Shown here: one piece after another, positions 1-64,000 of the stretch
Layout: each line of letters begins with the position of its first letter
How positions within the stretch are numbered: the stretch's first letter is position 1
From: Eubacteriaceae bacterium
GTDB lineage: Bacteria > Bacillota > Clostridia > Oscillospirales > Acutalibacteraceae
NCBI GenBank assembly: GCA_021770095.1
Contig: JAETRQ010000014.1
Location: 1-64,000, forward strand
Direction of reading: 5' to 3'
DNA: 64,000 nucleotides
Translations under genes and position numbers: made by a program
The notes under the pieces: generated by a model
What the model was told of the DNA's origin: nothing
The model's database searches: none
Seen by the model: the letters and a program-made list of their open reading frames with translations, nothing else

Positions 1-23
1 GTCTGCTTGTGTCAAGTAAGGAA

Positions 24-74
24 TAAAAAAAATTTCATTTTTTAGCGAGCCACAGGCAAACTTGCCTATGGCTC
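24..74 (-). terminator. Terminator of the serine recombinase operon
   Basis: A 13-bp stem (47-59 with 62-74, one C/A mismatch, 2-base loop) is followed in the minus direction by an AT-rich tract with a run of U. It lies just after the stop of the last recombinase gene, so it probably ends that operon. Nothing else is visible in bases 1-112. An element attachment site could lie here or beyond the window, but I cannot recognise one. Confidence 0.75.
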
Positions 75-112
75 ATATTTTACCATGCCTTTCCAATAAT
101 TGAAACAGGTTT

Positions 113-1687
113 TCATGCAGTGATTTCAGCCTGAAAAGGATTGCCCACTTTCCATACAATCTCTATGGCATCCTCTCCATAAACAACGACTTTATCAATC
201 AGCATCTTCAATCTGTCCTTATCGAAAGACTCCAGTACGGATAGCTCTGCCAGTTCTTTATCCGGTAATTCCTCCTGCACTGATACTGTCTGCATACTGT
301 CAAGTTCAGCCTGCGCCTCACTCTTGATCTGTTCCAGTTCTTCAAGCCTTACCCTGCCTTTTTCAATCCGAGAAATGTAATCTTCTCTGGTAACTGTTCC
401 GGCTTTATACTGTTCATACAGACGTACTTTTGTGTCTTTCCATCTTGCTTCCTCTTTTGTACTATCTGCAATCGTTGTTTCAAGGACTGCTTTCCGATCA
501 TTCTTTGGAGCCTTTTTGCGGTTATTCCTTGCTTCAATCAGCATATCCGCCATTCCCCTTACCTGACACAAGACTGCATCCTCAAGCTCTTTCTGTGCTA
601 CATTGATTCTCTGGCAATCATTTTTTACCTGTTGTGTACGGCTCCCACAATAGTATTTGTCGTTTTTCCTATTTCTAAGTTTCAGTCCTTTTCCACAGTA
701 CCCACAGATAAAAAAGAGATTTTTCTTTCCCGTTGCCCTGCCGCTCATATCAAGACCGACAATATTATCGTTTGCTTTCTGAAAAATTTCCTTTGACACA
801 AGGGCTTCATGCTGATTTTCTACAATGATCCATTTCTCCCTCGGCTGTTCTACCCGTTTCTTATTGGTGTCCATTCCGCATTTCGCCCTGTTCCAAAACA
901 TTGTGCCAAGATATGTTTCGTCTGTAATAATGTCCTTGACTGAACTGTTGTCCCATATCTTAATCTTCACATGCGGCTGTTTATCAGGGAAATTGTCCCC
1001 TTTGAGTTTGTGGTACATATATCTTGTGGGTATTTCTGCCTCATTAAGCTGCCTTGCAATCTCTGTATGGCTTATCCCATCAGCAGCCATGCGGAAGATT
1101 TTGCGGATTACCCAAGCCACGTTTTCATCAATCAGAAGTTCATGCTTGTTTTCGGGGTTCTTCCTGTATCCATATGGGGCAAACTGCCCCACAAACTCGC
1201 CGTTACGCACCCTTGTATCCCTTGCGGAACGGACTTTCTTTGAAAGGTCAGCACTGTACATTCCATATACAAGGTTTTTTAATGCAACACCCATACCGCC
1301 TGTTGTGCCAAACTTATCATCACTGTCGTAACCGTCATTCACGGATACAAACCGTATCTGCAATATGGGAAAGATATACTCCAAAAAACGCCCTACTTCC
1401 AGATAATCCCTCCCAAAACGGGAGAAGTCCTTGACAACGATCATATTGATATTTCCGCTTTTGGCAGCTTCAATCAGTGCCTGCACCCCCGGTCTGTTGA
1501 AATCGGTGCCGGAATATCCGTCATCGCAAAACTCTGTAATGCTGTACGGCTGTCCCTGCATAAGTTCCTCTGTATGCTTTGTGAGCAGTACCCTTTGTGC
1601 GGAAATGCTGTTGCTGTCCTCTGACTTTTCCTTGTCGCTGTCCTCATTGGAAAGGCGCAGGTAAAGGGCAATCATTATCTTATCCAT
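113..1687 (-). CDS. Large serine recombinase 1 (TnpX-like)
   Basis: Site-specific DNA recombinase that should cut and rejoin attachment sites during excision and integration of the element. The N-terminal resolvase domain (about residues 5-160) carries the YLRLS motif with the likely nucleophile Ser13, and SRFGRD near residue 90. A recombinase domain follows, then a zinc ribbon (CGYCGK with a distal C...C pair near 330-360) and a C-terminal coiled coil. At 524 aa it is a normal length for the TnpX family. Its ATG directly abuts the TAA of the upstream recombinase gene, and a GGAGG site lies inside that gene's end, so the two are probably translationally coupled. It is the last gene of a three-recombinase operon. 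The family call is firm; which reaction each paralogue performs cannot be told from sequence. Confidence 0.95.
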   Translation of the reverse strand: MDKIMIALYLRLSNEDSDKEKSEDSNSISAQRVLLTKHTEELMQGQPYSITEFCDDGYSGTDFNRPGVQALIEAAKSGNINMIVVKDFSRFGRDYLEVGRFLEYIFPILQIRFVSVNDGYDSDDKFGTTGGMGVALKNLVYGMYSADLSKKVRSARDTRVRNGEFVGQFAPYGYRKNPENKHELLIDENVAWVIRKIFRMAADGISHTEIARQLNEAEIPTRYMYHKLKGDNFPDKQPHVKIKIWDNSSVKDIITDETYLGTMFWNRAKCGMDTNKKRVEQPREKWIIVENQHEALVSKEIFQKANDNIVGLDMSGRATGKKNLFFICGYCGKGLKLRNRKNDKYYCGSRTQQVKNDCQRINVAQKELEDAVLCQVRGMADMLIEARNNRKKAPKNDRKAVLETTIADSTKEEARWKDTKVRLYEQYKAGTVTREDYISRIEKGRVRLEELEQIKSEAQAELDSMQTVSVQEELPDKELAELSVLESFDKDRLKMLIDKVVVYGEDAIEIVWKVGNPFQAEITA

Positions 1688-3370
1688 TTAGACCGCCTCC
1701 CTTTCTGCACTCAGGGTTTTCAGGTCATTCAGCACATCATCATATTTTAGGTATACATCAATCCTTGCATCCTCGTGGACTACTACCCTGTCCACAAAAG
1801 CCTCTACCATTTCCCTTGTGAGCTTGCGCTTGTTAAGATATTTTTCCACTACTGCTTTCCAGTCCTCGTCAATATGGTACTCTCTGGAATACGCCGCCTG
1901 TGCTTTCAGCAGTTCATCAAGCCTTGCCGTCAACTCCTTTATTTTTCCTGCATACTTCTCGCTGATCTGGACATACTGCTCTTCGTCAATAAGTTTATCC
2001 CGGTAATCCTCAAAGATGCCCGCCTTGACTTCCGTTGTCTTTTGCAGTTCTTTTCTGATCTTGTCTGCCTCTTTTCCATAAATATCGTATTTTTTGAGGT
2101 TATTTGTTTTGGCGTTCATCCGCCTTACTGTTTCCTCTTTGTCAATGCAGACATTCATGTGTTCATGGATCGTCTCAAATACGATTTTATTGACCGCATC
2201 CAGTGATACCTTATGATTTGTACAGCCCTTTTTTGCCGTATCAAGATAAGTCTTGCATCTGTAAAATTTGTTGACGTGCCTTGTCCCCTCTGTGCGGAAT
2301 CCCATAACCTTGCCGCAGTCGGCACATACAATCTTTTTACCAACCAGATTAAACCGGGCATGGTTAAAACCATTTTTACCATGTGTTGAATGGAAATTAG
2401 CTACATTTTCCGCAAGCCGCTCCTGAACCATGTCAAAATCTTCCCTGCCAATCAATGCTTCATGCGTATTTTCAATGACAATCCATTCTTCCTCTGGCAC
2501 ATTTACAATTTTTCCATTCACCCTGTCCCTCTTGTTATGGACACTTGCACCTACATAAACATAATTTGTAAGAATGGACCTCACTGTTACGCAGTTCCAT
2601 TCCGTATTCATCCCCTCCGGTATCTCATTTCCGAACCGCATCTTTTTGTATGCTGCCGGATTAACCGCTTTTCGGGAGAGCTGTCTTGCAATCTCTTTCA
2701 GGGAGCTGCCCTGTAAAAACAGCCTGAATATCTCCTGTACATTTTCCCTGACATCATCATCCGGCTGAAGGTGTCTGTCCACGTTGACATATCCATACGG
2801 AACTGCACCGGACGAATATTCTCCGTTCTTCCAGTATGCCCGGTGTGCAGACTTCATCTTTTTGGATAGGTCTTTCACATACATCTCATTTACCATGTTT
2901 TTCAGCGGCATGAGCAGTTCTTCGCCGGACTTGTTGGAATCGTAGCCGTCCGTGACCGCTATGAACCTCACGTCAAAGAATGGAAATACCCTCTCAATGT
3001 AGTTGCCTGTCTCAACATAGTTCCTGCCAAGCCTTGACAAATCCTTTACGACAATGCAGTTGAACAATCCGCTGCGCATATCCCTTATCATTTCCTCAAA
3101 GCCCGGTCTTTCAAAGTTTGTGCCGGAATAGGAAACGTCAGCGTACTCCTTACACACAACCATATCGTCATTCTCTGCCACGAACTTCCGTAGCAGCTCC
3201 ATCTGTGTCTCTATCGTTGCCCGCTCCCTGTTGGCTTCTGTTTCTTCGGAAAGCCTTGCATACAGGGCAGCTTTATAGCAGGCGGTTTTTGCCGGAGCCG
3301 GAACCGTTGCAGCCTGACCGCCTAAATCACTGACATTGACAAAATCAACTTTCTTTGACTTCCTAGCCAT
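1688..3370 (-). CDS. Large serine recombinase 2
   Basis: 560-aa serine recombinase. The start at 3370 (MARKSKK...) follows a strong GGAAGGAGG site; a longer open frame upstream to 3490 overlaps the previous recombinase and looks like a shadow. The resolvase domain begins near residue 32 with YARLS (nucleophile likely Ser41) and has SRLGRN further on. A zinc-ribbon pair (CADCGK ... YRCKT) and a coiled-coil C-terminus complete the family layout. The extra 30-residue N-terminal tail is not shared with its two neighbours. Two bases separate its start from the stop of recombinase 3. Co-transcription of three different large serine recombinases suggests they cooperate, for example as integrase plus excision partners; that is inference. 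Confidence 0.94.
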   Translation of the reverse strand: MARKSKKVDFVNVSDLGGQAATVPAPAKTACYKAALYARLSEETEANRERATIETQMELLRKFVAENDDMVVCKEYADVSYSGTNFERPGFEEMIRDMRSGLFNCIVVKDLSRLGRNYVETGNYIERVFPFFDVRFIAVTDGYDSNKSGEELLMPLKNMVNEMYVKDLSKKMKSAHRAYWKNGEYSSGAVPYGYVNVDRHLQPDDDVRENVQEIFRLFLQGSSLKEIARQLSRKAVNPAAYKKMRFGNEIPEGMNTEWNCVTVRSILTNYVYVGASVHNKRDRVNGKIVNVPEEEWIVIENTHEALIGREDFDMVQERLAENVANFHSTHGKNGFNHARFNLVGKKIVCADCGKVMGFRTEGTRHVNKFYRCKTYLDTAKKGCTNHKVSLDAVNKIVFETIHEHMNVCIDKEETVRRMNAKTNNLKKYDIYGKEADKIRKELQKTTEVKAGIFEDYRDKLIDEEQYVQISEKYAGKIKELTARLDELLKAQAAYSREYHIDEDWKAVVEKYLNKRKLTREMVEAFVDRVVVHEDARIDVYLKYDDVLNDLKTLSAEREAV

Positions 3371-3371
3371 G

Positions 3372-5063
3372 CTACACCGCCTCCTTCCATTCAAACCGTA
3401 CCCTGCCCTGTTCGTCACAGACAGTCTCACAGCCCGCCTTTTGCAGATTGTCAATAATCTCCTTATAACAGTCCCCAAAGCTGAAAACAACCTCTATACT
3501 GCCCTTGTCGATTACCTTTACCCTGTCAATCAGTTCCACAGCCACATTCCTTGTCAGTCTGTCGATGTCCTGATGCTCTGCGAAATAATCAAGCCATTTG
3601 TATTTGTCCGTATTTGAAGCAAGTATATCCTTAATCTCCTGCTTCATTTTCCGCACCGCATCCTCTGCCAAGTTCCTTTTCTGCGTGTATGCCTCATGCA
3701 GCTCCATGTAGTCCTCTTTTGACACGATACCGTCCTTCATATCCTCATAGAGCATATTTCTAAGTTCCATGCACCGCCCAATCTCTGTTTCTTTCTGTTC
3801 AATGCGCTTTTCCAGTTCCCTGATGTCCAGTTCCTGAAAAGGGATTGTTGAAACCTTTTCCATGACCTGTTTCAAGTCAAGAATGTTGCTGATCTGAACC
3901 CTTAAAAGCTGCAAAACCGTTTCTTCCAGTCTATCCACTGCGATACGGTGGTTGCTGCACTCTTTTGTCTCCTTGTTGCGGGAACATACATAATACTGGT
4001 ATTTCTTCCCTCCGGCACAGGCGTTCTTCCTTACCATCGCCGCACCGCAGTCGGCACAGACAATCAGCCCTGCAAGCGGATATACTTCTGACTGTTTCGG
4101 TGAAATCCTTGTGTCCATGCCGAGAAGCCGCTGCACGATGGAAAAGTCCCTGTCTGAAATAATAGCTTCATGGTTCTTCTCTATCCTTACCCAGTCCTTT
4201 TCCGGCTTTAAAATGGTCTTTTTGACCTTATGGTTGGGTGTTGTCTGCCTGCCCTGTACCAGATTGCCGATGTAAAGTTCATTCTCTAATATCCGCCTGA
4301 CCGTTACAGAACTCCATACCGCCTTGTCGCTGGTCTTGAAACTGGTCTGATAATTACTGCCCGTTGCGCTCTTATATTCCATAGGGGAAAGAACACCCAT
4401 ATCATTCAGCCTGTTTGCAATGGCATCCTGGCTGAGTCCGTGCAGCTTCATTCTGAAAATATCTTTTACAATGCCTGCCGCAATCGGATCAATAATCAGG
4501 CTGTTCCTGTCATTTTCGCTTTTCTGATACCCATAAGGGGCAAAGGAGCCGATAAATTCCCCGTTTTTCCTTTTTACTTCCAAGTGGCTCCGTATCTTTA
4601 CGGAAATATCACGGCAGTACGCATCGTTGATTAAATTTTTGAAAGGGATAATAATTTCATCTGCCTGCTCTTTCCCATTCAGACTGTCATAGTTGTCATT
4701 GATGGCAATGAAACGAACCCCCAATGCGGGGAACAGCCGCTCAATGTATCTGCCGGAATCAATGTATTCACGCCCGAAACGGGAAAGGTCTTTCACAATG
4801 ACACAATCCACAATGCCTTTTTTGATGTCCTCAAGCATCAGCTTAAATGCAGGACGCTCAAAATTAGAGCCTGAATAGCCGTCGTCAACCCGTTCCGACA
4901 CGACTTCAATATCTTCTTTGTCCTTCAGGAAATCACGGATAAGATTTTTCTGATTTGAAATGCTGTTGCTCTCTGCCTTCACAGCATTGGAAACATCGCC
5001 ATCTTCCTTAGATAATCTAACGTAGATGGCTGCATGGTAGATTTTCTTAATCTTGTTACTCAT
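3372..5063 (-). CDS. Large serine recombinase 3
   Basis: 563-aa serine recombinase and first gene of the three-recombinase operon. YVRLS near the N-terminus gives the likely nucleophile Ser18, and IVKDLSRFGREY is the second catalytic block. A recombinase domain, a zinc ribbon (CADCGA ... YYVCSRN) and a long C-terminal coiled coil follow. The start ATG at 5063 has a good AAAGGAG site. The 140 bases upstream hold the operon promoter region, where no clear -35/-10 pair stood out. Length and motifs are normal for TnpX-type recombinases. The protein is only distantly similar to its two neighbours, so the triplet is not a recent duplication. Confidence 0.95.
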   Translation of the reverse strand: MSNKIKKIYHAAIYVRLSKEDGDVSNAVKAESNSISNQKNLIRDFLKDKEDIEVVSERVDDGYSGSNFERPAFKLMLEDIKKGIVDCVIVKDLSRFGREYIDSGRYIERLFPALGVRFIAINDNYDSLNGKEQADEIIIPFKNLINDAYCRDISVKIRSHLEVKRKNGEFIGSFAPYGYQKSENDRNSLIIDPIAAGIVKDIFRMKLHGLSQDAIANRLNDMGVLSPMEYKSATGSNYQTSFKTSDKAVWSSVTVRRILENELYIGNLVQGRQTTPNHKVKKTILKPEKDWVRIEKNHEAIISDRDFSIVQRLLGMDTRISPKQSEVYPLAGLIVCADCGAAMVRKNACAGGKKYQYYVCSRNKETKECSNHRIAVDRLEETVLQLLRVQISNILDLKQVMEKVSTIPFQELDIRELEKRIEQKETEIGRCMELRNMLYEDMKDGIVSKEDYMELHEAYTQKRNLAEDAVRKMKQEIKDILASNTDKYKWLDYFAEHQDIDRLTRNVAVELIDRVKVIDKGSIEVVFSFGDCYKEIIDNLQKAGCETVCDEQGRVRFEWKEAV

Positions 5064-5205
5064 GTTACCACTCCTTTTGATTTTCTAAGTCAGAAAACCC
5101 GAAAGGGAGTGCCTGTTTAGTCCCAAGTTAGAAATAATGAAATTTAGTCCTAACGCTATTCTAGCACACCCTGCGGATTATTTCCACCAGATTCTGAAAA
5201 AATTT

Positions 5206-5451
5206 TTATACGGACAGGAGCATATTTTCAAATGCCTCATTAAAGGATATGCCGCCCGTAAAGCGGACCTTGACTTTCATGCTGCCGACACGCACCAGAT
5301 AGGGATTGCCGACCTTTTTAAGATACTGCTGTTTCCTTTCTTCCAGTGGCAGATTCCGGTCTATCTGAATCCCGCTTATGTCTGTCAGTCCTTCCAGTTC
5401 TACGTCCGAAAAGTCTGTATCGAGCATTTTTCTATATTCTTCTGCCGTCAT
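5206..5451 (-). CDS. Small ICE protein, DUF6870-like
   Basis: 81-aa acidic protein beginning MTAEEYRKMLDTDFSDVE. The start at 5451 is chosen because GGGAGG ends 7 bases before it. The pattern of an N-terminal helix, a central TDISGIQID segment and a C-terminal KVRFTGG strand recalls the DUF6870 family found on Firmicute conjugative elements; I assign this from memory with moderate confidence. No catalytic motif is visible. It lies between the recombinase operon and other small ICE genes. Two short GC-rich hairpins (5476-5516) separate it from the upstream gene. Confidence 0.7.
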   Translation of the reverse strand: MTAEEYRKMLDTDFSDVELEGLTDISGIQIDRNLPLEERKQQYLKKVGNPYLVRVGSMKVKVRFTGGISFNEAFENMLLSV

Positions 5452-5474
5452 TGCGTTACCTCCCAATAAAAATA

Positions 5475-5520
5475 CTGCCGGATGTTTCCGGCAGCTATGT
5501 ATGCCGGACTGCTGATCCGG
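5475..5520 (-). repeat. Pair of GC-rich intergenic hairpins
   Basis: Two inverted repeats lie back to back: CTGCCGG...CCGGCAG and GCCGG...CCGGC. There is no U-run, so these look like mRNA processing or stability structures between two genes rather than terminators. A related hairpin occurs at 6008-6044. Confidence 0.55.
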
Positions 5521-5543
5521 CTATGAAAGGTCTGCTGAATATT

Positions 5544-5942
5544 TTACCCCCTGCTTGCTTCAAGCCTCTTTTCAAAATTCCTGTATATTTCCTTGTCTAC
5601 CCACTCCACATATTCTTTAATGTCAATCAGACCTTTCAGGTCATAAATCTGTGAGCGCATAAACTGTTCCACCTGTTCGGGAGTGTTTTCTCCCTGTCCT
5701 GTCAGTTTCGCAGTCAGCTTTTTCCTGATTTCATCCTGTACAGCCTGCGGCATTGCGGGTATATAGTATGGCGGTAAATATGGCACATTCCTCTGCATTA
5801 CCGCATCTTCATATTGATAGCTTTTCTCAAACTCAAGCAAAAACTTCCGTATCTGGACTCTGGCTTTTCCCTTGTTCTCATCACTGACAAGCTCCGTCAG
5901 ACCGTCAAAGAACTGAACCAGTTCCCATTTTGTAAAACCCAT
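5544..5942 (-). CDS. Conserved ICE hypothetical protein (helical)
   Basis: 132-aa protein starting MGFTKWELVQFFDGL at 5942, with an AAAGGAG site about ten bases upstream; the longer frame to 6038 covers a GC-rich hairpin and is unlikely to be coding. It is predicted mostly helical, with a proline-rich loop (PYLPPYYIPAMP) near the middle and several Trp/Tyr residues near the C-terminus. I do not recognise a functional domain. The position among small ICE accessory genes suggests a mobility or maintenance role, but nothing in the sequence shows it. Confidence 0.75.
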   Translation of the reverse strand: MGFTKWELVQFFDGLTELVSDENKGKARVQIRKFLLEFEKSYQYEDAVMQRNVPYLPPYYIPAMPQAVQDEIRKKLTAKLTGQGENTPEQVEQFMRSQIYDLKGLIDIKEYVEWVDKEIYRNFEKRLEASRG

Positions 5943-6007
5943 TCCTGCATACTCCTTTCGTCCTGCAATCCTCCATTCATTTTGATCTGAATGACATAAT
6001 CCTGCCC

Positions 6008-6044
6008 CTGCCGGGCAGATATGTAAACAGCCGGACATCTGCCC
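6008..6044 (-). repeat. GC-rich hairpin between small ICE genes
   Basis: A perfect 11-bp stem (GCCGGGCAGAT paired with ATCTGCCCGGC) lies between the 37-residue membrane peptide gene and the helical protein gene. No U-run follows in the minus direction, so a role in mRNA processing is more likely than termination. Confidence 0.6.
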
Positions 6045-6087
6045 GGCTTTATAAAATCCTGTCTTTCACGTTGTTATCGTTATCATT

Positions 6088-6201
6088 CTAATACATGCGC
6101 CCGTATTTTCTGCCCTTTCTGAAAGCAGCCGTCCCAAAAACAGCGAGTACGGATAAAACCAGACATACGCCTGCTGCCACAAAAATCTTAATTCTGCTCA
6201 T
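6088..6201 (-). CDS. 37-residue single-span membrane peptide
   Basis: A short open frame with GGAAAGG nine bases before its ATG. The product begins MSRIKIF, has one hydrophobic stretch (residues 5-25, rich in V, A, L and F) and ends with a basic tail FRKGRKYGRMY. That is the layout of a small inner-membrane protein. It lies 15 bases after the stop of the MazF-like gene, so it is probably in the same transcript. I cannot name a family. Ribosome site, spacing and composition favour a real gene, but there is no independent evidence of expression. Confidence 0.5.
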   Translation of the reverse strand: MSRIKIFVAAGVCLVLSVLAVFGTAAFRKGRKYGRMY

Positions 6202-6216
6202 ATTTACCGCCTTTCC

Positions 6217-6585
6217 TTATTCGTTGTACCTGTCAAACACGCCCACCTGCACCTGTACGCCCTCTGTGATCCGCCCAAGCGTTTCTTCATCAACCTTTCC
6301 CATGTGTTCTATGATACGGTCAAAGTTCAGTGCTGTTACCTGTTCGCATAATGCGATGCTGTGCTGGTCCAGTCCCTCCGTCTTATATGACGATATGAAT
6401 ACATGGGTGGGCAGGTTCTGTTTCTTGTAAATCTTAGTAGACAGCGGAACTACCGTAATGACAGTGCTGTGCTTGTTTGCCCTGTTGTTACTGACTACCA
6501 CCACCGGGCGCATACCGCCCTGCATACTTCCCTGATACTGTACTCCCAAATCTGCATACAATATATCGCCTCTCCTTATTTTCAT
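6217..6585 (-). CDS. mazF: MazF/PemK-family toxin
   Basis: 122-aa protein of the PemK/MazF endoribonuclease fold. It shows the family blocks RRGDILYADLG (N-terminus), GGMRPVVVVSNN (conserved RPvlivs strand), TVVPLSTKI and CEQVTALNFDRI. Family members cut mRNA at short motifs and are normally silenced by an antitoxin. The start at 6585 overlaps by one base the TGA of the upstream gene (TGATG), implying translational coupling. The upstream product is resolvase-like and does not resemble a known MazE, so the antitoxin is either unrecognised or absent. MazF-like genes without an evident partner are common on Firmicute conjugative elements. Confidence 0.9.
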   Translation of the reverse strand: MKIRRGDILYADLGVQYQGSMQGGMRPVVVVSNNRANKHSTVITVVPLSTKIYKKQNLPTHVFISSYKTEGLDQHSIALCEQVTALNFDRIIEHMGKVDEETLGRITEGVQVQVGVFDRYNE

Positions 6586-7013
6586 CAGCAGCCTTTGTCT
6601 CCGCCCCATATCGGTCTTTCCTTATCGGCAGGACACTTTGTTGTATCATAGATGTGATACTGCATGGTGGAAAGCTCAAAAAAACCAACACCAATGTTGG
6701 CAGCGTCATACATAAATTCTTCCAGATCGGACTCGTCCGCCGTGATGTCAGCCATGTTCTCCACGACAACCGTATCATACTGCCCCGTAATCAGGCGGGT
6801 AATCAGCATGTTTACCGCATCCCTGTCAATGTCACGGTTCGGTCCCTTGTTGACGATAGTTTCATTCATTAACGCTACCCCTGCCATGCTACACTTCTGA
6901 CGGTTCTGCTGAATGATCTGGCGGATATTGCTTTCTGACTTGTTGGAGTTCATAAACATGACTGCCGGATGCACCAGCAAGCCAAGCTCAAAACTTTTTA
7001 CATTACTGCACAT
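6585..7013 (-). CDS. Resolvase-like small protein without catalytic serine
   Basis: 142-aa protein. The ATG at 7013 follows AGGTG at usual spacing; a GTG three codons upstream is less likely. The segment TGQYDTVVVENMADITADESDLEEFMYDAANIGVGFFEL strongly recalls the second half of the serine-resolvase catalytic domain (the VVxxxxDlsRd region followed by GV.F). The N-terminal YxRxS nucleophile motif is missing, and there is no DNA-binding domain. It may be a catalytically dead recombinase fragment or a regulator of recombination. Its stop overlaps the mazF start. (The quoted stretch is described, not a full alignment.). Confidence 0.7.
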   Translation of the reverse strand: MCSNVKSFELGLLVHPAVMFMNSNKSESNIRQIIQQNRQKCSMAGVALMNETIVNKGPNRDIDRDAVNMLITRLITGQYDTVVVENMADITADESDLEEFMYDAANIGVGFFELSTMQYHIYDTTKCPADKERPIWGGDKGC

Positions 7014-7076
7014 AATAATCACCTATACTTTCTCATATTTTCATTGACTGAAACAAAAGAGAAGTTTTTGCCGGCA

Positions 7077-7149
7077 TTATCCTCTCATACAGGAAAGCCT
7101 TGTCTGCTGTTATCTGATAACTGCAAGGCTTGCCTGTATCAGAGGATAA
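7077..7149. repeat. Long imperfect hairpin (about 26-bp stem)
   Basis: Two 26-base arms (7077-7102 and 7124-7149) pair with about two mismatches around a 21-base loop. A second small hairpin (7151-7166, GTGGCG...CGCCAC) follows directly. It lies upstream of the 6585-7013 gene. The size exceeds an ordinary terminator; candidates are a structured RNA, a transfer-origin-like or single-strand origin structure, or a mobile element end. Confidence 0.65.
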
Positions 7150-7166
7150 CGTGGCGTTTCCGCCAC

Positions 7167-7657
7167 ATTACCCCTCTGTTCAATCTGAAAATATCAGACT
7201 GGCTCTCGCTTGTCCCCGAACCGGGTAACATACACTGGGACGGCTCCATCCCACACTACGCCTCCGTCATGCCCAACCAGACGAAATCCGCAGGCAGCCA
7301 CTCCCGAAAAATGCTTTTCGCTAAAATTCCGGCGCCGTTCTATCTCATTACCTCTGACTGCCATGCCAGTAGGCACAATCCTCTGCTCTTAAAAACTTAC
7401 GTTTTTTACCTTCACGGGCAACAATGTTATCCATTGCAGGTATGTCGTCGCACGAAATGGGATTCTGCCACCCCTTTATCCCCACATAAGCATGAACGGA
7501 TAAAAAGGCGAAAATAAAATCGGGTGTATGCGTGTCCTATAAAATTGTTTTGGCTTTTTCAAGCCTGCAACTATCATAACTGAAAGGGAGTTGTTTTCAG
7601 AGTGCCAGTATCCGCTATTTATAGCTGATATATGCCACCTTGACTATCAGACAGAAA
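7167..7657. other. Non-coding or degraded stretch, no gene called
   Basis: About 490 bases of mixed composition. Short frames exist on both strands (a 60-residue minus-strand frame at 7194-7376 and a longer plus-strand frame from 6969 to 7517), but they lack convincing ribosome sites or family features. The base composition changes here from backbone-like to AT-rich, so the cargo boundary probably falls in or just after this stretch. I see nothing else that can be supported. Confidence 0.4.
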
Positions 7658-7658
7658 A

Positions 7659-7701
7659 CAAAAAAAGACCAGACTCCAAATTATAATCCGAAGTCTGATC
7701 T
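7659..7701 (-). terminator. Terminator of the 7844-8308 gene
   Basis: A 10-bp stem (AGACCAGACT with AGTCTGATCT) is followed in the minus direction by a U-run. It lies about 140 bases after the stop codon, beyond the conserved 3' element at 7766-7816. Confidence 0.7.
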
Positions 7702-7765
7702 ATTCTCATAAGAGCCAAAACACATTATTATGATATATATTTAGTCTCCTATGTACGATAATTTT

Positions 7766-7816
7766 TTATGCGGTTCTTCTGTCAATCATAACCGTCTCGC
7801 TCTCTCGAAAGTCCAA
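7766..7816 (-). ncRNA. Conserved 3' element, copy 1
   Basis: This roughly 50-base stretch between a cargo gene stop and its terminator is similar to two others at 45421-45475 and 47301-47355. Read on the minus strand it can form a short first hairpin and a second one with the loop GATTGACAGA. In this copy the second stem is CGGTT/AACCG, whereas copy 2 uses GATTC/GAATC. Such paired changes suggest selection on RNA structure. An alternative is a short conserved reading frame ending DRRTA-stop. Confidence 0.5.
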
Positions 7817-7843
7817 GCGATTTATTTATTAGAGCTAACGCTC

Positions 7844-8308
7844 CTACTTATCCAGAAATCCTAAAAACTTTTTCCATTCCATATAGCCCTTTAAATCTCC
7901 GTAGCTGTACTTCGACTGCATAATCTCGTTCACTATCTTTACCCAGTCTGTTTTCTCTGAAAAGCTCCATGAAGCGGTATTTCTCTGCTCTGCATTTTTT
8001 ACGGCTTTTGCGACTGCGGCTTTCAGCACTGTATCTTCAAAACTGCCTTTTCCACTTTCTTTCAGGCTGGCAGTGTACGCATACATTTCAGCCGTATCAC
8101 AATTTTTAGGATCTACCTTTGACGCATCTACCATCCGTTCAGTGACATTTCCCGTCTTATCCCATATTTTCACTTTATATACGGGATTTTCCGAATCAAA
8201 ATCTTGTGTTTTATAAACGGAAATAGATGATCCAGTTACAACCTCCGCTCCTGAGAATACTGTAATATCACCCGTTTCTTTATCTGCACCATGAAGAGTA
8301 GCAGTCAC
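7844..8308 (-). CDS. Leaderless cargo protein, paralogue of 47389-47928; 5' end doubtful
   Basis: 154-aa hydrophilic protein without signal peptide. Its middle resembles the protein at 47389-47928: both have a DSENPV/DENPV block, then a D-G-ER pattern and a conserved V-P-N...EM block at similar spacing, so the two are paralogues. The only in-frame start is GTG at 8308, three codons after a stop, while the good TAGGAGG site lies about 17 bases upstream. In the frame that fits this ribosome site one reads SIRSG, similar to the paralogue's N-terminal MHIGSG. A small frameshift or lost start codon near 8310 is therefore likely, and the gene may be damaged. It has its own tandem-box promoter at 8378-8446. 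Function unknown. Confidence 0.6.
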   Translation of the reverse strand: MTATLHGADKETGDITVFSGAEVVTGSSISVYKTQDFDSENPVYKVKIWDKTGNVTERMVDASKVDPKNCDTAEMYAYTASLKESGKGSFEDTVLKAAVAKAVKNAEQRNTASWSFSEKTDWVKIVNEIMQSKYSYGDLKGYMEWKKFLGFLDK

Positions 8309-8377
8309 CTGATCTTATGCTTGTACTACTTCCTCCTAATTAAATGAATTTAAAATAACTACCATTCCCTATCACAA

Positions 8378-8446
8378 ATTATGTCTCATAGTAATAAGCA
8401 TTCAATATGTCTTGCAGAAAGTGGACTTCTATTGCAAAAAATGGCA
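8378..8446 (-). promoter_or_regulatory. Tandem LytTR-type box and promoter (site A)
   Basis: Left box TTGCAGAAAGTGGAC at 8412-8426 and right box TTGCAAAAAATGGC from 8432, 20 bp apart. In the minus direction a -35 TTGAAT (8400-8405) lies six bases after the boxes and a -10 CATAAT (8378-8383) 16 bp further. It drives the 7844-8308 gene. Confidence 0.75.
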
Positions 8447-8465
8447 TATCTCTCATAAGCGTCAA

Positions 8466-8501
8466 AAAGAGGATATTGTATCTTTACACAATACCCTCTT
8501 T
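8466..8501 (-). terminator. Terminator of the RiPP operon
   Basis: A 14-bp near-perfect stem (AAAGAGGATATTGT / ACAATACCCTCTTT) followed by a U-run in the minus direction. It lies 17 bases after the stop of the 8518-9159 gene and closes the operon that begins at the precursor gene. Confidence 0.8.
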
Positions 8502-8517
8502 ATTTAAATACCCTTAA

Positions 8518-9159
8518 TTACTTATACAAAATTTGATTATTATACGCCTTCTCCGCATCACTCTTTCTTAAAGCCTCTCTCATATCTTCCTCTTTTTGAA
8601 GCTTTTTATCCAATATCTCCTGCGATATACGCTTTGCAGCCTGCCGTTTTTCTAAATATTCTTCCAGCAGCTCTTTTTGCTTATCCTTTTTACTGTCACT
8701 TGTCTTTTTATAAAAACTATTTTTTGAACGTATGTCAAATTCCGAATCATAACCAACAGGCCATGAATCCGCCCGATAATCATTTAAAGAACTTCCAACC
8801 GTAATCATAACTGAACAATTTCTTGGGGCATATGAATCTCCCCAATCTCTCTGAACTAAATTTAAAATCTGCTGTTTATATTGCGGATCTTCTTTCATTT
8901 TTTTAAAAGCATCCTCTGATATATTAATCGCCATATTACTAACTGTCCGGTGATTATTTATTCTGGAAAGCTCATCATAAAATTCTTTTTTAAAAACTTC
9001 CAGTTCTTCTTCTGGTGTCATTTGTTCTGTTTTCTCAGTCTCGCTTATCTGTTTTGAAGATAATTCCTTTAAGAACACCTTCTCCTCGTTTTTCCTATTC
9101 CTTGTTTCTGTTACCATACTGCTTTCCCGCAAGTAATTGTTTTGAACCGTCAATGACAT
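8518..9159 (-). CDS. Leaderless hydrophilic protein, DUF6033-like
   Basis: 213-aa charged protein. It starts MSLTVQNNYL, directly after the TAA of the acyl-carrier-related gene, with an AAAGGAG site. A central block (RTVSNMAINISEDAFKKM, then NLVQRDWGDSYAPRN) looks conserved and resembles a Lachnospiraceae family I recall as DUF6033. The C-terminal third is a highly charged coiled coil (KELLEEYLEKRQAAKRI). No signal peptide or membrane segment is present. It is the last gene of the RiPP operon. A similar N-terminal style (a few hydrophobic residues, then Ser/Asn-rich) recurs in other leaderless proteins of this cargo. Function unknown. Confidence 0.8.
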   Translation of the reverse strand: MSLTVQNNYLRESSMVTETRNRKNEEKVFLKELSSKQISETEKTEQMTPEEELEVFKKEFYDELSRINNHRTVSNMAINISEDAFKKMKEDPQYKQQILNLVQRDWGDSYAPRNCSVMITVGSSLNDYRADSWPVGYDSEFDIRSKNSFYKKTSDSKKDKQKELLEEYLEKRQAAKRISQEILDKKLQKEEDMREALRKSDAEKAYNNQILYK

Positions 9160-9160
9160 A

Positions 9161-9427
9161 TTACAATTCTCCTTTCTGTGAGATAATTATTTCTACAATA
9201 TCATTAAAAGTATTAAATCTACGTTCCGCTATTGCTGCTTCAGGAACTTTTATTTTAAATGTATCCTCTACCACTTCCAAAAATGTTATCATTTGATACG
9301 GCTCGACTCCAAATCTCCCTGATAATATAGGATAATTTTTTGCTTCATCTGGTAAAGCATCTATATCTATCTTGAGTACCTCTTTTACAACCTTTGACAG
9401 CACACTACGCACTTGATTTTCCATCAT
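9161..9427 (-). CDS. Acyl carrier-related protein of a peptide maturation system
   Basis: 88-aa helical protein with the acyl-carrier-protein outline: ALPDEAKNYPILSGRFGVEPYQMITFLEVVEDTFKI. The position where true carriers have D-S-L with the phosphopantetheinylated serine reads SGRFG here, so it may not carry a prosthetic group. This combination matches the TIGR04067-type acyl-carrier-related protein that accompanies Cys-rich peptide (Clo7bot) maturation genes; that assignment is from memory of the family set. It is encoded between the TIGR04066-like protein and a hydrophilic partner. Start at 9427 or 9424, after TGGAGG. Confidence 0.8.
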   Translation of the reverse strand: MMENQVRSVLSKVVKEVLKIDIDALPDEAKNYPILSGRFGVEPYQMITFLEVVEDTFKIKVPEAAIAERRFNTFNDIVEIIISQKGEL

Positions 9428-9439
9428 TTAACCTCCAAA

Positions 9440-10543
9440 TTAAAGTGTTTCCATTTCAGCATTATCATTCAAACAATCAATAATGTACTGTCCCATAATT
9501 CCAACACTTGTTTCTGTAAATATTTTTTCTTGTTTATCGGTATCTGACTCTAACTTTATTCTCAAATCTTCTATATCAGATTGCTTCCGTGAAAAATATT
9601 CTATTGGTATGGATCGATTAACAGTAAAAACATCCTGCGCTGTACCGCTTATGTAAAAGCATTCTATATCTGTCATATATTTATATTTTACAATCTGTTT
9701 TATTTCTGTCACATACTTATCTGTAACATTATTTCCATATAAACACATGACTAAAAAATCTGGATTAACAGCATTTAAAATTTCAAATGCATGAATCCCA
9801 AAATAACCAACCTGAAATTTGCTTATAGGCATAATCCCTTCTGGAACTCCCAAAATAATTACTTCTGGTTTCTCCTTTTGCTCAATTTTCTTAATAAAAT
9901 GATTATACAAAATAATCTTTTGTTCCGAAGGAATATTAGTATCCATAAAGCCGGGAAACGTATATGTATTATTTAAAAATACACTATTTTTCCTTGAAGA
10001 AACCAAAACAACATGATACCCTTTTTCTTCCAAATACCTTTTGGTAGATAATTGTACCAAAAATTTATCTGTTTGCTCACCAACACCCGCTACACATATT
10101 ATCGGTGTATATATGTCATGTAAAACCATCGGGCTAATTTCTATATCGGATATTTCACTTGTTTTCATTACATCTATCATATTTCCTGAATAATCTTTTA
10201 CCAGTTCCGAAATTTTATTATATACAGTTTTCTGAACTGCTCTAGCAAGTAATATTTGTTTGTTATGCTTGAGCATATTTTCAATAACCTCATATAGTTG
10301 TCCATCTTGTAATTTATTTAAAGAATCTGTTATCCAAACTGCATCTATTCCTCGATAATCAACTTCCGATAATGTAGTCTGAACCATATAGCCACAAATG
10401 CTTTCTTTTCCCATTGCCCATCCATTAGGGGACAATAAAACTTGAATATTAATATTTTTTAGCATTGAGTTATGCTGCAAATATGGATACATTTCGTTAT
10501 CATAAGGAAATACTGCTACATTTAAAATTTTCTTACTATTCAA
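9440..10543 (-). CDS. Peptide maturation system protein, TIGR04066-like
   Basis: 367-aa cytoplasmic protein that begins at a TTG codon (10543) after AGGGGTG. It has alternating strand/helix segments such as ICVAGVGEQTDKFLVQLSTKRYLEEKGYHVVLVSSRKNS, resembling a P-loop-less nucleotide-binding or dethiobiotin-synthetase-like fold. The gene sits directly downstream of a SPASM radical-SAM maturase and upstream of an acyl-carrier-related protein, the arrangement known for the TIGR04066 family in clostridial Cys-rich peptide systems. Its biochemical role is not known to me; a part in substrate delivery or cofactor handling is inference. Confidence 0.75.
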   Translation of the reverse strand: MNSKKILNVAVFPYDNEMYPYLQHNSMLKNINIQVLLSPNGWAMGKESICGYMVQTTLSEVDYRGIDAVWITDSLNKLQDGQLYEVIENMLKHNKQILLARAVQKTVYNKISELVKDYSGNMIDVMKTSEISDIEISPMVLHDIYTPIICVAGVGEQTDKFLVQLSTKRYLEEKGYHVVLVSSRKNSVFLNNTYTFPGFMDTNIPSEQKIILYNHFIKKIEQKEKPEVIILGVPEGIMPISKFQVGYFGIHAFEILNAVNPDFLVMCLYGNNVTDKYVTEIKQIVKYKYMTDIECFYISGTAQDVFTVNRSIPIEYFSRKQSDIEDLRIKLESDTDKQEKIFTETSVGIMGQYIIDCLNDNAEMETL

Positions 10544-10560
10544 ATTTATTCACCCCTAAC

Positions 10561-11979
10561 TTAGTCAAAATGATACCCGTGTTCTCTTAATACACAATAT
10601 TCCTTTAACTGTATTTCACACGTCAGTTTTACTTTTTCGCAACGCTCCATGCGCTTCTGCGCCGATAATTCATCTCCATCTTCCATACCAGCAGCACACA
10701 GATTGCAAAAATCCCCTGCCCAACAAGTTTTGCACTTATTAGGTGTCAGTTGTGCAATATTCAGTAATTTGTGAACTTTTTCCATATCAAACCCAGTATC
10801 TAAATCACCTAAAACAAAAGCGTTGCAACTTTCATTAACACGTTCACAAGGATAAAATTTCTCATCTACGTTCACAAACAATCTTGTTGCCCCTGCAACA
10901 CAAGCACCCGATGGATGATATACATTGCCACGATTTCCTTTTGCAATAACTTTTTTATGTATATTCTCTTTCATTACTGCGATCTGGGCTTCCATCAACT
11001 TAGATACATATTTTCTATCTAATCGTCCTATCAAATACAAATATGCCTTAAACAACTCATATCTATAATTTGTATCAAAAAGTTCCGAGTAATGGATTTC
11101 ATTTTTTGAACTATTTTGATTTAATGTTGTGGCACCGACTATGGCAGAAGAAATAAAGTCATAAGTAAAAAAATTACTGCTACATTGAAAATCATTCTTT
11201 TCATCCAACACCGCATTAAAACTTATGTTTTCCATATAATCAGGATATTTTTCTTTTATATGGTCAAGTTTACCCATAATTACTTCAAAAGTTCCTTTAC
11301 CACTTTCTGCAAACACCCGACTATTGTCTTGAACATTTTGTGGTCCATCTAAACTAATGGTTAAATTTACGCCATTTTCATATAAAAAATCAACTATTTC
11401 ATCGGTAAGTAATGTTGCATTTGTAGTCATATTATACTTAACTTTCTTACCCTCAAAAACCTTATTAGAATAGTCGATAATCTCACGGATTAATTTTATC
11501 TCTAACAAAGGTTCTCCACCGTAAAAACTAATTAATCCATTCTCCAAATTACTATTATGTTTATGATAAAAATCAACAGCTTTTTTCGCTGTCTCGATTG
11601 ACATTCTCTTTTTAGTATGTACTCTATTTACATATGAGCCTGAATATACACAATATTTACATCTCAAATTACAATTCTGTGTTACTTGTAAAATTAGCTG
11701 ATGAACATTATTTTTCATATAATCTTCTATCTGATCTGCTGCTGCATGCTTTATTTCTATATTTGTATTACAACTTTTTAAAAATCCTTGCGCTTTTAAT
11801 TTTTCTACCTTTTTCATGGATACACTATCCATTTGTGAATAGGCAATTTCCTTTGCAATTATTTTCTCAAGAGTTTTATATAAATTTTCATCAATGCGAA
11901 TAATGGAAGTTGTATTAACATCAAATACATAATATGCTTCTACTGTTTCAAATAACTTTACAAATGGTATTTCGCTCAA
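10561..11979 (-). CDS. ccpM: SPASM radical-SAM peptide maturase (CcpM-like)
   Basis: 472-aa radical S-adenosylmethionine enzyme that probably installs cross-links, likely thioethers, on the Cys-rich precursor encoded just upstream. The CNLRCKYC cluster motif near residue 110 binds the SAM [4Fe-4S], and GGEPLLE follows. The C-terminal SPASM region has many Cys (GACVAGATRLF, YPCERVNESC, NKCKTCWAGDFCNLC) for auxiliary clusters. The frame is open from an ATG at 12000, but a perfect AAGGAGG lies inside that stretch seven bases before a TTG at 11979, so TTG is the likely start. A strong hairpin at 12001-12043 separates it from the precursor gene and may lower its expression relative to the substrate. 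Confidence 0.9.
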   Translation of the reverse strand: MSEIPFVKLFETVEAYYVFDVNTTSIIRIDENLYKTLEKIIAKEIAYSQMDSVSMKKVEKLKAQGFLKSCNTNIEIKHAAADQIEDYMKNNVHQLILQVTQNCNLRCKYCVYSGSYVNRVHTKKRMSIETAKKAVDFYHKHNSNLENGLISFYGGEPLLEIKLIREIIDYSNKVFEGKKVKYNMTTNATLLTDEIVDFLYENGVNLTISLDGPQNVQDNSRVFAESGKGTFEVIMGKLDHIKEKYPDYMENISFNAVLDEKNDFQCSSNFFTYDFISSAIVGATTLNQNSSKNEIHYSELFDTNYRYELFKAYLYLIGRLDRKYVSKLMEAQIAVMKENIHKKVIAKGNRGNVYHPSGACVAGATRLFVNVDEKFYPCERVNESCNAFVLGDLDTGFDMEKVHKLLNIAQLTPNKCKTCWAGDFCNLCAAGMEDGDELSAQKRMERCEKVKLTCEIQLKEYCVLREHGYHFD

Positions 11980-12000
11980 TTTTTCTGCCTCCTTGTACAT

Positions 12001-12043
12001 AGATACAGAAAGATATTAATACCAACAATATCTTTCTGTATCT
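12001..12043 (-). terminator. Perfect 17-bp hairpin between precursor and maturase genes
   Basis: AGATACAGAAAGATATT pairs perfectly with AATATCTTTCTGTATCT around a 9-base loop. No U-run follows, so it probably acts as an mRNA processing or stability barrier or a partial attenuator. That would favour abundant precursor message over maturase message. Confidence 0.65.
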
Positions 12044-12078
12044 AGTTGTAGCATCTGCGTTGTCCGCTAAGGACATCC

Positions 12079-12273
12079 TTAGAATGCCCATCTTCCCTGA
12101 ATTGCAGTGGTTAAACCTTTGGAATAATTCTGCAAATTAACAGTAGAAGATGCTGTCGATGCAGTGCAGTTGTAACACGGAATAGAAGCGCACTGTGAAT
12201 CGCAGCTACAAGAGAATGCTACTAATGTTCCATCCTGAACCTTAGCTTTCTTTCCTAATGTCTTTTTCATCAT
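12079..12273 (-). CDS. Cys-rich RiPP precursor peptide (Clo7bot-like)
   Basis: 64-aa peptide with AAAGGAGG before its ATG-ATG start. The basic leader MMKKTLGKKAKVQDGT is followed by AFSCSCDSQCASIPCYNC with five Cys (residues 22, 24, 28, 33, 36), then a Ser/Thr-rich and aromatic tail ending GRWAF. Such a peptide next to a SPASM radical-SAM enzyme, a TIGR04066-like protein and an acyl-carrier-related protein fits the Clo7bot precursor family, although only five Cys are present. It is probably processed by the subtilase and exported by the ABC protein encoded upstream. It has its own tandem-box promoter (site B), implying quorum-controlled expression. Confidence 0.88.
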   Translation of the reverse strand: MMKKTLGKKAKVQDGTLVAFSCSCDSQCASIPCYNCTASTASSTVNLQNYSKGLTTAIQGRWAF

Positions 12274-12334
12274 GTTTCCTCCTTTCCCCGAATATTTTAT
12301 AACAAGCCCTCAAAGATGACCTATTACAGATATT

Positions 12335-12404
12335 AATTTATCAAAAACAAAACAAATTTCAATCCCCCTTGCAGAAAGTGACCTTATTTTGCAGAAAACG
12401 GCAC
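12335..12404 (-). promoter_or_regulatory. Tandem LytTR-type box and promoter (site B)
   Basis: Boxes TTGCAGAAAGTGACC (from 12369) and TTGCAGAAAACGGC (from 12389), 20 bp apart. A -35 TTGAAA and a -10 TAAATT (12335-12340) follow in the minus direction with a 16-bp spacer. It drives the RiPP precursor operon. Confidence 0.8.
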
Positions 12405-12446
12405 AAAAACTTTTCAAACAAGCTTTGCTGTTATGAAAAGACTTTT
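12403..12446 (-). terminator. Terminator of the exporter/subtilase operon
   Basis: CTTTTCA/TGAAAAG stem followed by a U-run in the minus direction, just after the ABC transporter stop. It touches the right box of site B, so two operons are packed end to end. Confidence 0.6.
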
Positions 12447-12450
12447 AAAC

Positions 12451-14157
12451 TCAATCCGCTTTTTCCATCATAATATTTAATTCATCATTTTTTCCGATCA
12501 GCTCATCATATGTTCCTATACCATCAACCACTCCTTCTTTCAGCACAACAATTTGATCCACTTTACTCAATATCTCTTTTCTATGTGTTATCACTATCAC
12601 TGTTTTTTCTTTCAGTTTCGTATTCAGCAGTTTATTAATCTGCTTTTCTGAATAAGCATCCGTGTTTGAAGTGGCTTCATCAAATATAATAATCGGCTTA
12701 TCATACACCAATGCCCTTGCAAGGGCTATTTTCTGCTTCTGCCCGCCAGAGAGCATTGCCCCGTTCTGCCCTACCACATAATCCAGGGAAACCTCCTTTA
12801 TAAAATCTTCCAGTCCACTGTCCTTGCAGGCTTCCTCTATCACAGTATCGTCTATCTGTTTATACAGGCAGATGTTATTCCTTATTGTATCATTAAAAAG
12901 GTATATTTGCTGGCTAACCACAGATACCATGTCCCGATATTCTGACAATGACAGATCTGAAATATTCTCTGTTCCCAGTAATATCTTTCCATTTTCCGGC
13001 TCATACATTCTGATAAGAAGGTTGATGATTGTTGTCTTTCCCGAACCATTACGCCCGATTATAGCCGTCTTACTTCCTTTGGCAAACAAAATATCAATGC
13101 CCTTTAAAATGTATTTATCTTTTTCATATGCGAAAGAAACCTGTTTCATCTTCAAATCATTCAGACACAGATCTGCGGTCTTTTCGGTATCCGTTTCTTC
13201 CTCTAATTCCATAAAGGCGTAATATCTTTTCGTTGACGGAATAATCCCTGATAAAAGGTATCCTATATTAAGGATTGCAGAAATCGGTCCTGTAACATAT
13301 GCGCTGTATGTAATGAACGCAAATACGCTGCCCACCGAAAGCTGCAAATCAAACACCAGATTTGCGCCCAATATATATAACAGTGTAGAGAGAAGTTGTA
13401 CCATGATATTATCTATAATCATATTCCACTGGCTTAACATATTCATCTGTTTCTGTTTCTCAATAATGTTATTCTGATTATATGTAAATTCCTGATGCTT
13501 TTTATCAAAGATATGAAACAGCTTTACTTCCCGTACCCCTCCAACAGTATCCCCAAACCATCTCGCATATTCTTGATTCCTTTGTATAAACTCATCCATA
13601 ATCTGTTTTTGCTTCTTGGCAAAGTATTTCATTACAACGCATTTAATCGGTATAAACAACAACACTAATACCGTCATTTTGAAATCTATAATAAATAACC
13701 CGATTATGCCGCCTGCCATGCTGAACGCCTGTGTAACCACAAAGAAAACGCTGCTGTCAGCAATAGATGTCATTTGGTTAATATCTGTGTTGATATTATT
13801 CAGAGTCTCCGCATAATTAGTGTTATTGAAATAATTTATTCGTAGCTTCATAAGATGTGAGAAAGACTGTTCCGAAAGAAAATACTGTATCTTTGCTGAA
13901 ATGTCTACACGCTTTTTCTCCTTAATTATGTCTATAAGGGAATTTATCGTGTATATTACCATAGATGCCAAAACCAGCTCAATCAGCAATTTCTTATTGC
14001 CACCGATAAAACCATTATCCATGATCCGCTGGCTGATTAGCGGTACACAAAGATTTAATCCTGTAGAAATAAACAAGCAACAGACAATAGCAATTATAGT
14101 TTTTTTGTATCTGTTCAATAACAGAAGCAATCTCTTTACAGCCTCTTTATTATCCAT
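12451..14157 (-). CDS. ABC exporter for the Cys-rich peptide
   Basis: 568-aa half-transporter of the type I exporter family. Five to six hydrophobic segments (about residues 20-310) are followed by an ATP-binding domain with GRNGSGKTT (Walker A), LSGGQKQKIALARAL (signature) and IIIFDEATSNTD (Walker B). It has no N-terminal C39 peptidase domain, so leader removal is probably left to the adjacent subtilase. The start at 14157 has GGAGG six bases upstream and lies inside the end of the subtilase gene, suggesting coupled translation. Position beside the RiPP genes points to export of the mature peptide; this is inference. Confidence 0.9.
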   Translation of the reverse strand: MDNKEAVKRLLLLLNRYKKTIIAIVCCLFISTGLNLCVPLISQRIMDNGFIGGNKKLLIELVLASMVIYTINSLIDIIKEKKRVDISAKIQYFLSEQSFSHLMKLRINYFNNTNYAETLNNINTDINQMTSIADSSVFFVVTQAFSMAGGIIGLFIIDFKMTVLVLLFIPIKCVVMKYFAKKQKQIMDEFIQRNQEYARWFGDTVGGVREVKLFHIFDKKHQEFTYNQNNIIEKQKQMNMLSQWNMIIDNIMVQLLSTLLYILGANLVFDLQLSVGSVFAFITYSAYVTGPISAILNIGYLLSGIIPSTKRYYAFMELEEETDTEKTADLCLNDLKMKQVSFAYEKDKYILKGIDILFAKGSKTAIIGRNGSGKTTIINLLIRMYEPENGKILLGTENISDLSLSEYRDMVSVVSQQIYLFNDTIRNNICLYKQIDDTVIEEACKDSGLEDFIKEVSLDYVVGQNGAMLSGGQKQKIALARALVYDKPIIIFDEATSNTDAYSEKQINKLLNTKLKEKTVIVITHRKEILSKVDQIVVLKEGVVDGIGTYDELIGKNDELNIMMEKAD

Positions 14158-15592
14158 CTTCATCCTCCGTCAGCTTTTTTTCTATAATATGATATATTTC
14201 ATCAATCTCTTTCCTGTCAAGCAATCCTGATATTCTTTTCTCAGCCTTTTCATTTTCAAAAGAAAATCTAGCCAAAATATTTTCTCCCTCATTGCAAAGG
14301 TTAATCTCTACATCACAATCAGGATACACTTTCAAAAATTTCTCCTTATCGTCCAATGAAACACACCATATTACCAAATCACTTTGTTTATAAAACACCT
14401 GACTTTCTATAAAAGTTTTCCATGCCTCATAATCTGCCACAGGCTCCGGCATATATTCTAACCCATACAGTACACATTCAGGCTCCATTTTTATCGTGTA
14501 TGCATTGTAACCATCACGGGCAAATGCCCTTTTTAATTCAGTAAGTATGTAAAAACTGTCTATTGCAGCTTCGATTGCCAATATCACTACCGGAACCTCA
14601 AGACCATTTCCCTGATAATGATTGTTCAAAATCTGCTGCCGCCTAATTTCCCCGCTCCAAAAGAACCCCTGCACATCTATATTATAAATATCCTCTTTCC
14701 CAAGATATATTACATTCTTGTTTTTTATCTCAAGACTTTCCAAATCAGCCACAGAGCAAGCTATTACGGTATCGACTTCCTCTCGTATTTCGCTAAATTC
14801 TCCCGAAACCGTTTCAAAGTAATAATCTGCTCTGCTCGTTTTCTTCCTGCCTGTTACATAAGCCTTATAAACCCAGTCTGGTTCATACACTCCCCCAACC
14901 ATTTCTGTATGGCTTTGCTCTCTTGCATAGTCCTTCAATTTCTTTATGTCGAGCGTTTTATCTATGCTCAGCCTGTCTGCAATCAAAGCACATACATATG
15001 GTGCTGCATAACTGTTACTCAATGATGTTTTAATCTCTTTATCAAAAAATTTAACCATATGTTCAGACGGAACAATAGTATCAATCCCCATTTGCAAATA
15101 ATCTTCGGAATAACTTAAAGGACTGCCTGTTGTTGCCACACCGATTACATTCGTAAAACTAGCCGGATATGATACGAATCCTGAATTTGCCGTTGCTGCC
15201 ACAATAATCATTCCATTATATACATACTTATTGACCAATTTTTTAAGCTTCTCACACTCATTAAAATTCGTAGTTCCGAAACTCAGATTGACAACCCCTA
15301 TATTGTTCTGATAACACCATTCAAGGGCAGGTTCTATCTTTTCAATCCCGCCTTTCCCAGTTTTATCCAAAATTCGTACACTATCCAATATGCAGTGAGA
15401 ATTATATTTTTCAACAATCAATGCACAGAACGTCCCATGTTGAAAATCCGTAACCCGAATTTCGTTTTTATCTTCTATACACCTGTTGTTTTCATCTATA
15501 ACTATTTGCGCCTGTATTTTTTCTTTGCATATTAGATCTCTGTTTATTCCATTATCAATAATAGCTACTCTAACTTCTCTCAAATATCTCAT
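14150..15592 (-). CDS. S8 subtilisin-like peptidase of the RiPP island
   Basis: 480-aa subtilase. The catalytic triad is visible: Asp13 in AIIDNGI, His52 in QHGTFCAL and Ser194 in SNSYAAP, with oxyanion Asn136 in ATANSG. It begins directly with the catalytic domain, without signal peptide or propeptide, so it probably works inside the cell. The C-terminal half (about residues 240-480) contains DTVIACSVADLE and an ILAIEAAIDSFYILTELKRAF segment unlike typical subtilases; I do not recognise it. It is co-transcribed with the exporter from tandem-box site C. A role in removing the precursor leader before export is the natural reading. Confidence 0.88.
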   Translation of the reverse strand: MRYLREVRVAIIDNGINRDLICKEKIQAQIVIDENNRCIEDKNEIRVTDFQHGTFCALIVEKYNSHCILDSVRILDKTGKGGIEKIEPALEWCYQNNIGVVNLSFGTTNFNECEKLKKLVNKYVYNGMIIVAATANSGFVSYPASFTNVIGVATTGSPLSYSEDYLQMGIDTIVPSEHMVKFFDKEIKTSLSNSYAAPYVCALIADRLSIDKTLDIKKLKDYAREQSHTEMVGGVYEPDWVYKAYVTGRKKTSRADYYFETVSGEFSEIREEVDTVIACSVADLESLEIKNKNVIYLGKEDIYNIDVQGFFWSGEIRRQQILNNHYQGNGLEVPVVILAIEAAIDSFYILTELKRAFARDGYNAYTIKMEPECVLYGLEYMPEPVADYEAWKTFIESQVFYKQSDLVIWCVSLDDKEKFLKVYPDCDVEINLCNEGENILARFSFENEKAEKRISGLLDRKEIDEIYHIIEKKLTEDEDG

Positions 15593-15679
15593 CCCAATCC
15601 TTACATTACCTGATATTCTGCATATTGAGCTTTTAATACCACATTACATATCGCAAACGAGAATTATCCAGTAAAAAAT

Positions 15680-15750
15680 TTTATAACAAAAAATCCTAAA
15701 ATACAATTAGACTTGCAGAAAACGGTTCTCTATCGCAGAAAATGGACACT
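15680..15750 (-). promoter_or_regulatory. Tandem LytTR-type box and promoter (site C)
   Basis: Boxes TTGCAGAAAACGG (from 15713) and CGCAGAAAATGGAC (from 15734), 20 bp apart. A TTGTAT -35 and a TATAAA -10 follow in the minus direction. It drives the subtilase/ABC exporter operon. In this copy the order of the ACGG and ATGGAC variants is reversed compared with the other sites. Confidence 0.75.
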
Positions 15751-15794
15751 TTAAACCAATATATTTTCATTTTTACTCCATCTATAAACAGCAT

Positions 15795-15836
15795 AAAAAA
15801 TCAGTCCCGAACCATTATAGTTCAAAGACTGATTTG
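15795..15836 (-). terminator. Terminator of the 16438/15885 operon
   Basis: AAATCAGTC/GACTGATTT stem with a U-run in the minus direction, about 50 bases after the stop of the secreted-protein gene. Confidence 0.75.
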
Positions 15837-15884
15837 ATTTAATGTTATTCATACAAATGTGTATGTAGGGAATATTTAATTCTA

Positions 15885-16379
15885 CTATTCTAAAATATAA
15901 GTTATTATCATTTTAGGTCTTGAATATTTTGTACCCCCGATAAATGCTGAACCAAGACTCGGAGATGCAATATTGGTTCCTGTCATATACACAGACCATG
16001 TTCCGGCAGCTTTTTCCGCAATAAATAGATTTGTGGTAGTCACATTCCCCCTGCCCCAACCAACAGTATGCGTTTCCCCACTAGGGCAGGTTATTGTTAG
16101 GCTCTGTGCCAATATCGCTCCTTTTCCACCGATTACAGATGCATTGGAGCAATCAATTTTAACTTCTTTTACAATCGCATTATCCGGCAGACCGCTAAAA
16201 TTGAAAGTAACTGTATTGGAATCCCCTGTAACTCCCGGCATCAATGCAATCGACATATCTTTATTTGCCGACTTTGTTTCCGGGCTTGCTGCAAACGCTG
16301 TTACCTGTGAAGCAAATAACATTGTGAATACCAAAGCAACTGCAATTATTCTCTTTACTTTCTTCATTGACTTTACCAT
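15885..16379 (-). CDS. Secreted small beta-rich protein
   Basis: 164-aa exported protein. The start at 16379 (MVKSMKKVKR) is chosen for its nine-base spacing from AGGAGG. A signal peptide (basic start, hydrophobic core IIAVALVFTMLFASQVTAFA, likely cleavage after AFA) precedes a mature domain of alternating beta strands with LTITCPSGETHTVGWG and AAGTWSVYMTGTN. This pattern of a PSG turn and a GxWxxxxxG strand faintly recalls the P-domain of proprotein convertases, as in the protein at 39958-40425; low confidence. It forms an operon with the leaderless gene upstream, driven by site D. Function unknown. Confidence 0.8.
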   Translation of the reverse strand: MVKSMKKVKRIIAVALVFTMLFASQVTAFAASPETKSANKDMSIALMPGVTGDSNTVTFNFSGLPDNAIVKEVKIDCSNASVIGGKGAILAQSLTITCPSGETHTVGWGRGNVTTTNLFIAEKAAGTWSVYMTGTNIASPSLGSAFIGGTKYSRPKMIITYILE

Positions 16380-16437
16380 AATCATATTCCTCCTGTCTGT
16401 CAAATTCCCCTTATATACATTTGCTGAATTACATACT

Positions 16438-16875
16438 TTATGCTTTCATATCGAAATTACTTTGCACTACAACATTTTCATTTGTGATTTCCACATTTGT
16501 TCCAGTGTTCAGCGCCTTTCTTGCATCATGGTATGCCTCATAATATGCTGATTTTAACGCTGAATGTACTTCCGATTCTGCTTTTGCTTCTTGTATTTTT
16601 TTCATATCCCCCATATTTCCAGAACTCATTGATTGGTTGAACTTACCTATCAGTGCCGCCCGATTTGGTGCCACTTTAGCAACCTCTGATTTCCGCAAAT
16701 TCATAAACTCATTTCCCATATATACATTGTTTTTCGCATCTTTCTTAGCTAATTCAACAATCTTTTCTTTTAACGAATCTGTTAATTTCCACTTGTTCTT
16801 TTCAGCAGTTTTTTTAACACTACTGTTAGAACTGCCAGACACCTTTACCGCATTGATAGCATTTGATATATCCAT
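16438..16875 (-). CDS. Leaderless hydrophilic cargo protein
   Basis: 145-aa helical protein beginning MDISNAINAVKVSGSSNSSV, preceded by TGAGG. No signal peptide. The core TDSLKEKIVELAKKDAKNNVYMGNEF and a Tyr-rich segment (SAYYEAYHDARKAL) suggest a helical fold. I recall similar hypothetical proteins in Lachnospiraceae, but no function. It is first in a two-gene operon with a secreted protein, 66 bases behind the tandem-box promoter D. The pairing of a leaderless protein with a signal-peptide protein recurs in three more operons of this cargo. Confidence 0.8.
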   Translation of the reverse strand: MDISNAINAVKVSGSSNSSVKKTAEKNKWKLTDSLKEKIVELAKKDAKNNVYMGNEFMNLRKSEVAKVAPNRAALIGKFNQSMSSGNMGDMKKIQEAKAESEVHSALKSAYYEAYHDARKALNTGTNVEITNENVVVQSNFDMKA

Positions 16876-16905
16876 CTCTATTACCTCACATCAGAATTTG
16901 CTGTT

Positions 16906-16975
16906 AATATAAACGATTCTGAAAAGATTATCAATATCCTTTGCAGAAAATGGACTCTTTGAGCAGAAAACGGTC
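16906..16975 (-). promoter_or_regulatory. Tandem LytTR-type box and promoter (site D)
   Basis: Boxes TTGCAGAAAATGGAC (16941) and GAGCAGAAAACGGTC (16961), 20 bp apart. A TTGATA -35 and a TATATT -10 (16906-16911) follow with a 17-bp spacer. It drives 16875-15885. Confidence 0.8.
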
Positions 16976-16976
16976 A

Positions 16977-17014
16977 CAAAAAGCAGCTTTACCACACTTA
17001 ATGGTAAAACTGCT
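16977..17014 (-). terminator. Terminator of the Spo0A-C-like gene
   Basis: AGCAG..TTACC/GGTAA..CTGCT stem with UUUU in the minus direction, directly adjoining tandem-box site D. Confidence 0.65.
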
Positions 17015-17046
17015 CTCTTTAAATTACTATGCCATTATTGCTCTAT

Positions 17047-17262
17047 CTATCTTTTCGCAACCTTCAATGACAAAACTGTAATAAATTCCTCCGAGCTTGG
17101 CAAACGTCCTGATCCAAACAGGCTATCCCACTTATGCCTTGTTTCCTTGTTTAAGAAACCAATCATAATAGCTTCCTCCATTTCCTCTCTGATTTCACTT
17201 TCGCTTTTTCCTTCTCTTTTAGCAATTTTCTTAATTGCATCTTTAGCAGCTTTCTTGCTCAT
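17047..17262 (-). CDS. Small Spo0A C-terminal-like protein
   Basis: 71-aa basic helical protein (MSKKAAKDAIKKIAKREGKS). The run KKIAKREGKSESEIREEMEEAI followed by SSEEFITVLSLKVAKR resembles the short Spo0A C-terminal-like proteins annotated in many Clostridia; the similarity is by pattern only. Such proteins may bind DNA, but a regulatory target is not evident. It is divergent from an XRE regulator, with 140 bases of shared intergenic DNA between them. A GAAAGGAAAG site precedes the start. Confidence 0.65.
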   Translation of the reverse strand: MSKKAAKDAIKKIAKREGKSESEIREEMEEAIMIGFLNKETRHKWDSLFGSGRLPSSEEFITVLSLKVAKR

Positions 17263-17402
17263 TCGTCTCTTTCCTTTCTGGTGGTATAACTTCTTATCCG
17301 TAATTTCATATAACTGATATGTTAATTTTAACTAATGTATACTTAATTAGTCAAACAGTTTGTGTCTACTTATTATGACACTTTTCGACAGGGAGGTAGA
17401 AA

Positions 17403-17627
17403 ATGAGCCAAAACGGAAGTATTAAAATTCACTTAGGACAGCTACTCAAAGAGTCCGGTTTAAGTAAAAACAAATTCTGTCAAAAAGCAGAAATTCAACG
17501 CTCTCAACTAAATGGATATATCAATAATACCATTACACGGCTAGATACGGAAGTGCTTGTGCGAATATGCAGGACATTGGATTGTTCCATTGCTGATCTG
17601 TTGGAATATATCCCCCCTGACAACTAA
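17403..17627 (+). CDS. XRE/Cro-family regulator (short)
   Basis: 74-aa DNA-binding protein that is almost only a helix-turn-helix domain: IHLGQLLKESGLSKNKFCQKAEIQRSQLNGYINN, with the C-terminal LDCSIADLLEYIPP typical of the YozG-like/HTH_26 group. It probably controls its own promoter and the divergent 17047-17262 gene. A GGGAGG site lies just before the ATG. It is one of few plus-strand genes in the cargo and ends at a bidirectional terminator shared with the convergent 17740 gene. Confidence 0.85.
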   Translation: MSQNGSIKIHLGQLLKESGLSKNKFCQKAEIQRSQLNGYINNTITRLDTEVLVRICRTLDCSIADLLEYIPPDN

Positions 17628-17673
17628 AAAATACAGTCTGAAATAACATTGATAATTTCAGACTGTATTTTTT
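17626..17673. terminator. Bidirectional terminator
   Basis: Perfect stem AAAAAATACAGTCTGAAAT / ATTTCAGACTGTATTTTTT lying between the convergent XRE gene (plus) and the DUF6973-like gene (minus). U-runs are present in both directions. Confidence 0.85.
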
Positions 17674-17739
17674 CTGCCTTTCAGCTTTGTATTTTTAAGT
17701 AAATATTTTTGCCAACTTATTCTTATGTATAAGGAAATG

Positions 17740-18471
17740 TTACTTAATCAGTCCAGTTCCATCGGTAGCCACCAATTCGTTATTAACAATCCTGCGGCAA
17801 CTCCCGCCTTTTACTTTTCCTTTAACTGCTTCATATATTTCAGAATCACTTTTACCGGATACATTGATGGAACGTCCCACAGCGTTATTAAATAAATCCA
17901 TATCCTTATCAATTCCAGAAGACTCCGCTTCATGTGCAGTTGCCCATGCATCTGCATCACTTGCACTCATAGCACTTTTCATCAAAGCATTCCAGCAACA
18001 ATGTCTAAACGCATCGCTATTATCCTGCCAGCCATTTGTACCATAATAAGCAATTGTGGCATCCGTAGCTTTGTTTGCACAGTTATATACCGTTACTGCC
18101 TGAATTGGGTGCTTTAAAGCCAGTTCACGTTCCGCAGAATTTAAGCTGCCATAACCCGGAATATAATCACCAATTCCACGGCTGCTTCTTGCTGCCCTAA
18201 GCCCCCCGCTTTCTACAAACTGAATCAAGAATGCTTCCTGCTCTGCTTCTGTACTTTCGGGATTCTCTGCTACATAAGCTTCCAGAGCACGAGACATACA
18301 ACCTAAATCCGAAAAAGTAGTTACCTCTTCCGCAAAATTGTACTTTGCCTCACTTTGGTATGTCTGTCCTTCATTGTTTTTAACTTCCGCAGCCGATACC
18401 TGTAACACACTTCCTCCCATCAGGGAAATAATCGCTGCAACCGCTAATGCCTTTACGCTAAAATTCTTCAT
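17740..18471 (-). CDS. Secreted DUF6973-like protein
   Basis: 243-aa exported protein. A signal peptide (MKNFSVKALAVAAIISLMGG...VSAAE, cleavage near residue 28) is followed by a short spacer and a conserved domain. In that domain YGSLNSAERELALKHPIQA, then WQDNSDAFRHCCWNALM, then ATAHEAESSG and LFNNAVGRSI are prominent. These His, Cys, Asp and Asn clusters match what I recall of DUF6973-type domains and could form an active site, but no activity is established. The gene follows a metallophosphoesterase with a short gap (21 bases), so the two are probably co-transcribed. Confidence 0.8.
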   Translation of the reverse strand: MKNFSVKALAVAAIISLMGGSVLQVSAAEVKNNEGQTYQSEAKYNFAEEVTTFSDLGCMSRALEAYVAENPESTEAEQEAFLIQFVESGGLRAARSSRGIGDYIPGYGSLNSAERELALKHPIQAVTVYNCANKATDATIAYYGTNGWQDNSDAFRHCCWNALMKSAMSASDADAWATAHEAESSGIDKDMDLFNNAVGRSINVSGKSDSEIYEAVKGKVKGGSCRRIVNNELVATDGTGLIK

Positions 18472-18492
18472 ATCAGGTTCCTCCTATCATTT

Positions 18493-19353
18493 TTATTTGT
18501 CCAAATGGTTCAGTTCTATTACAACCAATTCTGGACGGTTATTGATCCGAATGGGTATAATACTGTTTCCAAGACCTCTACTGACAACCATCTGTGTTTG
18601 ACCTATAACATATTTTCCCGCTGTATATTTCGGAAAAATCCCTTGATCGGGGGCAATAATCCCGCCTACAAATGGAAAACGAAATTGACCGCCATGCGCA
18701 TGACCACTTAACACCAAGTTAATGGAATTATTAGAATATACTTCTATCAGTTCTGGTCTATGAGAAAGCAAAATTGAATAATAGGAATTGTCTATAACTA
18801 TATCTTGCAATTTTTTGTTAATCATTGCTTCTCTTTCATCAAACAAATCATTATGTAACGTAAAATCAGGATCAGTCAGCCCAATTAGCTGTATTGTGTC
18901 TTCTCCTTGTGTAAGAAAAACTGATTCATCTTTCAAAACAGAAACACCCTTTTGTCTCAATTGTTCTCGCAAAATAGGATAGTCTTCGCTCCATGCTTCA
19001 TGATTACCTGTCACATAGTAAATTGGAGCCAATTCAGATGCCCCCTCTACAAATTCCATTGCTACATCAACATTAGTATGGTTAGAATCAATAAGATCCC
19101 CTGTAATTACTATGATATCGGGATTTGCATCGCTGATTTTTTCAAGCAAAACCTGTTGATTTTCCCCAAACTGAGCATTATGTAAATCCGAGACGTGAGC
19201 AATAACAAAGCCATTAAATCGCTCAGGAATAAACTCGTCAGCAACTTTTATATTTGTCACTTGAACAGAGCAATTTCCCCAATAAATCCATAATGTGGAA
19301 AAAATCATGATTATAATAAAACATATAATCCATTTCTTTCTTTTTCGGAACAT
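18493..19353 (-). CDS. Membrane-anchored metallophosphoesterase (YkuE/YaeI type)
   Basis: 286-aa calcineurin-like phosphoesterase. The metal-binding signature blocks are all present: HVSDLHN, ITGDLIDSN, VTGNHEAWS, LSHRPE and LSGHAHGGQ. One N-terminal membrane segment (MFRKRKKWIICFIIIMIFSTLWIYW region) places the catalytic domain outside. The start at 19353 has GGAGG; the longer frame to 19374 is less likely. YkuE/YaeI relatives act on phosphorylated lipids or cell-wall precursors; the substrate here is unknown. It is first in an operon with the DUF6973-like secreted protein. Confidence 0.92.
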   Translation of the reverse strand: MFRKRKKWIICFIIIMIFSTLWIYWGNCSVQVTNIKVADEFIPERFNGFVIAHVSDLHNAQFGENQQVLLEKISDANPDIIVITGDLIDSNHTNVDVAMEFVEGASELAPIYYVTGNHEAWSEDYPILREQLRQKGVSVLKDESVFLTQGEDTIQLIGLTDPDFTLHNDLFDEREAMINKKLQDIVIDNSYYSILLSHRPELIEVYSNNSINLVLSGHAHGGQFRFPFVGGIIAPDQGIFPKYTAGKYVIGQTQMVVSRGLGNSIIPIRINNRPELVVIELNHLDK

Positions 19354-19555
19354 CTGTAATCCTCCATTAAACAAATTGTCCGCATGGGCAACTGTATAAT
19401 TTATATTCTAATCTTAATCACCTCCCTAACCATACATAGCTTTTAGAAATTCCTGTCATTCAAATAAATTGTACTATGTACTCTGATTAATAGAGGCTAA
19501 GTGTAGAAATTACGATAAATCATGTCATTTTTACTGTTGCATTTATTTAAAGAAT

Positions 19556-19603
19556 AATAAAAAACACAGTCTAAAATCACTCAAACCATTTCAGACTGTG
19601 TTA
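19556..19603 (-). terminator. Terminator of the lantibiotic immunity operon
   Basis: AACACAGTCT/AGACTGTGTT stem plus U-run in the minus direction, about 60 bases after the stop at 19662. The 200 bases to its left, up to 19353, hold the promoter region of the metallophosphoesterase gene. Confidence 0.8.
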
Positions 19604-19661
19604 AATTTTATGCTGCTGCTTTTTCTCACATACCATAAATTTCAATATATGAAAATTATGC

Positions 19662-20153
19662 TTACTCTACTGTAATCTGTATAGAGCCCTCATAGCTTGC
19701 GCCATAAAGTCCAATATAATTTGCACCACTCTCAAGTTGTATTGTAATACTTCCTTTTCCATTTTCAGCCAATATGGTTTCCTCCAATTTAGGATTAATA
19801 TATATCAATTGGCAAGTGCCAGAAATAGGATCAAAAGAATAGTTTATCATAATTTCACGGCAATCTTTGACCTTGAGATCAGTGTTTCCAATTAATATGT
19901 CCTGACCATCAAAACCAGTCACAATTGCATCATAGGTTGCTTGAAAAGCCATATTGTCTGAAGTGCGACTTCCATTAAAAGACTGATAAGGCGTAATGAG
20001 CGCATTACTTTTCCCGATAGTAACATTGTCACCAAGCTGCTCCGCACCGTCCTTTAGACCATCAGCCAACCCCTCCATTCCAGCACACGCCGTACAGAAA
20101 GATAACAGTATTCCACCAAGGAGAATGACAAACCCTTTCTTAAAAAACTTCAT
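19662..20153 (-). CDS. Lipoprotein-like protein downstream of immunity genes
   Basis: 163-aa protein with an N-terminal signal (MKFFKKGFVILLGGILLSFCTACAG). The TAC before Cys23 makes a weak lipobox, so it may be lipid-anchored outside the cell. The mature part is predicted beta-rich (IVTGFDGQDILIGNTDLKV; SITIQLESGANYIGLYG). It is the last gene of the lantibiotic immunity operon. Lantibiotic operons often carry such lipoproteins for self-protection (LanI type), but no recognised LanI motif is visible. Confidence 0.75.
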   Translation of the reverse strand: MKFFKKGFVILLGGILLSFCTACAGMEGLADGLKDGAEQLGDNVTIGKSNALITPYQSFNGSRTSDNMAFQATYDAIVTGFDGQDILIGNTDLKVKDCREIMINYSFDPISGTCQLIYINPKLEETILAENGKGSITIQLESGANYIGLYGASYEGSIQITVE

Positions 20154-20161
20154 AAATCCCC

Positions 20162-20458
20162 CTACTTAATAAAAGTCAAGATCAATGCCAAAGCCACCAT
20201 ACCAACCACTAACAGACACCAAAATACACTGATGATTGTTGAGGCAATATTCACAGGACTGCGACTTTCATCACTCTTAACACATACAATAGAGAGAATC
20301 AATCCCGCCACAACACAAACGATATTCACACCAGACCAAGCCGTACTTACCCCCTCCGGCAGCGAAATTTTAAGAAACACAGGGATAAGTGTCACCAAAG
20401 GAAGAACGCTAATAATCAGCGACACCATACTTAATGTTTTCATTTTTTTATTTTCCAT
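20162..20458 (-). CDS. Small DUF4190-like membrane protein
   Basis: 98-aa protein with three hydrophobic segments (SLIISVLPLVTLIPVFL, VCVVAGLILSIVCV, VFWCLLVVGMVALALILTF). The layout resembles DUF4190-type membrane proteins. It is encoded between the second ABC permease and the lipoprotein of the immunity operon, with tight spacing. In the ruminococcin A locus the immunity ABC genes are followed by an extra small gene (rumH in my memory); this could be its counterpart, with low certainty. Confidence 0.75.
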   Translation of the reverse strand: MENKKMKTLSMVSLIISVLPLVTLIPVFLKISLPEGVSTAWSGVNIVCVVAGLILSIVCVKSDESRSPVNIASTIISVFWCLLVVGMVALALILTFIK

Positions 20459-20464
20459 AATTAT

Positions 20465-21229
20465 TCACCTCATTTCTTTTTTTCCAAATTGCGTAATAGC
20501 AACCGCTAATACCAATACAAAAACCAACATTGCAATCGGTAGAAACGGAAACATTGAAAATGTCAATGTGTTAGATTCCACTGTAAAATCATGCAGCGAG
20601 CAGGATACAAGATAACCGCTGTAACAGTAGGGATAGGCAATCCATAAGGGTGTATTCGCAACTAACACTCCAGGGATAACAAGTAGCAGATTCAGTCCCA
20701 CAGAAAACAACAGTTTTTCAAATAGGACGGTAATTGCCCACATGGTTCCCACACATGGAAGCATTGTCAGAAACAATCCAATACACCATTTCATTAGATA
20801 AATAACAGGCATTGCTTCGTCCACACCCATAGTACTTGTAGCAATGGTTCCAGCGATTATAAACACCACAAAGAACACAACCATCTCCATAAAAAGATAA
20901 AACGCCAACACACAGAATTTTGCTATAGAAAGCGCATACCGACTGATCGGCAGAGCCAACATTTTTAACATGCCATTATTTCCATTTTCCCTTCCTGCAA
21001 TCATCACACAAACCACAATCATTGAGAACGGCAACAGATAATAGGCATAAACCAATGCACTTTGAATGAACATTGCAGACCATGCATTCGTATATTCTGG
21101 TGTGAAGTATACACTCAAATTTGCAACCCCTGATACAACCACCAGCAATGGAGCAATAAAAATCAGCGGTACGATTTTTGAACGTTTTACTTTCATAAAT
21201 TCAATTTTGAGAAGCTCTAAAAAACTCAT
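20465..21229 (-). CDS. rumG: Lantibiotic immunity ABC permease (LanG type)
   Basis: 254-aa integral membrane protein with about six membrane segments, beginning MSFLELLKIEFMKVKRSKIV, the typical start of MutG/LanG permeases. The start at 21229 is downstream of AAGGAGG. It pairs with the 21246-21971 permease and the 21968-22732 ATPase to form a three-subunit transporter that expels the lantibiotic from the producer membrane. Assignment to ruminococcin A immunity rests on gene order and the neighbouring precursor. Confidence 0.85.
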   Translation of the reverse strand: MSFLELLKIEFMKVKRSKIVPLIFIAPLLVVVSGVANLSVYFTPEYTNAWSAMFIQSALVYAYYLLPFSMIVVCVMIAGRENGNNGMLKMLALPISRYALSIAKFCVLAFYLFMEMVVFFVVFIIAGTIATSTMGVDEAMPVIYLMKWCIGLFLTMLPCVGTMWAITVLFEKLLFSVGLNLLLVIPGVLVANTPLWIAYPYCYSGYLVSCSLHDFTVESNTLTFSMFPFLPIAMLVFVLVLAVAITQFGKKEMR

Positions 21230-21245
21230 TATCCAAATACCCTCC

Positions 21246-21971
21246 TTACTCATAACGCAAATTCTTTGCAAGCCACATACCTATACCAAGAAAAAGTAGT
21301 GTTTCAATAAAAGCCACTGCAGCAACTGCTATATCCGGCTGAGCATTCATGGCAACTGCAGGTCTTAACATTACAACAAAAGGATGGAGTAATAACAGTT
21401 TTAAATGCGAATTAGCCAATGCCATGCCGCTCAAAAAACCAGCAACACCAATCCCAAGCGGCACCCACATATTTTCAAAGCGGGATGAAACTAAAATCAT
21501 AAATGACAGAACAGGCATTGAGGTAATGAAAGAATAACCTGCAAATTTAATCAATGCTACAATTTCAAATGTTCCTTGTGGCAAATCATTCATGCCAATT
21601 TTTATCAATGCTAAATTCTGTAACACGACTGCTACAATAAAAAACACTGTCAAAAGTAAGAATTTGCACATATACATTTGTGGAACACTAATCGGCAACA
21701 TATACATTTTTTTAATTGCACTTCCCTTAAATTCCATGTTGTAGATCATACAAGCCGCAACCACAATCCCAAACATATTTAAGACCATAATCATGCCATA
21801 AAGCTGTGTCAAAAGGACATCCATCGGTGCCAATGGAAGATTCAGCAATGTATCTTTACGCACAATAAAATTAATAAAAGTATATGCCGCTCCCAATATC
21901 CCGACTGCTATCAGCACCGGGATAACACCAGTCCTTCTCTCTTTCCGAAGTTCAATTAAAAATGCTTTCAT
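21246..21971 (-). CDS. rumE: Lantibiotic immunity ABC permease (LanE type)
   Basis: 241-aa permease with six hydrophobic segments. The N-terminus MKAFLIELRKERRTGVIPVL and the central FKGSAIKKMYMLPISVPQMY block are typical of the MutE/EpiE permease family. The start overlaps the stop of the ATPase gene by four bases, a sign of translational coupling. Acts with the ATPase and the LanG-type permease in self-immunity. Confidence 0.87.
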   Translation of the reverse strand: MKAFLIELRKERRTGVIPVLIAVGILGAAYTFINFIVRKDTLLNLPLAPMDVLLTQLYGMIMVLNMFGIVVAACMIYNMEFKGSAIKKMYMLPISVPQMYMCKFLLLTVFFIVAVVLQNLALIKIGMNDLPQGTFEIVALIKFAGYSFITSMPVLSFMILVSSRFENMWVPLGIGVAGFLSGMALANSHLKLLLLHPFVVMLRPAVAMNAQPDIAVAAVAFIETLLFLGIGMWLAKNLRYE

Positions 21972-22732
21972 AGTTGTGCCCTCTGCTTTCTGGCTGCATT
22001 GTCTTTATCTATCATGGAAAGAAACATTTCCTCCAAATTATCCGTAGCAAACCCAGAGGATACTGCATTTTGACGAAGATCGTTCAAACTCCCTTCAAAC
22101 AATAGTCGTCCATGATTGAGAATACCAATATCGTCTGCCATTAATTCAATTTCTGATAACAAGTGTGACGAAATCAGAATCGTACAATCATAAACATCCG
22201 GCAAAGATTTTACTAGATTTCGGATCTCATGAATGCCAGAAGGATCTAGCCCGTTAGTAGGTTCATCTAAAATAAGAATAGGTGGACGTCCCAATAATGC
22301 ACCTGCCAGCCCAAGCCTTTGTTTCATCCCCAACGAATACTTTTTAGCAAGCCTATCTCCAAATTCTGTTAGACCAACCAATTCCAGTGCATCCTCTACT
22401 GCACTCTTAGGCAACTCCAAAATCCGACGAATTATATCAAGATTTTCCCTACCTGTCAAATTTGCATAAAAAGATGGTGTTTCAATAAAAGAACCTATTT
22501 TTTTGAGAATTGCAAGCCTGTCATGAGGAAAACTCTTTCCGTCAATCACAAAACTACCTCCTGTTGGTGCAGTCAGTCCAAGAAGCATTTTCATTGTAGT
22601 GGATTTTCCTGCACCATTAGGACCAAGAAATCCATAAATACTGCCCTTTTGAATATGAATAGAAACATTATTGACGGCAATAAAATTCTTATATTTTTTC
22701 GTCAACTGTTCCGTCATAAGAATATAACTCAT
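21968..22732 (-). CDS. rumF: Lantibiotic immunity ABC ATPase (LanF type)
   Basis: 254-aa ATP-binding subunit. Walker A GPNGAGKSTTMK, signature YSLGMKQRLGLAGALLG, Walker B ILILDEPTNGLDP and a switch His in LISSHLLSE are all intact. It is closest in style to the MutF/LanF lantibiotic-protection ATPases. It heads the immunity operon, 187 bases divergent from the two-component genes, and has a good AAAGGAG site. Expression is probably induced by the divergent response regulator. Confidence 0.93.
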   Translation of the reverse strand: MSYILMTEQLTKKYKNFIAVNNVSIHIQKGSIYGFLGPNGAGKSTTMKMLLGLTAPTGGSFVIDGKSFPHDRLAILKKIGSFIETPSFYANLTGRENLDIIRRILELPKSAVEDALELVGLTEFGDRLAKKYSLGMKQRLGLAGALLGRPPILILDEPTNGLDPSGIHEIRNLVKSLPDVYDCTILISSHLLSEIELMADDIGILNHGRLLFEGSLNDLRQNAVSSGFATDNLEEMFLSMIDKDNAARKQRAQL

Positions 22733-22919
22733 AAAAACATCTCCTTTCTTTTTTTCTATGATACTACTTCAACCTGACATTTACTTTCTCATATCCTTAC
22801 TTTTACCTTACTTTTTTACTGAATGATTCCGAATACTGCTATTCTATGATATAATCCAAACATGGAACATAATAAGGTGCTTCACAATGATTAAAAGAGC
22901 ATGAAGAAAGGAATTAACA
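22733..22919. promoter_or_regulatory. Divergent regulatory region of immunity and two-component operons
   Basis: On the minus strand, AAAGTAAGG-type motifs repeat upstream of the LanF gene (AGTAAGG twice and AAAGTAAA). These may be binding sites of the response regulator. On the plus strand a GATATAAT -10 lies about 65 bases before the regulator ATG. Confidence 0.5.
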
Positions 22920-23624
22920 ATGGAACAATCAATTTTATATGTAAAAAAGATTTTGCTAGTAGATGACGAACCCAAAATGCAAGAATTAGTAACAGACATT
23001 TTAACAAGCGACGGATTTCAAAATATTATCTTAGCAGACTCTTGCCAAACAGCCCTATTGGTTGCCAAACAAGAAAAACCTGATTTTGCAATCCTTGATA
23101 TTATGCTTCCAGATGGTGACGGCTTTTCTCTTATGAAACAACTGCGTGATTTTACAGATATTCCTATTATATTTCTAACCGCCAAAGATGAAGCAGCGGA
23201 CAGACTTACAGGACTGGGGCTTGGGGCTGATGATTATGTTGTAAAACCATTTTTACCAAAAGAGTTATTATTGCGTGTTCATGCAGTATTACGCCGCTGC
23301 TATAAAGAAGATTCTCAAACCATAGAATTAGCTGACTGTACCATTGATTTTAGTCGTGCTGAAGTATATAAGAAAAATGGAGAAACATATTCATTAACAG
23401 CTAAAGAACATATATTACTTGAAATTTTAGCCCGCAGTTCTGGTAAAATTGTATCCATAGATACTTGTTGTGAAGCTCTTTGGGGCGACAATCCTTTTGG
23501 ATACGAAAATAGTCTAAATGCTCATATCCGGCGCATTCGAGAAAAAATAGAGTCTAATCCCTCTAAACCAGTTTCCTTAATTACTGTTAAAGGATTAGGT
23601 TACAAGTTAAACGCAAGGAAGTGA
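22920..23624 (+). CDS. rumR: OmpR-family response regulator of the lantibiotic cluster
   Basis: 234-aa regulator. The receiver domain (residues 10-125) carries DDE, the phospho-acceptor Asp in FAILDIMLPDG, T in IIFLTAKDE and K in YVVKPF. The C-terminal winged helix (about 135-232) has the typical TAKEHILLEILAR and IRRIREKIES blocks. It is encoded with a sensor kinase, divergent from the immunity operon and convergent with the LanT gene. By analogy with NisR/RumR it should switch on precursor and immunity promoters when the peptide is sensed. Confidence 0.93.
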   Translation: MEQSILYVKKILLVDDEPKMQELVTDILTSDGFQNIILADSCQTALLVAKQEKPDFAILDIMLPDGDGFSLMKQLRDFTDIPIIFLTAKDEAADRLTGLGLGADDYVVKPFLPKELLLRVHAVLRRCYKEDSQTIELADCTIDFSRAEVYKKNGETYSLTAKEHILLEILARSSGKIVSIDTCCEALWGDNPFGYENSLNAHIRRIREKIESNPSKPVSLITVKGLGYKLNARK

Positions 23625-23629
23625 TAAAT

Positions 23630-24988
23630 ATGAAATCATTTGGAAAACTTATTTCAAAATCATTGCTTAGATTTATTGGTTATATTTTATTGCTGGCATT
23701 TCTCAATATCATTGGATTTATGTGGACATTTCATGATATTGTTAAAACTGACTATGGCACTACTGCCCCCCAAAATATGTTAGCAGAAACTATTTCAAAT
23801 TCTGACTCACAAGGCATCTCGCAAGAAATGTCTTTTAAGTTACAGGAGAATCAGGTTTGGGCTATGTTTCTGAATGAGAACGGTCTTTGCCAATGGACAG
23901 TTAATTTGCCAGAAGAAATACCGCAAAAGTATTCTATACAAGATGTCGCCGTTTTTTCAAAAGGATACATTAAAGATTATCCTGTATTCGTTCGTATTCA
24001 TGAAAATGGATTGCTTGTACTTGGTTATCCCCAAAACAGTTACACCAAACTAATCAACAATTACTACCCTATTGGTATAGTTAAAATAATTGCTATTTTT
24101 TTTGTTGGCATATTTGCATTCGATTTTTTGTTTATATTTATAGCATATTATTTATCAAAATCAAAAATAATAAAATATACTGAACCCATTATCTCATCCA
24201 TTGAAATGCTCTCTGAAGGAAAACCAACTGATCTTTGTATTAAAGGCGAACTTTCAGATATTTCCAACAGTATAAACAAAGCTTCTGCAATCTTGAATAA
24301 CACTAATATAGCAAGGGCTAATTGGATTAGTGGTGTATCCCATGACATACGAACACCACTTTCTATAATTATGGGATATGCTACACAAATAAGCGATAAT
24401 AGTAACATAAGCACTCAGGTCAAAGAGCAATCAAACATCATTCTAAATCAAGGCATTAAAATAAAAGAACTAATTTACGATTTAAATCTTGTATCACAAT
24501 TAGAATATGATGTACAACCTTTGCATAAGGAACCTACTCACTTATCAAAATTGCTCCGTTCTACAATTATTGATATATTAAACAATGGGTTGCCTGATAT
24601 ATATTCCGTAGAAATCAATATTTCTACTGCAGCAGAAACTATCTCTATAGAATTAGACATTCGACTAATCACAAGGGCAATTACCAATTTAATCCATAAC
24701 TGTATCCAGCATAATCCAAACGGATGTGATATAGTCCTATCCCTTGATTTATGTGACAATTTGCTCTCTTTAATTATAGCTGATAATGGTATTGGCATAT
24801 CGCCAGAAAAAATGCAAGAATTAGCAACACGTCCCCACTATATGGAGAGTACCGATGAACGGCTAGATTTAAGACATGGTCTTGGAATTGTACTGGTACG
24901 GCAGATAATACAGGTTCATCATGGAACACTTGAAATAGAAAGCGAGTTTCAAAAAGGGTACAAAACTACAATTAAGCTCCCAATATAA
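23630..24988 (+). CDS. rumK: Sensor histidine kinase of the lantibiotic cluster
   Basis: 452-aa membrane kinase. Two membrane segments (about residues 12-35 and 150-175) flank an extracellular sensing loop of roughly 110 residues. The cytoplasmic part has the H-box GVSHDIRTPLSIIMGY, N-box LIHNCIQHNPNG, and G boxes DNGIGIS and LRHGLGIVLV. The start at 23630 is used rather than the GTG three codons earlier because of spacing from AGGAAG. This is the NisK/RumK architecture for sensing a lantibiotic. Confidence 0.92.
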   Translation: MKSFGKLISKSLLRFIGYILLLAFLNIIGFMWTFHDIVKTDYGTTAPQNMLAETISNSDSQGISQEMSFKLQENQVWAMFLNENGLCQWTVNLPEEIPQKYSIQDVAVFSKGYIKDYPVFVRIHENGLLVLGYPQNSYTKLINNYYPIGIVKIIAIFFVGIFAFDFLFIFIAYYLSKSKIIKYTEPIISSIEMLSEGKPTDLCIKGELSDISNSINKASAILNNTNIARANWISGVSHDIRTPLSIIMGYATQISDNSNISTQVKEQSNIILNQGIKIKELIYDLNLVSQLEYDVQPLHKEPTHLSKLLRSTIIDILNNGLPDIYSVEINISTAAETISIELDIRLITRAITNLIHNCIQHNPNGCDIVLSLDLCDNLLSLIIADNGIGISPEKMQELATRPHYMESTDERLDLRHGLGIVLVRQIIQVHHGTLEIESEFQKGYKTTIKLPI

Positions 24989-25036
24989 TAAATATTCCGG
25001 CAATTTCTTCAAAACTAAATTGCCGGAATATTTATT
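24987..25036. terminator. Bidirectional terminator between kinase and LanT genes
   Basis: A 19-bp stem (ATAAATATTCCGGCAATTT and its complement) separates the convergent plus-strand kinase and minus-strand transporter genes. The LanT stop codon lies in the right arm. Confidence 0.85.
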
Positions 25037-27101
25037 ATTTGTTTTTCCCAAAGAACGCTCTATATGATGAGTTTTCTGCCAAAAGTTCTTGATGCGAGTT
25101 TTGATATACTCTACCATCGTCAATAAAAATAACTTCATCCACATAATCCACCATGTTTAACTTATGCGTTGAAATGAGGATAGTTTTATTCTTTAATATC
25201 CCATCCTTTCCAATTAAGCCATTTATTATTTTCTCTTCATCTAGAATATCAATATTGCTAGTTGCTTCATCTAATAAATACATATCAGCTTCTTTAATCA
25301 AACACCTAGCCAAACAGATTCTTTGCTCTTGTCCACGAGACAAATTTCTCCCCTTAGAAATATTGGTCATCCAATTTTGCGGTTGCTTCTTAATTATTTC
25401 CTCTATCCCAACTGCCTGACAAATCTCCAGTAATCTTTCATTTAAGCATTGTTGACCAAATAAAATGTTTTCCATTATACTCCCATCTAAAATAGAAGTT
25501 TCCTGATCAAGATAAATAGGTTTTGATGTATTTATTTCCTTATTAAATAAAACTTCTCCATGATAATCATTTAGTAAATTTGCAATAATTTTTAACAAGG
25601 TGGATTTTCCACTACCTGATGCACCAATAACAGCATACTTTTTCCCTTTTTCTATGTTTATATTTACCTCACTTAGACATTTAACTCTGCCATAATAATA
25701 TGACATATTTTTAATAATGACCTGCTGATCACTGTCCAACGTTGCATACTCTCTCTTTTTATCCTGCATAAATTGATCATCTAATAATTCCTGTGTTTTA
25801 TCAATATTAGGCAAAACATTATATATGGAATTTAAAGCTTGTGCGATTATTGCCACATTTTGAACCAACAAATACAATAACGGTATTAATGCCATTTGAT
25901 TAAAAACATCTTCGCCGGAATTGAGTACAATGTTAAGAATACTTATCGCAATTGGAACCATATATGTATATATATTGGTGAAAATACTTTGAATACTCTG
26001 TATCACGACTAAATGTCCATAATGTTCAGCTTGAATAACATTCTCACTATGCCACTTTTCCATAAAAACTTTTTCTACATCTAAAACTTTTATTGTTGGA
26101 ATGGTTCTAATAATGTTTTCACTTGTTGTATTTAACTGTATTAATTTCTGTGTATATTTATTACTTTCCATATATGAAATTTTACTGATGGATATATATA
26201 TCAGCAAATATATGATATTTACACCAAGTAAAACCATACTCAATAAAATGTTTTTATTTAATATTAATATTTGTACCAGAATAATAGTACATAAAGATAT
26301 AAGTGATGGAACTATTTTCAATAGTATTGCATCCTTAATCATACCTCTTGCATTTATACGATACAGTAAATCTCCATTGCTTCTAAAAGAAAAAAATTTA
26401 TAATTTTTCTCCATTAACCTATTAATTAATTTATTTCCATACAGTTGTTCGTACAGTATATTAAATCTTTTCGTCAGCATCCCTTGAATCATACTCCCTG
26501 TTCCAAGTAATACAATGGCTAACACTACTACTAAACTTAACTGAAAATATGATTCGTCTGTCCCCGCCAAAGAATACATATATGAATAGCTAACAGCAAC
26601 TATTTGAGTAAAAATGGAAGTGACAAATAAACCAGCTAAAATTAGAATCAACTTTTTATCACTAATAAATTCTATTAAATCATTTTTCTTTTTTCGTCTA
26701 TTCTTTACATGATCTTTTGCTTTCCCAATCGTTATAATAACTCCACTATAAATAGAATCAAACTCATTATAGGAATATGTTATTTTTCCAATTGCCGGAT
26801 CTATCCCGATAATTTTCTTTTTGGTAATTTTACTTATTACTACAAAATGTGAATTATTTACATATGCAATGAACGGCACACTTGCCCCACTCATTTCATG
26901 AAAACCCAGTCTATAGCCTTCAACATTAAACCCCAACTCGCCTAATACCTGCTTTAATTGCAGAACATTACTTCCAGCCATAGAAAGTTCTACTTTTTCA
27001 ACTAATTGATAAACTGGAATTTTACATCCATATGAATCCATAATCATAGCTGCACATGTTAGTAAACAATCTGATTTGTTCGTTTGTAATATTATTTTCA
27101 A
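25035..27101 (-). CDS. rumT: Bacteriocin ABC transporter with C39 peptidase (LanT)
   Basis: 688-aa processing exporter. An N-terminal C39 peptidase (residues 1-130) has catalytic Cys in NKSDCLLTC (Cys11), His in NNSHFVVI and Asp in GIDPAIG. A membrane domain follows (about 150-430), then an ATPase domain with GASGSGKSTLLK, LSRGQEQRICLARCL and MYLLDEATSNID. It should cleave the precursor after its double glycine and export the mature lantibiotic. It starts at TTG (27101) after GAGG, 17 bases behind the LanM stop, so it is co-transcribed with LanM. Confidence 0.94.
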   Translation of the reverse strand: MKIILQTNKSDCLLTCAAMIMDSYGCKIPVYQLVEKVELSMAGSNVLQLKQVLGELGFNVEGYRLGFHEMSGASVPFIAYVNNSHFVVISKITKKKIIGIDPAIGKITYSYNEFDSIYSGVIITIGKAKDHVKNRRKKKNDLIEFISDKKLILILAGLFVTSIFTQIVAVSYSYMYSLAGTDESYFQLSLVVVLAIVLLGTGSMIQGMLTKRFNILYEQLYGNKLINRLMEKNYKFFSFRSNGDLLYRINARGMIKDAILLKIVPSLISLCTIILVQILILNKNILLSMVLLGVNIIYLLIYISISKISYMESNKYTQKLIQLNTTSENIIRTIPTIKVLDVEKVFMEKWHSENVIQAEHYGHLVVIQSIQSIFTNIYTYMVPIAISILNIVLNSGEDVFNQMALIPLLYLLVQNVAIIAQALNSIYNVLPNIDKTQELLDDQFMQDKKREYATLDSDQQVIIKNMSYYYGRVKCLSEVNINIEKGKKYAVIGASGSGKSTLLKIIANLLNDYHGEVLFNKEINTSKPIYLDQETSILDGSIMENILFGQQCLNERLLEICQAVGIEEIIKKQPQNWMTNISKGRNLSRGQEQRICLARCLIKEADMYLLDEATSNIDILDEEKIINGLIGKDGILKNKTILISTHKLNMVDYVDEVIFIDDGRVYQNSHQELLAENSSYRAFFGKNK

Positions 27102-27118
27102 CTTTTTTTACCTCATTT

Positions 27119-29884
27119 CTAAATAGTTTCAATAAATAATATTGAAGGCAGTTGTTCATTACTCACTCTATTTAACACATATTGAATCCCTGATTCACCA
27201 ACCATAAAGCCTAATGAATTAATTGCCCCGGCTGCTCCAATACAACTAAAGCCATTCAGTTCTCCGAGTTCCTTTGTTTTTTTAATATACCTACTACTTT
27301 CAAAATCTATATTGAAAATTTTATTATAAGAAAGCAGATAGTCAATAAAGGCAAAATTACCATGACACAACGAATAATTTTGAGTATCCAATTTAAGGCT
27401 AAGGATTTCCATATAATATTGATGTAATTGCTTTGACAACTCTTGATCCGTTATGTCGATTATTCCATCCTTAACAAAATCATATTTTTTCCATATCAAT
27501 CTTGCAATCATCATTCCGCATGAACCATGACACCAAAAATGTGAATGGCTTTTTTTATCTGTTCTTAAATCTTGCCACTCAAAATCTCCCAAATATAATT
27601 TATTTTCATATTTTAATAATTTATCTACAATAGTATAAAAACTTTCATTTTTTGTTAATCTATTCATGCACAAAATCGAAGTGATAATTCCAGAATATCC
27701 ATGCGCAAAACTGGCATAATTGCTATTTTTAACCATAATTTCTATCTTAAAGTTTTTCAAAAAATAATTTGAAATGCTAATTATCATATCCTTTGCGAAC
27801 TCATCTTTTTCGTGTCGTGAAAAGAAATAAATCACGGAGGAATGAATACCCGAAAGAGTATCATTTTCATTTGTTTTTACTATATTATTTCTAATTAACC
27901 TTTGTATTTTTTCAATACACTTCTCTACTTTTGATACATCTAAAATATTATTTTCTTTTATCAAAACCAAAAAAGCATATATTCCAGTAAGTCCACAAAA
28001 ATACGAAATATTATACTCATTGAAGTTACCTCTATCACACAAATAGTCAACTGTATAGAAAATATCATGAATGATTAATTTTGCTTCTTTATCTTTTTTA
28101 TTTATATATTCTGAAATATACATATATCCAATACCGACTATGCCTGAATATAGCGACATATCCAACATTGAATATTCCAATTGTTCTCTATCATTTACCA
28201 TCAAACCAATCCAGCTTACGGTTTTATCCAATCCCACAATCCTTTTGCTGTCAATTCCATTCCTTAACATTTCATGAGTATTATTAGATAATATATTATT
28301 CTTTTCATCTAATTTCATATTCATATATTCAATCCCTAAAGCAATATTAGTTGCTATGGAATCTGTTATCATCTTTTTTTGTTCTGAAATAATTTCATCA
28401 TTTATTTGATAGTCAATAATTTCAGATATTTTACTTGCAGAAATCTCATGCATCTCTAATACCTTAACTGTCTCACTTTTGTGATAACCATAAACTTCAT
28501 TCCTATCAATATTCCAATAAAAACTAGGAATGTTTCCACTCTCTAATTCAGCGACCTCAAAAGCATAAACTTCCTGATTAAATTGATTATTCCTTTTTAA
28601 ATTGAGCAATAATTTATTAAACAATTCCATATTATTTCTATACTTAGGCTCATTTTTTATACGCACAATTTTTGAATATCCCTTAGTCATATTCAAAATT
28701 ATGCGTGCCTCTACTTTGCTCAAATTATCTAAAATATATTTTTTAATTGTATCAATATTTTTTTCACATATTAATGCAGCTTCCTCAAAACCTTTAGATA
28801 CATAATCACCATACAGTAATGGATCTATATCCATGTTGGGCAAATGATTATACTGCTTTATAATTTCGTTATTTGAATATATATATAAATCGTCTCTGTT
28901 TTCATTTTCTATTTTTTCTACTGTAATTTTTATACCTTTATTAGATAGACAGCTAACATCTCCACCAAAATATTCCGTCATTGAAAATATAGGAATTAAA
29001 CCTGTTGCCATTACACCATACACTAATTTTTTTGTTGCCAGATACTGAGCATTATAATCAAATTTATGGGTATCAAAAAAAAGATATGAAGAAAAAATTG
29101 TCTCCACGTCAGTAATTACTGGATATTGATTATGTGCAATTATATTTTCATAATGCAAATCATTTATCCCAAGCAGATATGATACAAATAGAATTTTTCC
29201 ATAATTAAAATAAAATTGATTTATCTCATTTTGTTTATAAATCTCTGTATGATCAATAAACCTAACCCACATACCATTTTTTTCTAACACACAATCGTAT
29301 AAATCTATATATTCTTCACAGAAAAAAAATCTCAATATTTCTTTTAAAAATACTATATTTTCCCCCTTTGTTGGCTTAAAAACAATTTTATTTCCTGATT
29401 CAAATAGTATAACTACTACACATTTGTTATTATGCCAATCACCACCATTAATTATTTCTGCAATATTTTCTTTTTCTGTTCCAAAGAAATATTTACAAAT
29501 TTTCCTCTCATCACTTTTAAATGATGAAATGACATTTAATATATACACAAACTTTTCTTTTATTTCACTATATATTTGTGATTTCATTAATGGGAAAGTT
29601 TTTTCCATAGCGGTTATACTATAATCTGTATTTGCGAAAAAACTATATCTTTCTTCAGGCGTATCTCCAACCAAGTTTCCAGAAACTCGTTCTAAATTCA
29701 TACAATACACCAGCGATTTAAAGCATTTTATAAAAATGTCTTTTTCAAACAAGTTTTTGACAATATCACTGTATAAAAACTCAATATTTATCTTTTCTTC
29801 TTTTTCCAGCTTTTTTACAATATACCTATATATATACTCAATATAAAGCACGCAAAATCTTTTATCCGAAAATTTTTTATCCAT
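27119..29884 (-). CDS. rumM: Type II lanthipeptide synthetase LanM
   Basis: 921-aa bifunctional enzyme that dehydrates Ser/Thr and forms lanthionine rings on the precursor encoded just upstream. The N-terminal dehydratase half shows the kinase-like catalytic region LHYENIIAHNQYPVITDVE and FKPTKGENI. The C-terminal cyclase half (about 570-921) has zinc ligands in HFWCHGSCG (near residue 785) and SLCHGNFAF (Cys-His near 840). Length and motifs are typical of LanM. Start ATG at 29884 after AGGAGAT. A strong hairpin separates it from the precursor gene and probably lowers its expression. Confidence 0.95.
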   Translation of the reverse strand: MDKKFSDKRFCVLYIEYIYRYIVKKLEKEEKINIEFLYSDIVKNLFEKDIFIKCFKSLVYCMNLERVSGNLVGDTPEERYSFFANTDYSITAMEKTFPLMKSQIYSEIKEKFVYILNVISSFKSDERKICKYFFGTEKENIAEIINGGDWHNNKCVVVILFESGNKIVFKPTKGENIVFLKEILRFFFCEEYIDLYDCVLEKNGMWVRFIDHTEIYKQNEINQFYFNYGKILFVSYLLGINDLHYENIIAHNQYPVITDVETIFSSYLFFDTHKFDYNAQYLATKKLVYGVMATGLIPIFSMTEYFGGDVSCLSNKGIKITVEKIENENRDDLYIYSNNEIIKQYNHLPNMDIDPLLYGDYVSKGFEEAALICEKNIDTIKKYILDNLSKVEARIILNMTKGYSKIVRIKNEPKYRNNMELFNKLLLNLKRNNQFNQEVYAFEVAELESGNIPSFYWNIDRNEVYGYHKSETVKVLEMHEISASKISEIIDYQINDEIISEQKKMITDSIATNIALGIEYMNMKLDEKNNILSNNTHEMLRNGIDSKRIVGLDKTVSWIGLMVNDREQLEYSMLDMSLYSGIVGIGYMYISEYINKKDKEAKLIIHDIFYTVDYLCDRGNFNEYNISYFCGLTGIYAFLVLIKENNILDVSKVEKCIEKIQRLIRNNIVKTNENDTLSGIHSSVIYFFSRHEKDEFAKDMIISISNYFLKNFKIEIMVKNSNYASFAHGYSGIITSILCMNRLTKNESFYTIVDKLLKYENKLYLGDFEWQDLRTDKKSHSHFWCHGSCGMMIARLIWKKYDFVKDGIIDITDQELSKQLHQYYMEILSLKLDTQNYSLCHGNFAFIDYLLSYNKIFNIDFESSRYIKKTKELGELNGFSCIGAAGAINSLGFMVGESGIQYVLNRVSNEQLPSILFIETI

Positions 29885-29935
29885 ATCATTATCTCCTAAC
29901 TTATTTGAAAATTTGTTTATGTTTTTATATTATCA

Positions 29936-29968
29936 CATGAGCCGCTTAGATTTTCTAAGCGGCTCATG
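29936..29968 (-). terminator. Attenuating hairpin between precursor and lanM
   Basis: Perfect 15-bp stem (CATGAGCCGCTTAGA / TCTAAGCGGCTCATG) with a three-base loop and no long U-run. It probably gives partial termination or 3' protection of the short precursor mRNA. Confidence 0.8.
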
Positions 29969-29999
29969 AATAATCCTATTCGAGCATCATGGTTACTCT

Positions 30000-30146
30000 T
30001 TATGAGCAGCAAGTAAATATGAACTGCCAAGTGTTCATGTTGCACTCATGGCTGATAGTGGTAAACACACCATCTCCGCCGCCAAGGATCTGCTCCAGCT
30101 CGTTTTCTTCCATCGGGTTCGTTAATTTCAAAATGTCTTCTCTCAT
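30000..30146 (-). CDS. rumA: Ruminococcin A-like lantibiotic precursor
   Basis: 48-aa precursor with AAGGAGG before its ATG. The leader MREDILKLTNPMEENELEQI ends in LGG; cleavage by the C39 domain after this double glycine would give GDGVFTTISHECNMNTWQFI followed by FTCCS. The TISHEC...NTWxF...TCC pattern belongs to the lacticin 481 group (streptococcin A-FF22, macedocin, ruminococcin A). Compared with ruminococcin A as I remember it (GNGVLKTISHECNMNTWQFL then FTCC), there are about four changes and one extra C-terminal Ser. Only one precursor gene is present here, where R. gnavus has three. Confidence 0.95.
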   Translation of the reverse strand: MREDILKLTNPMEENELEQILGGGDGVFTTISHECNMNTWQFIFTCCS

Positions 30147-30196
30147 TGTTTATTCCTCCTTAAAATGTATTTCATGCCCGAATAGATTATGTGATT

Positions 30197-30247
30197 ATTG
30201 TATCATTCATTTTTCCGAAATTATTTTACTCGTAATTTTTCCGAGTT
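30197..30247 (-). promoter_or_regulatory. Lantibiotic precursor promoter with direct repeats
   Basis: A -10 TACAAT (30197-30202, minus strand) is preceded by two copies of TCGGAAAAAT about 26 bp apart (30209-30218 and 30235-30244). The repeats overlap or flank the -35 position and are candidate sites for the lantibiotic response regulator. No TTGCAGAAA-type box is present here. Confidence 0.6.
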
Positions 30248-30380
30248 TAAATGAAACTTTTCCCTTTTTAGACTATAAAATCAATATGCTTCTTCCTTAT
30301 AAATTGTCTACAATATATTTAATGCTCAATATTTGGGAAATAGATTGACATAACCTGAAATAATGTAAACCTCTTTTTAC

Positions 30381-30429
30381 AAAAAAACTGCCATATATGT
30401 AAGTCGCCCTACACATATGGCAGTTTTTT
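30381..30429. terminator. Terminator of agrD1
   Basis: Stem AAAACTGCCATATATGT / ACACATATGGCAGTTTT with U-runs on both strands, 14 bases after the agrD1 stop. Confidence 0.85.
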
Positions 30430-30442
30430 CTGTATGCCTTTC

Positions 30443-30589
30443 TTATCTGAAAAGCTTCTTGATCCCTGTCGGCTGCTTGGGCTGATGTAGACAGTACATA
30501 CATCTGCTGTCGGCTGCTGCTTTCACAGAATTACGTGCTACTTTTTCCAAAATTGTAGCTGTAATATTTTTCTTTCCGTTGCCTGACAT
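30443..30589 (-). CDS. agrD: AgrD-type autoinducer peptide precursor 1
   Basis: 48-aa precursor of a cyclic peptide pheromone. An amphipathic N-terminal helix (TATILEKVARNSVKAAADSR) precedes the core with Cys30 and Cys33 (RCMYCLHQPKQP), then an acidic-poor tail TGIKKLFR. The helix - Cys - HQPKQP order is the AgrD layout in Clostridia, where the core is cyclised through a thiolactone by AgrB. GGAGG precedes the ATG. Unusually it is transcribed divergently from the XRE-agrA-agrC-agrB operon. It has a stand-alone promoter with a 21-bp direct repeat and a strong terminator. Confidence 0.88.
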   Translation of the reverse strand: MSGNGKKNITATILEKVARNSVKAAADSRCMYCLHQPKQPTGIKKLFR

Positions 30590-30621
30590 ATAATACACCT
30601 CCAATTTCATTTTTCAGTAAA

Positions 30622-30680
30622 AGTATACCTTATTCTACAGCTTATTCTGATGACATGTTGAAATTCCGATACAGCATGTA
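30622..30680 (-). promoter_or_regulatory. agrD1 promoter with 21-bp spaced direct repeat
   Basis: Minus-strand -10 TATACT (30622-30627) and weak -35 TCAGAA (30645-30650). Just upstream, two ACATG-centred motifs (30654-30658 and 30675-30679) are 21 bp apart, the spacing expected for a LytTR dimer. The sequence differs from the TTGCAGAAA boxes, so system 1 may have its own specificity. Confidence 0.5.
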
Positions 30681-30817
30681 ATTTTTCCCTTAGAAAGTGC
30701 ATTTACCGATATTGTATCTATATCTTTACTCATATATGCGTATTTGCCTACTCACTCATGTTGTTGGAATATTTCTAACTAATGTGTAAAAATAATAATA
30801 GAAAGGAAGTTGTACAT

Positions 30818-31216
30818 ATGCCAAGCAATCGTATTCGTGAACTTAGAAAGAGTTTAGGCTTATCCCAAGAAGCTCTTGCCAAAGAACTAGGAACTACACA
30901 GCAAGCGGTAAGCAGAATGGAAAATAACGCCTATGATATTCCAACTGATATACTTGTAAATATGTCAGACAAATATAATGTCACTACCGACTACATACTT
31001 GGAATTTCTGATGTAAAACGTGATTACAACGGACAGTACCGCATGAATCAGGAAATGGATAGGTGCTATGATATTGTCCGCCGCTATCAGAAATTATCCG
31101 AAATCAACCAAAAGACACTCCGCTGCATACTTGAGCGCTTAGAGCAGGCGCAAAAGGAAAGCGAGGACGCATCTGCAAAGGAAGTGGATAAAAATGCTGA
31201 GAATAGCAATATGTGA
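30818..31216 (+). CDS. XRE-family regulator heading the agr1 operon
   Basis: 132-aa protein with an N-terminal helix-turn-helix (MPSNRIRELRKSLGLSQEAL...GTTQQAVSRMENN) and a C-terminal part of unknown fold ending in a charged tail. Start at 30818 after AAAGGAAG; the frame is open from 30782, but that start lacks a site. Its end overlaps the agrA1 start by 23 bases, so the two are translated from one mRNA. The coupling of an XRE protein to an Agr two-component system suggests extra control of the signalling operon; inference. Confidence 0.87.
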   Translation: MPSNRIRELRKSLGLSQEALAKELGTTQQAVSRMENNAYDIPTDILVNMSDKYNVTTDYILGISDVKRDYNGQYRMNQEMDRCYDIVRRYQKLSEINQKTLRCILERLEQAQKESEDASAKEVDKNAENSNM

Positions 31217-31937
31217 TGATGATTCAAAATTTACCGGGGAAATTGAATCTCTTGTGCTTCAGGAAAGCCGTAAGTTAGGCATCCGTGTGGAAACCGAAGT
31301 TTTTTCTGACGGCAAAACGCTTTTAAAAAGCATTCAGGACGGCGAGCATTATCAACTTATATTTATTGACATCGAAATGAAGCAGGTGGACGGAATAACG
31401 GCTGCGAGGCACATCCGTGAGATAGACAGGACTGTGTTGCTGATTTATGTATCGGGTTATGATAAATATTTAAAGGAGCTGTTTGAAGTGGAGCCATTCC
31501 GCTTTCTGTCAAAGCCTTTAAACCCTGCCCAGTTTGCCCGCTATTTTAAGGAATCATGTAAGCGCATCAATGAGACGGAAGTATTCTACCAGTTTTCATT
31601 CAACAAGGAAATTCGGAAAGTGCCAGTAAGAGACATCGTTTATTTTGAAAGCAATAACAGGATTGTTTATATCCACCTGAAAGACAGTTCTGACGAACAT
31701 TTTTATGGAAAGCTCAATAATGTGGAAAAGGAACTGGCAGCAAGCAGGCAGTATTTTCTGCGCATACACCAGTCCTTTTTAGTAAATTACGACTATGTTA
31801 AGAAGATGAACTTTTTCAATATTACTATCAGCTACATGGGAAAAGAAATGGAATTGAAAATCAGCGAGGATCGGCAAAAGGAAGTGCGCCAGCAGCTTTG
31901 TAAAATTGCAGGCGGAAAGGCGGTCATAGAAGAATGA
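31194..31937 (+). CDS. agrA: LytTR response regulator (AgrA-like) 1
   Basis: 247-aa regulator. The receiver domain (MLRIAICDDDSKF...LIFIDIEMKQVDG, phospho-Asp near residue 57) is followed by a LytTR DNA-binding domain (VRDIVYFESNNRIVYIHLKD ... FLRIHQSFLVNYDYV). LytTR regulators bind direct repeats of about 9 bp spaced by two helical turns. It overlaps the XRE gene before it and the kinase gene after it (4 bases). Its target is likely the agrD1 promoter with the ACATG repeat. Confidence 0.93.
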   Translation: MLRIAICDDDSKFTGEIESLVLQESRKLGIRVETEVFSDGKTLLKSIQDGEHYQLIFIDIEMKQVDGITAARHIREIDRTVLLIYVSGYDKYLKELFEVEPFRFLSKPLNPAQFARYFKESCKRINETEVFYQFSFNKEIRKVPVRDIVYFESNNRIVYIHLKDSSDEHFYGKLNNVEKELAASRQYFLRIHQSFLVNYDYVKKMNFFNITISYMGKEMELKISEDRQKEVRQQLCKIAGGKAVIEE

Positions 31938-33244
31938 CTGAATATTTAACGATAATATCAGAACTGTTCCTGTCGCTGCTCCATCTCCTCATTATACGAA
32001 AATATATGAATGTATTTTGGGGACCGGAGATCCGGAATTTAAAAGGTTACATAGAGTGGTGCATATATTATGTTTTTCTGCTCGTAGGCAATATCAGTTC
32101 TGTGTTCCCACCCCATCTGTTATTGGTTGGGAATGTCCTTCTGATATTTATGATCAGCTCGGCTACCCGTAAGAGAAGCATTAAGCAGCGTTGCATATTT
32201 TCTTTATTGATATGCACTGTATGGATGTTAGTGGAAGTCATTGTCATGATGATACTGACATTTGTCGGTTTTGATTCCAGAACGCTTCAGGATGCCGGAA
32301 GTTTCATATCTAAAATATGTATGCTGCTGTTATCAGTTATCATAAACCACTTCATCAAGGATAAGCACTATTCCGAAATTCCCCTGCTTTACTTTTTGAG
32401 TATTTTACTGATACCAGTCAGCAGCATTTATGTGATGCACCATATATTCCTCATTGCGGCTACTCATAGTGAGTATAGGATATTCTCCGCCACTGCGAGT
32501 TTCCTGCTGCTTGTTGTAAACTATATTATCTTTGAAGTCTACGACTGGATCAGTCGGAACGCTGAACTGCGTGAACAAAACCGACTGTATGCACAGCAAC
32601 TGGAACTCTGCAGCCAGCAGGCAGAAGAACGTGAAAGCCTCTATCTTGAAATCCGCAGAATCCGGCATGATTTAAAAAATCATCTTTCCGGGCTTCTTGG
32701 AATGGTTCAGACAGGACAGATCAGCGATGCAGAGGAATACATACTGCGAATGTTAGATATCGGTGTCGGAAATCGTTCGGAGGAAGTTTCCCGCAGCGGT
32801 AATATCGTTATAGATTCCTTAATCAATCATGCATATGCCGCAGCGCAAAAAGATAACATACAGTTTGATGTCAATGTTCTCGTACCCGCATCCCTTCCAT
32901 TTGAAAGCGGACATTTAGCCATTATTTTAGGAAACCTACTGGAAAATGCTCTGGAAGCCTGCCGGGATATTCCAGACGAAAAAGGATTTATATGCCTTGA
33001 TATTTCTTATGCCAAAGACATTTTTCAGCTATGCATAAAAAACAACTATCAGGCAAAGCGGAAAAAAGATAATATCGGTCACTATCTAACCACCAAAAAC
33101 GACAACATATATCATGGTCTTGGGCTTTCATCCATAAACCATGCTGTTGTAAATTATCATGGGCAAATGGATATAACAGACACCGACAATCTGTTTCAGG
33201 TCATTGTCGTCATGTATGGTTCATATTCAGAGAAAGCCGGATAA
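31934..33244 (+). CDS. agrC: AgrC-like sensor kinase 1
   Basis: 436-aa peptide-sensing kinase. Six hydrophobic segments occupy the first 210 residues. A coiled-coil linker (REQNRLYAQQLELCSQQAEE) leads to the GHKL kinase domain with IRRIRHDLKNHLSGLLG (phospho-His), GNLLENALEAC (N-box) and HGLGLSSIN. This is the HPK10/AgrC type that recognises cyclic peptides. It is encoded between agrA1 and agrB1. Confidence 0.92.
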   Translation: MTEYLTIISELFLSLLHLLIIRKYMNVFWGPEIRNLKGYIEWCIYYVFLLVGNISSVFPPHLLLVGNVLLIFMISSATRKRSIKQRCIFSLLICTVWMLVEVIVMMILTFVGFDSRTLQDAGSFISKICMLLLSVIINHFIKDKHYSEIPLLYFLSILLIPVSSIYVMHHIFLIAATHSEYRIFSATASFLLLVVNYIIFEVYDWISRNAELREQNRLYAQQLELCSQQAEERESLYLEIRRIRHDLKNHLSGLLGMVQTGQISDAEEYILRMLDIGVGNRSEEVSRSGNIVIDSLINHAYAAAQKDNIQFDVNVLVPASLPFESGHLAIILGNLLENALEACRDIPDEKGFICLDISYAKDIFQLCIKNNYQAKRKKDNIGHYLTTKNDNIYHGLGLSSINHAVVNYHGQMDITDTDNLFQVIVVMYGSYSEKAG

Positions 33245-33278
33245 CAAATGATTGATTTCATTTTTTTAAGGAGCTGTC

Positions 33279-33848
33279 ATGGAACATTTAGCAAAAAGGT
33301 TAGCAGAATATATATGTGAAAAAGAAATTATTACCGAGGAAATGACGGAGGTCTACCAGTACGGCTTCCAGTGCTTTTTGGAACTGTCTGCGAGTACCGT
33401 ATGCAGCATTATAATAGCGTTGTTTCTCGGTATGCTGCCTGAATGCCTCTTCTTTTTCCTGCTTTTTATCCCCATGCGCTCTTACGGCGGCGGCTTGCAT
33501 ATGAAAACATATTTTGCCTGTTTTATAGGCTCCTGCCTCATACTCACAACTTCTCTGCTAGCAGTAAAATATTTAACAATCCCCATTCCGATTTCTTTTA
33601 CACTGTATCTGCTTGCTGCCATATTGATCCTGTTTATTGGTCCGGTTGACCATCCGAATCGGGAAGTAGATGCACAGGAAAACCGCACATTCATTAAGAG
33701 AACCTATTTTACGTTGTTTGCCAGCCTTTTATTGGCTATATTATTCATTTTCATGCAAAATGCAAGATATATGCTGCTTCAAGCAATCGTATTTGTTTTT
33801 ATCTCTGCTACTTCCCTCATCGGACGTCTGATATACAGGCAGACTTAG
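33279..33848 (+). CDS. agrB: AgrB-like pheromone-processing peptidase 1
   Basis: 189-aa integral membrane cysteine peptidase. The AgrB hallmark RSYGGGLHMKTYFAC contains the catalytic His and Cys; about five membrane segments surround it. It should cleave the tail of AgrD1 and form the thiolactone ring. It is last in the agr1 operon. Its stop codon overlaps that of the convergent gene 33845-34213 (TTAG), leaving no space for a terminator between them. Confidence 0.92.
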   Translation: MEHLAKRLAEYICEKEIITEEMTEVYQYGFQCFLELSASTVCSIIIALFLGMLPECLFFFLLFIPMRSYGGGLHMKTYFACFIGSCLILTTSLLAVKYLTIPIPISFTLYLLAAILILFIGPVDHPNREVDAQENRTFIKRTYFTLFASLLLAILFIFMQNARYMLLQAIVFVFISATSLIGRLIYRQT

Positions 33849-34213
33849 CTTCCTTGTTGCAACACAGCCTGTATTTTATCCTGCCAGCTTAGAATCTCCT
33901 GCTTGTACTGCTCCCGCAGGCTGTCCGGCACTTCATCATCAAGCCTGCAAATATCATCATAGTCTTTTCTTGGGAGTAGCTCCCTGTTTTCGTAAAACCA
34001 CTGCCAGCGCCAGTTGCGAAGCAGGCTCTCCGCCATAACCTCCGGCGAGGAAAAGATTTCATCAACTATCATTGATAGGTTCTGTCCTTCCGCTTTGCTC
34101 AATAAACCAACCAGGGACACATAACCCACCTGATAGATATACGCAATATGGTAATCCTTCGATTTTTCAAGAACATCCGAAAAAATACTTATCAGTCCTT
34201 TGTATTTATCCAT
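33845..34213 (-). CDS. Hypothetical cytoplasmic protein under tandem-box control
   Basis: 122-aa acidic protein (MDKYKGLISIFSDVLEKSKD). The start at 34213 (or 34216) follows AAGGAGAG. It is predicted largely helical and rich in Trp/Tyr (RNWRWQWFYENRELLPRKDY); no signal peptide. I do not recognise a family. It lies behind tandem-box site E and is transcribed towards agrB1, so quorum signalling could produce antisense transcription into the end of the agr1 operon. An immunity or adaptor role is possible but not shown. Confidence 0.75.
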   Translation of the reverse strand: MDKYKGLISIFSDVLEKSKDYHIAYIYQVGYVSLVGLLSKAEGQNLSMIVDEIFSSPEVMAESLLRNWRWQWFYENRELLPRKDYDDICRLDDEVPDSLREQYKQEILSWQDKIQAVLQQGS

Positions 34214-34356
34214 CATACACTCTCCTTCGTCCAATGCAGTAATGTGTGCAAGCCACATTTCCCGTAAATATGAGTTTTGATACCTTACCGAATTTTATAG
34301 AAACAATTTAATCTTAGTGAAAACCTATATGTACAAAATCTTTGCATACATATTTA

Positions 34357-34425
34357 TCATAGCAAAATTACATTCCGACTACACTATCTATGCAGAAAAC
34401 GACTTTATATTGCAGAAAAAGGCAA
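34357..34425 (-). promoter_or_regulatory. Tandem LytTR-type box and promoter (site E)
   Basis: Boxes TGCAGAAAACGAC (34391) and TGCAGAAAAAGGC (34411), 20 bp apart. A TATGAT -10 (34357-34362) follows at the standard distance; the -35 is weak (TGTAGT). It drives 34213-33845. Confidence 0.75.
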
Positions 34426-34427
34426 AT

Positions 34428-35585
34428 TTACATGACGGTTTCCACCTTTCGCACCCATTCCCTCACTTTTTCAACAAGTTCCTGTTTCCTTTCAAAATGC
34501 AGATAATGTCCGCCCTCCAGCCGCACCACCTCACTCATATCCGTTTCTGTAATGATCTCCCTGTGCAACAACTCCCATGTTTCCAGCAGCTCACAGTTAT
34601 CCTCTGAAACGAACTGTAATACTGGAACTGTTTCAGGAAATTTCATATCCCTTACAGACTCCAGACTATCCTCCATATGCTTTATTTCATTCATAATATC
34701 TTTGCTGTATGCGTAATCCATAGATAAAATGCGGAATACTTCCAGCTCCCTATCTGAATATGGATAAACAGTATCGGCATAAATGGCATTTTCAGGATGC
34801 CCAATAGAAAGCAGGCGGGTAACGCCTAAAACATTTACTGTTTTCTGAAAATACGCTGATAACTTATTCAATGCTGCCATGCTGATCGGGAGCGGCTCTT
34901 CATCGGACTGTTTGGGAACAGACGGATCAATCCCTATAAATCCCTTTACTTCCTGCGGATAGGCATTTGCCCAGTAAAGGGAATACAGACCGGAAAGCGA
35001 ATGTGGCATTAAATAATACTGATTGTAGCCTAACTTTTGGGTACACTCATGCAGTTCTTCCACCACAACACTTATCTCACGTTCTGTTCCAACCCTGTCG
35101 GAAAGCCCGTATCCAAACGGCTCTATGGTAATAACCCTGAAATCCTTTGACAGTTCCTCCGCCAGCGGGAGAAATTCCAGAACAGGCGAGGGCGATCCCC
35201 AGCCGGGCAGCAATATGATTGTCGTTTCATTGTCCTCTCCCTTTATATCCACCACCATATTATGCCCCTGCACTTCGACAACCGTTCCATATGCAGCCTG
35301 TATTTTAGACCGCTCTGCCTGCTTGCAGATAAAATTCCAAATCATCAGTGCTGCAGCAGCTCCCAACAAAATCAAACCCGCCCATTTCATAATCTTCAAT
35401 ATCTTTTTTCTCATGTTTCTTTCTCCTTTCTTTTTTACAATATTTTCTGGTGTAGCGTCAATCTCTGAAAATACCATTTTCTTGATCCTGTCATTATTGG
35501 TTGAGTTTCTGACTTCCTTGTTTTCTTCAATCAATACTGAAGCATTATCAAGCATATCGCTTATCTTAATCTGCATTGCTTTCAT
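34428..35585 (-). CDS. Membrane alpha/beta hydrolase with anti-sigma-like N-terminus
   Basis: 385-aa protein. Residues 1-57 (MKAMQIKISDMLDNASVLIE ... NDRIKKMVFSEI) resemble the cytoplasmic start of clostridial anti-sigma factors. One membrane segment follows (about 64-82), then an alpha/beta hydrolase domain with TIILLPGWGSPSP, nucleophile elbow MPHSLSGLY (Ser) and a late EGGHYLHF His. The gene overlaps the end of the ECF sigma factor gene by 20 bases, exactly where an anti-sigma gene is expected. A second strong ribosome site (AAAGGAGAAAGAAAC) precedes Met58 at 35414, so a shorter hydrolase without the anti-sigma part may also be made. Start 35585 keeps the anti-sigma segment. Confidence 0.85.
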   Translation of the reverse strand: MKAMQIKISDMLDNASVLIEENKEVRNSTNNDRIKKMVFSEIDATPENIVKKKGERNMRKKILKIMKWAGLILLGAAAALMIWNFICKQAERSKIQAAYGTVVEVQGHNMVVDIKGEDNETTIILLPGWGSPSPVLEFLPLAEELSKDFRVITIEPFGYGLSDRVGTEREISVVVEELHECTQKLGYNQYYLMPHSLSGLYSLYWANAYPQEVKGFIGIDPSVPKQSDEEPLPISMAALNKLSAYFQKTVNVLGVTRLLSIGHPENAIYADTVYPYSDRELEVFRILSMDYAYSKDIMNEIKHMEDSLESVRDMKFPETVPVLQFVSEDNCELLETWELLHREIITETDMSEVVRLEGGHYLHFERKQELVEKVREWVRKVETVM

Positions 35586-36126
35586 ATCCCTCTTTAATCA
35601 GATATTTTTTTAGCACCTCTCTTCCACGCCGCAGTCTGGTTTTTACCGTTTGGGGATTCATCTGAAGCTCCTGCGCAATCTCATTCACTTTTTTGTATTG
35701 GTAGTAGTAAGCCACAAAAATCTTCCAGTCCAACGGCTTTAACTGTTCTAAAATCTTTGCTATAATCCTCTGCTGTTCCCTTTGGACTATTAGCTGTTCC
35801 ACGCTGTTATCAATTATTAGAATATCATCCATTAACTGTAGATTCTGCACTTTGGCACTTCTCAGCCAGTCCTTCGCCTTGTTCCTTGCTATAACTGCTA
35901 TGTATGCCTTGATACTGCTGTATTCTTCATAATTGATCCTTTCAACCGTATTCCACAATGAAATAAATGTGTCTGCGACCACCTCCTCCACATCTTCCTT
36001 TGTTCCCTTTGAGCTTAATAGGTTTCTGACAATGGCAGTGATATAAGCGCTATACAAATCAATTATTTCTTCAAATGCTTTTTCATCCCTGTTCCGCAAC
36101 CTCTTTAGTATGCTCTTTTCGTCCAT
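35566..36126 (-). CDS. ECF-type RNA polymerase sigma factor
   Basis: 186-aa sigma factor. Region 2 is RNRDEKAFEEIIDLYSAYIT ... VVADTFISLWNTVERI, and region 4 is EQLKPLDWKIFVAYYYQYKKVNEIAQELQMNPQTVKTRLRRGR. The start at 36126 (MDEKSILKRL) is favoured; the ribosome site is imperfect and the frame stays open to a GTG at 36189. The following gene overlaps it and has an anti-sigma-like N-terminus, so the pair is likely a membrane stress or signal-response switch. Target promoters are unknown. Confidence 0.92.
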   Translation of the reverse strand: MDEKSILKRLRNRDEKAFEEIIDLYSAYITAIVRNLLSSKGTKEDVEEVVADTFISLWNTVERINYEEYSSIKAYIAVIARNKAKDWLRSAKVQNLQLMDDILIIDNSVEQLIVQREQQRIIAKILEQLKPLDWKIFVAYYYQYKKVNEIAQELQMNPQTVKTRLRRGREVLKKYLIKEGYESNAD

Positions 36127-36254
36127 TCCTCCAAATCCTATCTGCTCAAATTTTTTATCAATACGGGGCTTGTAAGAATTTGGTTTCACTTTTTAAGCAA
36201 AAAACAAAAAGGCGCATAAAATCCCTATACACCTTTTCGTCTTTTTTGCACTTG

Positions 36255-36587
36255 CTATAAGAGCTTGTCCAAACCAAATGACAGTTCTTCAAGCATATGT
36301 AATAAATATTCCTGCTGCTTTCCACTTCTGCTGTTTAAGATATTCAGAATACGTTCTGTTATGGGGATTTGATTGAGATCTTCATACATGAGATATGAGA
36401 GAGGGACAGCCAATGCATCTGCTATTCTCATAAAGTTTTCCAGCGACATTGTTCTGCTCCCGTGTTCGATCCGTTTTATAGAATCAACTGAAAGCTCCGC
36501 TTTCTCTGCCAGTTCAAATTGGGTTAAATTTTGCTTTTTCCGGTATAATTTCACGTTATCGGCAATAATATATTTTATATCCTTCAT
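36255..36587 (-). CDS. XRE-family regulator
   Basis: 110-aa protein with an N-terminal helix-turn-helix (VKLYRKKQNLTQFELAEKAE ... SVDSIKRIEHGSR) and a helical C-terminal region (ERILNILNSRSGKQQEYLLH). Start 36587 has GGAG at nine bases; the ATG at 36602 is the alternative. Its position ahead of the ECF sigma gene, with about 130 bases between stop and the sigma start, suggests it may control that unit. The 400 bases upstream hold two hairpins and tandem-box site F but no further protein gene. Confidence 0.87.
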   Translation of the reverse strand: MKDIKYIIADNVKLYRKKQNLTQFELAEKAELSVDSIKRIEHGSRTMSLENFMRIADALAVPLSYLMYEDLNQIPITERILNILNSRSGKQQEYLLHMLEELSFGLDKLL

Positions 36588-36699
36588 TTTCTGATTCTCC
36601 ATTCTTTCTATTTATTTGTGAAATGAAGAATCTGTAGGTGGTCCTCTTTCCGACCTTCGTATGTATAAATCCTGATAAATCAGCAATTTTCGACAGTGG

Positions 36700-36748
36700 C
36701 AAAAAAAAGAGTACACCGCATCGACCTGCCATGTCGATTTGTGTACTC
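36700..36748 (-). terminator. Terminator (minus strand) in a gene-free stretch
   Basis: Stem GAGTACAC..TCGAC / GTCGA..GTGTACTC followed by eight U in the minus direction. No protein gene ends just upstream, so it probably ends a short RNA that starts at tandem-box site F or further right. Confidence 0.75.
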
Positions 36749-36855
36749 GTAAGCAACCGTATTCGTTTCTAAGGAATATATTATACTGGATTGCCCATTT
36801 TATATATCCTCTATATACAAATCTATGTAAAAAATATATCATCAAGATTTATGGC

Positions 36856-36898
36856 ATAAAAATATACACCTAACAACAGCTATATGTTATCAGGTGTA
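36856..36898 (-). terminator. Hairpin with U-run downstream of site F
   Basis: TACACCT/AGGTGTA stem with an inner AACA/TGTT pairing, followed by AUAUUUUUAU. It lies about 55-100 bases after the expected start point of site F and could end a very short transcript. Confidence 0.6.
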
Positions 36899-36952
36899 AT
36901 CTAAGTAATCCTTTTCATAAGTTTCGTGTTGTGTTTTTGCACAATGAATTAC
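36899..36952 (-). ncRNA. Possible short quorum-controlled RNA
   Basis: Between the -10 of tandem-box site F and the hairpin at 36856-36898 there is room only for a transcript of roughly 60-100 bases. The only frame inside is five codons (MKRIT) without a clear ribosome site. If the promoter is active, the product is a small RNA, or a longer one if the first hairpin leaks to the 36700 terminator. Confidence 0.35.
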
Positions 36953-37022
36953 ATCATACCAAAAATCAACTAAGATAACAGTGCCTTTGCAGAAAATGGA
37001 CAGTTTTTGCAGAAAACGGCAA
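36953..37022 (-). promoter_or_regulatory. Tandem LytTR-type box and promoter with no protein gene (site F)
   Basis: Boxes TTGCAGAAAATGGAC (from 36987) and TTGCAGAAAACGGC (from 37007), 20 bp apart. A TATGAT -10 (36953-36958) sits at the standard distance. Both boxes are close to consensus, yet no protein gene follows for 360 bases. Confidence 0.8.
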
Positions 37023-37081
37023 AAATCTTTTCAGACAGTCCCTATTGCAAAGCTGCGGGGAACTAATCCCAATATTTATAC

Positions 37082-37165
37082 AAAAAACTACGCATGATAA
37101 TACAAGATAATATATCATGCGTATCATAAACAAAACTGCGTAACACAAAATTTGAATTACGCAGT
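37082..37165 (-). terminator. Two hairpins ending the protease operon
   Basis: ACTGCGTAA/TTACGCAGT (37135-37165) and ACGCATGATA/TATCATGCGT (37090-37122). The second is followed by UUUUUU in the minus direction. They lie about 110 bases after the stop of the secreted protease gene. Confidence 0.7.
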
Positions 37166-37277
37166 CTTGCATTGAATAACTTTTACATAACCATTTTCCA
37201 GTTGCCAAGCGAGTTTCTTCACGTCGCAACGATAATAATTATATTATTGTCTTTCATTCTATATTATTAAAAGTACA

Positions 37278-38594
37278 TCAGTTTAAAATCACTTCCGTGG
37301 CATTTCCATTCCATGCTTCACCATCAAATGTATAGACTTCAGACACATATTTTAATTCACCTGTTTTATAATCATAAGTATAATACGATGTAGTATTTTC
37401 ATCTTCCAATATACTTGTATTCATTGTGCTTGATCTATCTGCCTCATAACTATTTACTAGAGCAATCATATTATCTTCATCAACAGTCTGGTAAGTAGAT
37501 CTACCATTGCTGTATAATTGACTATTATATGTTAATGACACAAGCATGCCATCACAATATATAAAGGTAAACCCTTTTGTTGTAGAAATATTATTTCCAA
37601 TATAATAATCCAAAGTTACAATTCCCTCATTACCATTAAAACTTCTCATAGAAATCTTATAATTGGAGAGATCAAATGAATCATCAATACCTTTTAAATA
37701 TGAAACAACTTCTTTCAAACCTTCCTCAAAATCTAAGGCATTAGCAGCTATTACATTATCATTAAATATCCCATACTGGATTTGCACATCTTCATCAACA
37801 ATCGATGCATCCAAAGCAAATCTCTCATCAATATCTTGCACTTCCGACATTCTTGCACTTGCTTTTGGATTGACAACGGTGTAACCACTTCCTTTATATG
37901 TCCATCCAGTACGCATACTACAAGTAGAGCTTACAAAATTGTTAGCATATGCACCCGCCTGAATGATATTTTTTCCATTATATAATCCATCAATAAATCT
38001 TTGTACCCATGTGGCACCTTCCCCTGATCTAGACACTACGGACTGAGTAGTTCCCACTGCTGATTTTGCACCTCTACTCACACTCTCAGTACACAAATTT
38101 GTATCCCCTGTTGCAGTGCTACATCCAAAAAACATTATTAAATCCGTGTTACTCATAGATATACTATTTAGTCCTACATATTTCCGACCACTATTTGCTG
38201 TATAACTATCTCCCGTATGCACACCCACTTTTGTGCTACCATTATCTAGTTCAATTAATGAGCCATTGGCATGACCAGTTAATAATACTATTTTGCTTCC
38301 AAGTCTTTTATAATTTCCCGGATTGTTCCCACTCAAATAGCTGTATGTTGGTGTTGTATTCTTATAAGCGTGACTTACGCTTCCCATTAATCCAAATATT
38401 GTACTTGAATAATCTACATTCGGAGTAAAATCATCCCCGGCACTATTTACTCCGCCAATACTATATGCATATGTTTCATTAGCGGATGCCACCACACTTT
38501 CGGTTGAACCAACCTCTATTTCTTCTGCATTTGCTGTTATACTAGAAACAAACAGCGTTACCAGGCATAAAAAAGCCAAAATTCTTTTTTTCAT
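37278..38594 (-). CDS. Secreted clan-CD (caspase/CHAT-like) cysteine protease candidate
   Basis: 438-aa exported protein. The signal peptide MKKRILAFLCLVTLFVSSIT-ANA is probably cut after residue 23. The domain at about 60-215 has KIVLLTGHANGS (His108) and LIMFFGCSTATG (Cys158), then SRGAKSAVGTTQSV. A His-Gly/Cys pair about 50 residues apart at strand ends, followed by an A-A-V-G-T block, is typical of caspase-fold (clan CD) peptidases such as the CHAT and clostripain groups. The C-terminal 200 residues are predicted beta-rich and unrecognised. It is co-transcribed with the lipoprotein at 38647-39120. Substrates are unknown; no tandem box precedes this operon. Confidence 0.75.
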   Translation of the reverse strand: MKKRILAFLCLVTLFVSSITANAEEIEVGSTESVVASANETYAYSIGGVNSAGDDFTPNVDYSSTIFGLMGSVSHAYKNTTPTYSYLSGNNPGNYKRLGSKIVLLTGHANGSLIELDNGSTKVGVHTGDSYTANSGRKYVGLNSISMSNTDLIMFFGCSTATGDTNLCTESVSRGAKSAVGTTQSVVSRSGEGATWVQRFIDGLYNGKNIIQAGAYANNFVSSTCSMRTGWTYKGSGYTVVNPKASARMSEVQDIDERFALDASIVDEDVQIQYGIFNDNVIAANALDFEEGLKEVVSYLKGIDDSFDLSNYKISMRSFNGNEGIVTLDYYIGNNISTTKGFTFIYCDGMLVSLTYNSQLYSNGRSTYQTVDEDNMIALVNSYEADRSSTMNTSILEDENTTSYYTYDYKTGELKYVSEVYTFDGEAWNGNATEVILN

Positions 38595-38646
38595 TTTTAT
38601 AATCTCCTTTTAAACTTCATGTTGTTTAGTTGAATAACCATAGGAA

Positions 38647-39120
38647 TCAATCTGAACAGTTTGCGATTATACTATTTAGCATCTCTTTGTCCTCATTATT
38701 CAAAATCATATGTCTCCTATGTATTTTATCATTTATAGTTCCGCATTCTCGATGATAATAATAATCCATACCATCTATTGATATTAAACAATCATCAATA
38801 CACTCAGCGGTTTCTTCATTCCACGTTCCGCTTTCTATAATTTTTTGTATGTTTCCTAATTCCTCGTCATTTAATGCAATACTATTCACCTCACTATCCA
38901 ATAATAAAATTTGTCCTTTCAAATTGCAATTTGTCTCACTAGTCGTACTGTGTTCAATCTCTGTTTCGCATGTAGTTAAATCCCCATTTTTAGATTGATC
39001 AGAATTTATGTTTCCACATGCGGTTAATGTAATTAAAACAGGCACACATATAACTACATTCCTCATATACCTAATAGGCAATAGGAGATTTTTTCTCAAC
39101 AAATTGCTTAATTTTTTCAT
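38647..39120 (-). CDS. Lipoprotein, partner of the secreted protease
   Basis: 157-aa lipoprotein. A long N-terminal region with hydrophobic core VVICVPVLITLTACG ends in lipobox LTAC, giving a lipid-anchored Cys. The mature part is acidic with several Cys (TCETE, NCNLKG, ECIDDC, RECG, ANCSD), so disulfides are likely. Start 39120 after AAAGGAG. It precedes the caspase-like secreted protein by about 50 bases and may be its inhibitor, anchor or chaperone; inference. The 134 bases upstream hold no clear tandem box. Confidence 0.8.
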   Translation of the reverse strand: MKKLSNLLRKNLLLPIRYMRNVVICVPVLITLTACGNINSDQSKNGDLTTCETEIEHSTTSETNCNLKGQILLLDSEVNSIALNDEELGNIQKIIESGTWNEETAECIDDCLISIDGMDYYYHRECGTINDKIHRRHMILNNEDKEMLNSIIANCSD

Positions 39121-39254
39121 AAAAATCTCCTTTCTTTACAAACAGAATAAATTGTCATACATTCTTAAAAATGAAGTCACAAAAATTACTATGCAGCTCC
39201 ATTTTAGATAGTATAACAACACTCTGAAACAAATACTTCAATATGCGCATGAAC

Positions 39255-39908
39255 TTAAACACTGTAATCAATGGAGCTTCTAACAAATTGATTGCCTCTT
39301 TGTACCAGATTACTTTCCACCGATTCCCTTGTTACACTATCCAATATGCTGGAATCAAACGGCTGTCCCGGTTTCCAGTCAGGATTAGCCGCCTTTACTG
39401 CCGCATACATAGCAGAACGATAATTGCCCTCATACTGCTGCAAAGTCCATGTTCCTTTTGCACGATCTTCTTTCTTTACGCTTAATTGATATTCTCTGAA
39501 TATTTGTGACCTTTTCGTTGTGTCGCCATTGGAAATTCCATTCTCCTGAATGAACTCTCTCTTCACATTATCGAACATCTTTTGTCGTGCATCATCAGAA
39601 ACACTTATTATCTGCTGCCAAGTTGAGCGATCTACAGAACCATCTCTTCCATGATGCATACCCGGAACAATAATCCCTCCGGGACCAACATAATCCCCAT
39701 CTGAATTATAATTACGCATCATATTTTTCATGTGCGCTTCACGACCACCTAACAGCTCATACATCATTTTCTGTTCAGGAGACATCATGGCTTCTTCCGC
39801 CATAACATCTGCTAAAACAGATTTTTCTGCCGCCTTATATTGTTTGTTGCTTGCGCTAGAACTAATGTACCCCTGTCCGTAGTTACTCCCTGATATACTA
39901 ATTGACAT
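39255..39908 (-). CDS. Leaderless hydrophilic protein paired with a secreted protein
   Basis: 217-aa protein starting MSISISGSNYGQGYISSSAS after a GGGGG site. No signal peptide. The central PEQKMMYELLGGREAHMKNM and YVGPGGIIVPGMHHGRDGS segments and the C-terminal NPDWKPGQPFDSSILDS are distinctive, but I know no function. It follows the signal-peptide protein 39958-40425 by 49 bases and is probably on the same mRNA from tandem-box site G. Its Ser/Gly/Asn-rich N-terminus resembles in style those of the other leaderless cargo proteins. Confidence 0.8.
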   Translation of the reverse strand: MSISISGSNYGQGYISSSASNKQYKAAEKSVLADVMAEEAMMSPEQKMMYELLGGREAHMKNMMRNYNSDGDYVGPGGIIVPGMHHGRDGSVDRSTWQQIISVSDDARQKMFDNVKREFIQENGISNGDTTKRSQIFREYQLSVKKEDRAKGTWTLQQYEGNYRSAMYAAVKAANPDWKPGQPFDSSILDSVTRESVESNLVQRGNQFVRSSIDYSV

Positions 39909-39957
39909 ATCTACACCCCCTTTCCACTCAATTTATCAAACCAACATCTTAACTAAT

Positions 39958-40425
39958 CTAATAAGAATAGTTATACTCGACCCTCATTGATCCACTAACA
40001 GTCGTAACAGCGCCAAGCGACTCAACAATAATATACCAATCTCCTTTCGGATCTTCTCCATTAAAAGCAGTGAATGTATATGTCGTATTATTGGTTCCTG
40101 CCAATATGGTTGATGAATTTCCGCTCGGTGCTACTACAGTTAAATAATATCTTGAACTTCCGGTGCTTACTCTGCAAGTTACAGATACCTTTGTAATGCT
40201 TCTCGTATTGCCCAAACAACTTCCTGATGAAAATTGCCTTACAGCAGCATTTCCATTAATGGAATTCACTGTATTGAACGACTTATTAAAATAACTTGAA
40301 CCACTTGTAGCTGCCACCACTACCTGATCTTCTGTATGACTCTCTACCTCCGCCGCAGATACAGGCATTACAAACAAAGTACATAACAGTGTCAAAACAA
40401 GAAATAAAGATAATTTGCGTTTCAT
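39958..40425 (-). CDS. Secreted small beta-sandwich protein (P-domain-like)
   Basis: 155-aa exported protein. The signal peptide MKRKLSLFLVLTLLCTLFVM-PVSA is cut near residue 24. The mature domain is rich in Ser, Thr, Asn and Val. Its strand pattern (SRYYLTVVAPSGNSSTIL, then TFTAFNGEDPKGDWYIIVES) resembles proprotein-convertase P-domains, which have a SPSGT turn and a G-x-W strand; low to moderate confidence. It has two Cys. AAAGGAGG precedes the ATG. Behind site G there is a roughly 170-base leader with a 14-codon frame. Function unknown; adhesion or inhibitor roles are possible. Confidence 0.8.
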   Translation of the reverse strand: MKRKLSLFLVLTLLCTLFVMPVSAAEVESHTEDQVVVAATSGSSYFNKSFNTVNSINGNAAVRQFSSGSCLGNTRSITKVSVTCRVSTGSSRYYLTVVAPSGNSSTILAGTNNTTYTFTAFNGEDPKGDWYIIVESLGAVTTVSGSMRVEYNYSY

Positions 40426-40463
40426 GAAAAATTCCTCCTTTAATAAAAATGATTATTTCTCCC

Positions 40464-40508
40464 TTATGTTTTCACATCAGGTTTACTACAAAATACACAA
40501 TCAGGCAT
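40464..40508 (-). CDS. Possible 14-residue leader peptide
   Basis: A 14-codon frame (MPDCVFCSKPDVKT) with AAGGAG nine bases before its ATG lies in the leader of the secreted-protein gene, downstream of site G. The Cys-X-X-Cys pair is notable. It could be a translational leader or a tiny metal-binding peptide; chance cannot be excluded. Confidence 0.3.
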   Translation of the reverse strand: MPDCVFCSKPDVKT

Positions 40509-40618
40509 AATGTCTCCTTATAAAATTCTTATTAATTTCAACACCTCCTCGTTAAAATATCTACTTATAATTTGCATGATTGCGCATTTATGTACATCCA
40601 ATAAACTTTTCCAATTTT

Positions 40619-40690
40619 ATAATAGCAAATTATGGTTCAAGGTCAATTCCCCTTGCAGAAAGTGGACTGTTTTTGCAGAAAACGGCACAA
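40619..40690 (-). promoter_or_regulatory. Tandem LytTR-type box and promoter (site G)
   Basis: Boxes TTGCAGAAAGTGGAC (40653) and TTGCAGAAAACGGC (40673), 20 bp apart. A TTGACC -35 and a TATTAT -10 (40619-40624) follow with a 16-bp spacer. It drives 40425-39255. Confidence 0.82.
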
Positions 40691-40724
40691 AAAAACCTTT
40701 CAGCATACATATCATCCTGAAAGG
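40688..40724 (-). terminator. Terminator of agrBD2
   Basis: CCTTTCAG/CTGAAAGG stem followed by UUUUUUU in the minus direction. It abuts the right box of site G. Confidence 0.8.
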
Positions 40725-40793
40725 CTCTTTCTTATACTTAATTTTCTTGTCCAGTAAATGATTTATTTCTTGCCACTCCATTAACTATAAGTC

Positions 40794-40943
40794 TTAATCC
40801 GCTTTCCGCTTCGGTCTTTTCGGCTGGTGAGTAATTCCCCAACAAATCGGGGGATCTCCCCACTCATCTCTTCTAACTTCATTACGGACAATCCTCTCCG
40901 CCACCTTGAGTGCCATTTTTTTAATCTTCCTGTTTTTCTTCAT
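40794..40943 (-). CDS. agrD: AgrD-type autoinducer peptide precursor 2
   Basis: 49-aa pheromone precursor. A basic amphipathic helix (RKIKKMALKVAERIVRNEV) precedes a core with a single Cys34 (DPPICWGITHQPKRP) and a charged tail KRKAD. The C-terminal HQPKRP matches the HQPKQP of AgrD1 and suits recognition by AgrB. Start 40943 has AGGAGG at ten bases; its ATG overlaps the agrB2 stop (ATGA). The one-Cys core differs from that of system 1, so the two pheromones should be distinct. Confidence 0.88.
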   Translation of the reverse strand: MKKNRKIKKMALKVAERIVRNEVRRDEWGDPPICWGITHQPKRPKRKAD

Positions 40944-41524
40944 TTTACACATACCTCCTGTTTTATAATTTTTGCCAAACACATCAAGAATGCACATAAT
41001 ATAATAGCCGCCGACATATAGCCAATATACAAAATATCAGCTTTCAAATAAACTAAAGCAACAAGTATCATTACTTCCATTAAAACCAGCAATCTCGCCG
41101 CTTTCTTAGACTCTTGCAATTCACTCTTGCTCATATCCATATTAGGGTGATTTATTGTCCCCATTATGCAAATCAAAAGCATTGCAAGAAACAGCATTGT
41201 ATACATAACAGTCTGATTTCTGCAAAGTATAGGTATGATTGGCACAAGCACACTATAAATTATAACTGTTCCTAGATAACACTGCCAAAACTTATTCGCA
41301 TGAAATCCCCCTGTCCGTTTCCTCAAAGAAAGGAAAAAAACAATAAAACAAATAGTGGGTAAAAATTGCCTGAATATCACTCCTAAAAGCAGCATAGTTC
41401 CAACTGTTATTGCATGTTCAACCATACCTATTAATGCATATTCATAATATTCACAGCTTGCTTTATTTATTATCTTCTCCATTTCCATTTGATTAACGAG
41501 CTTTAATACCATGTTTTCTATCAT
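40940..41524 (-). CDS. agrB: AgrB-like pheromone-processing peptidase 2
   Basis: 194-aa membrane cysteine peptidase. LSLRKRTGGFHANKFWQCYLG holds the catalytic His and Cys of the AgrB family, among about five membrane segments. It should process AgrD2, whose gene overlaps its end by four bases. AAGGAG precedes the ATG. The operon starts at tandem-box site H only 23-92 bases upstream, implying positive feedback. Confidence 0.93.
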   Translation of the reverse strand: MIENMVLKLVNQMEMEKIINKASCEYYEYALIGMVEHAITVGTMLLLGVIFRQFLPTICFIVFFLSLRKRTGGFHANKFWQCYLGTVIIYSVLVPIIPILCRNQTVMYTMLFLAMLLICIMGTINHPNMDMSKSELQESKKAARLLVLMEVMILVALVYLKADILYIGYMSAAIILCAFLMCLAKIIKQEVCVK

Positions 41525-41546
41525 AAACGCATCTCCTTAGTTATTA

Positions 41547-41616
41547 AGTATGAATTATATATGGAAAAAATCAAGTTGATTTGCAGAAAACGAACATTTT
41601 TTGCAGAAAACGGCAA
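41547..41616 (-). promoter_or_regulatory. Tandem LytTR-type box and promoter of agrBD2 (site H)
   Basis: Boxes TTGCAGAAAACGAAC (41581) and TTGCAGAAAACGGC (41601), 20 bp apart. A TTGATT -35 and a CATACT -10 (41547-41552) follow with a 16-bp spacer. A better TATAAT lies too close to the -35 to fit the module. Confidence 0.82.
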
Positions 41617-41651
41617 TAAATATTGAAAACTTATTCATTTTAACAGTTCAC

Positions 41652-42950
41652 TCACGCAGGAATAATAATTGAAAAGAAAAATTCCTTATTCTTATCTTCA
41701 ATGACATATGAGCCGCCATACTTCTCAATACTTTTTAACACATTTTTGATTCCTACACCATGCTCATCAACGTTTGTGGTTTTTGTAGATTTTATCTCAC
41801 CATTTTCGTATTTTACATCGTAATTAAATGTGTTTTTAACTGCAATAATTGTCATGTCATCTTCTTTAACAAACTTGAACTTTATAACCTTTTTACCCTC
41901 ACAAGTCTCGCACGCTTCAATGGCATTGTTCAAAAGATTGGAAAGAATAGTAACCACATCCTCATCTTTTATTTTCAGTTCTGAAAGGTCATTTACCCTG
42001 AACACAAAAACAATTCCCTTTGCATCTGCCTCCTGATACTTCGTATTAAGTATGGCATTTACTATTACATTATTAGTGTTAATGGTATCTGGTTCATTAT
42101 TCAAAGAACCGTTAATCTTTTTCACATATTCCTCTAATTTGGAATACTGCTTTTTATCCAATAAGGATTCAATACATGAAATCTGATTTTTATACTCATG
42201 TGTCTTTTTCTTTTGATTATCAAAATTTTCAGAAATAGACTTGTACATTTCCAACTGATCTCTTGCCTGAATTTGAAAAACCTTATTTTCATGCATCTTC
42301 ATTTCTCTTTCAACAATATCATTGATGAGATAGAATACAATGATATTCATTCCAACCATTCCAAATGCAATGATAGCCAGCAAATTTGCCTGCTCTACCG
42401 TCTGTATATATTCAAAAACAGATAACATTGCCGAAATAGATACTATAGTAAAAACAGGAAAAAACAGAAATCTTAACCATTCTGTATCCAACATCATCTC
42501 CATAGACTTTTTTCCAAATTTTTTCCTTATGACAAGAATAATAAAAAACAGTGTAACTTTCCCTAATAGATATACCAAATTACGCCCAATTACATACTGC
42601 TGTCCTAGTAGCTCACTATCCAAAGGTATCCATCTACTAATCAGATAAATCAGATAATCCAATGCCAGCAACAGTGCATCAAACAGTATAGCCAATACAA
42701 TAGATTTTCTTAGACTGATTTCAATATGCCAAAGCATAAAAATTGAAACTGTCAAAATGATAGCAATCTGCCTTATTACAAAATGTCCAGAAAAGCTATA
42801 TGAAAGAAAACATATGCTACCGAGCAACAACACAAACTGTAGTATATTGATCCAGCCTTTATATCGTATTTTCCCAAATGTCTCAAAAAAAATCTTACAA
42901 CACATTAATTCAATAAACATCAACAATATACTCTGCATTAACTCAAACAT
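41652..42950 (-). CDS. agrC: AgrC-like sensor kinase 2
   Basis: 432-aa kinase. Six hydrophobic segments fill the first 215 residues. A helical linker (MKMHENKVFQIQARDQLEMY) leads to the GHKL domain with KTHEYKNQISCIESLL (phospho-His), LSNLLNNAIEACE (N-box) and EHGVGIKNVLKSI. It should sense the AgrD2-derived peptide. The start ATG directly follows the TAA of agrA2, with GGGAG upstream, so the kinase and regulator are coupled. Confidence 0.93.
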   Translation of the reverse strand: MFELMQSILLMFIELMCCKIFFETFGKIRYKGWINILQFVLLLGSICFLSYSFSGHFVIRQIAIILTVSIFMLWHIEISLRKSIVLAILFDALLLALDYLIYLISRWIPLDSELLGQQYVIGRNLVYLLGKVTLFFIILVIRKKFGKKSMEMMLDTEWLRFLFFPVFTIVSISAMLSVFEYIQTVEQANLLAIIAFGMVGMNIIVFYLINDIVEREMKMHENKVFQIQARDQLEMYKSISENFDNQKKKTHEYKNQISCIESLLDKKQYSKLEEYVKKINGSLNNEPDTINTNNVIVNAILNTKYQEADAKGIVFVFRVNDLSELKIKDEDVVTILSNLLNNAIEACETCEGKKVIKFKFVKEDDMTIIAVKNTFNYDVKYENGEIKSTKTTNVDEHGVGIKNVLKSIEKYGGSYVIEDKNKEFFFSIIIPA

Positions 42951-43676
42951 TTACACTTCTCCCTGACACGCTATAAACTTTTTCTTGACTTCCGTATATC
43001 TTACCTTTGGTATGGGCAGCTCCACCCCATTTGTCAATATCACTTTATACCGGGCAACATTCTTAATGCATTTTACATTTACAAGATAGCTCTGGTGTGT
43101 CCTGATAAAACCATTCTCCGAAAGCATATCGTCCATCACATTTAATATTTCATACATGGTATAGACTATTTCATCGTCCTCCATAACATGAAACTCAAGT
43201 CTATGCAGATTACTTTCGATATACAATAGTCTATCCAGCACGATTTCTTTTCTGCCCTCTTTAAAGTCAAATTTTCTTTTTATCACAGAATAATTCATCT
43301 TATCAATAATGGCATCCATACATTCATTGACATTGCTCTGAAAATTGGCATTACCCTTTAACAAATATCTTACAACATCTAATCGGTATCCTTCCAGCGA
43401 ATAATCCACATATGCAGTCACGAATACTATAAATACTTCCCGGCTTACTTTTCTGATCATCTCAGCCGTCTTAATACCATCAATTTTCTCCATATTTATG
43501 TCTAAAAACACGACCGTATAGCGCACTACCCCGACACCTAATTCTACCAGTGCCTCCCCGGAGCTATATGTATCTATTTCATAAATAAGATCATTTTCTA
43601 TCATGTAGCCGGAGATCAGTTCTTTTAGTTCTTCTGTAAAAAGATTTTCATCATCACATATTGCAATTTTGAACAT
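42951..43676 (-). CDS. agrA: LytTR response regulator (AgrA-like) 2
   Basis: 241-aa regulator and the best candidate to bind the TTGCAGAAA boxes. The receiver domain has MFKIAICDDENLF and TVVFLDINMEKIDG (phospho-Asp), and the LytTR domain has VLDRLLYIESNLHRLEFHVM ... FIRTHQSYLVNVKCIKNV. The start at 43676 follows a strong GGAAGGAGGAG; the frame is open to 43757 but has no site there. Its own promoter (site I) and that of agrBD2 (site H) both contain the boxes. Confidence 0.94.
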   Translation of the reverse strand: MFKIAICDDENLFTEELKELISGYMIENDLIYEIDTYSSGEALVELGVGVVRYTVVFLDINMEKIDGIKTAEMIRKVSREVFIVFVTAYVDYSLEGYRLDVVRYLLKGNANFQSNVNECMDAIIDKMNYSVIKRKFDFKEGRKEIVLDRLLYIESNLHRLEFHVMEDDEIVYTMYEILNVMDDMLSENGFIRTHQSYLVNVKCIKNVARYKVILTNGVELPIPKVRYTEVKKKFIACQGEV

Positions 43677-43837
43677 CTGCTTTGTCTCCTCCTTCCTTGC
43701 CAATTGATAGCAATCTACCCCTGATACTTTATACCCCATCATTTTGTATTTCGACATGTATTACTCAATTTATTAATTTTTATTTACATTTACCGTAAGA
43801 AAAAAAGCACGCAAAAATCTACAATTCCCCCCTTATT

Positions 43838-43907
43838 ATTTTATTTTTCTTTAGCACATTAGTCAACTGAATTGCAGAAAACGACCATATTATGCAGAAT
43901 TTGACAC
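43838..43907 (-). promoter_or_regulatory. Tandem LytTR-type box and promoter of agrAC2 (site I)
   Basis: Boxes TTGCAGAAAACGACC (43872) and ATGCAGAATTTGAC (43892), 20 bp apart; the second is degenerate. A TTGACT -35 and a TAAAAT -10 (43838-43843) follow with a 17-bp spacer. Confidence 0.78.
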
Positions 43908-44044
43908 AAGCATAAAATCAGCAATATTTATTTTTGGATTAGAACCCGTTTTAGTCCATTTTTATTTTATTTTTTCTAAAAAAGTGCTATACTAGGTTTG
44001 TGTCCATTTTCAAACTTTAAGAATAAAGGAGCAAAGATATAGAT

Positions 44045-44803
44045 ATGAAGATTCAAGACCTAAACATTTCTGCCGCTTCTAAATCTGCCTTGAAGAGTAT
44101 CGGCTTGACAATGGTTTCAGAACTTGCAGGACAAAACTACATTACCCTGATAAATAAATTCCCCAAGAATTTTAATATTGAACCTCTGATTGACGAATTG
44201 AACGCTTTAGGTTATCTACTGCCACCCAGTAACGAAATATCCATCTATGATATCCCCATGTCTAAGCGATTGCAGAACGCCCTTGTGCGAAATGGTGTTA
44301 TGTACCTTTCGCAGCTTGCTTCTTATCCCAAAGAAGATATTCTACATTTCCGAAACTTGGGACAAAAGACCATCTTAGAATTGGAACAAATTTGTCAGGA
44401 ACACGACATAGAATTACGATCCATATTATCTATTAAAGAATATTTTGATAAATACCAGTTGCCCTCAAAAATTTACCCCCTGCTGTTCCAAAACAATATA
44501 TCCTGTTTAGATGATTTTAGACACATGACAGCAAATGACTTATACCGTATATGTCAGGAAGATTACAGCCTTACCATGCAGTCCTATTATATTTTGAAAG
44601 ATAATGGAATTGTATTTGACGACTGGCAGGATAAGTACATTTTTGAGATTCTGCCTGAAAATAATGCTACCCTGCTTTGGAAAAAATACAAAATTAGTAT
44701 GCTTTCACAAATGCCTGACTGTAGTGAATATACACTAAAGGAAACCATTTCATCTTCTTATTCATTTACAGCGGCTATGAAAGAATTATTATCAAATGGA
44801 TAG
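44045..44803 (+). CDS. RNA polymerase alpha-CTD-like repeat protein
   Basis: 252-aa protein. The segment at about 75-130 (IYDIPMSKRLQNALVRNGVM ... FRNLGQKTILELEQIC) closely follows the RNA polymerase alpha C-terminal domain, with its helix-hairpin-helix DNA contact. The first 60 residues (LNISAASKSALKSIGLTMVS) look like a divergent second copy, and later segments (YPLLFQNNISCLDDF...; TLLWKKYKISMLSQMP) suggest further degenerate ones. It lacks the assembly domain of true alpha. It may act as a DNA-binding adaptor or decoy for activators. Unlike its neighbours it reads on the plus strand, and its promoter (TATACT at 43988) has an upstream GTTTTAGTCCA motif. Confidence 0.82.
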   Translation: MKIQDLNISAASKSALKSIGLTMVSELAGQNYITLINKFPKNFNIEPLIDELNALGYLLPPSNEISIYDIPMSKRLQNALVRNGVMYLSQLASYPKEDILHFRNLGQKTILELEQICQEHDIELRSILSIKEYFDKYQLPSKIYPLLFQNNISCLDDFRHMTANDLYRICQEDYSLTMQSYYILKDNGIVFDDWQDKYIFEILPENNATLLWKKYKISMLSQMPDCSEYTLKETISSSYSFTAAMKELLSNG

Positions 44804-44827
44804 ATATGTACTATATGCAAATGAAAT

Positions 44828-44855
44828 GACAGGTCACACCGATCTGTCGTTTTTA
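44828..44855. terminator. Terminator between convergent genes
   Basis: GACAGGTC/GATCTGTC stem followed on the plus strand by GTTTTTATTT. It separates the alpha-CTD-like gene and the convergent XRE gene. Confidence 0.75.
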
Positions 44856-45086
44856 TTTCAGCAATTCATCATATGTTGTTTCCAATACATCTCTGATTGC
44901 TCTAAGTTGTGATGCCTGTATGTGCTGGATTCCCCTTTCTATCTTCACTAATGCTTCTCTTGTCAATGGTACATTCTTTAACTGCATCAATGCCACCATT
45001 TCCGTCTGCCGCATACCCTTTTCTTTTCTGATCCGTCTGATGTTCTGTCCGATAAATATTTCGTCCTGCTTTATTTTCTGCTCCAT
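44853..45086 (-). CDS. XRE-family regulator with one LytTR-type box
   Basis: 77-aa helix-turn-helix protein: FIGQNIRRIRKEKGMRQTEM ... LTREALVKIERGIQH and the tail ETTYDELLK. Start 45086 (MEQKIKQDE) follows CAGGAG at about 12 bases; the longer frame to 45206 runs through the promoter and is unlikely. A single TTGCAGAAAACGG box lies at 45190-45203, and a GTTTTAGTCCA motif, shared with the alpha-CTD-like gene promoter, at 45163-45173. Confidence 0.85.
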   Translation of the reverse strand: MEQKIKQDEIFIGQNIRRIRKEKGMRQTEMVALMQLKNVPLTREALVKIERGIQHIQASQLRAIRDVLETTYDELLK

Positions 45087-45130
45087 ATCATCACCACACT
45101 CCTGAACCCGTTTCGGTTCTTTTTTAAGTA

Positions 45131-45204
45131 TTGTATTCAATAGAGCTATCGAAAAGAGACTGGTTTTAGTCCACTTTATGTAATTTTTATTGCAGAAAAC
45201 GGTC
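45131..45204 (-). promoter_or_regulatory. Promoter of the XRE gene with a single LytTR-type box (site J)
   Basis: A single TTGCAGAAAACGG box (45190-45202) has no partner 20 bp to either side. A -10 TACAAT-like sequence lies near 45131-45136 on the minus strand. A GTTTTAGTCCA motif (45163-45173) sits between box and -10. Confidence 0.45.
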
Positions 45205-45364
45205 AATAAACAGTATTAGCCTTTCCTAAAATAATCTGGCACTACCAAAACTTTCCTCTACGCCTTGACATACATAACAAATATTCGATATCCATTTTCT
45301 AATGTGAGCTTTACTCTTTTTTAAACCAAACTTCGCCAATACTGTCTAATAAACAACAGTATCA

Positions 45365-45408
45365 AAAAATAGGCAGGTAATAATTTTAATATTATTACCT
45401 GCCTATTA
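45365..45408 (-). terminator. Terminator of the 46881/46188 operon
   Basis: Perfect stem AATAGGCAGGTAATAA / TTATTACCTGCCTATT with a U-run in the minus direction, just beyond conserved 3' element copy 2. Confidence 0.88.
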
Positions 45409-45420
45409 AAGTATAACAAT

Positions 45421-45475
45421 CATACGATTCTTCTGTCAGTCAGAATCAAACTGCTCTCTCCTATTGGAGTCCAAG
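45421..45475 (-). ncRNA. Conserved 3' element, copy 2
   Basis: Nearly identical to copy 3 at 47301-47355 (a handful of differences in about 53 bases) and related to copy 1 at 7766-7816. On the minus strand: ACTCC-AAT-AGGAG hairpin, then GATTCT-GACTGACAGA-AGAATC hairpin. It lies 27 bases after the stop of the 45502-46188 gene. In another frame it reads ESSLILTDRRIV-stop. Confidence 0.55.
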
Positions 45476-45501
45476 CATACATACTCTTTGCAACATAATT
45501 A

Positions 45502-46188
45502 TCAGCTCCGAGCCTGCGCCTTCTGGATATTATCTGACCAATATTTACTGCTAAAGAAATTGCCATTTCTAGGCAAGTTTCTAAACATATCCATGACAAT
45601 ATCATATGATAAGCCGGATGTATCCACAAACATCTCTTTCCCGTCTTTAGATTTAACTGCAATTCCATTATCGCCCACATATGCAACCGTATTGTCGTCT
45701 AATTGCTGTATTAATCCCGTCATTTCTGCGAATTTCTTTAGTGCGAACTCACCGGATTCTTCACAAAGTTTCCAGAACTTTTCTGCATCCTCACCTACCA
45801 TATATGGGTATTTCCCATCTCTAACAAACCATGAGATACCTGTTTCTGAATCCGTGTATTTAGGATCTGTTAATGCCCACTCGTTCAAAGGAACCCCCTT
45901 ATAATACACGGTCATCTTTCCGCTAGAATTATTGCTCATTTCTGATTCATCATTTTGAACATCTTTCTTAGCAATTTCATCCTGCCCCTGTTCATACCCT
46001 CTAGTTGATGCATTTGATTTTAATGCCTCATATATTCCTTGAACATCAGCATATTTATTAGCTTCAGCAACGTCTGGTTTCTCCAACACTTCCTGTTGCT
46101 GAAAAGCCTGTGTCTGGCTATACTTTGAATCAGTTCTTCTCCCTGTATAAATACTATTATTTACAGAGGTATTTATCATATTGACCAT
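45502..46188 (-). CDS. Leaderless hydrophilic cargo protein
   Basis: 228-aa protein starting MVNMINTSVNNSIYTGRRTD after GGGAGG. No signal peptide. The middle has MTVYYKGVPLNEWALTDPKY then ISWFVRDGKYPYMVGEDAEK, a pattern I recall from uncharacterised Lachnospiraceae proteins. The C-terminal half is compact and mixed alpha/beta (FAEMTGLIQQLDDNTVAYVG). It is second gene after the secreted protein 46336-46881, separated by a large hairpin region. It carries a conserved 3' element after its stop. Function unknown. Confidence 0.8.
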   Translation of the reverse strand: MVNMINTSVNNSIYTGRRTDSKYSQTQAFQQQEVLEKPDVAEANKYADVQGIYEALKSNASTRGYEQGQDEIAKKDVQNDESEMSNNSSGKMTVYYKGVPLNEWALTDPKYTDSETGISWFVRDGKYPYMVGEDAEKFWKLCEESGEFALKKFAEMTGLIQQLDDNTVAYVGDNGIAVKSKDGKEMFVDTSGLSYDIVMDMFRNLPRNGNFFSSKYWSDNIQKAQARS

Positions 46189-46212
46189 ATTTATAAGCCT
46201 CCCGCTTTTTCA

Positions 46213-46292
46213 ATTTGTTATAAATATTACTCATAATTGTACGCTACGCTCTATAACACATTGTTTTAAAGCGCAACGTACAATTTATGATG
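46213..46292 (-). repeat. Intergenic hairpin between paired genes
   Basis: AATTGTACG..CGCT and AGCG..CGTACAATT arms around a loop of about 25 bases lie between the secreted-protein and leaderless-protein genes. There is no U-run, so it may set the ratio of the two products. Confidence 0.5.
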
Positions 46293-46335
46293 CCATTCTG
46301 CTGTAGCTGTTCAACGCAACACATTCAGACACATA

Positions 46336-46881
46336 TTATTCCGCATAAGCAGCAGACAGAATATAACCTACCTGTGAAGATCCAACGGAATACAACTCAT
46401 AATAAAAATGGTATTTCACACCTGTCCTAACGCCTGTAAATGTTAATGTATATGAATCGTTTGCATAATTGGCAATCTTTACCTCAGCGCTGGAACCATC
46501 ACTTCCTTTCAGTGTAATTGATCCCTGAAGATAATCGGTGCCACTTTCATTAGGCATATAAACAAGCAGGCATAATTTTGTTACACTTGAGTTATTAATG
46601 GTATAAGTATAATTTCCATTGAATACACCACTTCTGGAGTTGCTTCTTGTAATAGTTCTATTTGCATCATACTGAACAGTATCCGCAAGAGCAACTACAT
46701 CATCATTTTCATAAGCCGGCGTTACAATAAGATCGCTGCAATCATTTACTTCTATTGCCTTGTTTGCATTAGGCGTAACCTGCCCTGTAATCGGAATTTC
46801 ACTTGCAAACGCAGTAGTTCCCATTGCCAAGCATAACATCAGACTCACTACCAGTGCCTTTAAACTTTTAAATTTCTTCAT
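46336..46881 (-). CDS. Secreted small beta-rich protein
   Basis: 181-aa exported protein. Start 46881 (MKKFKSLKALVV) follows AAAGGAG; signal core LVVSLMLCLAMGTTAFA, cleavage near residue 28. The mature part is beta-rich: NRTITRSNSRSGVFNGNYTY ... LCLLVYMPNESGTD ... SYTLTFTGVRTGVKYHFYYE. It looks like an immunoglobulin- or fibronectin-like fold, by pattern only. It is first in an operon with a leaderless protein. The promoter is tandem-box site K, with a leader of about 240 bases. Confidence 0.8.
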   Translation of the reverse strand: MKKFKSLKALVVSLMLCLAMGTTAFASEIPITGQVTPNANKAIEVNDCSDLIVTPAYENDDVVALADTVQYDANRTITRSNSRSGVFNGNYTYTINNSSVTKLCLLVYMPNESGTDYLQGSITLKGSDGSSAEVKIANYANDSYTLTFTGVRTGVKYHFYYELYSVGSSQVGYILSAAYAE

Positions 46882-46951
46882 CTTAAAATCTCCTTTCAAA
46901 TTAATATGACATCAAATTTTGTTCCAACAAGTTTGTTTACTAAGAATATAT

Positions 46952-47080
46952 CTACCCTCCTTTTCCACTCATTGTACATCGCTTATCCTTTTTACATAAG
47001 AACCTATGAAATCTAACTGCTATAGTATGTAAAAATACCACTCCTGAAACTACATAGATTAAATCTCTAAAGTAAAACAT
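46952..47080 (-). CDS. Possible 42-residue single-span peptide in the leader
   Basis: A frame of 42 codons in the long leader behind site K begins MFYFRDLIYVVSGVVFLHTI, with one hydrophobic span, then a basic tail with Cys (RFHRFLCKKDKRCTMSGKGG). The amino-acid pattern is that of a small membrane peptide, but no clear ribosome site precedes it. Either a real small gene or chance. Confidence 0.3.
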   Translation of the reverse strand: MFYFRDLIYVVSGVVFLHTIAVRFHRFLCKKDKRCTMSGKGG

Positions 47081-47125
47081 CATAGTTCAGAACATGTATT
47101 TTAAAGTAAGCGATACACTATAAAC

Positions 47126-47196
47126 ATATTACCTACCCAAAAAAAGATTTTCAATATGCCTTGCAGAAAGTGACCTGTTTTTGCAGAAAATGACCA
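47126..47196 (-). promoter_or_regulatory. Tandem LytTR-type box and promoter (site K)
   Basis: Boxes TTGCAGAAAGTGACC (47161) and TTGCAGAAAATGACC (47181), 20 bp apart. A TTGAAA -35 and a TAATAT -10 (47126-47131) follow with a 17-bp spacer. It drives 46881-45502 after an unusually long leader. Confidence 0.8.
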
Positions 47197-47242
47197 TCAA
47201 AACAAAATATCTTTATCTGGTTTTCCCAATGTAGAAGCAATA

Positions 47243-47284
47243 TTAAAAATTTAACGGGTAATAACCTAAAAATTATTACCCGCT
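47243..47284 (-). terminator. Terminator of the 48468/47928 operon
   Basis: AACGGGTAATAA / TTATTACCCGCT stem with a U-rich tail in the minus direction, beyond conserved 3' element copy 3. Confidence 0.75.
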
Positions 47285-47300
47285 AAATAAACATAGAAAT

Positions 47301-47355
47301 CATATGATTCTTCTGTCAGTCAGAACCAAGCTGCTCTCTCCTACGGAGTCCTAGT
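47301..47355 (-). ncRNA. Conserved 3' element, copy 3
   Basis: Matches copy 2 at nearly every base over about 53 positions and copy 1 more loosely. Minus strand: CTCC-GTA-GGAG hairpin and GGTTCT-GACTGACAGA-AGAATC hairpin. It lies about 35 bases after the stop of the 47389-47928 gene. Alternative reading DSVGESSLVLTDRRII-stop, with a stop codon immediately before it. Confidence 0.55.
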
Positions 47356-47388
47356 TTTCTGTTTCACCTATGTTTACATGCCAAAGCC

Positions 47389-47928
47389 TTATTTATACCT
47401 ACTATTTGCACTTGTCAAATTAAGATAAGTATCCATACTTTTCATCCAAAGCAACGATAAGTCAAACTTTCCCAATTTCTTTAGATCTTCTATGCTTTTT
47501 TTAAACATTGAGATAAAATCCCTTCTGTCATTAAGTCCCATATTACCAGCTTCAAGCGGCAAAGACGTAAAGCCACCTTGCTTTTCCACCTTGTAGTGTG
47601 CTTCCAATGCACGCATTTCAACTACCGTAGCGTTTGATGGATTAACATCGTTTATATAAATTTTTCTTTCAAATTCTTTTCCGTTTTCATCCACACCTTT
47701 AGCTAACACCACAGGATTTTCATCTGTTGATTCATCAGCATATTTAAGGCAATAAGAAAGACCTGTACCATTACCTCCTGTCCACAACATATTATCTGTC
47801 GTGAATATCTGATATACTTTTGGCGTTTCAACCGCATTAAATGTCCTTTCTTCAGGAGCTTTGGTACTACTGCTTTTCTGTTGACCATACAATGGAGCTA
47901 CTGCATTTAAGCCAGAACCAATGTGCAT
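47389..47928 (-). CDS. Leaderless hydrophilic cargo protein, paralogue of 7844-8308
   Basis: 179-aa protein starting MHIGSGLNAVAPLYGQQ after TTGGAGG. No signal peptide. The block from DENPVVLAKGVDENGKEFER to VNPSNATVVEMRALE aligns with the 7844-8308 protein (DSENPV ... ER ... VDPKNCDTAEMYAY). The C-terminus is helical (DRRDFISMFKKSIEDLKKLG). It follows the secreted protein 47977-48468 by 48 bases and shares its promoter L. Function unknown; the preserved pairing suggests that leaderless and secreted partners act together. Confidence 0.82.
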   Translation of the reverse strand: MHIGSGLNAVAPLYGQQKSSSTKAPEERTFNAVETPKVYQIFTTDNMLWTGGNGTGLSYCLKYADESTDENPVVLAKGVDENGKEFERKIYINDVNPSNATVVEMRALEAHYKVEKQGGFTSLPLEAGNMGLNDRRDFISMFKKSIEDLKKLGKFDLSLLWMKSMDTYLNLTSANSRYK

Positions 47929-47976
47929 ACTTCTGTTCCTCCAATCAGCCTCAAAATTTCTTTATAATACCTTGCC

Positions 47977-48468
47977 TTAATTTTTTCTGAATACACATGA
48001 AAAGGATTTCTCTCCATATGGAAAGTTGGTAGATCTAAATCTTGTAGCAAATGTATAATCGCCGGGAGCTGTTATTTTTCCGCAATCATACCAGTAATAA
48101 AAACCATCCGCACCATTACCCGAAATTATAAATGGCTGTTGCTTAAACCACGAAATACTTCTGCCGTTAAAAGTTGTAGTATCACTTCCATAACCATAAA
48201 CCTTAATGATCACACAGTAGTTTCCATTATCTAACAAACCATGATCATAAAGCTCGATTTTGGTTACTTGTGGAGCCGGACCGTCACCAGACCACCACAA
48301 AGGACTAATCCCATCATCATTATCCTCAATAGCCACCGTCATTCCGTCTACTTTTGTCAACTCAGGAATTTCATTTTCACTTTCTGCTGCGAACGCCATT
48401 GTACCCATCCCCATTAACATGGTTAATGCCAATGCAAACGCTAAACAATTTTTAATTTTTTTTAACAT
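47977..48468 (-). CDS. Secreted small beta-rich protein
   Basis: 163-aa exported protein. Start 48468 (MLKKIKNCLAFALALTMLMG) follows AGGAGG; signal cleavage near AFA-AES (about residue 27). The mature part has IPELTKVDGMTVAIEDNDDG, then strands TKIELYDHGLLDNGNYCVII and ITAPGDYTFATRFRSTNFPY with several Trp and aromatic residues and three Cys. No known family recognised. It is first in an operon with the 47389-47928 protein, about 120-190 bases behind site L. Confidence 0.8.
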   Translation of the reverse strand: MLKKIKNCLAFALALTMLMGMGTMAFAAESENEIPELTKVDGMTVAIEDNDDGISPLWWSGDGPAPQVTKIELYDHGLLDNGNYCVIIKVYGYGSDTTTFNGRSISWFKQQPFIISGNGADGFYYWYDCGKITAPGDYTFATRFRSTNFPYGEKSFSCVFRKN

Positions 48469-48586
48469 ACTCTTATACCTCCTAATATTTTTTATTTTTT
48501 CTATTATATATAGCACATTAACGATTATATTTATTACAAAATCCCCCCTTCATTCTTATATTTAATATGCTACATAGAACAAAAAA

Positions 48587-48657
48587 ATCATATCAAATAT
48601 TAATGAAAAGAGAAATCCCCCTTGCAGAAAGTGTCCCGTTTTTGCAGAAAACGACCA
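48587..48657 (-). promoter_or_regulatory. Tandem LytTR-type box and promoter (site L)
   Basis: Boxes TTGCAGAAAGTGTCC (48622) and TTGCAGAAAACGACC (48642), 20 bp apart. A TATGAT -10 (48587-48592) follows; the -35 is weak (TTTCTC). It drives 48468-47389. Confidence 0.8.
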
Positions 48658-48663
48658 CCCAAA

Positions 48664-48714
48664 CAAAAAAAGTCCCCCCGAATCAAACCTAAAGTTCAAT
48701 TCAAGAGGACTTTT
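48664..48714 (-). terminator. Terminator of the conjugation operon
   Basis: AAAAGTCC/GGACTTTT outer stem with U-run in the minus direction, three bases after the 48717 stop. It marks the cargo/backbone border on the right side. Confidence 0.75.
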
Positions 48715-48716
48715 CC

Positions 48717-49610
48717 CTATCGGCTTTTTCCGTTCTTTACAGGCACATTCTTTGTCGCTTTATCCGTTGCCATCGCTTTTGTTGTTTCCTGCTGGTGTGC
48801 CTCAAACGCCTCCGCCCCATACTGGAACTCCGGCTCTGCCACTACTGCAAGTTCAACCGGATTAACAGGCTCCATGCTGTCAACGCTGCCCATTTCCCGT
48901 TCTGCCTTATCCGTCTGGTACTTTTTCACGTCTGCGGCAAGCCGTTCTGTCTTTTCTATTACGGCATCCGCACAATTCAAAATGCCGGACAGCAGCTTTC
49001 TCTTTGCCTGAAAAGGCTTCTTTATCAGCTCTGTCTTTGAGAACTTCTTCTCCCCATACTCCTTTTCCGGTTTATCCGCAAATGTACGGAACGTGTTGGC
49101 GATCTTCTGTCCTGCTTCCCTCATTCCTGTGCCGAAAGCGTCTATTTTTCCAATGCTCTTGTCCACGTCTGCTATGGACTCCTGTACATTCTGGCGGATA
49201 CCCTCTAACTTTTTCTTAATTCCAAGAAACTCCGCCACTCTGTTTAAGGCAGCTTTTCCTTTCTGCTTTGCCGCCGTTACGATTTCCCCTGCCTTTGCCT
49301 TGATCTCTGCCTTGACCTCAAACAGTTTTTCTTTCATAGCTTTGCAGTCCTGTTCCAGCTTGTTTACCGCCCTTTTGAGTGACTGTTTCAGCCCTTTCTC
49401 TGCCTCACGTTCCTCCATCTTATGAAGCTGGTCCTTTACCGTCACAAGCTCCTCTAATACCGAATCCATCTTTTTCTCCATGACATCGACATACGCCGCC
49501 ATTTCAAAGATGCTATTTGCAGCCTCTTTCATATTGTTTTTACGGAGCAGGTCGAGCAGCTCCATGAGATTTTTTTCCTTTGTAAGCTCCACGTTTGCTG
49601 TCATTTCCAT
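48717..49610 (-). CDS. Coiled-coil ICE protein (DUF6674-like)
   Basis: 297-aa highly charged helical protein. ELTKEKNLMELLDLLRKNNM at the N-terminus, then a long coiled coil (KKMDSVLEELVTVKDQLHKM and onward to about residue 190) and a disordered C-terminal tail. The pattern matches a Firmicute conjugative-element family I recall as DUF6674. No enzyme motif. It is the last gene of the minus-strand conjugation operon. Possible roles in mating-pair assembly or DNA processing are unproven. The preceding AAAGGAAAAG site is acceptable. Confidence 0.78.
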   Translation of the reverse strand: MEMTANVELTKEKNLMELLDLLRKNNMKEAANSIFEMAAYVDVMEKKMDSVLEELVTVKDQLHKMEEREAEKGLKQSLKRAVNKLEQDCKAMKEKLFEVKAEIKAKAGEIVTAAKQKGKAALNRVAEFLGIKKKLEGIRQNVQESIADVDKSIGKIDAFGTGMREAGQKIANTFRTFADKPEKEYGEKKFSKTELIKKPFQAKRKLLSGILNCADAVIEKTERLAADVKKYQTDKAEREMGSVDSMEPVNPVELAVVAEPEFQYGAEAFEAHQQETTKAMATDKATKNVPVKNGKSR

Positions 49611-49671
49611 TTTTCTTTTCCTTTCCGCAGGGCGGTTGCCCGCCCTGCCCCTTTCTGGTTGCTGGTTCTGC

Positions 49672-50340
49672 CTAGCGGAACGGCAGCGGCTCCCCGCTTG
49701 CTTTCATAAAGCCCCTGTCATCGGTCTGCATCTGCTGTGATGCACGCTCCTTTCCCTCCTGCATTGCCTGTTCCTTTGCCTGCTGGTACGTCTCAAGCAC
49801 CGCATCGTTGATTTTTTCCCTGAACTCCTTTGTGATCGGAAAACAAACGTCCCTGTACCTGTTGCCCGCCTTATAGGACGGCATTGCCACGAACATTCCG
49901 TTCTTGCCCTCCACCACGCTCACATTGCCTACCGCAAAGCTGTCATTCAGCACGATACTCGCAAGACCTACCATGTTGCTGCCCTCACGCTCAAAAGGCG
50001 TTACCCTTACCGTGAACTCCGGCTCGTCCGCCTCCTCCGCCTCCATCTTGACCTCTGCCTTTCCCGTCTGCTCCATTTCCTCATAGAGCTTTAAGATGTC
50101 GCTGTACAGTTCCTCACGGAACTCCTTCGTGATCGGATTGCAGACATCCTTATAGACCGGGTTGTTGTGTTCGTCCCTCTCCTTTGTGCGGAAACTGGGC
50201 ATGGACACGAAATTGCCCTTGCTGCCCTCAAGCACCGCCACATTCGTGACCTTGAAGCTGTCCCCGAACACAAGAGTTGCAAATGCCCTCACACTCTTAT
50301 CCGGGTTGTTTACTGCGTTCAACTGAATTGAATACTCCAT
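49672..50340 (-). CDS. Tandem SpoVG-domain protein
   Basis: 222-aa protein with two SpoVG-like domains. Domain 1 (about 1-85) reads VRAFATLVFGDSFKVTNVAV ... NFVSMPSFRT ... VCNPITKEFREEL. Domain 2 (about 110-200) reads GLASIVLNDSFAVGNVSVVE ... MFVAMPSYKA ... VCFPITKEFREKI. SpoVG proteins bind nucleic acids and act as global regulators; tandem forms are common on Firmicute conjugative elements. AAAAGGAGG precedes the ATG. The last 25 residues are Gln/Arg-rich and probably disordered. Confidence 0.9.
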   Translation of the reverse strand: MEYSIQLNAVNNPDKSVRAFATLVFGDSFKVTNVAVLEGSKGNFVSMPSFRTKERDEHNNPVYKDVCNPITKEFREELYSDILKLYEEMEQTGKAEVKMEAEEADEPEFTVRVTPFEREGSNMVGLASIVLNDSFAVGNVSVVEGKNGMFVAMPSYKAGNRYRDVCFPITKEFREKINDAVLETYQQAKEQAMQEGKERASQQMQTDDRGFMKASGEPLPFR

Positions 50341-50426
50341 AAGTTCCTCCTTTTCTGTCCTTTCTGGACGATGAAATATTATTTAGTTATCTGAACTGCC
50401 TTTCCTTTTCAGAGTGTCAGGCAGGT

Positions 50427-50816
50427 TCATTCTTCCGCTGGCAGGCTTCCGTCCGGCATACGGATAAAACAGGATAATTGTCCCAACTGCCCTAAATCCA
50501 GATTCGTTTTCCCATGAAGGTAATTTGCAAGGGTAATCAGGAAACCGTCCTGCTCATAGTAAATCCATTCGTCCTGCCCTTCCTCTTTCACAACGGTTAT
50601 CGCAAAGTCGGGCAGATACCCGCCCTCATCTTCATCATAATTGCAATAAATGCCTTCATGCAGGTTCAGCCCCAGTTCCGGGATATGCACCTGCCACCCG
50701 CTGATGACAATCTGGTAATCCTCATCGCTTTCCATGATGTCGTCCGGCACTTCCGCAAGCTGTTCCATCCCTGCAATGATTTCTTCCACTTCCCCCAGTC
50801 TGTATGCTTTTTCCAT
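50427..50816 (-). CDS. ICE hypothetical protein, paralogue of upstream gene
   Basis: 129-aa acidic protein. Start 50816 (MEKAYRLGEVEEII) follows GGAGG. The core WQVHIPELGLNLHEGIYCNY followed by FAITVV and a W-I-Y-Y-E strand aligns with HVYLPRLEINVHEGFFCHME and FLTVIY in the upstream protein, so the two are paralogues that arose by duplication. Its first 95 bases overlap the end of that gene in another frame. No function known; the family appears limited to such elements. Confidence 0.78.
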   Translation of the reverse strand: MEKAYRLGEVEEIIAGMEQLAEVPDDIMESDEDYQIVISGWQVHIPELGLNLHEGIYCNYDEDEGGYLPDFAITVVKEEGQDEWIYYEQDGFLITLANYLHGKTNLDLGQLGQLSCFIRMPDGSLPAEE

Positions 50817-51189
50817 AGACAATATCCTCCCTGATTCCTTTTACCTCGCAAGGTTCCTGTTCCAACTGTTCCAGTGTGCATTTTCCTTTCAGCCATTGAT
50901 GCACCGTGTCCACAAAGTTTTCTTCTGCATCATACAGAAATTCTTTATCCGTCCTGTCATAAATGACGGTCAGGAAATACAGCGGTTCAAGCTGCCCATC
51001 TTCCATGTGGCAGAAAAATCCCTCATGCACGTTGATTTCAAGGCGTGGCAGATAGACATGGACACCGCTGGTCAGCAGTATGCCGCCGTCCATTTCCGTC
51101 TGCCTGTCCGCTTCCGCTGGCTCGGTTTCACATCCCCGCAGAATGTCCTCTATTGTGCCAAACGGGTACTTCCTGCTGTTTTCTTCCAT
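50722..51189 (-). CDS. ICE hypothetical protein overlapping its paralogue
   Basis: 155-aa protein, start 51189 after AAGGAGG inside the sortase gene end. Residues 1-115 match the downstream paralogue. The last 40 residues (after EPCEVKGI) have unusual composition, rich in Gly, Arg and Cys, because they are read out of frame across the start of the next gene. A 3' frameshift that joined two tandem copies is a plausible origin. Function unknown. Confidence 0.72.
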   Translation of the reverse strand: MEENSRKYPFGTIEDILRGCETEPAEADRQTEMDGGILLTSGVHVYLPRLEINVHEGFFCHMEDGQLEPLYFLTVIYDRTDKEFLYDAEENFVDTVHQWLKGKCTLEQLEQEPCEVKGIREDIVYGKSIQTGGSGRNHCRDGTACGSAGRHHGKR

Positions 51190-51190
51190 T

Positions 51191-51826
51191 CTATTTGCCC
51201 TCCTTATGGATACAGTGGTAAATCAGGCGCATTGTCCCGCTGTTCTCACAGGTCAGCAGGGTAAGCTCCTTTTCTGCCCCCTGCGCTTTTACAGAATTAT
51301 CATACGGTCCCACGACTTCCCATGAAACGACCTCATACTGGTGTATATTTCCGTCTTTATCGGTAATCTTTACCGTGTCCCCCTCGGAAAGTTTATTGAG
51401 GTACTTAAAATAAGTGCCGTATCTGCTCCCCCGGTGTCCGGCAAGCACACAGTTCCCGGTACTTCCGATTGCCGCTGTATCGGATATATGCCCGATCCCA
51501 TAGGCAAGCTGTTTACTGTCTGCCCCCTCCACAATGGGATATTTCAGGTCTAAGGCTTCTATCTCGATCAGACCGATCACGTCCCCGGACGAAAGCAGGG
51601 CTGCATCCTCTTTACTAACGGGGGCTTTGGTATCCGCCGTCTCCGTCTCTGTTTCCCTTTCTTCCTCTTTTTCTCCATCCTCCTGATGCTCCTGTTCCAC
51701 GTTTTGTTCAAACTGCTCTATCAGTTCATTTGTCTTTTGGTTCCCGTAGAAATGATAGAAAAGGGGGACCGACATAGCCGCCAGTCCCGCCGTAATGAAT
51801 ATTACTGCCAAGATTTTACGAATCAT
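51191..51826 (-). CDS. Sortase (class B/D-like)
   Basis: 211-aa membrane-anchored transpeptidase that links proteins to the cell wall. Start 51826 ([20 protein letters not shown]), one membrane segment (5-25), an acidic spacer, then the sortase domain from about 80 with [10 protein letters not shown], catalytic His in [12 protein letters not shown], Cys in [10 protein letters not shown] and Arg in GTMRLIYHC. Its ATG overlaps the stop of the giant helicase gene by four bases. In an ICE operon it probably anchors surface adhesins for mating. The acidic Glu/Thr-rich spacer is unusually long. Confidence 0.9.
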
Positions 51827-54800
51827 CTTCCCTCCTTCCCGGACGGAAAGCAGTGGTAATTTTCCGGCTCCGCTACCCTTGCATTGTCCTGTGTTTCGCA
51901 AAGGTCCACATCTTCGGTCTTTCCGTTCTCCAGGTCTAACTGCACGTTCAGTTCATTTAACCGTGCCACTTTCTCATTCAGTTCCCCTTCCTGTGTAAAA
52001 GGTTTTTCGTATTCCTGCCTTGACTGCTCCATGTCACGCTGGTACTGCTCGATGCGCTTTTCCAGTTCCGGTATATTGACAGATATGCCGTGGCAGAGGT
52101 TTTCCAGCTTTACCATGTTCCCTACGGGGCTTGTGGAAAGTTCCACCTTATAGTCGGTCTTTCCCCTCAATACCATGTTGTTTACCCCGATGAAATTCTT
52201 TTCCACCAGAAGCTCAAACCCCTTGAAACTTCCGATATGGGTTGTTTCCCCGGTCTTGCACTGGCTGACCGCCTGCAGCATGAATGTCCCGCCTTCCGTG
52301 CGTTCCGTAAATTTTGTGCTTTTCCCTGCAACGTCCACGGTAATCGCAAAATCCGGCTCCGCAATGAGCGCAGCCTCCGCTGTCTTTGTGTCCTCACGCA
52401 CACAGGCTAATTTCTCCGTTGCCGCCTTAATCAGCTTCGGGTAACGGATCATGAAGTTATCCTGTAAGGAATACCTCTGGCTGTCATAGCTGCTTTTCAG
52501 CATTTTTAAGCGCTGCACGTCATTTTCAAGCTGCATTTTTTCCTTTATCAGCGGGTTGCCCGTCGCCACGGCTTTTATCTCCGCATAGGAAAGGGTTGCC
52601 TCGTCAATGTCCTCACAGGTTCTTGACACAGCCTTGCTTGTCATGACCTGCGAGATGAAACGCTGCTTGTTCTCGACCAGCGACCATGAATACGCATCAA
52701 ATGTCCCTTTTGTGACATAACGGTAGATTGCGACCTCGTCGTTCTCATTGCCCTGCCTTACGCCACGCCCCTCACGCTGCTCAATGCATGAGGGCTTCCA
52801 CGGACAGTCCACATGGTGCATCGCCGTAATGTGCGTCTGCACGTTTACGCCCGTCCCGCACTGGTCCGTGGAACCGATCAGTATCTTCTTTTTGCCGCTC
52901 CTCATGTCCTTAAAGAGCGCCTCCCGCTGTGCATCGGTCTTTGCGTCGTGTATGAAGGAGATTTCGTCTGCCGGGATGCCCTGTTTTACCAGTTCGGTTT
53001 TCAGGTAGTTGTAAATGTCGAACTGCCCGCCATTCTTTATCCGCTCCGCCCAGTCAGGCGTCCATGCCGTTTTCGGTGTGCCGATGTCCGAGAAAATAAG
53101 CTGGCAGCCGATCTTACCGTCCTTGTTTCCGGCAAAATATTCGGCTGCCACGTTCGCTGCTACCTTATTCAGTTTCCCGTCCGGGTTGTTTGGCGCATCC
53201 AGTTCCAGAAGTCTTGCGTCCGTCCCTAAAAGCCTTGCCTCCCCTGTTATCTTTAAAAAATTATCCTCTTTCGGATCGACGCCGCCCCCATGAATCCTTT
53301 CCGCACGTTTCGCAAATTCTTCCATGACCTGCTTTACATACCAGTCCGGCTCGCTTTCCACAATGATCGGCTTGCCTTCCCGCAATGCGGGAACCGGGAG
53401 GTTCAGCATATCCGCAGTCTGCACGTCCGCCACCTCACGGAACGAGGTCATAAGCTCCGGCACGTTTGTAAACTTGTTGAAACGGCTCTTGAAGCGGAAA
53501 CCGCTGCCTTCCACGGTCAGTTCCAGTGCGGTTGTCACTTCCCCGAAGTTTGCCGCCCATGAGTCGAAATGGTAAATCCCCATCCGTTCCAGTGTCCTTT
53601 TCTGCAAATAGAGCTGCATCACATACAGTTCGCACATGGTATTGCTTACCGGGGTTCCGGTTGCGAACACAATCCCCCTGCCGTCGTTGATTTCATCAAG
53701 ATACTGGCACTTCAAATACATATCCATTGCCTTCTTGGAACCAGTGCTGGATATGCCCGATACATTGTTGATTTTAGAGAAAATCGACAAATTTTTAAAG
53801 TGGTGCGCCTCGTCCACCATGACGGAATCAATGCCCAGTTCCTCAAAGGTAATCAGGTCATCCTTGCGGCTTTCCTCTGTCAGTTCCTTTAACTGTTCGT
53901 CCAGTTTTTTCTTCTGTGCCTCCATCTGCTTGATGGTCCACTGCTCCCCCTTTTCCGCCTTAATTTCATCAATCGCAAAGGAGATTTCCTGTATCTGGTC
54001 CTGCAGCATACGCTCTTTCCGTTCCTTTGAGATCGGTATCTTCTCAAACTGCGAGTGCGACATGATGATGCAGTCATAGTCCCCGGTTGCGATGCGGGAC
54101 ACGAACTGCTTCCTCCTGCTCTTTTCAAAGTCACGCTCCGTTGCCACAAGGATATTGGCGGACGGGTACAGCCGCATGAACTCCCCTGCCGTCTGCCCCA
54201 CGATGGACTTCGGCACCACAATGACATTCTTGCTGGCAAGTCCGAGCCGCCGCTGTTCCATACATGCCGCCATCATGGTAAATGTTTTCCCGGCTCCTAC
54301 ACAGTGCGCAAGCAGTGTGTTTCCGCCGAGAAGGACTCTTGCGATTGCGTTTTTCTGGTGGTCACGCAGCTTGATTTCCGGGTTCATGCCGGGGAATGTC
54401 AGGTGTGAGCCGTCATACTCCCGCAGGCGGATATTGTTGAATGTCTCATTGTAATAATCCACATATTTCTGCCGCCGCTCCTGATCCTTGAATATCCAGC
54501 TCTTGAACGCCTCCTTCATCTGGTTCTGCTTTTCCCTTGCAAGCATGGTTTCTTTTTTATTTACCTCATAATGGTACTTTCCGCCCCCGTCGTCTATCCT
54601 GTCACGGACTGTCACGGTACGCAGGTTTAAGGTTTCCTCAAAAATGGAATAGGCGTCAATCCGCTTCGTGCCGTAAGTCTCCGTTGCGGCGATGGAATGG
54701 TTGTCATGCCGCTTCCCGTCAATGAACCAGTTCATGTTGTAGGTGTTCAGTTTTACCTGTATTCCCGAATTTGCATACTGTGTGCGGACTGCCCTTGCAC

Positions 54801-57800
54801 GATATGGTGTTTTCAGAAGCTCATAGATGAACTCCTCATAATCCTGCGGCTCAATCCATGTGGTTCCGATACGCACGTCGATTTCAGACGCATCAAGGCG
54901 CTCCGGCTGCACGTTTTTCAATGCCTCCGCATTGACACCGAATAACTCCGGGTTCTCCTTCCGGTACACTTCCGCAATCCTCAGCTTGTCACGCACGTTG
55001 CCGGACAGGTATTCGTCCGCCGTTTTCCATCCCATGTTCAGATTGTCGGGGTTGTATTCCGTTGGTTCCAGATACACAAGCCCCTCAAGGTCTTTTAAGA
55101 GTACCGCCCTCTTTACTTCCGCCTCCGCATCCGGCGAGAGTGTGCTGCCTTCCGGCAGGCTTTCCATCTCTTTGCTGATGTCAGGCTCATAAATGCTCAA
55201 CATGAACGGGATATTGACCGTCCCGAACTCATTGACGGACACGTTCAGCGCCTCCACCGCAGTTTCCACACGCTCCACCTGATTCTTCGCACGGATCGTC
55301 TGTTTGTAGAACATATCCGCTTTTTCCACCCTTCCGTCCTCGTCCACGACCTCAAGGGAACACAAAAGCGGGTAATCCGCATCGTCACGGAATGCCTGCT
55401 GGCTCCCCCTCCCGGTCAGCGGTCCGTATTTTTTCACATAGGCATCGTATTTTTCATTGAGTAATTTCTGCTGTGCCGCCAGTTCCTCGCTGCTGCACCC
55501 TTCCGTCTGTATGAAGATTAGCTGTCTTGTGATTGTACGGATTTCGTCCATGCCCTTTATGCGTTCTTCCGCTGTTGCCGACACTTCCTTGCGGTACATG
55601 ACGGAATTTTCACGGTAGTAAAGTTTTCCGTCCACAAAGGTATAGGTGTAATTCTTCACGTCAGGATCAGCCTCAATGATGTCCTGCGTGTTTTCCTCTT
55701 CCGCCGCAAGCTCCACAACATCGGTTATCCTGCCGGAAAGCCGTCCCACCGCTGTTTCCAGTGCGGATTTCAGGTCAAAGTTTTCATCATGGTTAATACA
55801 GCTTGTGTATTTGCTGCCGTTGCCGAACATGCGTGTATCGTATTCCATTGTTCCGAGCATCATTTCCGGGTGTTCTGCAAAATAAGAATTGACCGCAATG
55901 CCGTCCTCCGTCCTGCCAAGATGCACCCAGTCCGGCTCCGTCACAATCTTGCGCTCCCTCTTTTGCAGGAATATGATGTCGCTTGTGACATCGGTTCCTG
56001 CGCTGTCCCTGAACGCCGTATTGGGAAGACGGACTGCGCCGAGCAGCTCCGCCCGTTCCGCAAGGTACTTCCTTACCGCAGGGTTCGCCTTGTCAAGCGT
56101 TCCCTTGCTTGTGATGAATGCCACAATGCCGCCCGGTCTGACCTTATCCAGCGCCTTTGCGAAAAAATAATCGTGGATACGGAAATTGTGCTTTGCATAC
56201 TTCGCATCATAGAGCTTGTAGTCACCGAAAGGCACGTTGCCCACCGCAACATCGAAAAAGTTATCGGGGTACTGTGTTTCCTCAAATCCCCTTACCTTTA
56301 TCTGTGCCTTTGGGTACAGCAGCTTTGCAATCCGCCCGCTGATGTCGTCCTTTTCCACGCCGTAAAGCCTGCTGTCCTGCATGGTTTCCGGTAATGTCCC
56401 GAAAAAATGACCGACACCAAGTGCCGGCTCTAAAATAGTGCCTTTACGGAAACCAAATTTATCCAGTGCGCTATAAACTGCCTGCGTGATAACGGGGGAA
56501 GTGTAAAATGCCGTGTTGACTGTCTCCCTTGCGTCCTCATATTCCGACGTGGAAAGAAGCTCTTTCAGTTCTGCATACTCTTTCTGCCAGCCCTCATTCC
56601 TCTCGTCAAAAGCCTGTGCGATGCCGCCCCATCCCACATAACGGGCAAGCACCTTCTGTTCTTCCGGTGTGGCAGTCCTGCCCTCATGCTCTATCTGCTT
56701 TAACAGCCGGATTGCCTCCACGTTCCACTGGTATCTTGTTTTCTGCCCGCCTTTTGGAAGTTCCTCGTCCTCAAAATGGAAATTCCCTTTCCTCTGCCTG
56801 TTCCGCAGATTAGTCAGTTTGTCGTCAAACTGCTTTTCCAGTGCAGACATTTTTTCATACGGCAGCTTTGCAAAATCACGCAGGTATGCCGACATCCGTA
56901 TCTCCCCGGTAAACATCTGCGCTTTTATCAGGTATTCCATGACGGAATGGAGCTGTTCATAGGTTACAGTGTCTTTCCTGCGCTCCCCGCCCTGGTTTTT
57001 GTAATCCACAATAAAACCGTCATTTTCGGCAGTATACTCTACCAGACCATAGGCATTGTTGTGATAGCCTTTTTTCGGTTTCTCCCCGTCCCAGAAGCAT
57101 ACCGTGGACTTGAGGAAATAAAGTTTATCCTCTTTTGGCAGGCTGCTTTCTGCTACCATCTGCAAAAATGGCTGGTATGGCGTGACTGCGGAGCATTTTG
57201 TCAGGTAGATTTCCAGTGCGTCACGCAGATCCCCGTCCATTGCCTCCACCTGCCGCAGCGCCTCCGGGAACAGACTGCCCGCAGCGGGCTTTGCCACGCT
57301 CCCGTCAGGGTTTATGACTTCCCCCTCCACACGCTCTGCCGTTTCCCCTGTATCTCCCTGTCCCGGCTGTACTGCCGCTGTTTCTTCCTGTCCGTTTTCC
57401 ACCGTCTGCCATGCTTCCGGTATTTCTTCCTGTCCGTTTTCCACCGCCTGCCATGTTTCCGGTATTTCTTCCGCTGCCGCCTCCGGCTCCTGTACTTCCT
57501 GCCTTTCTTCCTCCTGCCCGTCAATGCTGACCGCCTCAAAATCCGGCTCTTTCAGCATACGTTCCTTGTATTCATGGTAGATTTCCATGAACCACGGCAT
57601 TGCGGCAAATGCCCCCGGTGCTTCCCTGAAACGCTCAAAAATTCCTTCTGTCAGGTAATCGTTTTCCTCTATCATGTGCAGGATCAGGTCAGCGCAGTAT
57701 CGGTAATCCACACGCTTTTCCCCTTCCCCACCGTCTGCCCGTGGATAGGAGATTTCAATGCCGTCCTTATCCCTGCTGATTTTACACTTGCCATAGGAGT

Positions 57801-60441
57801 TGTCCGTGTACTCCGACATGAAAAAGCCTTCCCGCTGCTCCCCGTACACGCTTGCAAGGAACCCTGCCTTGCTTTCCATGTTTAAATTTGTGGTAAAAAT
57901 GTCATAGATCAGCGTCTTTACGGAAATATACTGGATTTCCTCATTGAAATATCTCTTTAACGGTTCCAGCCACAGGTTTTCTTCCTGCTTTTCCCTTTCT
58001 TCGGCGGCAGGCTCCGCCTTGTCAGGGGATTCCCGGCGGATAAACACGGTCTTGTCCGGGTTATGGCTTGAAAACCTGTCATGTTCAAACTGCTGCTGCA
58101 CGTTAAACGGAATACTGCTGTCCCGGTGGAAGTTATCAAGAACAAGTACCTCATGGAACAGATAGTCGTAAAACTGCCTGCCATGCCATACATTTTCCCC
58201 ATCGCTGGCAATAACCTCATCATGGGCATCGTCCCATGCAAGTTCCATCTGTTCCTGTATGCCTTTCAGGGCAAGGACCGTGTGCAGGTTTTCAAGGCGG
58301 TTCTGCTGGTGCTGCCCTGCATCCTCCGAAAGATACCTGTCCGTATCTTCTTTTAAAATCTTTATCCATGTGGCGGCAGGGTGTTCCTCCATGATTTCCC
58401 CGATTTTGTCATAAGGCTCATGTGTCTGGTATGCGCCGTCAGCTATCATGCCCTCCACATAAGCCGCACAGTCCCACCAGTCAAGCTCCGTTTTCCACTT
58501 CGTGCCTTCGCCGTCATAAAATTCAATGGAAATGCCTTCGTCAGTCTGTTCAATGTTGCATTTTCCGTACTGGTTTTTAAAATCGTTTTCTATTCCGGCT
58601 CCATAAATATTTTTAAAGAGTACCCTGTCAATAAACTGCGCCTTGTCGCTCATGGGCAGGTCTTTCGTGAACACTTCATACAACAGCATGTTCGGGATTG
58701 GACTCCAGAAACTGTTCTGGAAAAACCTGTCCATAGGCTCCTGCCATGCTGCCGCCGATACTTTGTCAGGATCAAAGGTTTTGGGCGGTGTATAGAATTC
58801 CCCTGCCGTGATCAGCGCACCCAGTTCACGCTCTATACTATTCCAGTTAAGGTATCCTTCTTTTTCAGCCCCTCCCTCACGCCACTGGAAACGGATTCCT
58901 TTTGACGGGAACGAATCATATCCATGCAGACCGTCCCCTTCAATATGCCTTCCGACACTGCCCTGACCATATTCCTTACGGATTGCCTTTACACGTTCAC
59001 CCGGACTGGAAATCTCCTGAAATATAGTGTAAATACGCTTTCTCCCACCTGAAAAATTCCCGCCACGCATAAGTACCTGCTTCACATATTCATGCGGCAC
59101 TGTAAGCTCCGGCTCCGGCTTCTGGTAGGAATATTCCTTTGGCAGCTCCACATCCCCATTCTGCGCAATCAAAAAGGAAGCCTGTTCATAGCTTCCTTTC
59201 TGCGTTTCCGAACTTCCCAAAGAATTGATTTCATTCAGTTCCTGCTCAATTTCCCTGTCGAGTTCTGCTTTTCTGTTATCCTGCTGTTCACTGTCCTCTG
59301 CCTGCTGTCCGCTTTCCCCTAATGGAACTTCATCACTACTTCGTTCATCACGATCTCCTCTGCCTGCATCCTCGCCTGCTGCCGTAGCTGCCACATCTCC
59401 ATTGTCGAGTTTTTGTCCTTCGGCGGGTTGTTCCTGAGATAGCTGCCCTCCAGCTCGTCCATCATCCGGTTCGCCTCGATCTCCACTTCCTGCATCTTCT
59501 CCGCCAGTTTCCCGAACCTCTGTAACGTCCGGTATCTGCTGTTGTGGTTCTCTTTCAGGTACTCCATCGCCCTCACTGCGAACTTCCCTAAGTTCGTCAT
59601 GCTCACCGTTTCCTCCGGTGCCGTGAGGTCCGGGTACAGCATCCCGTCCGCTCCCTCGTGGTACGTCAATGTTATCTCTGCCATCTGCAATACTCCTTTC
59701 TTCCATCTGCTTTAAATCATTTGCAATGCCTCTCAGCACTTCACAGGATATATCGCTGAGCAGAGATCCTAAACGGTAGACTTCCTCCTCTGTCGTAAAT
59801 GCGGTAATAAAGGAGAAATCCTGTTTTTCAGTGGGAAGGTCAAAGCCGCATCTTGTAAATACCGCATACATGACGCTTCTTTTTAACGCTTCCCCTGCCG
59901 TAATCTCTTGCGCTCTGCCATTTTCTGTTATCTGTTTGTTTCCAGCCAGATTCACGAACTCGGTAATGCGTTCACCAAATTCTGAATCCATTATGACTCC
60001 GATCTGCCTTTCTGTAAAGTCTTTTAGGAAAGATTTATCAGATTCTTTCCCTCCGGGCAGGGCAGCGCCCTCTTTTTCCCTTAACCATGCCGCATACGCT
60101 TTCATGGTGTTCCTGTCAAGTTCCCATGTCAGTCGGCTTTCCCTGCCCCCGGTATCGGATATGTCAAAGACATACCGCATATCCGGCTTTAAGGCTCTTG
60201 ACGGGAAGATTGCGATACCCCTGCTGCCACGCCTTACATACCGCCCTACCTTTTTCCATGTGTCGAAATCCGCAATCAGCGTCGCCCTCGGTCTTTGCTT
60301 GTAGACCATGAGGATATTGTCAAACTCATAGCGGTAGAGCTGCCCCGTAAGCCTGCATATGCTTTTCCATGCCTGTCCGCTTGCGGTCACTTCGTCTATT
60401 GCGGCATCATACAGCTTTGATGTTTTCGTGTCTGCGCCCAT
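51823..60441 (-). CDS. Giant ArdC-like / N6-methylase / SNF2-type helicase protein
   Basis: 2872-aa multidomain protein typical of Firmicute conjugative elements. Residues 1-250 resemble the ArdC antirestriction N-terminal domain ([20 protein letters not shown]). About 250-400 is a Gly/Glu/Asp-rich linker that also encodes a nested gene. About 400-1130 has three diverged repeats around YGKCNIEQ / YGKCKISR / YGLVEYTA. Methylase-like domain: [13 protein letters not shown] (about 1337) and GNVPFGDY. Helicase: GAGKTFTMM (about 2050), VDEAHHF (about 2210), [11 protein letters not shown] (about 2557). A 15-residue repeat ([14 protein letters not shown]) occurs near residue 1010. It likely protects or remodels transferred DNA. 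Confidence 0.93.
59319..59684 (-). CDS. TnpV-like protein nested out of frame in the giant gene
   Basis: 121-aa protein encoded on the same strand but in another frame, entirely inside the 51823-60441 gene. Start 59684 ([20 protein letters not shown]) has AAAGGAG at eight bases, a site better than many in the window. The helical part ([20 protein letters not shown] ... RLQ-type spacing ... [19 protein letters not shown]) resembles the TnpV family of transposon-encoded proteins. The giant protein is low-complexity exactly over this stretch (residues about 252-375), as expected if the nested frame is the constrained one. Function of TnpV is unknown. Confidence 0.72.
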
Positions 60442-60453
60442 AGCCAGCCCCCT

Positions 60454-60693
60454 TTATCTGCTTTTCTCCTTTGGCGTTTTTACCGTCTCCTGCGCCTCCA
60501 TCTCATATACCTGTGCAGCATATTCCAGCTCCTTTTCCTGAAAAATTTCATAGAAAAACTCTGCAAAACCCTCCCCGTCCGCACGTTCCGGCGCATCAGC
60601 AAGACCATCGCACCACTGTCTGCACGCTTCTTCCAGTACCATAGGGAAAATCTTCTCCCTGATTTCGCTTGATTTTATATCTTCAAATGTCAT
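60454..60693 (-). CDS. Small acidic ICE hypothetical protein
   Basis: 79-aa acidic helical protein (MTFEDIKSSEIREKIFPMVL), with TTGGAGG upstream. Contains EEACRQWCDGLADAPERADG and a C-terminal lysine-rich end. No recognised family. It lies between the methylase gene and the giant gene, with only short gaps (5 and 12 bases), so it is part of the same operon. Confidence 0.7.
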   Translation of the reverse strand: MTFEDIKSSEIREKIFPMVLEEACRQWCDGLADAPERADGEGFAEFFYEIFQEKELEYAAQVYEMEAQETVKTPKEKSR

Positions 60694-60698
60694 ATGCC

Positions 60699-61262
60699 TT
60701 ATACCTCCAAAATTGATTTTCTAATATCCTTACCGTCTATCTCGTCCCCAAGACAGTCCCATCCTTCGTATTTCTGCCTTGCGAACAGTTCTATCCGTGG
60801 CAAATCCCCGCACAGCTCAACAATCCGCTCCCGTATCTCATCCGGCTTTTTGCTGTGTTCCATAATCCGTGCATCGCACACCTGCGGAACAGCTTTCGAT
60901 ACCCTCTTTGGTCTGCCCTTTGTTCCAAGAATACAGATTTCCGAATTGGAGCGTGTCCAGAAACCCAGTCCCATAAAGAATGTGTCAGCCTTCTTATTCC
61001 GTTTTACCCAGTTAAACCCGCAGGTCTTATAGGTAAACCCCCACGATTCCATGACAGCAATTCCTTCCAACAGGCAGGGGAAAGTAATCCACAAAAAAAG
61101 GATACAGTCGTCACCGGCTATTCTTTCAACAGGCAATGACTTTATATCCTCAATGTTCATTGTATGGTAATGGTTTTCTGCGCTCCTGCCTTCTCCCTTT
61201 TTGGAATATACCTTGTACTGCCACGGGGGATCCGCATAAATGATGTTATACTTCTTCCCCAA
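60699..61262 (-). CDS. MT-A70-family adenine methyltransferase
   Basis: 187-aa N6-adenine methylase. YNIIYADPPWQYKVYSKKG carries the DPPW catalytic motif of the MT-A70 family. FLWITFPCLLEGIAVMESWG and the C-terminal EHSKKPDEIRERI and RIELFARQKYEGWD are typical SAM- and target-binding blocks. It starts with TTG at 61262 after GGGAGG. No cognate restriction enzyme is seen nearby, so it is probably an orphan enzyme that protects the element from host restriction. Confidence 0.93.
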   Translation of the reverse strand: MGKKYNIIYADPPWQYKVYSKKGEGRSAENHYHTMNIEDIKSLPVERIAGDDCILFLWITFPCLLEGIAVMESWGFTYKTCGFNWVKRNKKADTFFMGLGFWTRSNSEICILGTKGRPKRVSKAVPQVCDARIMEHSKKPDEIRERIVELCGDLPRIELFARQKYEGWDCLGDEIDGKDIRKSILEV

Positions 61263-61267
61263 TAAAC

Positions 61268-61639
61268 CTATACCTCCCGTACCTTAATCAGCGTGGAGAA
61301 AAGTTTATATTCTTCCTTATCCATCTCAACAGTAAATGAAACGGCATTTTCCCGCCGTCCTGCCCTGTCTCCCGCTTTCTTTATCTTCCTTGCAAGGCGC
61401 AGGAGGACAAAATTCTCCTTTGAAAGCTCCATGCACTCCTTAAAGTCCATGCCCGCCGTCTCAAGCTGCTTCTGTCTTTCCTGAATCTCTGCCGCCAGTT
61501 TTTCCCCGACTTCCCTTTTATCCGTGGTGTCTATGGATACCTCTGCCTTCGTCCTGCCGGAGCGCTCCCACTCCTTATGGAGCAGCCTTACCAGCTGCTC
61601 CATGTTTTTAACCGTTTCTTTTCCTGTCATTCTTTCCAT
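61268..61639 (-). CDS. ICE hypothetical protein (helical, charged)
   Basis: 123-aa charged protein. Start 61639 (MERMTGKETVKNMEQLVRLL) follows AAAGGGGG; a start at 61660 is the alternative. It is mostly helical with a KLAAEIQERQKQLETAGMDF coiled-coil-like part and a C-terminal strand pair (AVSFTVEMDKEEYKLFSTLI). No recognised family. It overlaps or nearly abuts neighbouring genes and belongs to the conjugation operon. Confidence 0.72.
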   Translation of the reverse strand: MERMTGKETVKNMEQLVRLLHKEWERSGRTKAEVSIDTTDKREVGEKLAAEIQERQKQLETAGMDFKECMELSKENFVLLRLARKIKKAGDRAGRRENAVSFTVEMDKEEYKLFSTLIKVREV

Positions 61640-61656
61640 ATGGTTTTCCCCCTTTT

Positions 61657-62574
61657 TCATCGTGATTTTCCCGATATTTGTTTCTGTTCTTCCCTTGCAT
61701 GGTACATTCCGTCATACATTCCATTATCAAGCATCCTGTCGAATACCTCCAGCTCACTTGTTCCAAAAGTATTTTCCAGACAATCCCTTGCAGCATTCCT
61801 TACCCTGTCAGGCAGTCCCTCCTTCTGCTCCACGTTCTTCTGCATCCAAAAATCCCTCCGTGTCTTATCCCGCAGGTCTGAAACATTTTCCACCTTATCA
61901 GGCTTCCCGTATTCCTGTTTCAGAATGTCAAAGTCAATTCTTGTAATGTCCTGCCCAAGATAAACGCCATGATCCCACTCTATGCCCGTAACCACGCTTT
62001 CATCATCGGGACGTTCCCCTTTAGGGTATCTCTCGTACAGCTTTACGCCCCTGCCAACTATGAGCTGGCTGTCCGCCATGCTCATTACCAGCAGGTCATC
62101 AGGACTTAATGCTGCAAGCACACGGTAATCGTTTCCGTTCATGTTATGCAGCACCTCCCCGGCATGGAAAGTATGCTCCACACGCTCATGGTGCAGGTAT
62201 GGAAACAGGGAATGTCCGTCTGTTTTCAGGTTGTATATCCGCAGGACGTCAAGACAGTCCTTAGAGCAGCGTTCCGCATCAAAAGTCCATTCGCCGTCGT
62301 TAAAATGTCCCGAAAGGAACTGCCTTAACTGCGTTTCACTCCTGCAAAATGACGCATGGATACTCTTGTTAGCCGCAATATACAGATCGCTCCAGTCTGC
62401 CTTTTTCTCTTTTGTCCCGTACAATTCGCTGACGCTTTGGGCAATATTCTCCACTACATAATCATCATCCCACAGCTTCAATACCTCTCCCATATAATCC
62501 GTCAGGTCCATTAAAAAGTTGGTTTCCGTCCCTTTCCGGTTTTCAACCACCATAACCATATCCTCTAATTTCAT
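61657..62574 (-). CDS. ICE hypothetical protein
   Basis: 305-aa cytoplasmic protein. Start 62574 (MKLEDMVMVVENRKGTETNF) follows GGAGG at four bases; 62595 is the alternative. Contains LMDLTDYMGEVLKLWDDDYV, a HSLFPYLHHERVEHTFHAGE stretch rich in His, and VYLGQDITRIDFDILKQEYG near residue 220. The latter resembles segments repeated in other ICE proteins with DUF3849/YodL-like parts, but I cannot assign a family. No membrane segment. Confidence 0.75.
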   Translation of the reverse strand: MKLEDMVMVVENRKGTETNFLMDLTDYMGEVLKLWDDDYVVENIAQSVSELYGTKEKKADWSDLYIAANKSIHASFCRSETQLRQFLSGHFNDGEWTFDAERCSKDCLDVLRIYNLKTDGHSLFPYLHHERVEHTFHAGEVLHNMNGNDYRVLAALSPDDLLVMSMADSQLIVGRGVKLYERYPKGERPDDESVVTGIEWDHGVYLGQDITRIDFDILKQEYGKPDKVENVSDLRDKTRRDFWMQKNVEQKEGLPDRVRNAARDCLENTFGTSELEVFDRMLDNGMYDGMYHAREEQKQISGKSR

Positions 62575-62610
62575 GCTTCCTCCTTTTATCCGCATAAAAA
62601 GGCAGCACGC

Positions 62611-63216
62611 TTATCGGCACCGCCCTGTCTCCATGCCAAACTGGAACAGGGAAAGCTGCACGTTCCCCTGCACCAGTTCCGGCTCTTTTTTCTTTTCATC
62701 TATCAGTTTCATCATCCGTGTGGCACACTGGGCAAAGGACTCCAGATACCCCTCCGGTCTGCCCGCATGACGGCGCATTGAAATCAGATCCCCGTCCTTT
62801 ATGGCGCTTGCAAGTCCTGATGCATAACCAAGCACGTTATAAAGGCTTATCTGCTTTGCCTCTTTTTCTGTCAGTAGGTCCTTGTTTGCAAGGAGATACA
62901 GAAAGTTGGGATCAGAAATATAATATTCCAGTGCCTGCGCTGCACCGTCCCTTATCTCCCCCGCCCTTGCCATATAATTGTCGTCCACCTCCGGCGGCGG
63001 CTCCCGGTAGAAAATCTCCGGGTATTTTTCATAATCCCTGCCGTACTCCTCCACCATTTTCTGCTTATAATAAATGATGTGGTTCCGTTCAAGGTTCATG
63101 CTGCCGCCGTCTGCGTAAAACGGATCGCTGCCGCCATGCTCTTTCAGATATTCCCACCGCTCAAAAGTATCCGCAAGTTCTTTCGCAAGATTTTCACTTT
63201 CTTTCTTCTTTCCCAT
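62611..63216 (-). CDS. ICE hypothetical protein
   Basis: 201-aa helical protein. Start 63216 (MGKKKESENLAKELADTFER) with a weak AGGCGG site. It contains NLERNHIIYYKQKMVEEYGR, EPPPEVDDNYMARAGEIRDG and the C-terminal VQGNVQLSLFQFGMETGRCR. No family recognised. It sits nine bases after the stop of the NlpC/P60 gene and is co-transcribed with it. Confidence 0.74.
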   Translation of the reverse strand: MGKKKESENLAKELADTFERWEYLKEHGGSDPFYADGGSMNLERNHIIYYKQKMVEEYGRDYEKYPEIFYREPPPEVDDNYMARAGEIRDGAAQALEYYISDPNFLYLLANKDLLTEKEAKQISLYNVLGYASGLASAIKDGDLISMRRHAGRPEGYLESFAQCATRMMKLIDEKKKEPELVQGNVQLSLFQFGMETGRCR

Positions 63217-63225
63217 ACGCACCGC

Positions 63226-64000
63226 CTATCTCGGTCTGCCTATGAACACAATGGAAGAACGCCCCTGCACTGGTCTGTACACAACGCCAAGACGTGTATT
63301 TGCCGCCTCCACCACCTTTCCGTTGCCTACATAGATTGCCACATGCGAAATGTTCATAAAGCGCCCGTTCCTTTCATAACTGTAAAATATCAGGTCCCCC
63401 GGCTGCATCTCGTCATAGTTCACACGCAGGCTGTTGTCATAGCAGTATTTCCCCTCACTTGCCGCCGTATTGGAACCCTCATACATGATGCTTACCCCCG
63501 CACTGCGCCATGCATAGTAGGCAAGCGAGCTGCAGTCATAATAATTTCCGCTGTCACGGTATGCCTGACTGTACGGATAGCCTACCTTTGACAGTGCAAA
63601 CGCCACGACTTTCCTTCCATTTTCATCTGAAATGGCATCCACGATTGCCTGATACTGTTCGGGCGAAATCGTTTCACCCGGATCGCCGCCCCCGCCAGTG
63701 TAGCCGAGCATTGCAAGGTATTCCGGCTTCATCAGTTCGGCAAGCATCGCCTGTTCTTCCGCATTGAACCCGTAGACGGAAACCATGTCATAACACGTTT
63801 TCAGTTCCACGTTGACCTCTTTGACCGTCGTGGTTGTCGTGTTCCCCTCATCGTCTGTCTCCGTGTCCGTCCTGCTGGAAATGGTATAGCTGCACATATC
63901 ATCAAAAACAGCTTTTAGGTTCTGCTTTGCCTTATCCGTCATGTCCGTTGCCGTGTCGCCGTCCCCGTGCTTTACCATGTAGACCATGAGAATGTCACAG
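63226..64000 (-). CDS. NlpC/P60 cell-wall hydrolase of the conjugation module (5' partial)
   Basis: The frame is open to the window edge, so the true start lies outside. The last 120 residues form an NlpC/P60 (C40) endopeptidase domain: catalytic Cys in NYYDCSSLAYYAW, His in NISHVAIYVGNG, and MQPGDLIFYS between them. Upstream is a spacer with NLKAVFDDMCSYTI and an acidic Thr-rich segment. The layout matches the CD1108/CwlT-like conjugation peptidases, which open the peptidoglycan for mating. The domain cleaves stem-peptide bonds. The N-terminal part, probably with membrane segments, is not visible. Confidence 0.9.
   Translation of the reverse strand, partial: CDILMVYMVKHGDGDTATDMTDKAKQNLKAVFDDMCSYTISSRTDTETDDEGNTTTTTVKEVNVELKTCYDMVSVYGFNAEEQAMLAELMKPEYLAMLGYTGGGGDPGETISPEQYQAIVDAISDENGRKVVAFALSKVGYPYSQAYRDSGNYYDCSSLAYYAWRSAGVSIMYEGSNTAASEGKYCYDNSLRVNYDEMQPGDLIFYSYERNGRFMNISHVAIYVGNGKVVEAANTRLGVVYRPVQGRSSIVFIGRPR

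Follow-up and report, generated by a model that had tools for sequence, protein, structure and literature searches.

Which protein reads the closely similar paired boxes that stand before eleven operons of one 64-kb stretch of DNA (the window, meaning the whole stretch analysed), and what do they control? An earlier note had proposed a single peptide-pheromone regulon run by the LytTR protein encoded at 42951-43676 (AgrA2). Judged by sequence comparison, it is very probable that the 11 paired boxes are AgrA2-binding sites, and that they belong to an agr-type pheromone switch of cargo genes carried by an integrative conjugative element (ICE).

Paired boxes and their operons

All 11 paired boxes are present in the window and, read in the gene direction, have the form TTTCTGCAA-N11-TTTCTGCAA. 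Exact TTGCAGAAA-N11-TTGCAGAAA pairs are seen in six of them, compared to 0 expected from 100 shuffles. The repeated pair reported in the earlier note thus stands, but its word TTGCAGAAAAYGG does not, the common word being TTGCAGAAA[AG][CT]G[GA]; several single units depart from the latter. The site reported at 34391 starts at 34390. At 45190 there is a single unpaired unit, whose matrix score is below 8. All boxes lie on one strand and are fully intergenic relative to a hand-chosen gene list, compared to a frequency of 0.12 for random 44-mers of the window.

The candidate promoters have a nearly fixed geometry. TTG starts 15 bp past the start of the gene-proximal unit in seven sites and 14 bp past it in one (43872); no TTG is found at the expected -35 place in three of the 11 sites (34390, 36987, 48622). 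The best -10-like hexamer, sought within a range of 14-20 bp, lies 16 bp further in seven sites and 17 bp further in four. This agrees with the geometry claimed previously (TTG in eight of 11 sites, a -10-like hexamer 16-17 bp on). Of 100 distinct sites taken from relatives, 66 have the TTG 15 bp on and 17 have it 14 bp on, while it is missing from the other 17. The window sites show the LytTR paired-box layout, with a direct-repeat pair, spaced by about two helical turns, placed directly upstream of the -35.

A 44-column matrix built from the sites of relatives finds exactly 11 sites in the window with scores 37.6-64.6, and everything else scores at most 8. The matrix made from the window's own sites gives 39.5 to the weakest of them, and no more than 12.3 to any other place in the window; the highest score in 50 block shuffles is 15.2. 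The whole-genome pattern scan with at most two mismatches produced 13 matches, the 11 window sites and two on other contigs (C3, C50). Hits equally frequent throughout the genome and not upstream of genes, which would argue against a regulon, are thus not what is seen. The C3 and C50 matches are poorer than the window sites and are known from the mismatch pattern alone. In the family of the window genome, one or two TTTCTGCAA pairs (at most one mismatch) occur in 26 of 299 other genomes, compared to two for the reversed-pattern control; one pair is exact (G229). As the best matrix score in the 28 loci around these pairs (L009-L036) is 16.1, they are probably not sites of the present kind, despite their excess over the reversed control.

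All boxes, located by matrix scans, and the operons behind them are on the minus strand. Box A (8402..8445) precedes a gene encoding a leaderless protein (7844-8308). Box B (12359..12402) precedes the RiPP precursor gene (12079-12273; families by profile), followed in the same direction by the CcpM gene (10561-12000) and genes at 9440-10543, 9161-9427 and 8518-9159, and box C (15703..15746) precedes subtilase (14150-15592) and ABC exporter (12451-14163) genes. Leaderless and signal-peptide proteins are encoded behind boxes D (16931..16974; leaderless 16438-16875, signal-peptide 15885-16403), K (47151..47194; signal-peptide 46336-46899, leaderless 45502-46188), and L (48612..48655; signal-peptide 47977-48516, leaderless 47389-47928), and a signal-peptide protein (39958-40425) and a DUF3879 protein (39255-39908) behind box G (40643..40686). 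Box E (34380..34423) is upstream of the gene of a 137-aa protein (33845-34258), convergent with agrB1; in four loci of relatives, too, the gene of the 137-aa protein follows a box. Box F (36977..37020) precedes XRE (36255-36602), ECF sigma (35566-36189), and alpha/beta-hydrolase (34428-35585) genes. Finally, box H (41571..41614) is upstream of agrB2-agrD2, and box I (43862..43905), with its -35 one bp closer, is upstream of agrA2-agrC2, where it may serve for autoregulation. The targets listed originally, agrBD2, agrAC2, the RiPP precursor, the exporter/subtilase operon, and secreted-protein operons, were all recovered. For 103 of 125 sites, ORF calling gave an ORF on the same strand no more than 450 bp away, and the other 22 were partly inspected; four window ORFs missed by the caller were added by hand.

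The regulator of the boxes

The agr2 locus, on the minus strand, contains an agr-type component set: an AgrB family protein, an AgrD propeptide beside it, a GHKL kinase and a LytTR regulator. AgrA2 has Pfam LytTR and Response_reg domains, and AgrC2 (41652..42950) is a GHKL sensor kinase by profile match. The propeptide protease/exporter AgrB2 (40940..41524) matches Pfam AgrB above the cut-off (9.5e-32) and has GGFHANKFWQC at residue 72, an instance of the GGxHA-5-C motif. The window ORF of AgrD2 (40794..40943) has no Pfam match. In the alignment of 14 AgrD sequences, C34 and HQPKRPK are invariant, and the predicted ring of AgrD2, with its extent set by analogy, is CWGIT before HQPKRPK.

AgrA2 homologues accompany the boxes. 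The 44-bp site occurs in 31 of 35 loci around closer relatives of AgrA2 (L040-L074, 41-95% identity) and in 0 of 32 loci around distant LytTR proteins (L075-L106, at most 33% save three short partial matches). Whole-genome scans of 28 of the 35 carrier genomes with at most two mismatches yielded 155 matches compared to one for the reversed pattern, with at least one match in 27 of the 28. In Eubacterium plexicaudatum ASF492 (a 6.35-Mb contig), all 10 matches fall within 46 kb around agrA2. Among 397 Lachnospiraceae genomes, drawn around ASF492, which is itself one of the 12, and including several incomplete assemblies, 12 of the 12 having a zero-mismatch site encode an AgrA2 homologue (E <= 1e-35), compared to 45 of 397 overall (Fisher 1e-12, shared descent ignored).

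The correspondence has exceptions. Four of the 35 AgrA2-type loci have no scored site (L046, L060, L061, L073): in the last three nothing scores above 8, and for L061 the whole genome is without a match. In L046, both units are present before agrAC at a wider spacing. No site with at most two mismatches was found in 29 of the 45 genomes with an AgrA2 homologue, including G644 (60% identity) and G496 (53%). Similarly, 29 of 45 genomes with a site at this level have no AgrA2 homologue at E <= 1e-35; most of these have single two-mismatch matches, and G625 has a convincing one-mismatch site. In two genomes with perfect sites, G338 and G402, the homologues are just 39% identical, and that of G402 is on another contig. 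In the family of the window genome, AgrA2 is matched in two of 149 other genomes at E <= 1e-30 (35% and 33%), and the scan of IMG/VR yielded one weak relative (31%), whose best site is not above 10. Overall, the comparative data support the previously proposed assignment of the boxes to AgrA2, the other LytTR protein being dispensable.

That other protein, AgrA1 (31194-31937), is the chief candidate if the boxes are bound by a different regulator of the element, or jointly with AgrA2. AgrA1 is encoded on the same element, the box E gene 33845-34258 abuts agrB1, and AgrA1 orthologues (90-94%) share loci with boxes in L045, L048 and L055. However, it is 30% identical to AgrA2, the LytTR domains of the two differing towards their C-terminal ends, and has no match (E <= 1e-40) in 22 of 36 AgrA2-type genomes (some are incomplete assemblies); box-rich G303, G306, G321, G323 and G324 are among the 22. 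Because of this absence AgrA1 was dropped, and we consider its role at the boxes improbable. It is still less probable that promoter duplication left most of the boxes as relics of a cassette copied with each cargo operon and now devoid of co-regulation. The modular cargo operons that differ between elements, and the paralogy of some secreted and leaderless proteins within one element, could be read in this way. However, the 44-mer is 70% identical among the 11 sites, whereas the flanks (30-33%) are near the level of random stretches (28%), and the fixed positions are the same across the 100 distinct sites of relatives. Thus the site was kept, not a promoter cassette, and this explanation was dropped.

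Repression, rather than activation, by AgrA2 also seems very unlikely. A LytTR protein can repress, as described for AgrA at bsaA of S. aureus, where it bound downstream of the promoter (PMC4227749), but here the pair lies upstream of the -35, from where VirR and AgrA are described to activate (PMC2838878, PMC4227749). We thus retain activation by AgrA2.

The element and its cargo

By gene content and order, the window is most of an ICE. The three tandem large serine recombinases at one end (113..5063, minus strand; two by Pfam, the third by homology) are collinear in relatives, and three Lachnospiraceae genomes carry elements of the same gene order. The opposite end (48717..64000, minus strand) contains core genes for DUF6674, a SpoVG-domain protein, a methylase-helicase, MT-A70 and NlpC/P60, with no box by the matrix. 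A VirB4-like protein (TraG P-loop, 3.3e-10) is encoded at the contig end just past the window. Recombinases, VirB4-like protein and collinear relatives together bear out the claim of a conjugative element. VirD4 is absent from the window's own contig; the family is present in the corresponding region of G301, G302 (in two pieces) and G306. The contig may belong to another host than the genome in which it is binned. In the scanned stretches of the relatives' elements, boxes occur only between DUF6674 and the recombinases, that is, in the cargo zone. As there are no boxes at conjugation or recombination genes, the cargo of the ICE, and not its transfer, seems to be under pheromone control.

The precursor (12079..12273; CLI_3235 family, TIGR04065, 32.8 bits, cut-off 26), the radical SAM maturase CcpM (10561..12000; TIGR04068, 551 bits, cut-off 500), both on the minus strand, and the TIGR04066 protein of the CLI_3235/CcpM RiPP cluster are above the curated cut-offs; the ACP-related TIGR04069 is below its own (55.8 of 70). 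The signal-peptide proteins behind the boxes, called by a crude hydrophobicity rule, frequently have as partner a leaderless protein whose family is of unknown function. A motif D.V.IS, presumably FlgM-like, was considered as a common export mark and rejected: it is found in 4 of 47 leaderless and 4 of 49 signal-peptide proteins, counts made after agr, RiPP, transporter and regulator clusters had been set aside, as had ORFs that were doubtful or off-topic. Of the 47 leaderless proteins, 43 entered the alignment and Pfam scan. The predicted structure of the DUF3879 protein 39255-39908 has low confidence (mean pLDDT 49). Of the genomes searched, those with DUF6033 or DUF3879 are all flagellated, and no paper naming DUF3879, DUF6033 or DUF4885 was found in the literature searched. 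From the present analysis these families gain a testable context of regulation and secretion.

A more speculative suggestion, which we hold to be rather doubtful, is that in this family of gut conjugative elements the pheromone-read code acts as a plug-in socket, so that any operon with the 44-bp site would join the inducible arsenal whether or not the element is transferred, and that leaderless proteins of the DUF3879, DUF6033 and DUF4885 type leave via the flagellar type III apparatus of the host. If so, the element would couple quorum sensing to a borrowed delivery route. The window's own genome lacks a flagellar type III apparatus.

The proposed switch and known systems

VirR belongs to the LytTR family, and the Blp pheromone is a linear peptide. 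LytTR regulons in which paired repeats precede every target promoter are already known (VirR, PMC2838878; Blp, PMC4739728), as are VirR targets on plasmids (PMC2838878), and cyclic-lactone-autoinducer clusters are described as the kind of gene cluster most often horizontally transferred in the human gut (PMC12806405). The VirR regulon of Clostridium perfringens combines an Agr-like signal, VirS/VirR and tandem VirR boxes (PMC2838878, PMC7492741). As in the present case, a direct-repeat pair just before the -35, on one helix face and with fixed geometry, serves variable accessory targets; three VirR targets are plasmid-borne (PMC2838878). Unlike VirR, with targets predicted on the chromosome and plasmids, here the regulator, the signal genes and all good boxes reside in one ICE, and the box sequence and the targets are different. 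In Streptococcus pneumoniae, BlpR serves five promoters, one outside the cluster (PMC4739728), whereas here there are 11, all on an ICE, with a predicted cyclic agr-type peptide and a RiPP plus secreted and leaderless proteins. Staphylococcus aureus agr (PMC4227749) shares all four components by family and AgrA-type paired repeats upstream of promoters; the differences are the split agrAC and agrBD operons, the box and the cargo. No ICE-confined regulon of the present sort was found in searches limited to open-licence PMC papers. The novelty claimed in the earlier note must thus be reduced, the kind of regulon being known; the ICE confinement, the modular cargo and the unknown families are apparently new.

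We infer the following mechanism. AgrB2 would mature and export AgrD2 as a small cyclic peptide with the predicted ring CWGIT. AgrC2 would detect this peptide and phosphorylate AgrA2, a dimer of which would bind the two units spaced by 20 bp just upstream of the -35 and activate sigma-70-type promoters. By driving agrAC2 and agrBD2, AgrA2 would cause autoinduction; simultaneously, it would drive the genes for the RiPP with the exporter/protease, the secreted/leaderless pairs, the ECF-sigma operon and the 137-aa protein, the functions of this cargo being assigned provisionally.

Thus a mobile element found in gut bacteria is equipped with a cell-to-cell peptide signalling system of its own, and AgrA2 probably turns on many cargo promoters via one common DNA code, so that a set of antimicrobial and secreted-protein genes can move as one and be induced jointly. 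The box also provides a DNA signature from which, without experiment, candidate direct targets of an agr-type system can be listed for uncultured Lachnospiraceae of the gut. Among the 14 AgrD sequences, 11 different rings are predicted. As the predicted ring varies among relatives and the DNA site is constant, cross-talk at the DNA could arise between two such elements sharing a cell.

Paired boxes in the window and the genome

The 11 sites of the window (A-I, K and L) contain two copies of TTTCTGCAA in gene direction, with a period of 20 bp and a changed base in some of them. Exact paired sites occur six times, compared to none expected from 100 shuffles, which bears out the earlier description of these boxes. 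In the information profile, the unit G.C[AG].TTTCTGCAA occurs twice, after which the -35 position has a fixed T. Identity among the sites is 70% over the 44-mer, versus 30% in the upstream flanks, 33% in the downstream flanks and 28% in random stretches. All 11 sites are intergenic and have a common orientation. Their leave-one-out scores are 22.6-62.7, and none drops below rank 11 in the window. A matrix built from the relatives' sites only retrieves the same 11 sites (lowest score 37.6, the rest of the window at most 8); the window matrix had served to find those sites, so the agreement shows consistency and does not count as an independent discovery. With at most two mismatches, the entire 2.39-Mb genome yields 13 matches, namely the 11 window sites and two on other contigs; the boxes are thus not equally frequent genome-wide. 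A single unit without a partner at 20 bp was observed at 45190, close to an XRE gene.

Co-occurrence with the AgrA2 regulator

The LytTR response regulator AgrA2 (42951-43676, minus strand), proposed in the earlier note to act on the boxes, was compared with 84,980 genomes, resulting in 66 loci. Sites scoring above 14 with the window matrix were found in 31 of the 35 loci L040-L074 (AgrA2 identity 41-95%), versus none of the 32 loci L075-L106 (identity at most 33%, short partial matches in L099, L100 and L105 aside). The reversed sequence control gave no sites with this matrix in all 67 loci. One of the four close-relative loci without a scored site, L046, has both units at a wider spacing. 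When 28 of the 35 carrier genomes were searched whole for the 20-base pattern with at most two mismatches, 155 matches were found versus one for the reversed pattern, and 27 genomes had at least one. In Eubacterium plexicaudatum ASF492, all ten matches on the 6.35-Mb contig lie within 940,024-985,578, with agrA2 at 944,845.

Among 397 Lachnospiraceae genomes, 45 contain a match with at most two mismatches, versus five for the reversed pattern, and 45 encode an AgrA2 homologue (E <= 1e-35, 31-95% identity). The overlap is 16 of 45 genomes (Fisher 3e-6); the other 29 AgrA2-positive genomes have no site at this threshold. All 12 genomes with a zero-mismatch site are AgrA2-positive (Fisher 1e-12); among these 12 are the genome on which the draw was centred and four that the AgrA2 scan of 84,980 genomes had already returned. 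The reading of the paired boxes as a regulon holds, and these distributions support AgrA2 as its regulator. An I[PS]K.RY-like stretch near the end of the LytTR domain, in a region that presumably contacts bases, is present in nearly all aligned AgrA2 relatives and absent from AgrA1, the second LytTR protein of the window.

The box is nearly constant across 100 distinct sites, whereas the predicted pheromone rings vary. In 14 AgrD sequences the cysteine, the glycine two residues after it and the tail HQPKRPK are invariant; the predicted ring of five residues varies at positions 2, 4 and 5 (CWGIT, CIGIG, CSGIF, CLGIY, CMGIG, CLGIS, CSGFF, CFGIG, CSGLT, CAGIW, CAGFF).

Tandem triple units replace the pair in L041 (6453-6516), L059 (6281-6344), L065 (9751-9814) and L068 (near 9751), the latter two before agrAC. 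Roseburia hominis G325 (locus L070) has two AgrA2-type regulators (52% and 53%) on contigs C81 and C146, each with boxes on its own contig, a possible case of cross-talk.

The mobile element and its host

The window covers 64,000 of the contig's 66,962 bases. Three large serine recombinases lie at the left end; the right part encodes DUF6674, a SpoVG-domain protein, a 2,872-aa methylase-helicase, MT-A70 and NlpC/P60, with a VirB4-like protein at the contig end. The same order (VirB4-like to DUF6674, cargo, accessory gene, recombinases) was observed in three genomes, G301, G302 and G306, and the earlier assignment of the regulon to a conjugative element is upheld. The methylase-helicase is split into separated pieces in G301 and G302, and a VirD4-family gene (in two pieces in G302) lies 5-9 kb ahead of the VirB4-like match in all three. 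The contig has no chromosomal flank, and the nearest relatives of its AgrA2 in the 84,980 genomes (95%) are from Lachnospiraceae; the host is therefore uncertain, and the contig may be mis-binned.

The GC content is 35% in the cargo and 50% in the conserved core. All 31 sites scoring above 20 in the scanned stretches of G301, G302 and G306 (12, 13 and 6) are situated between DUF6674 and the recombinases, and none in the conjugation module (G306 120,000-126,799 and G302 100,105-104,999 excluded). Thus, judging from site positions, the pheromone seems to command cargo, whereas in pCF10 and ICEBs1 conjugation is under pheromone control. The kind of regulon is known; its setting is new as far as literature searches show.

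Genes behind the boxes and their neighbours

By gene family, the boxes precede agrA2-agrC2 and agrB2-agrD2; a RiPP cluster made up of a CLI_3235-type precursor, the radical SAM maturase CcpM, a TIGR04066 protein and an acyl-carrier-like protein; an ABC exporter together with a subtilase; an XRE/ECF-sigma/hydrolase operon; and a gene for a 137-aa protein. Sites A, D, G, K and L precede five operons of small signal-peptide and/or leaderless proteins. The cargo is only partly boxed: the matrix scan of the window found no box in 17047-33848, a region of transporter and two-component genes, the agr1 set and a LanM lanthipeptide synthetase with a peptidase-type ABC exporter (25035-29884, minus strand). 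A hairpin with a T-rich tail (36865-36898, minus strand), about 50-80 nt past the predicted box-F transcript start, is a possible attenuator or small RNA.

The signal-peptide protein 39958-40425 has a predicted beta-sandwich fold (mean pLDDT 81). In the PDB the model most resembles furin chains (query-normalised TM 0.54-0.58, lowest E 3e-5), presumably through the P-domain; the Pfam match to P_proprotein is sub-threshold, and FlhE, Ena fibres and plant-virus capsids rank lower.

Of 43 leaderless box-operon proteins, five match DUF6033, four DUF3879, three DUF4885 and one FlxA, the remainder having no convincing Pfam match. Their export through the flagellar apparatus, suggested by genome distributions, is a lead only. 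FlhA, the flagellar export gate, is encoded in 211 of the 397 Lachnospiraceae genomes, and in all 42 DUF6033-positive and all six DUF3879-positive genomes, with 130 genomes searched for each family. It occurs in 42 of 45 AgrA2-positive versus 169 of 352 other genomes (p = 1e-9, a statistic that ignores shared descent), and in 15 of 19 carrier genomes searched, the window's own genome being among the four without it. No shared export motif was found among the leaderless proteins, which may just as well be immunity or structural partners.

The second agr set, agrA1-agrC1-agrB1 (31194-33848, plus strand), is accompanied by an AgrD1-like ORF with CMYCLHQPKQP on the opposite strand (30443-30610). 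Of 36 genomes that encode an AgrA2-type regulator, 22 lack AgrA1 at E <= 1e-40, and several of these 22 are box-rich. The box-controlled gene 33845-34258 is convergent with agrB1 and their ends overlap by 4 bp, and thus pheromone 2 could act on agr1 via antisense transcription.

Divergent from agrAC2 is a gene (44045-44803, plus strand) whose product contains the C-terminal domain of RNA polymerase alpha and could be a co-activator. Its homologues occur in 16 relatives' loci, and seven loci have an approximately 50% identical paralogue behind a box of its own. Finally, TG[TC]CGAA, which resembles a Spo0A box, occurs 63-84 nt upstream of agrA2 in 24 of 31 relatives' loci (L040-L071 minus L050), a possible link to sporulation.
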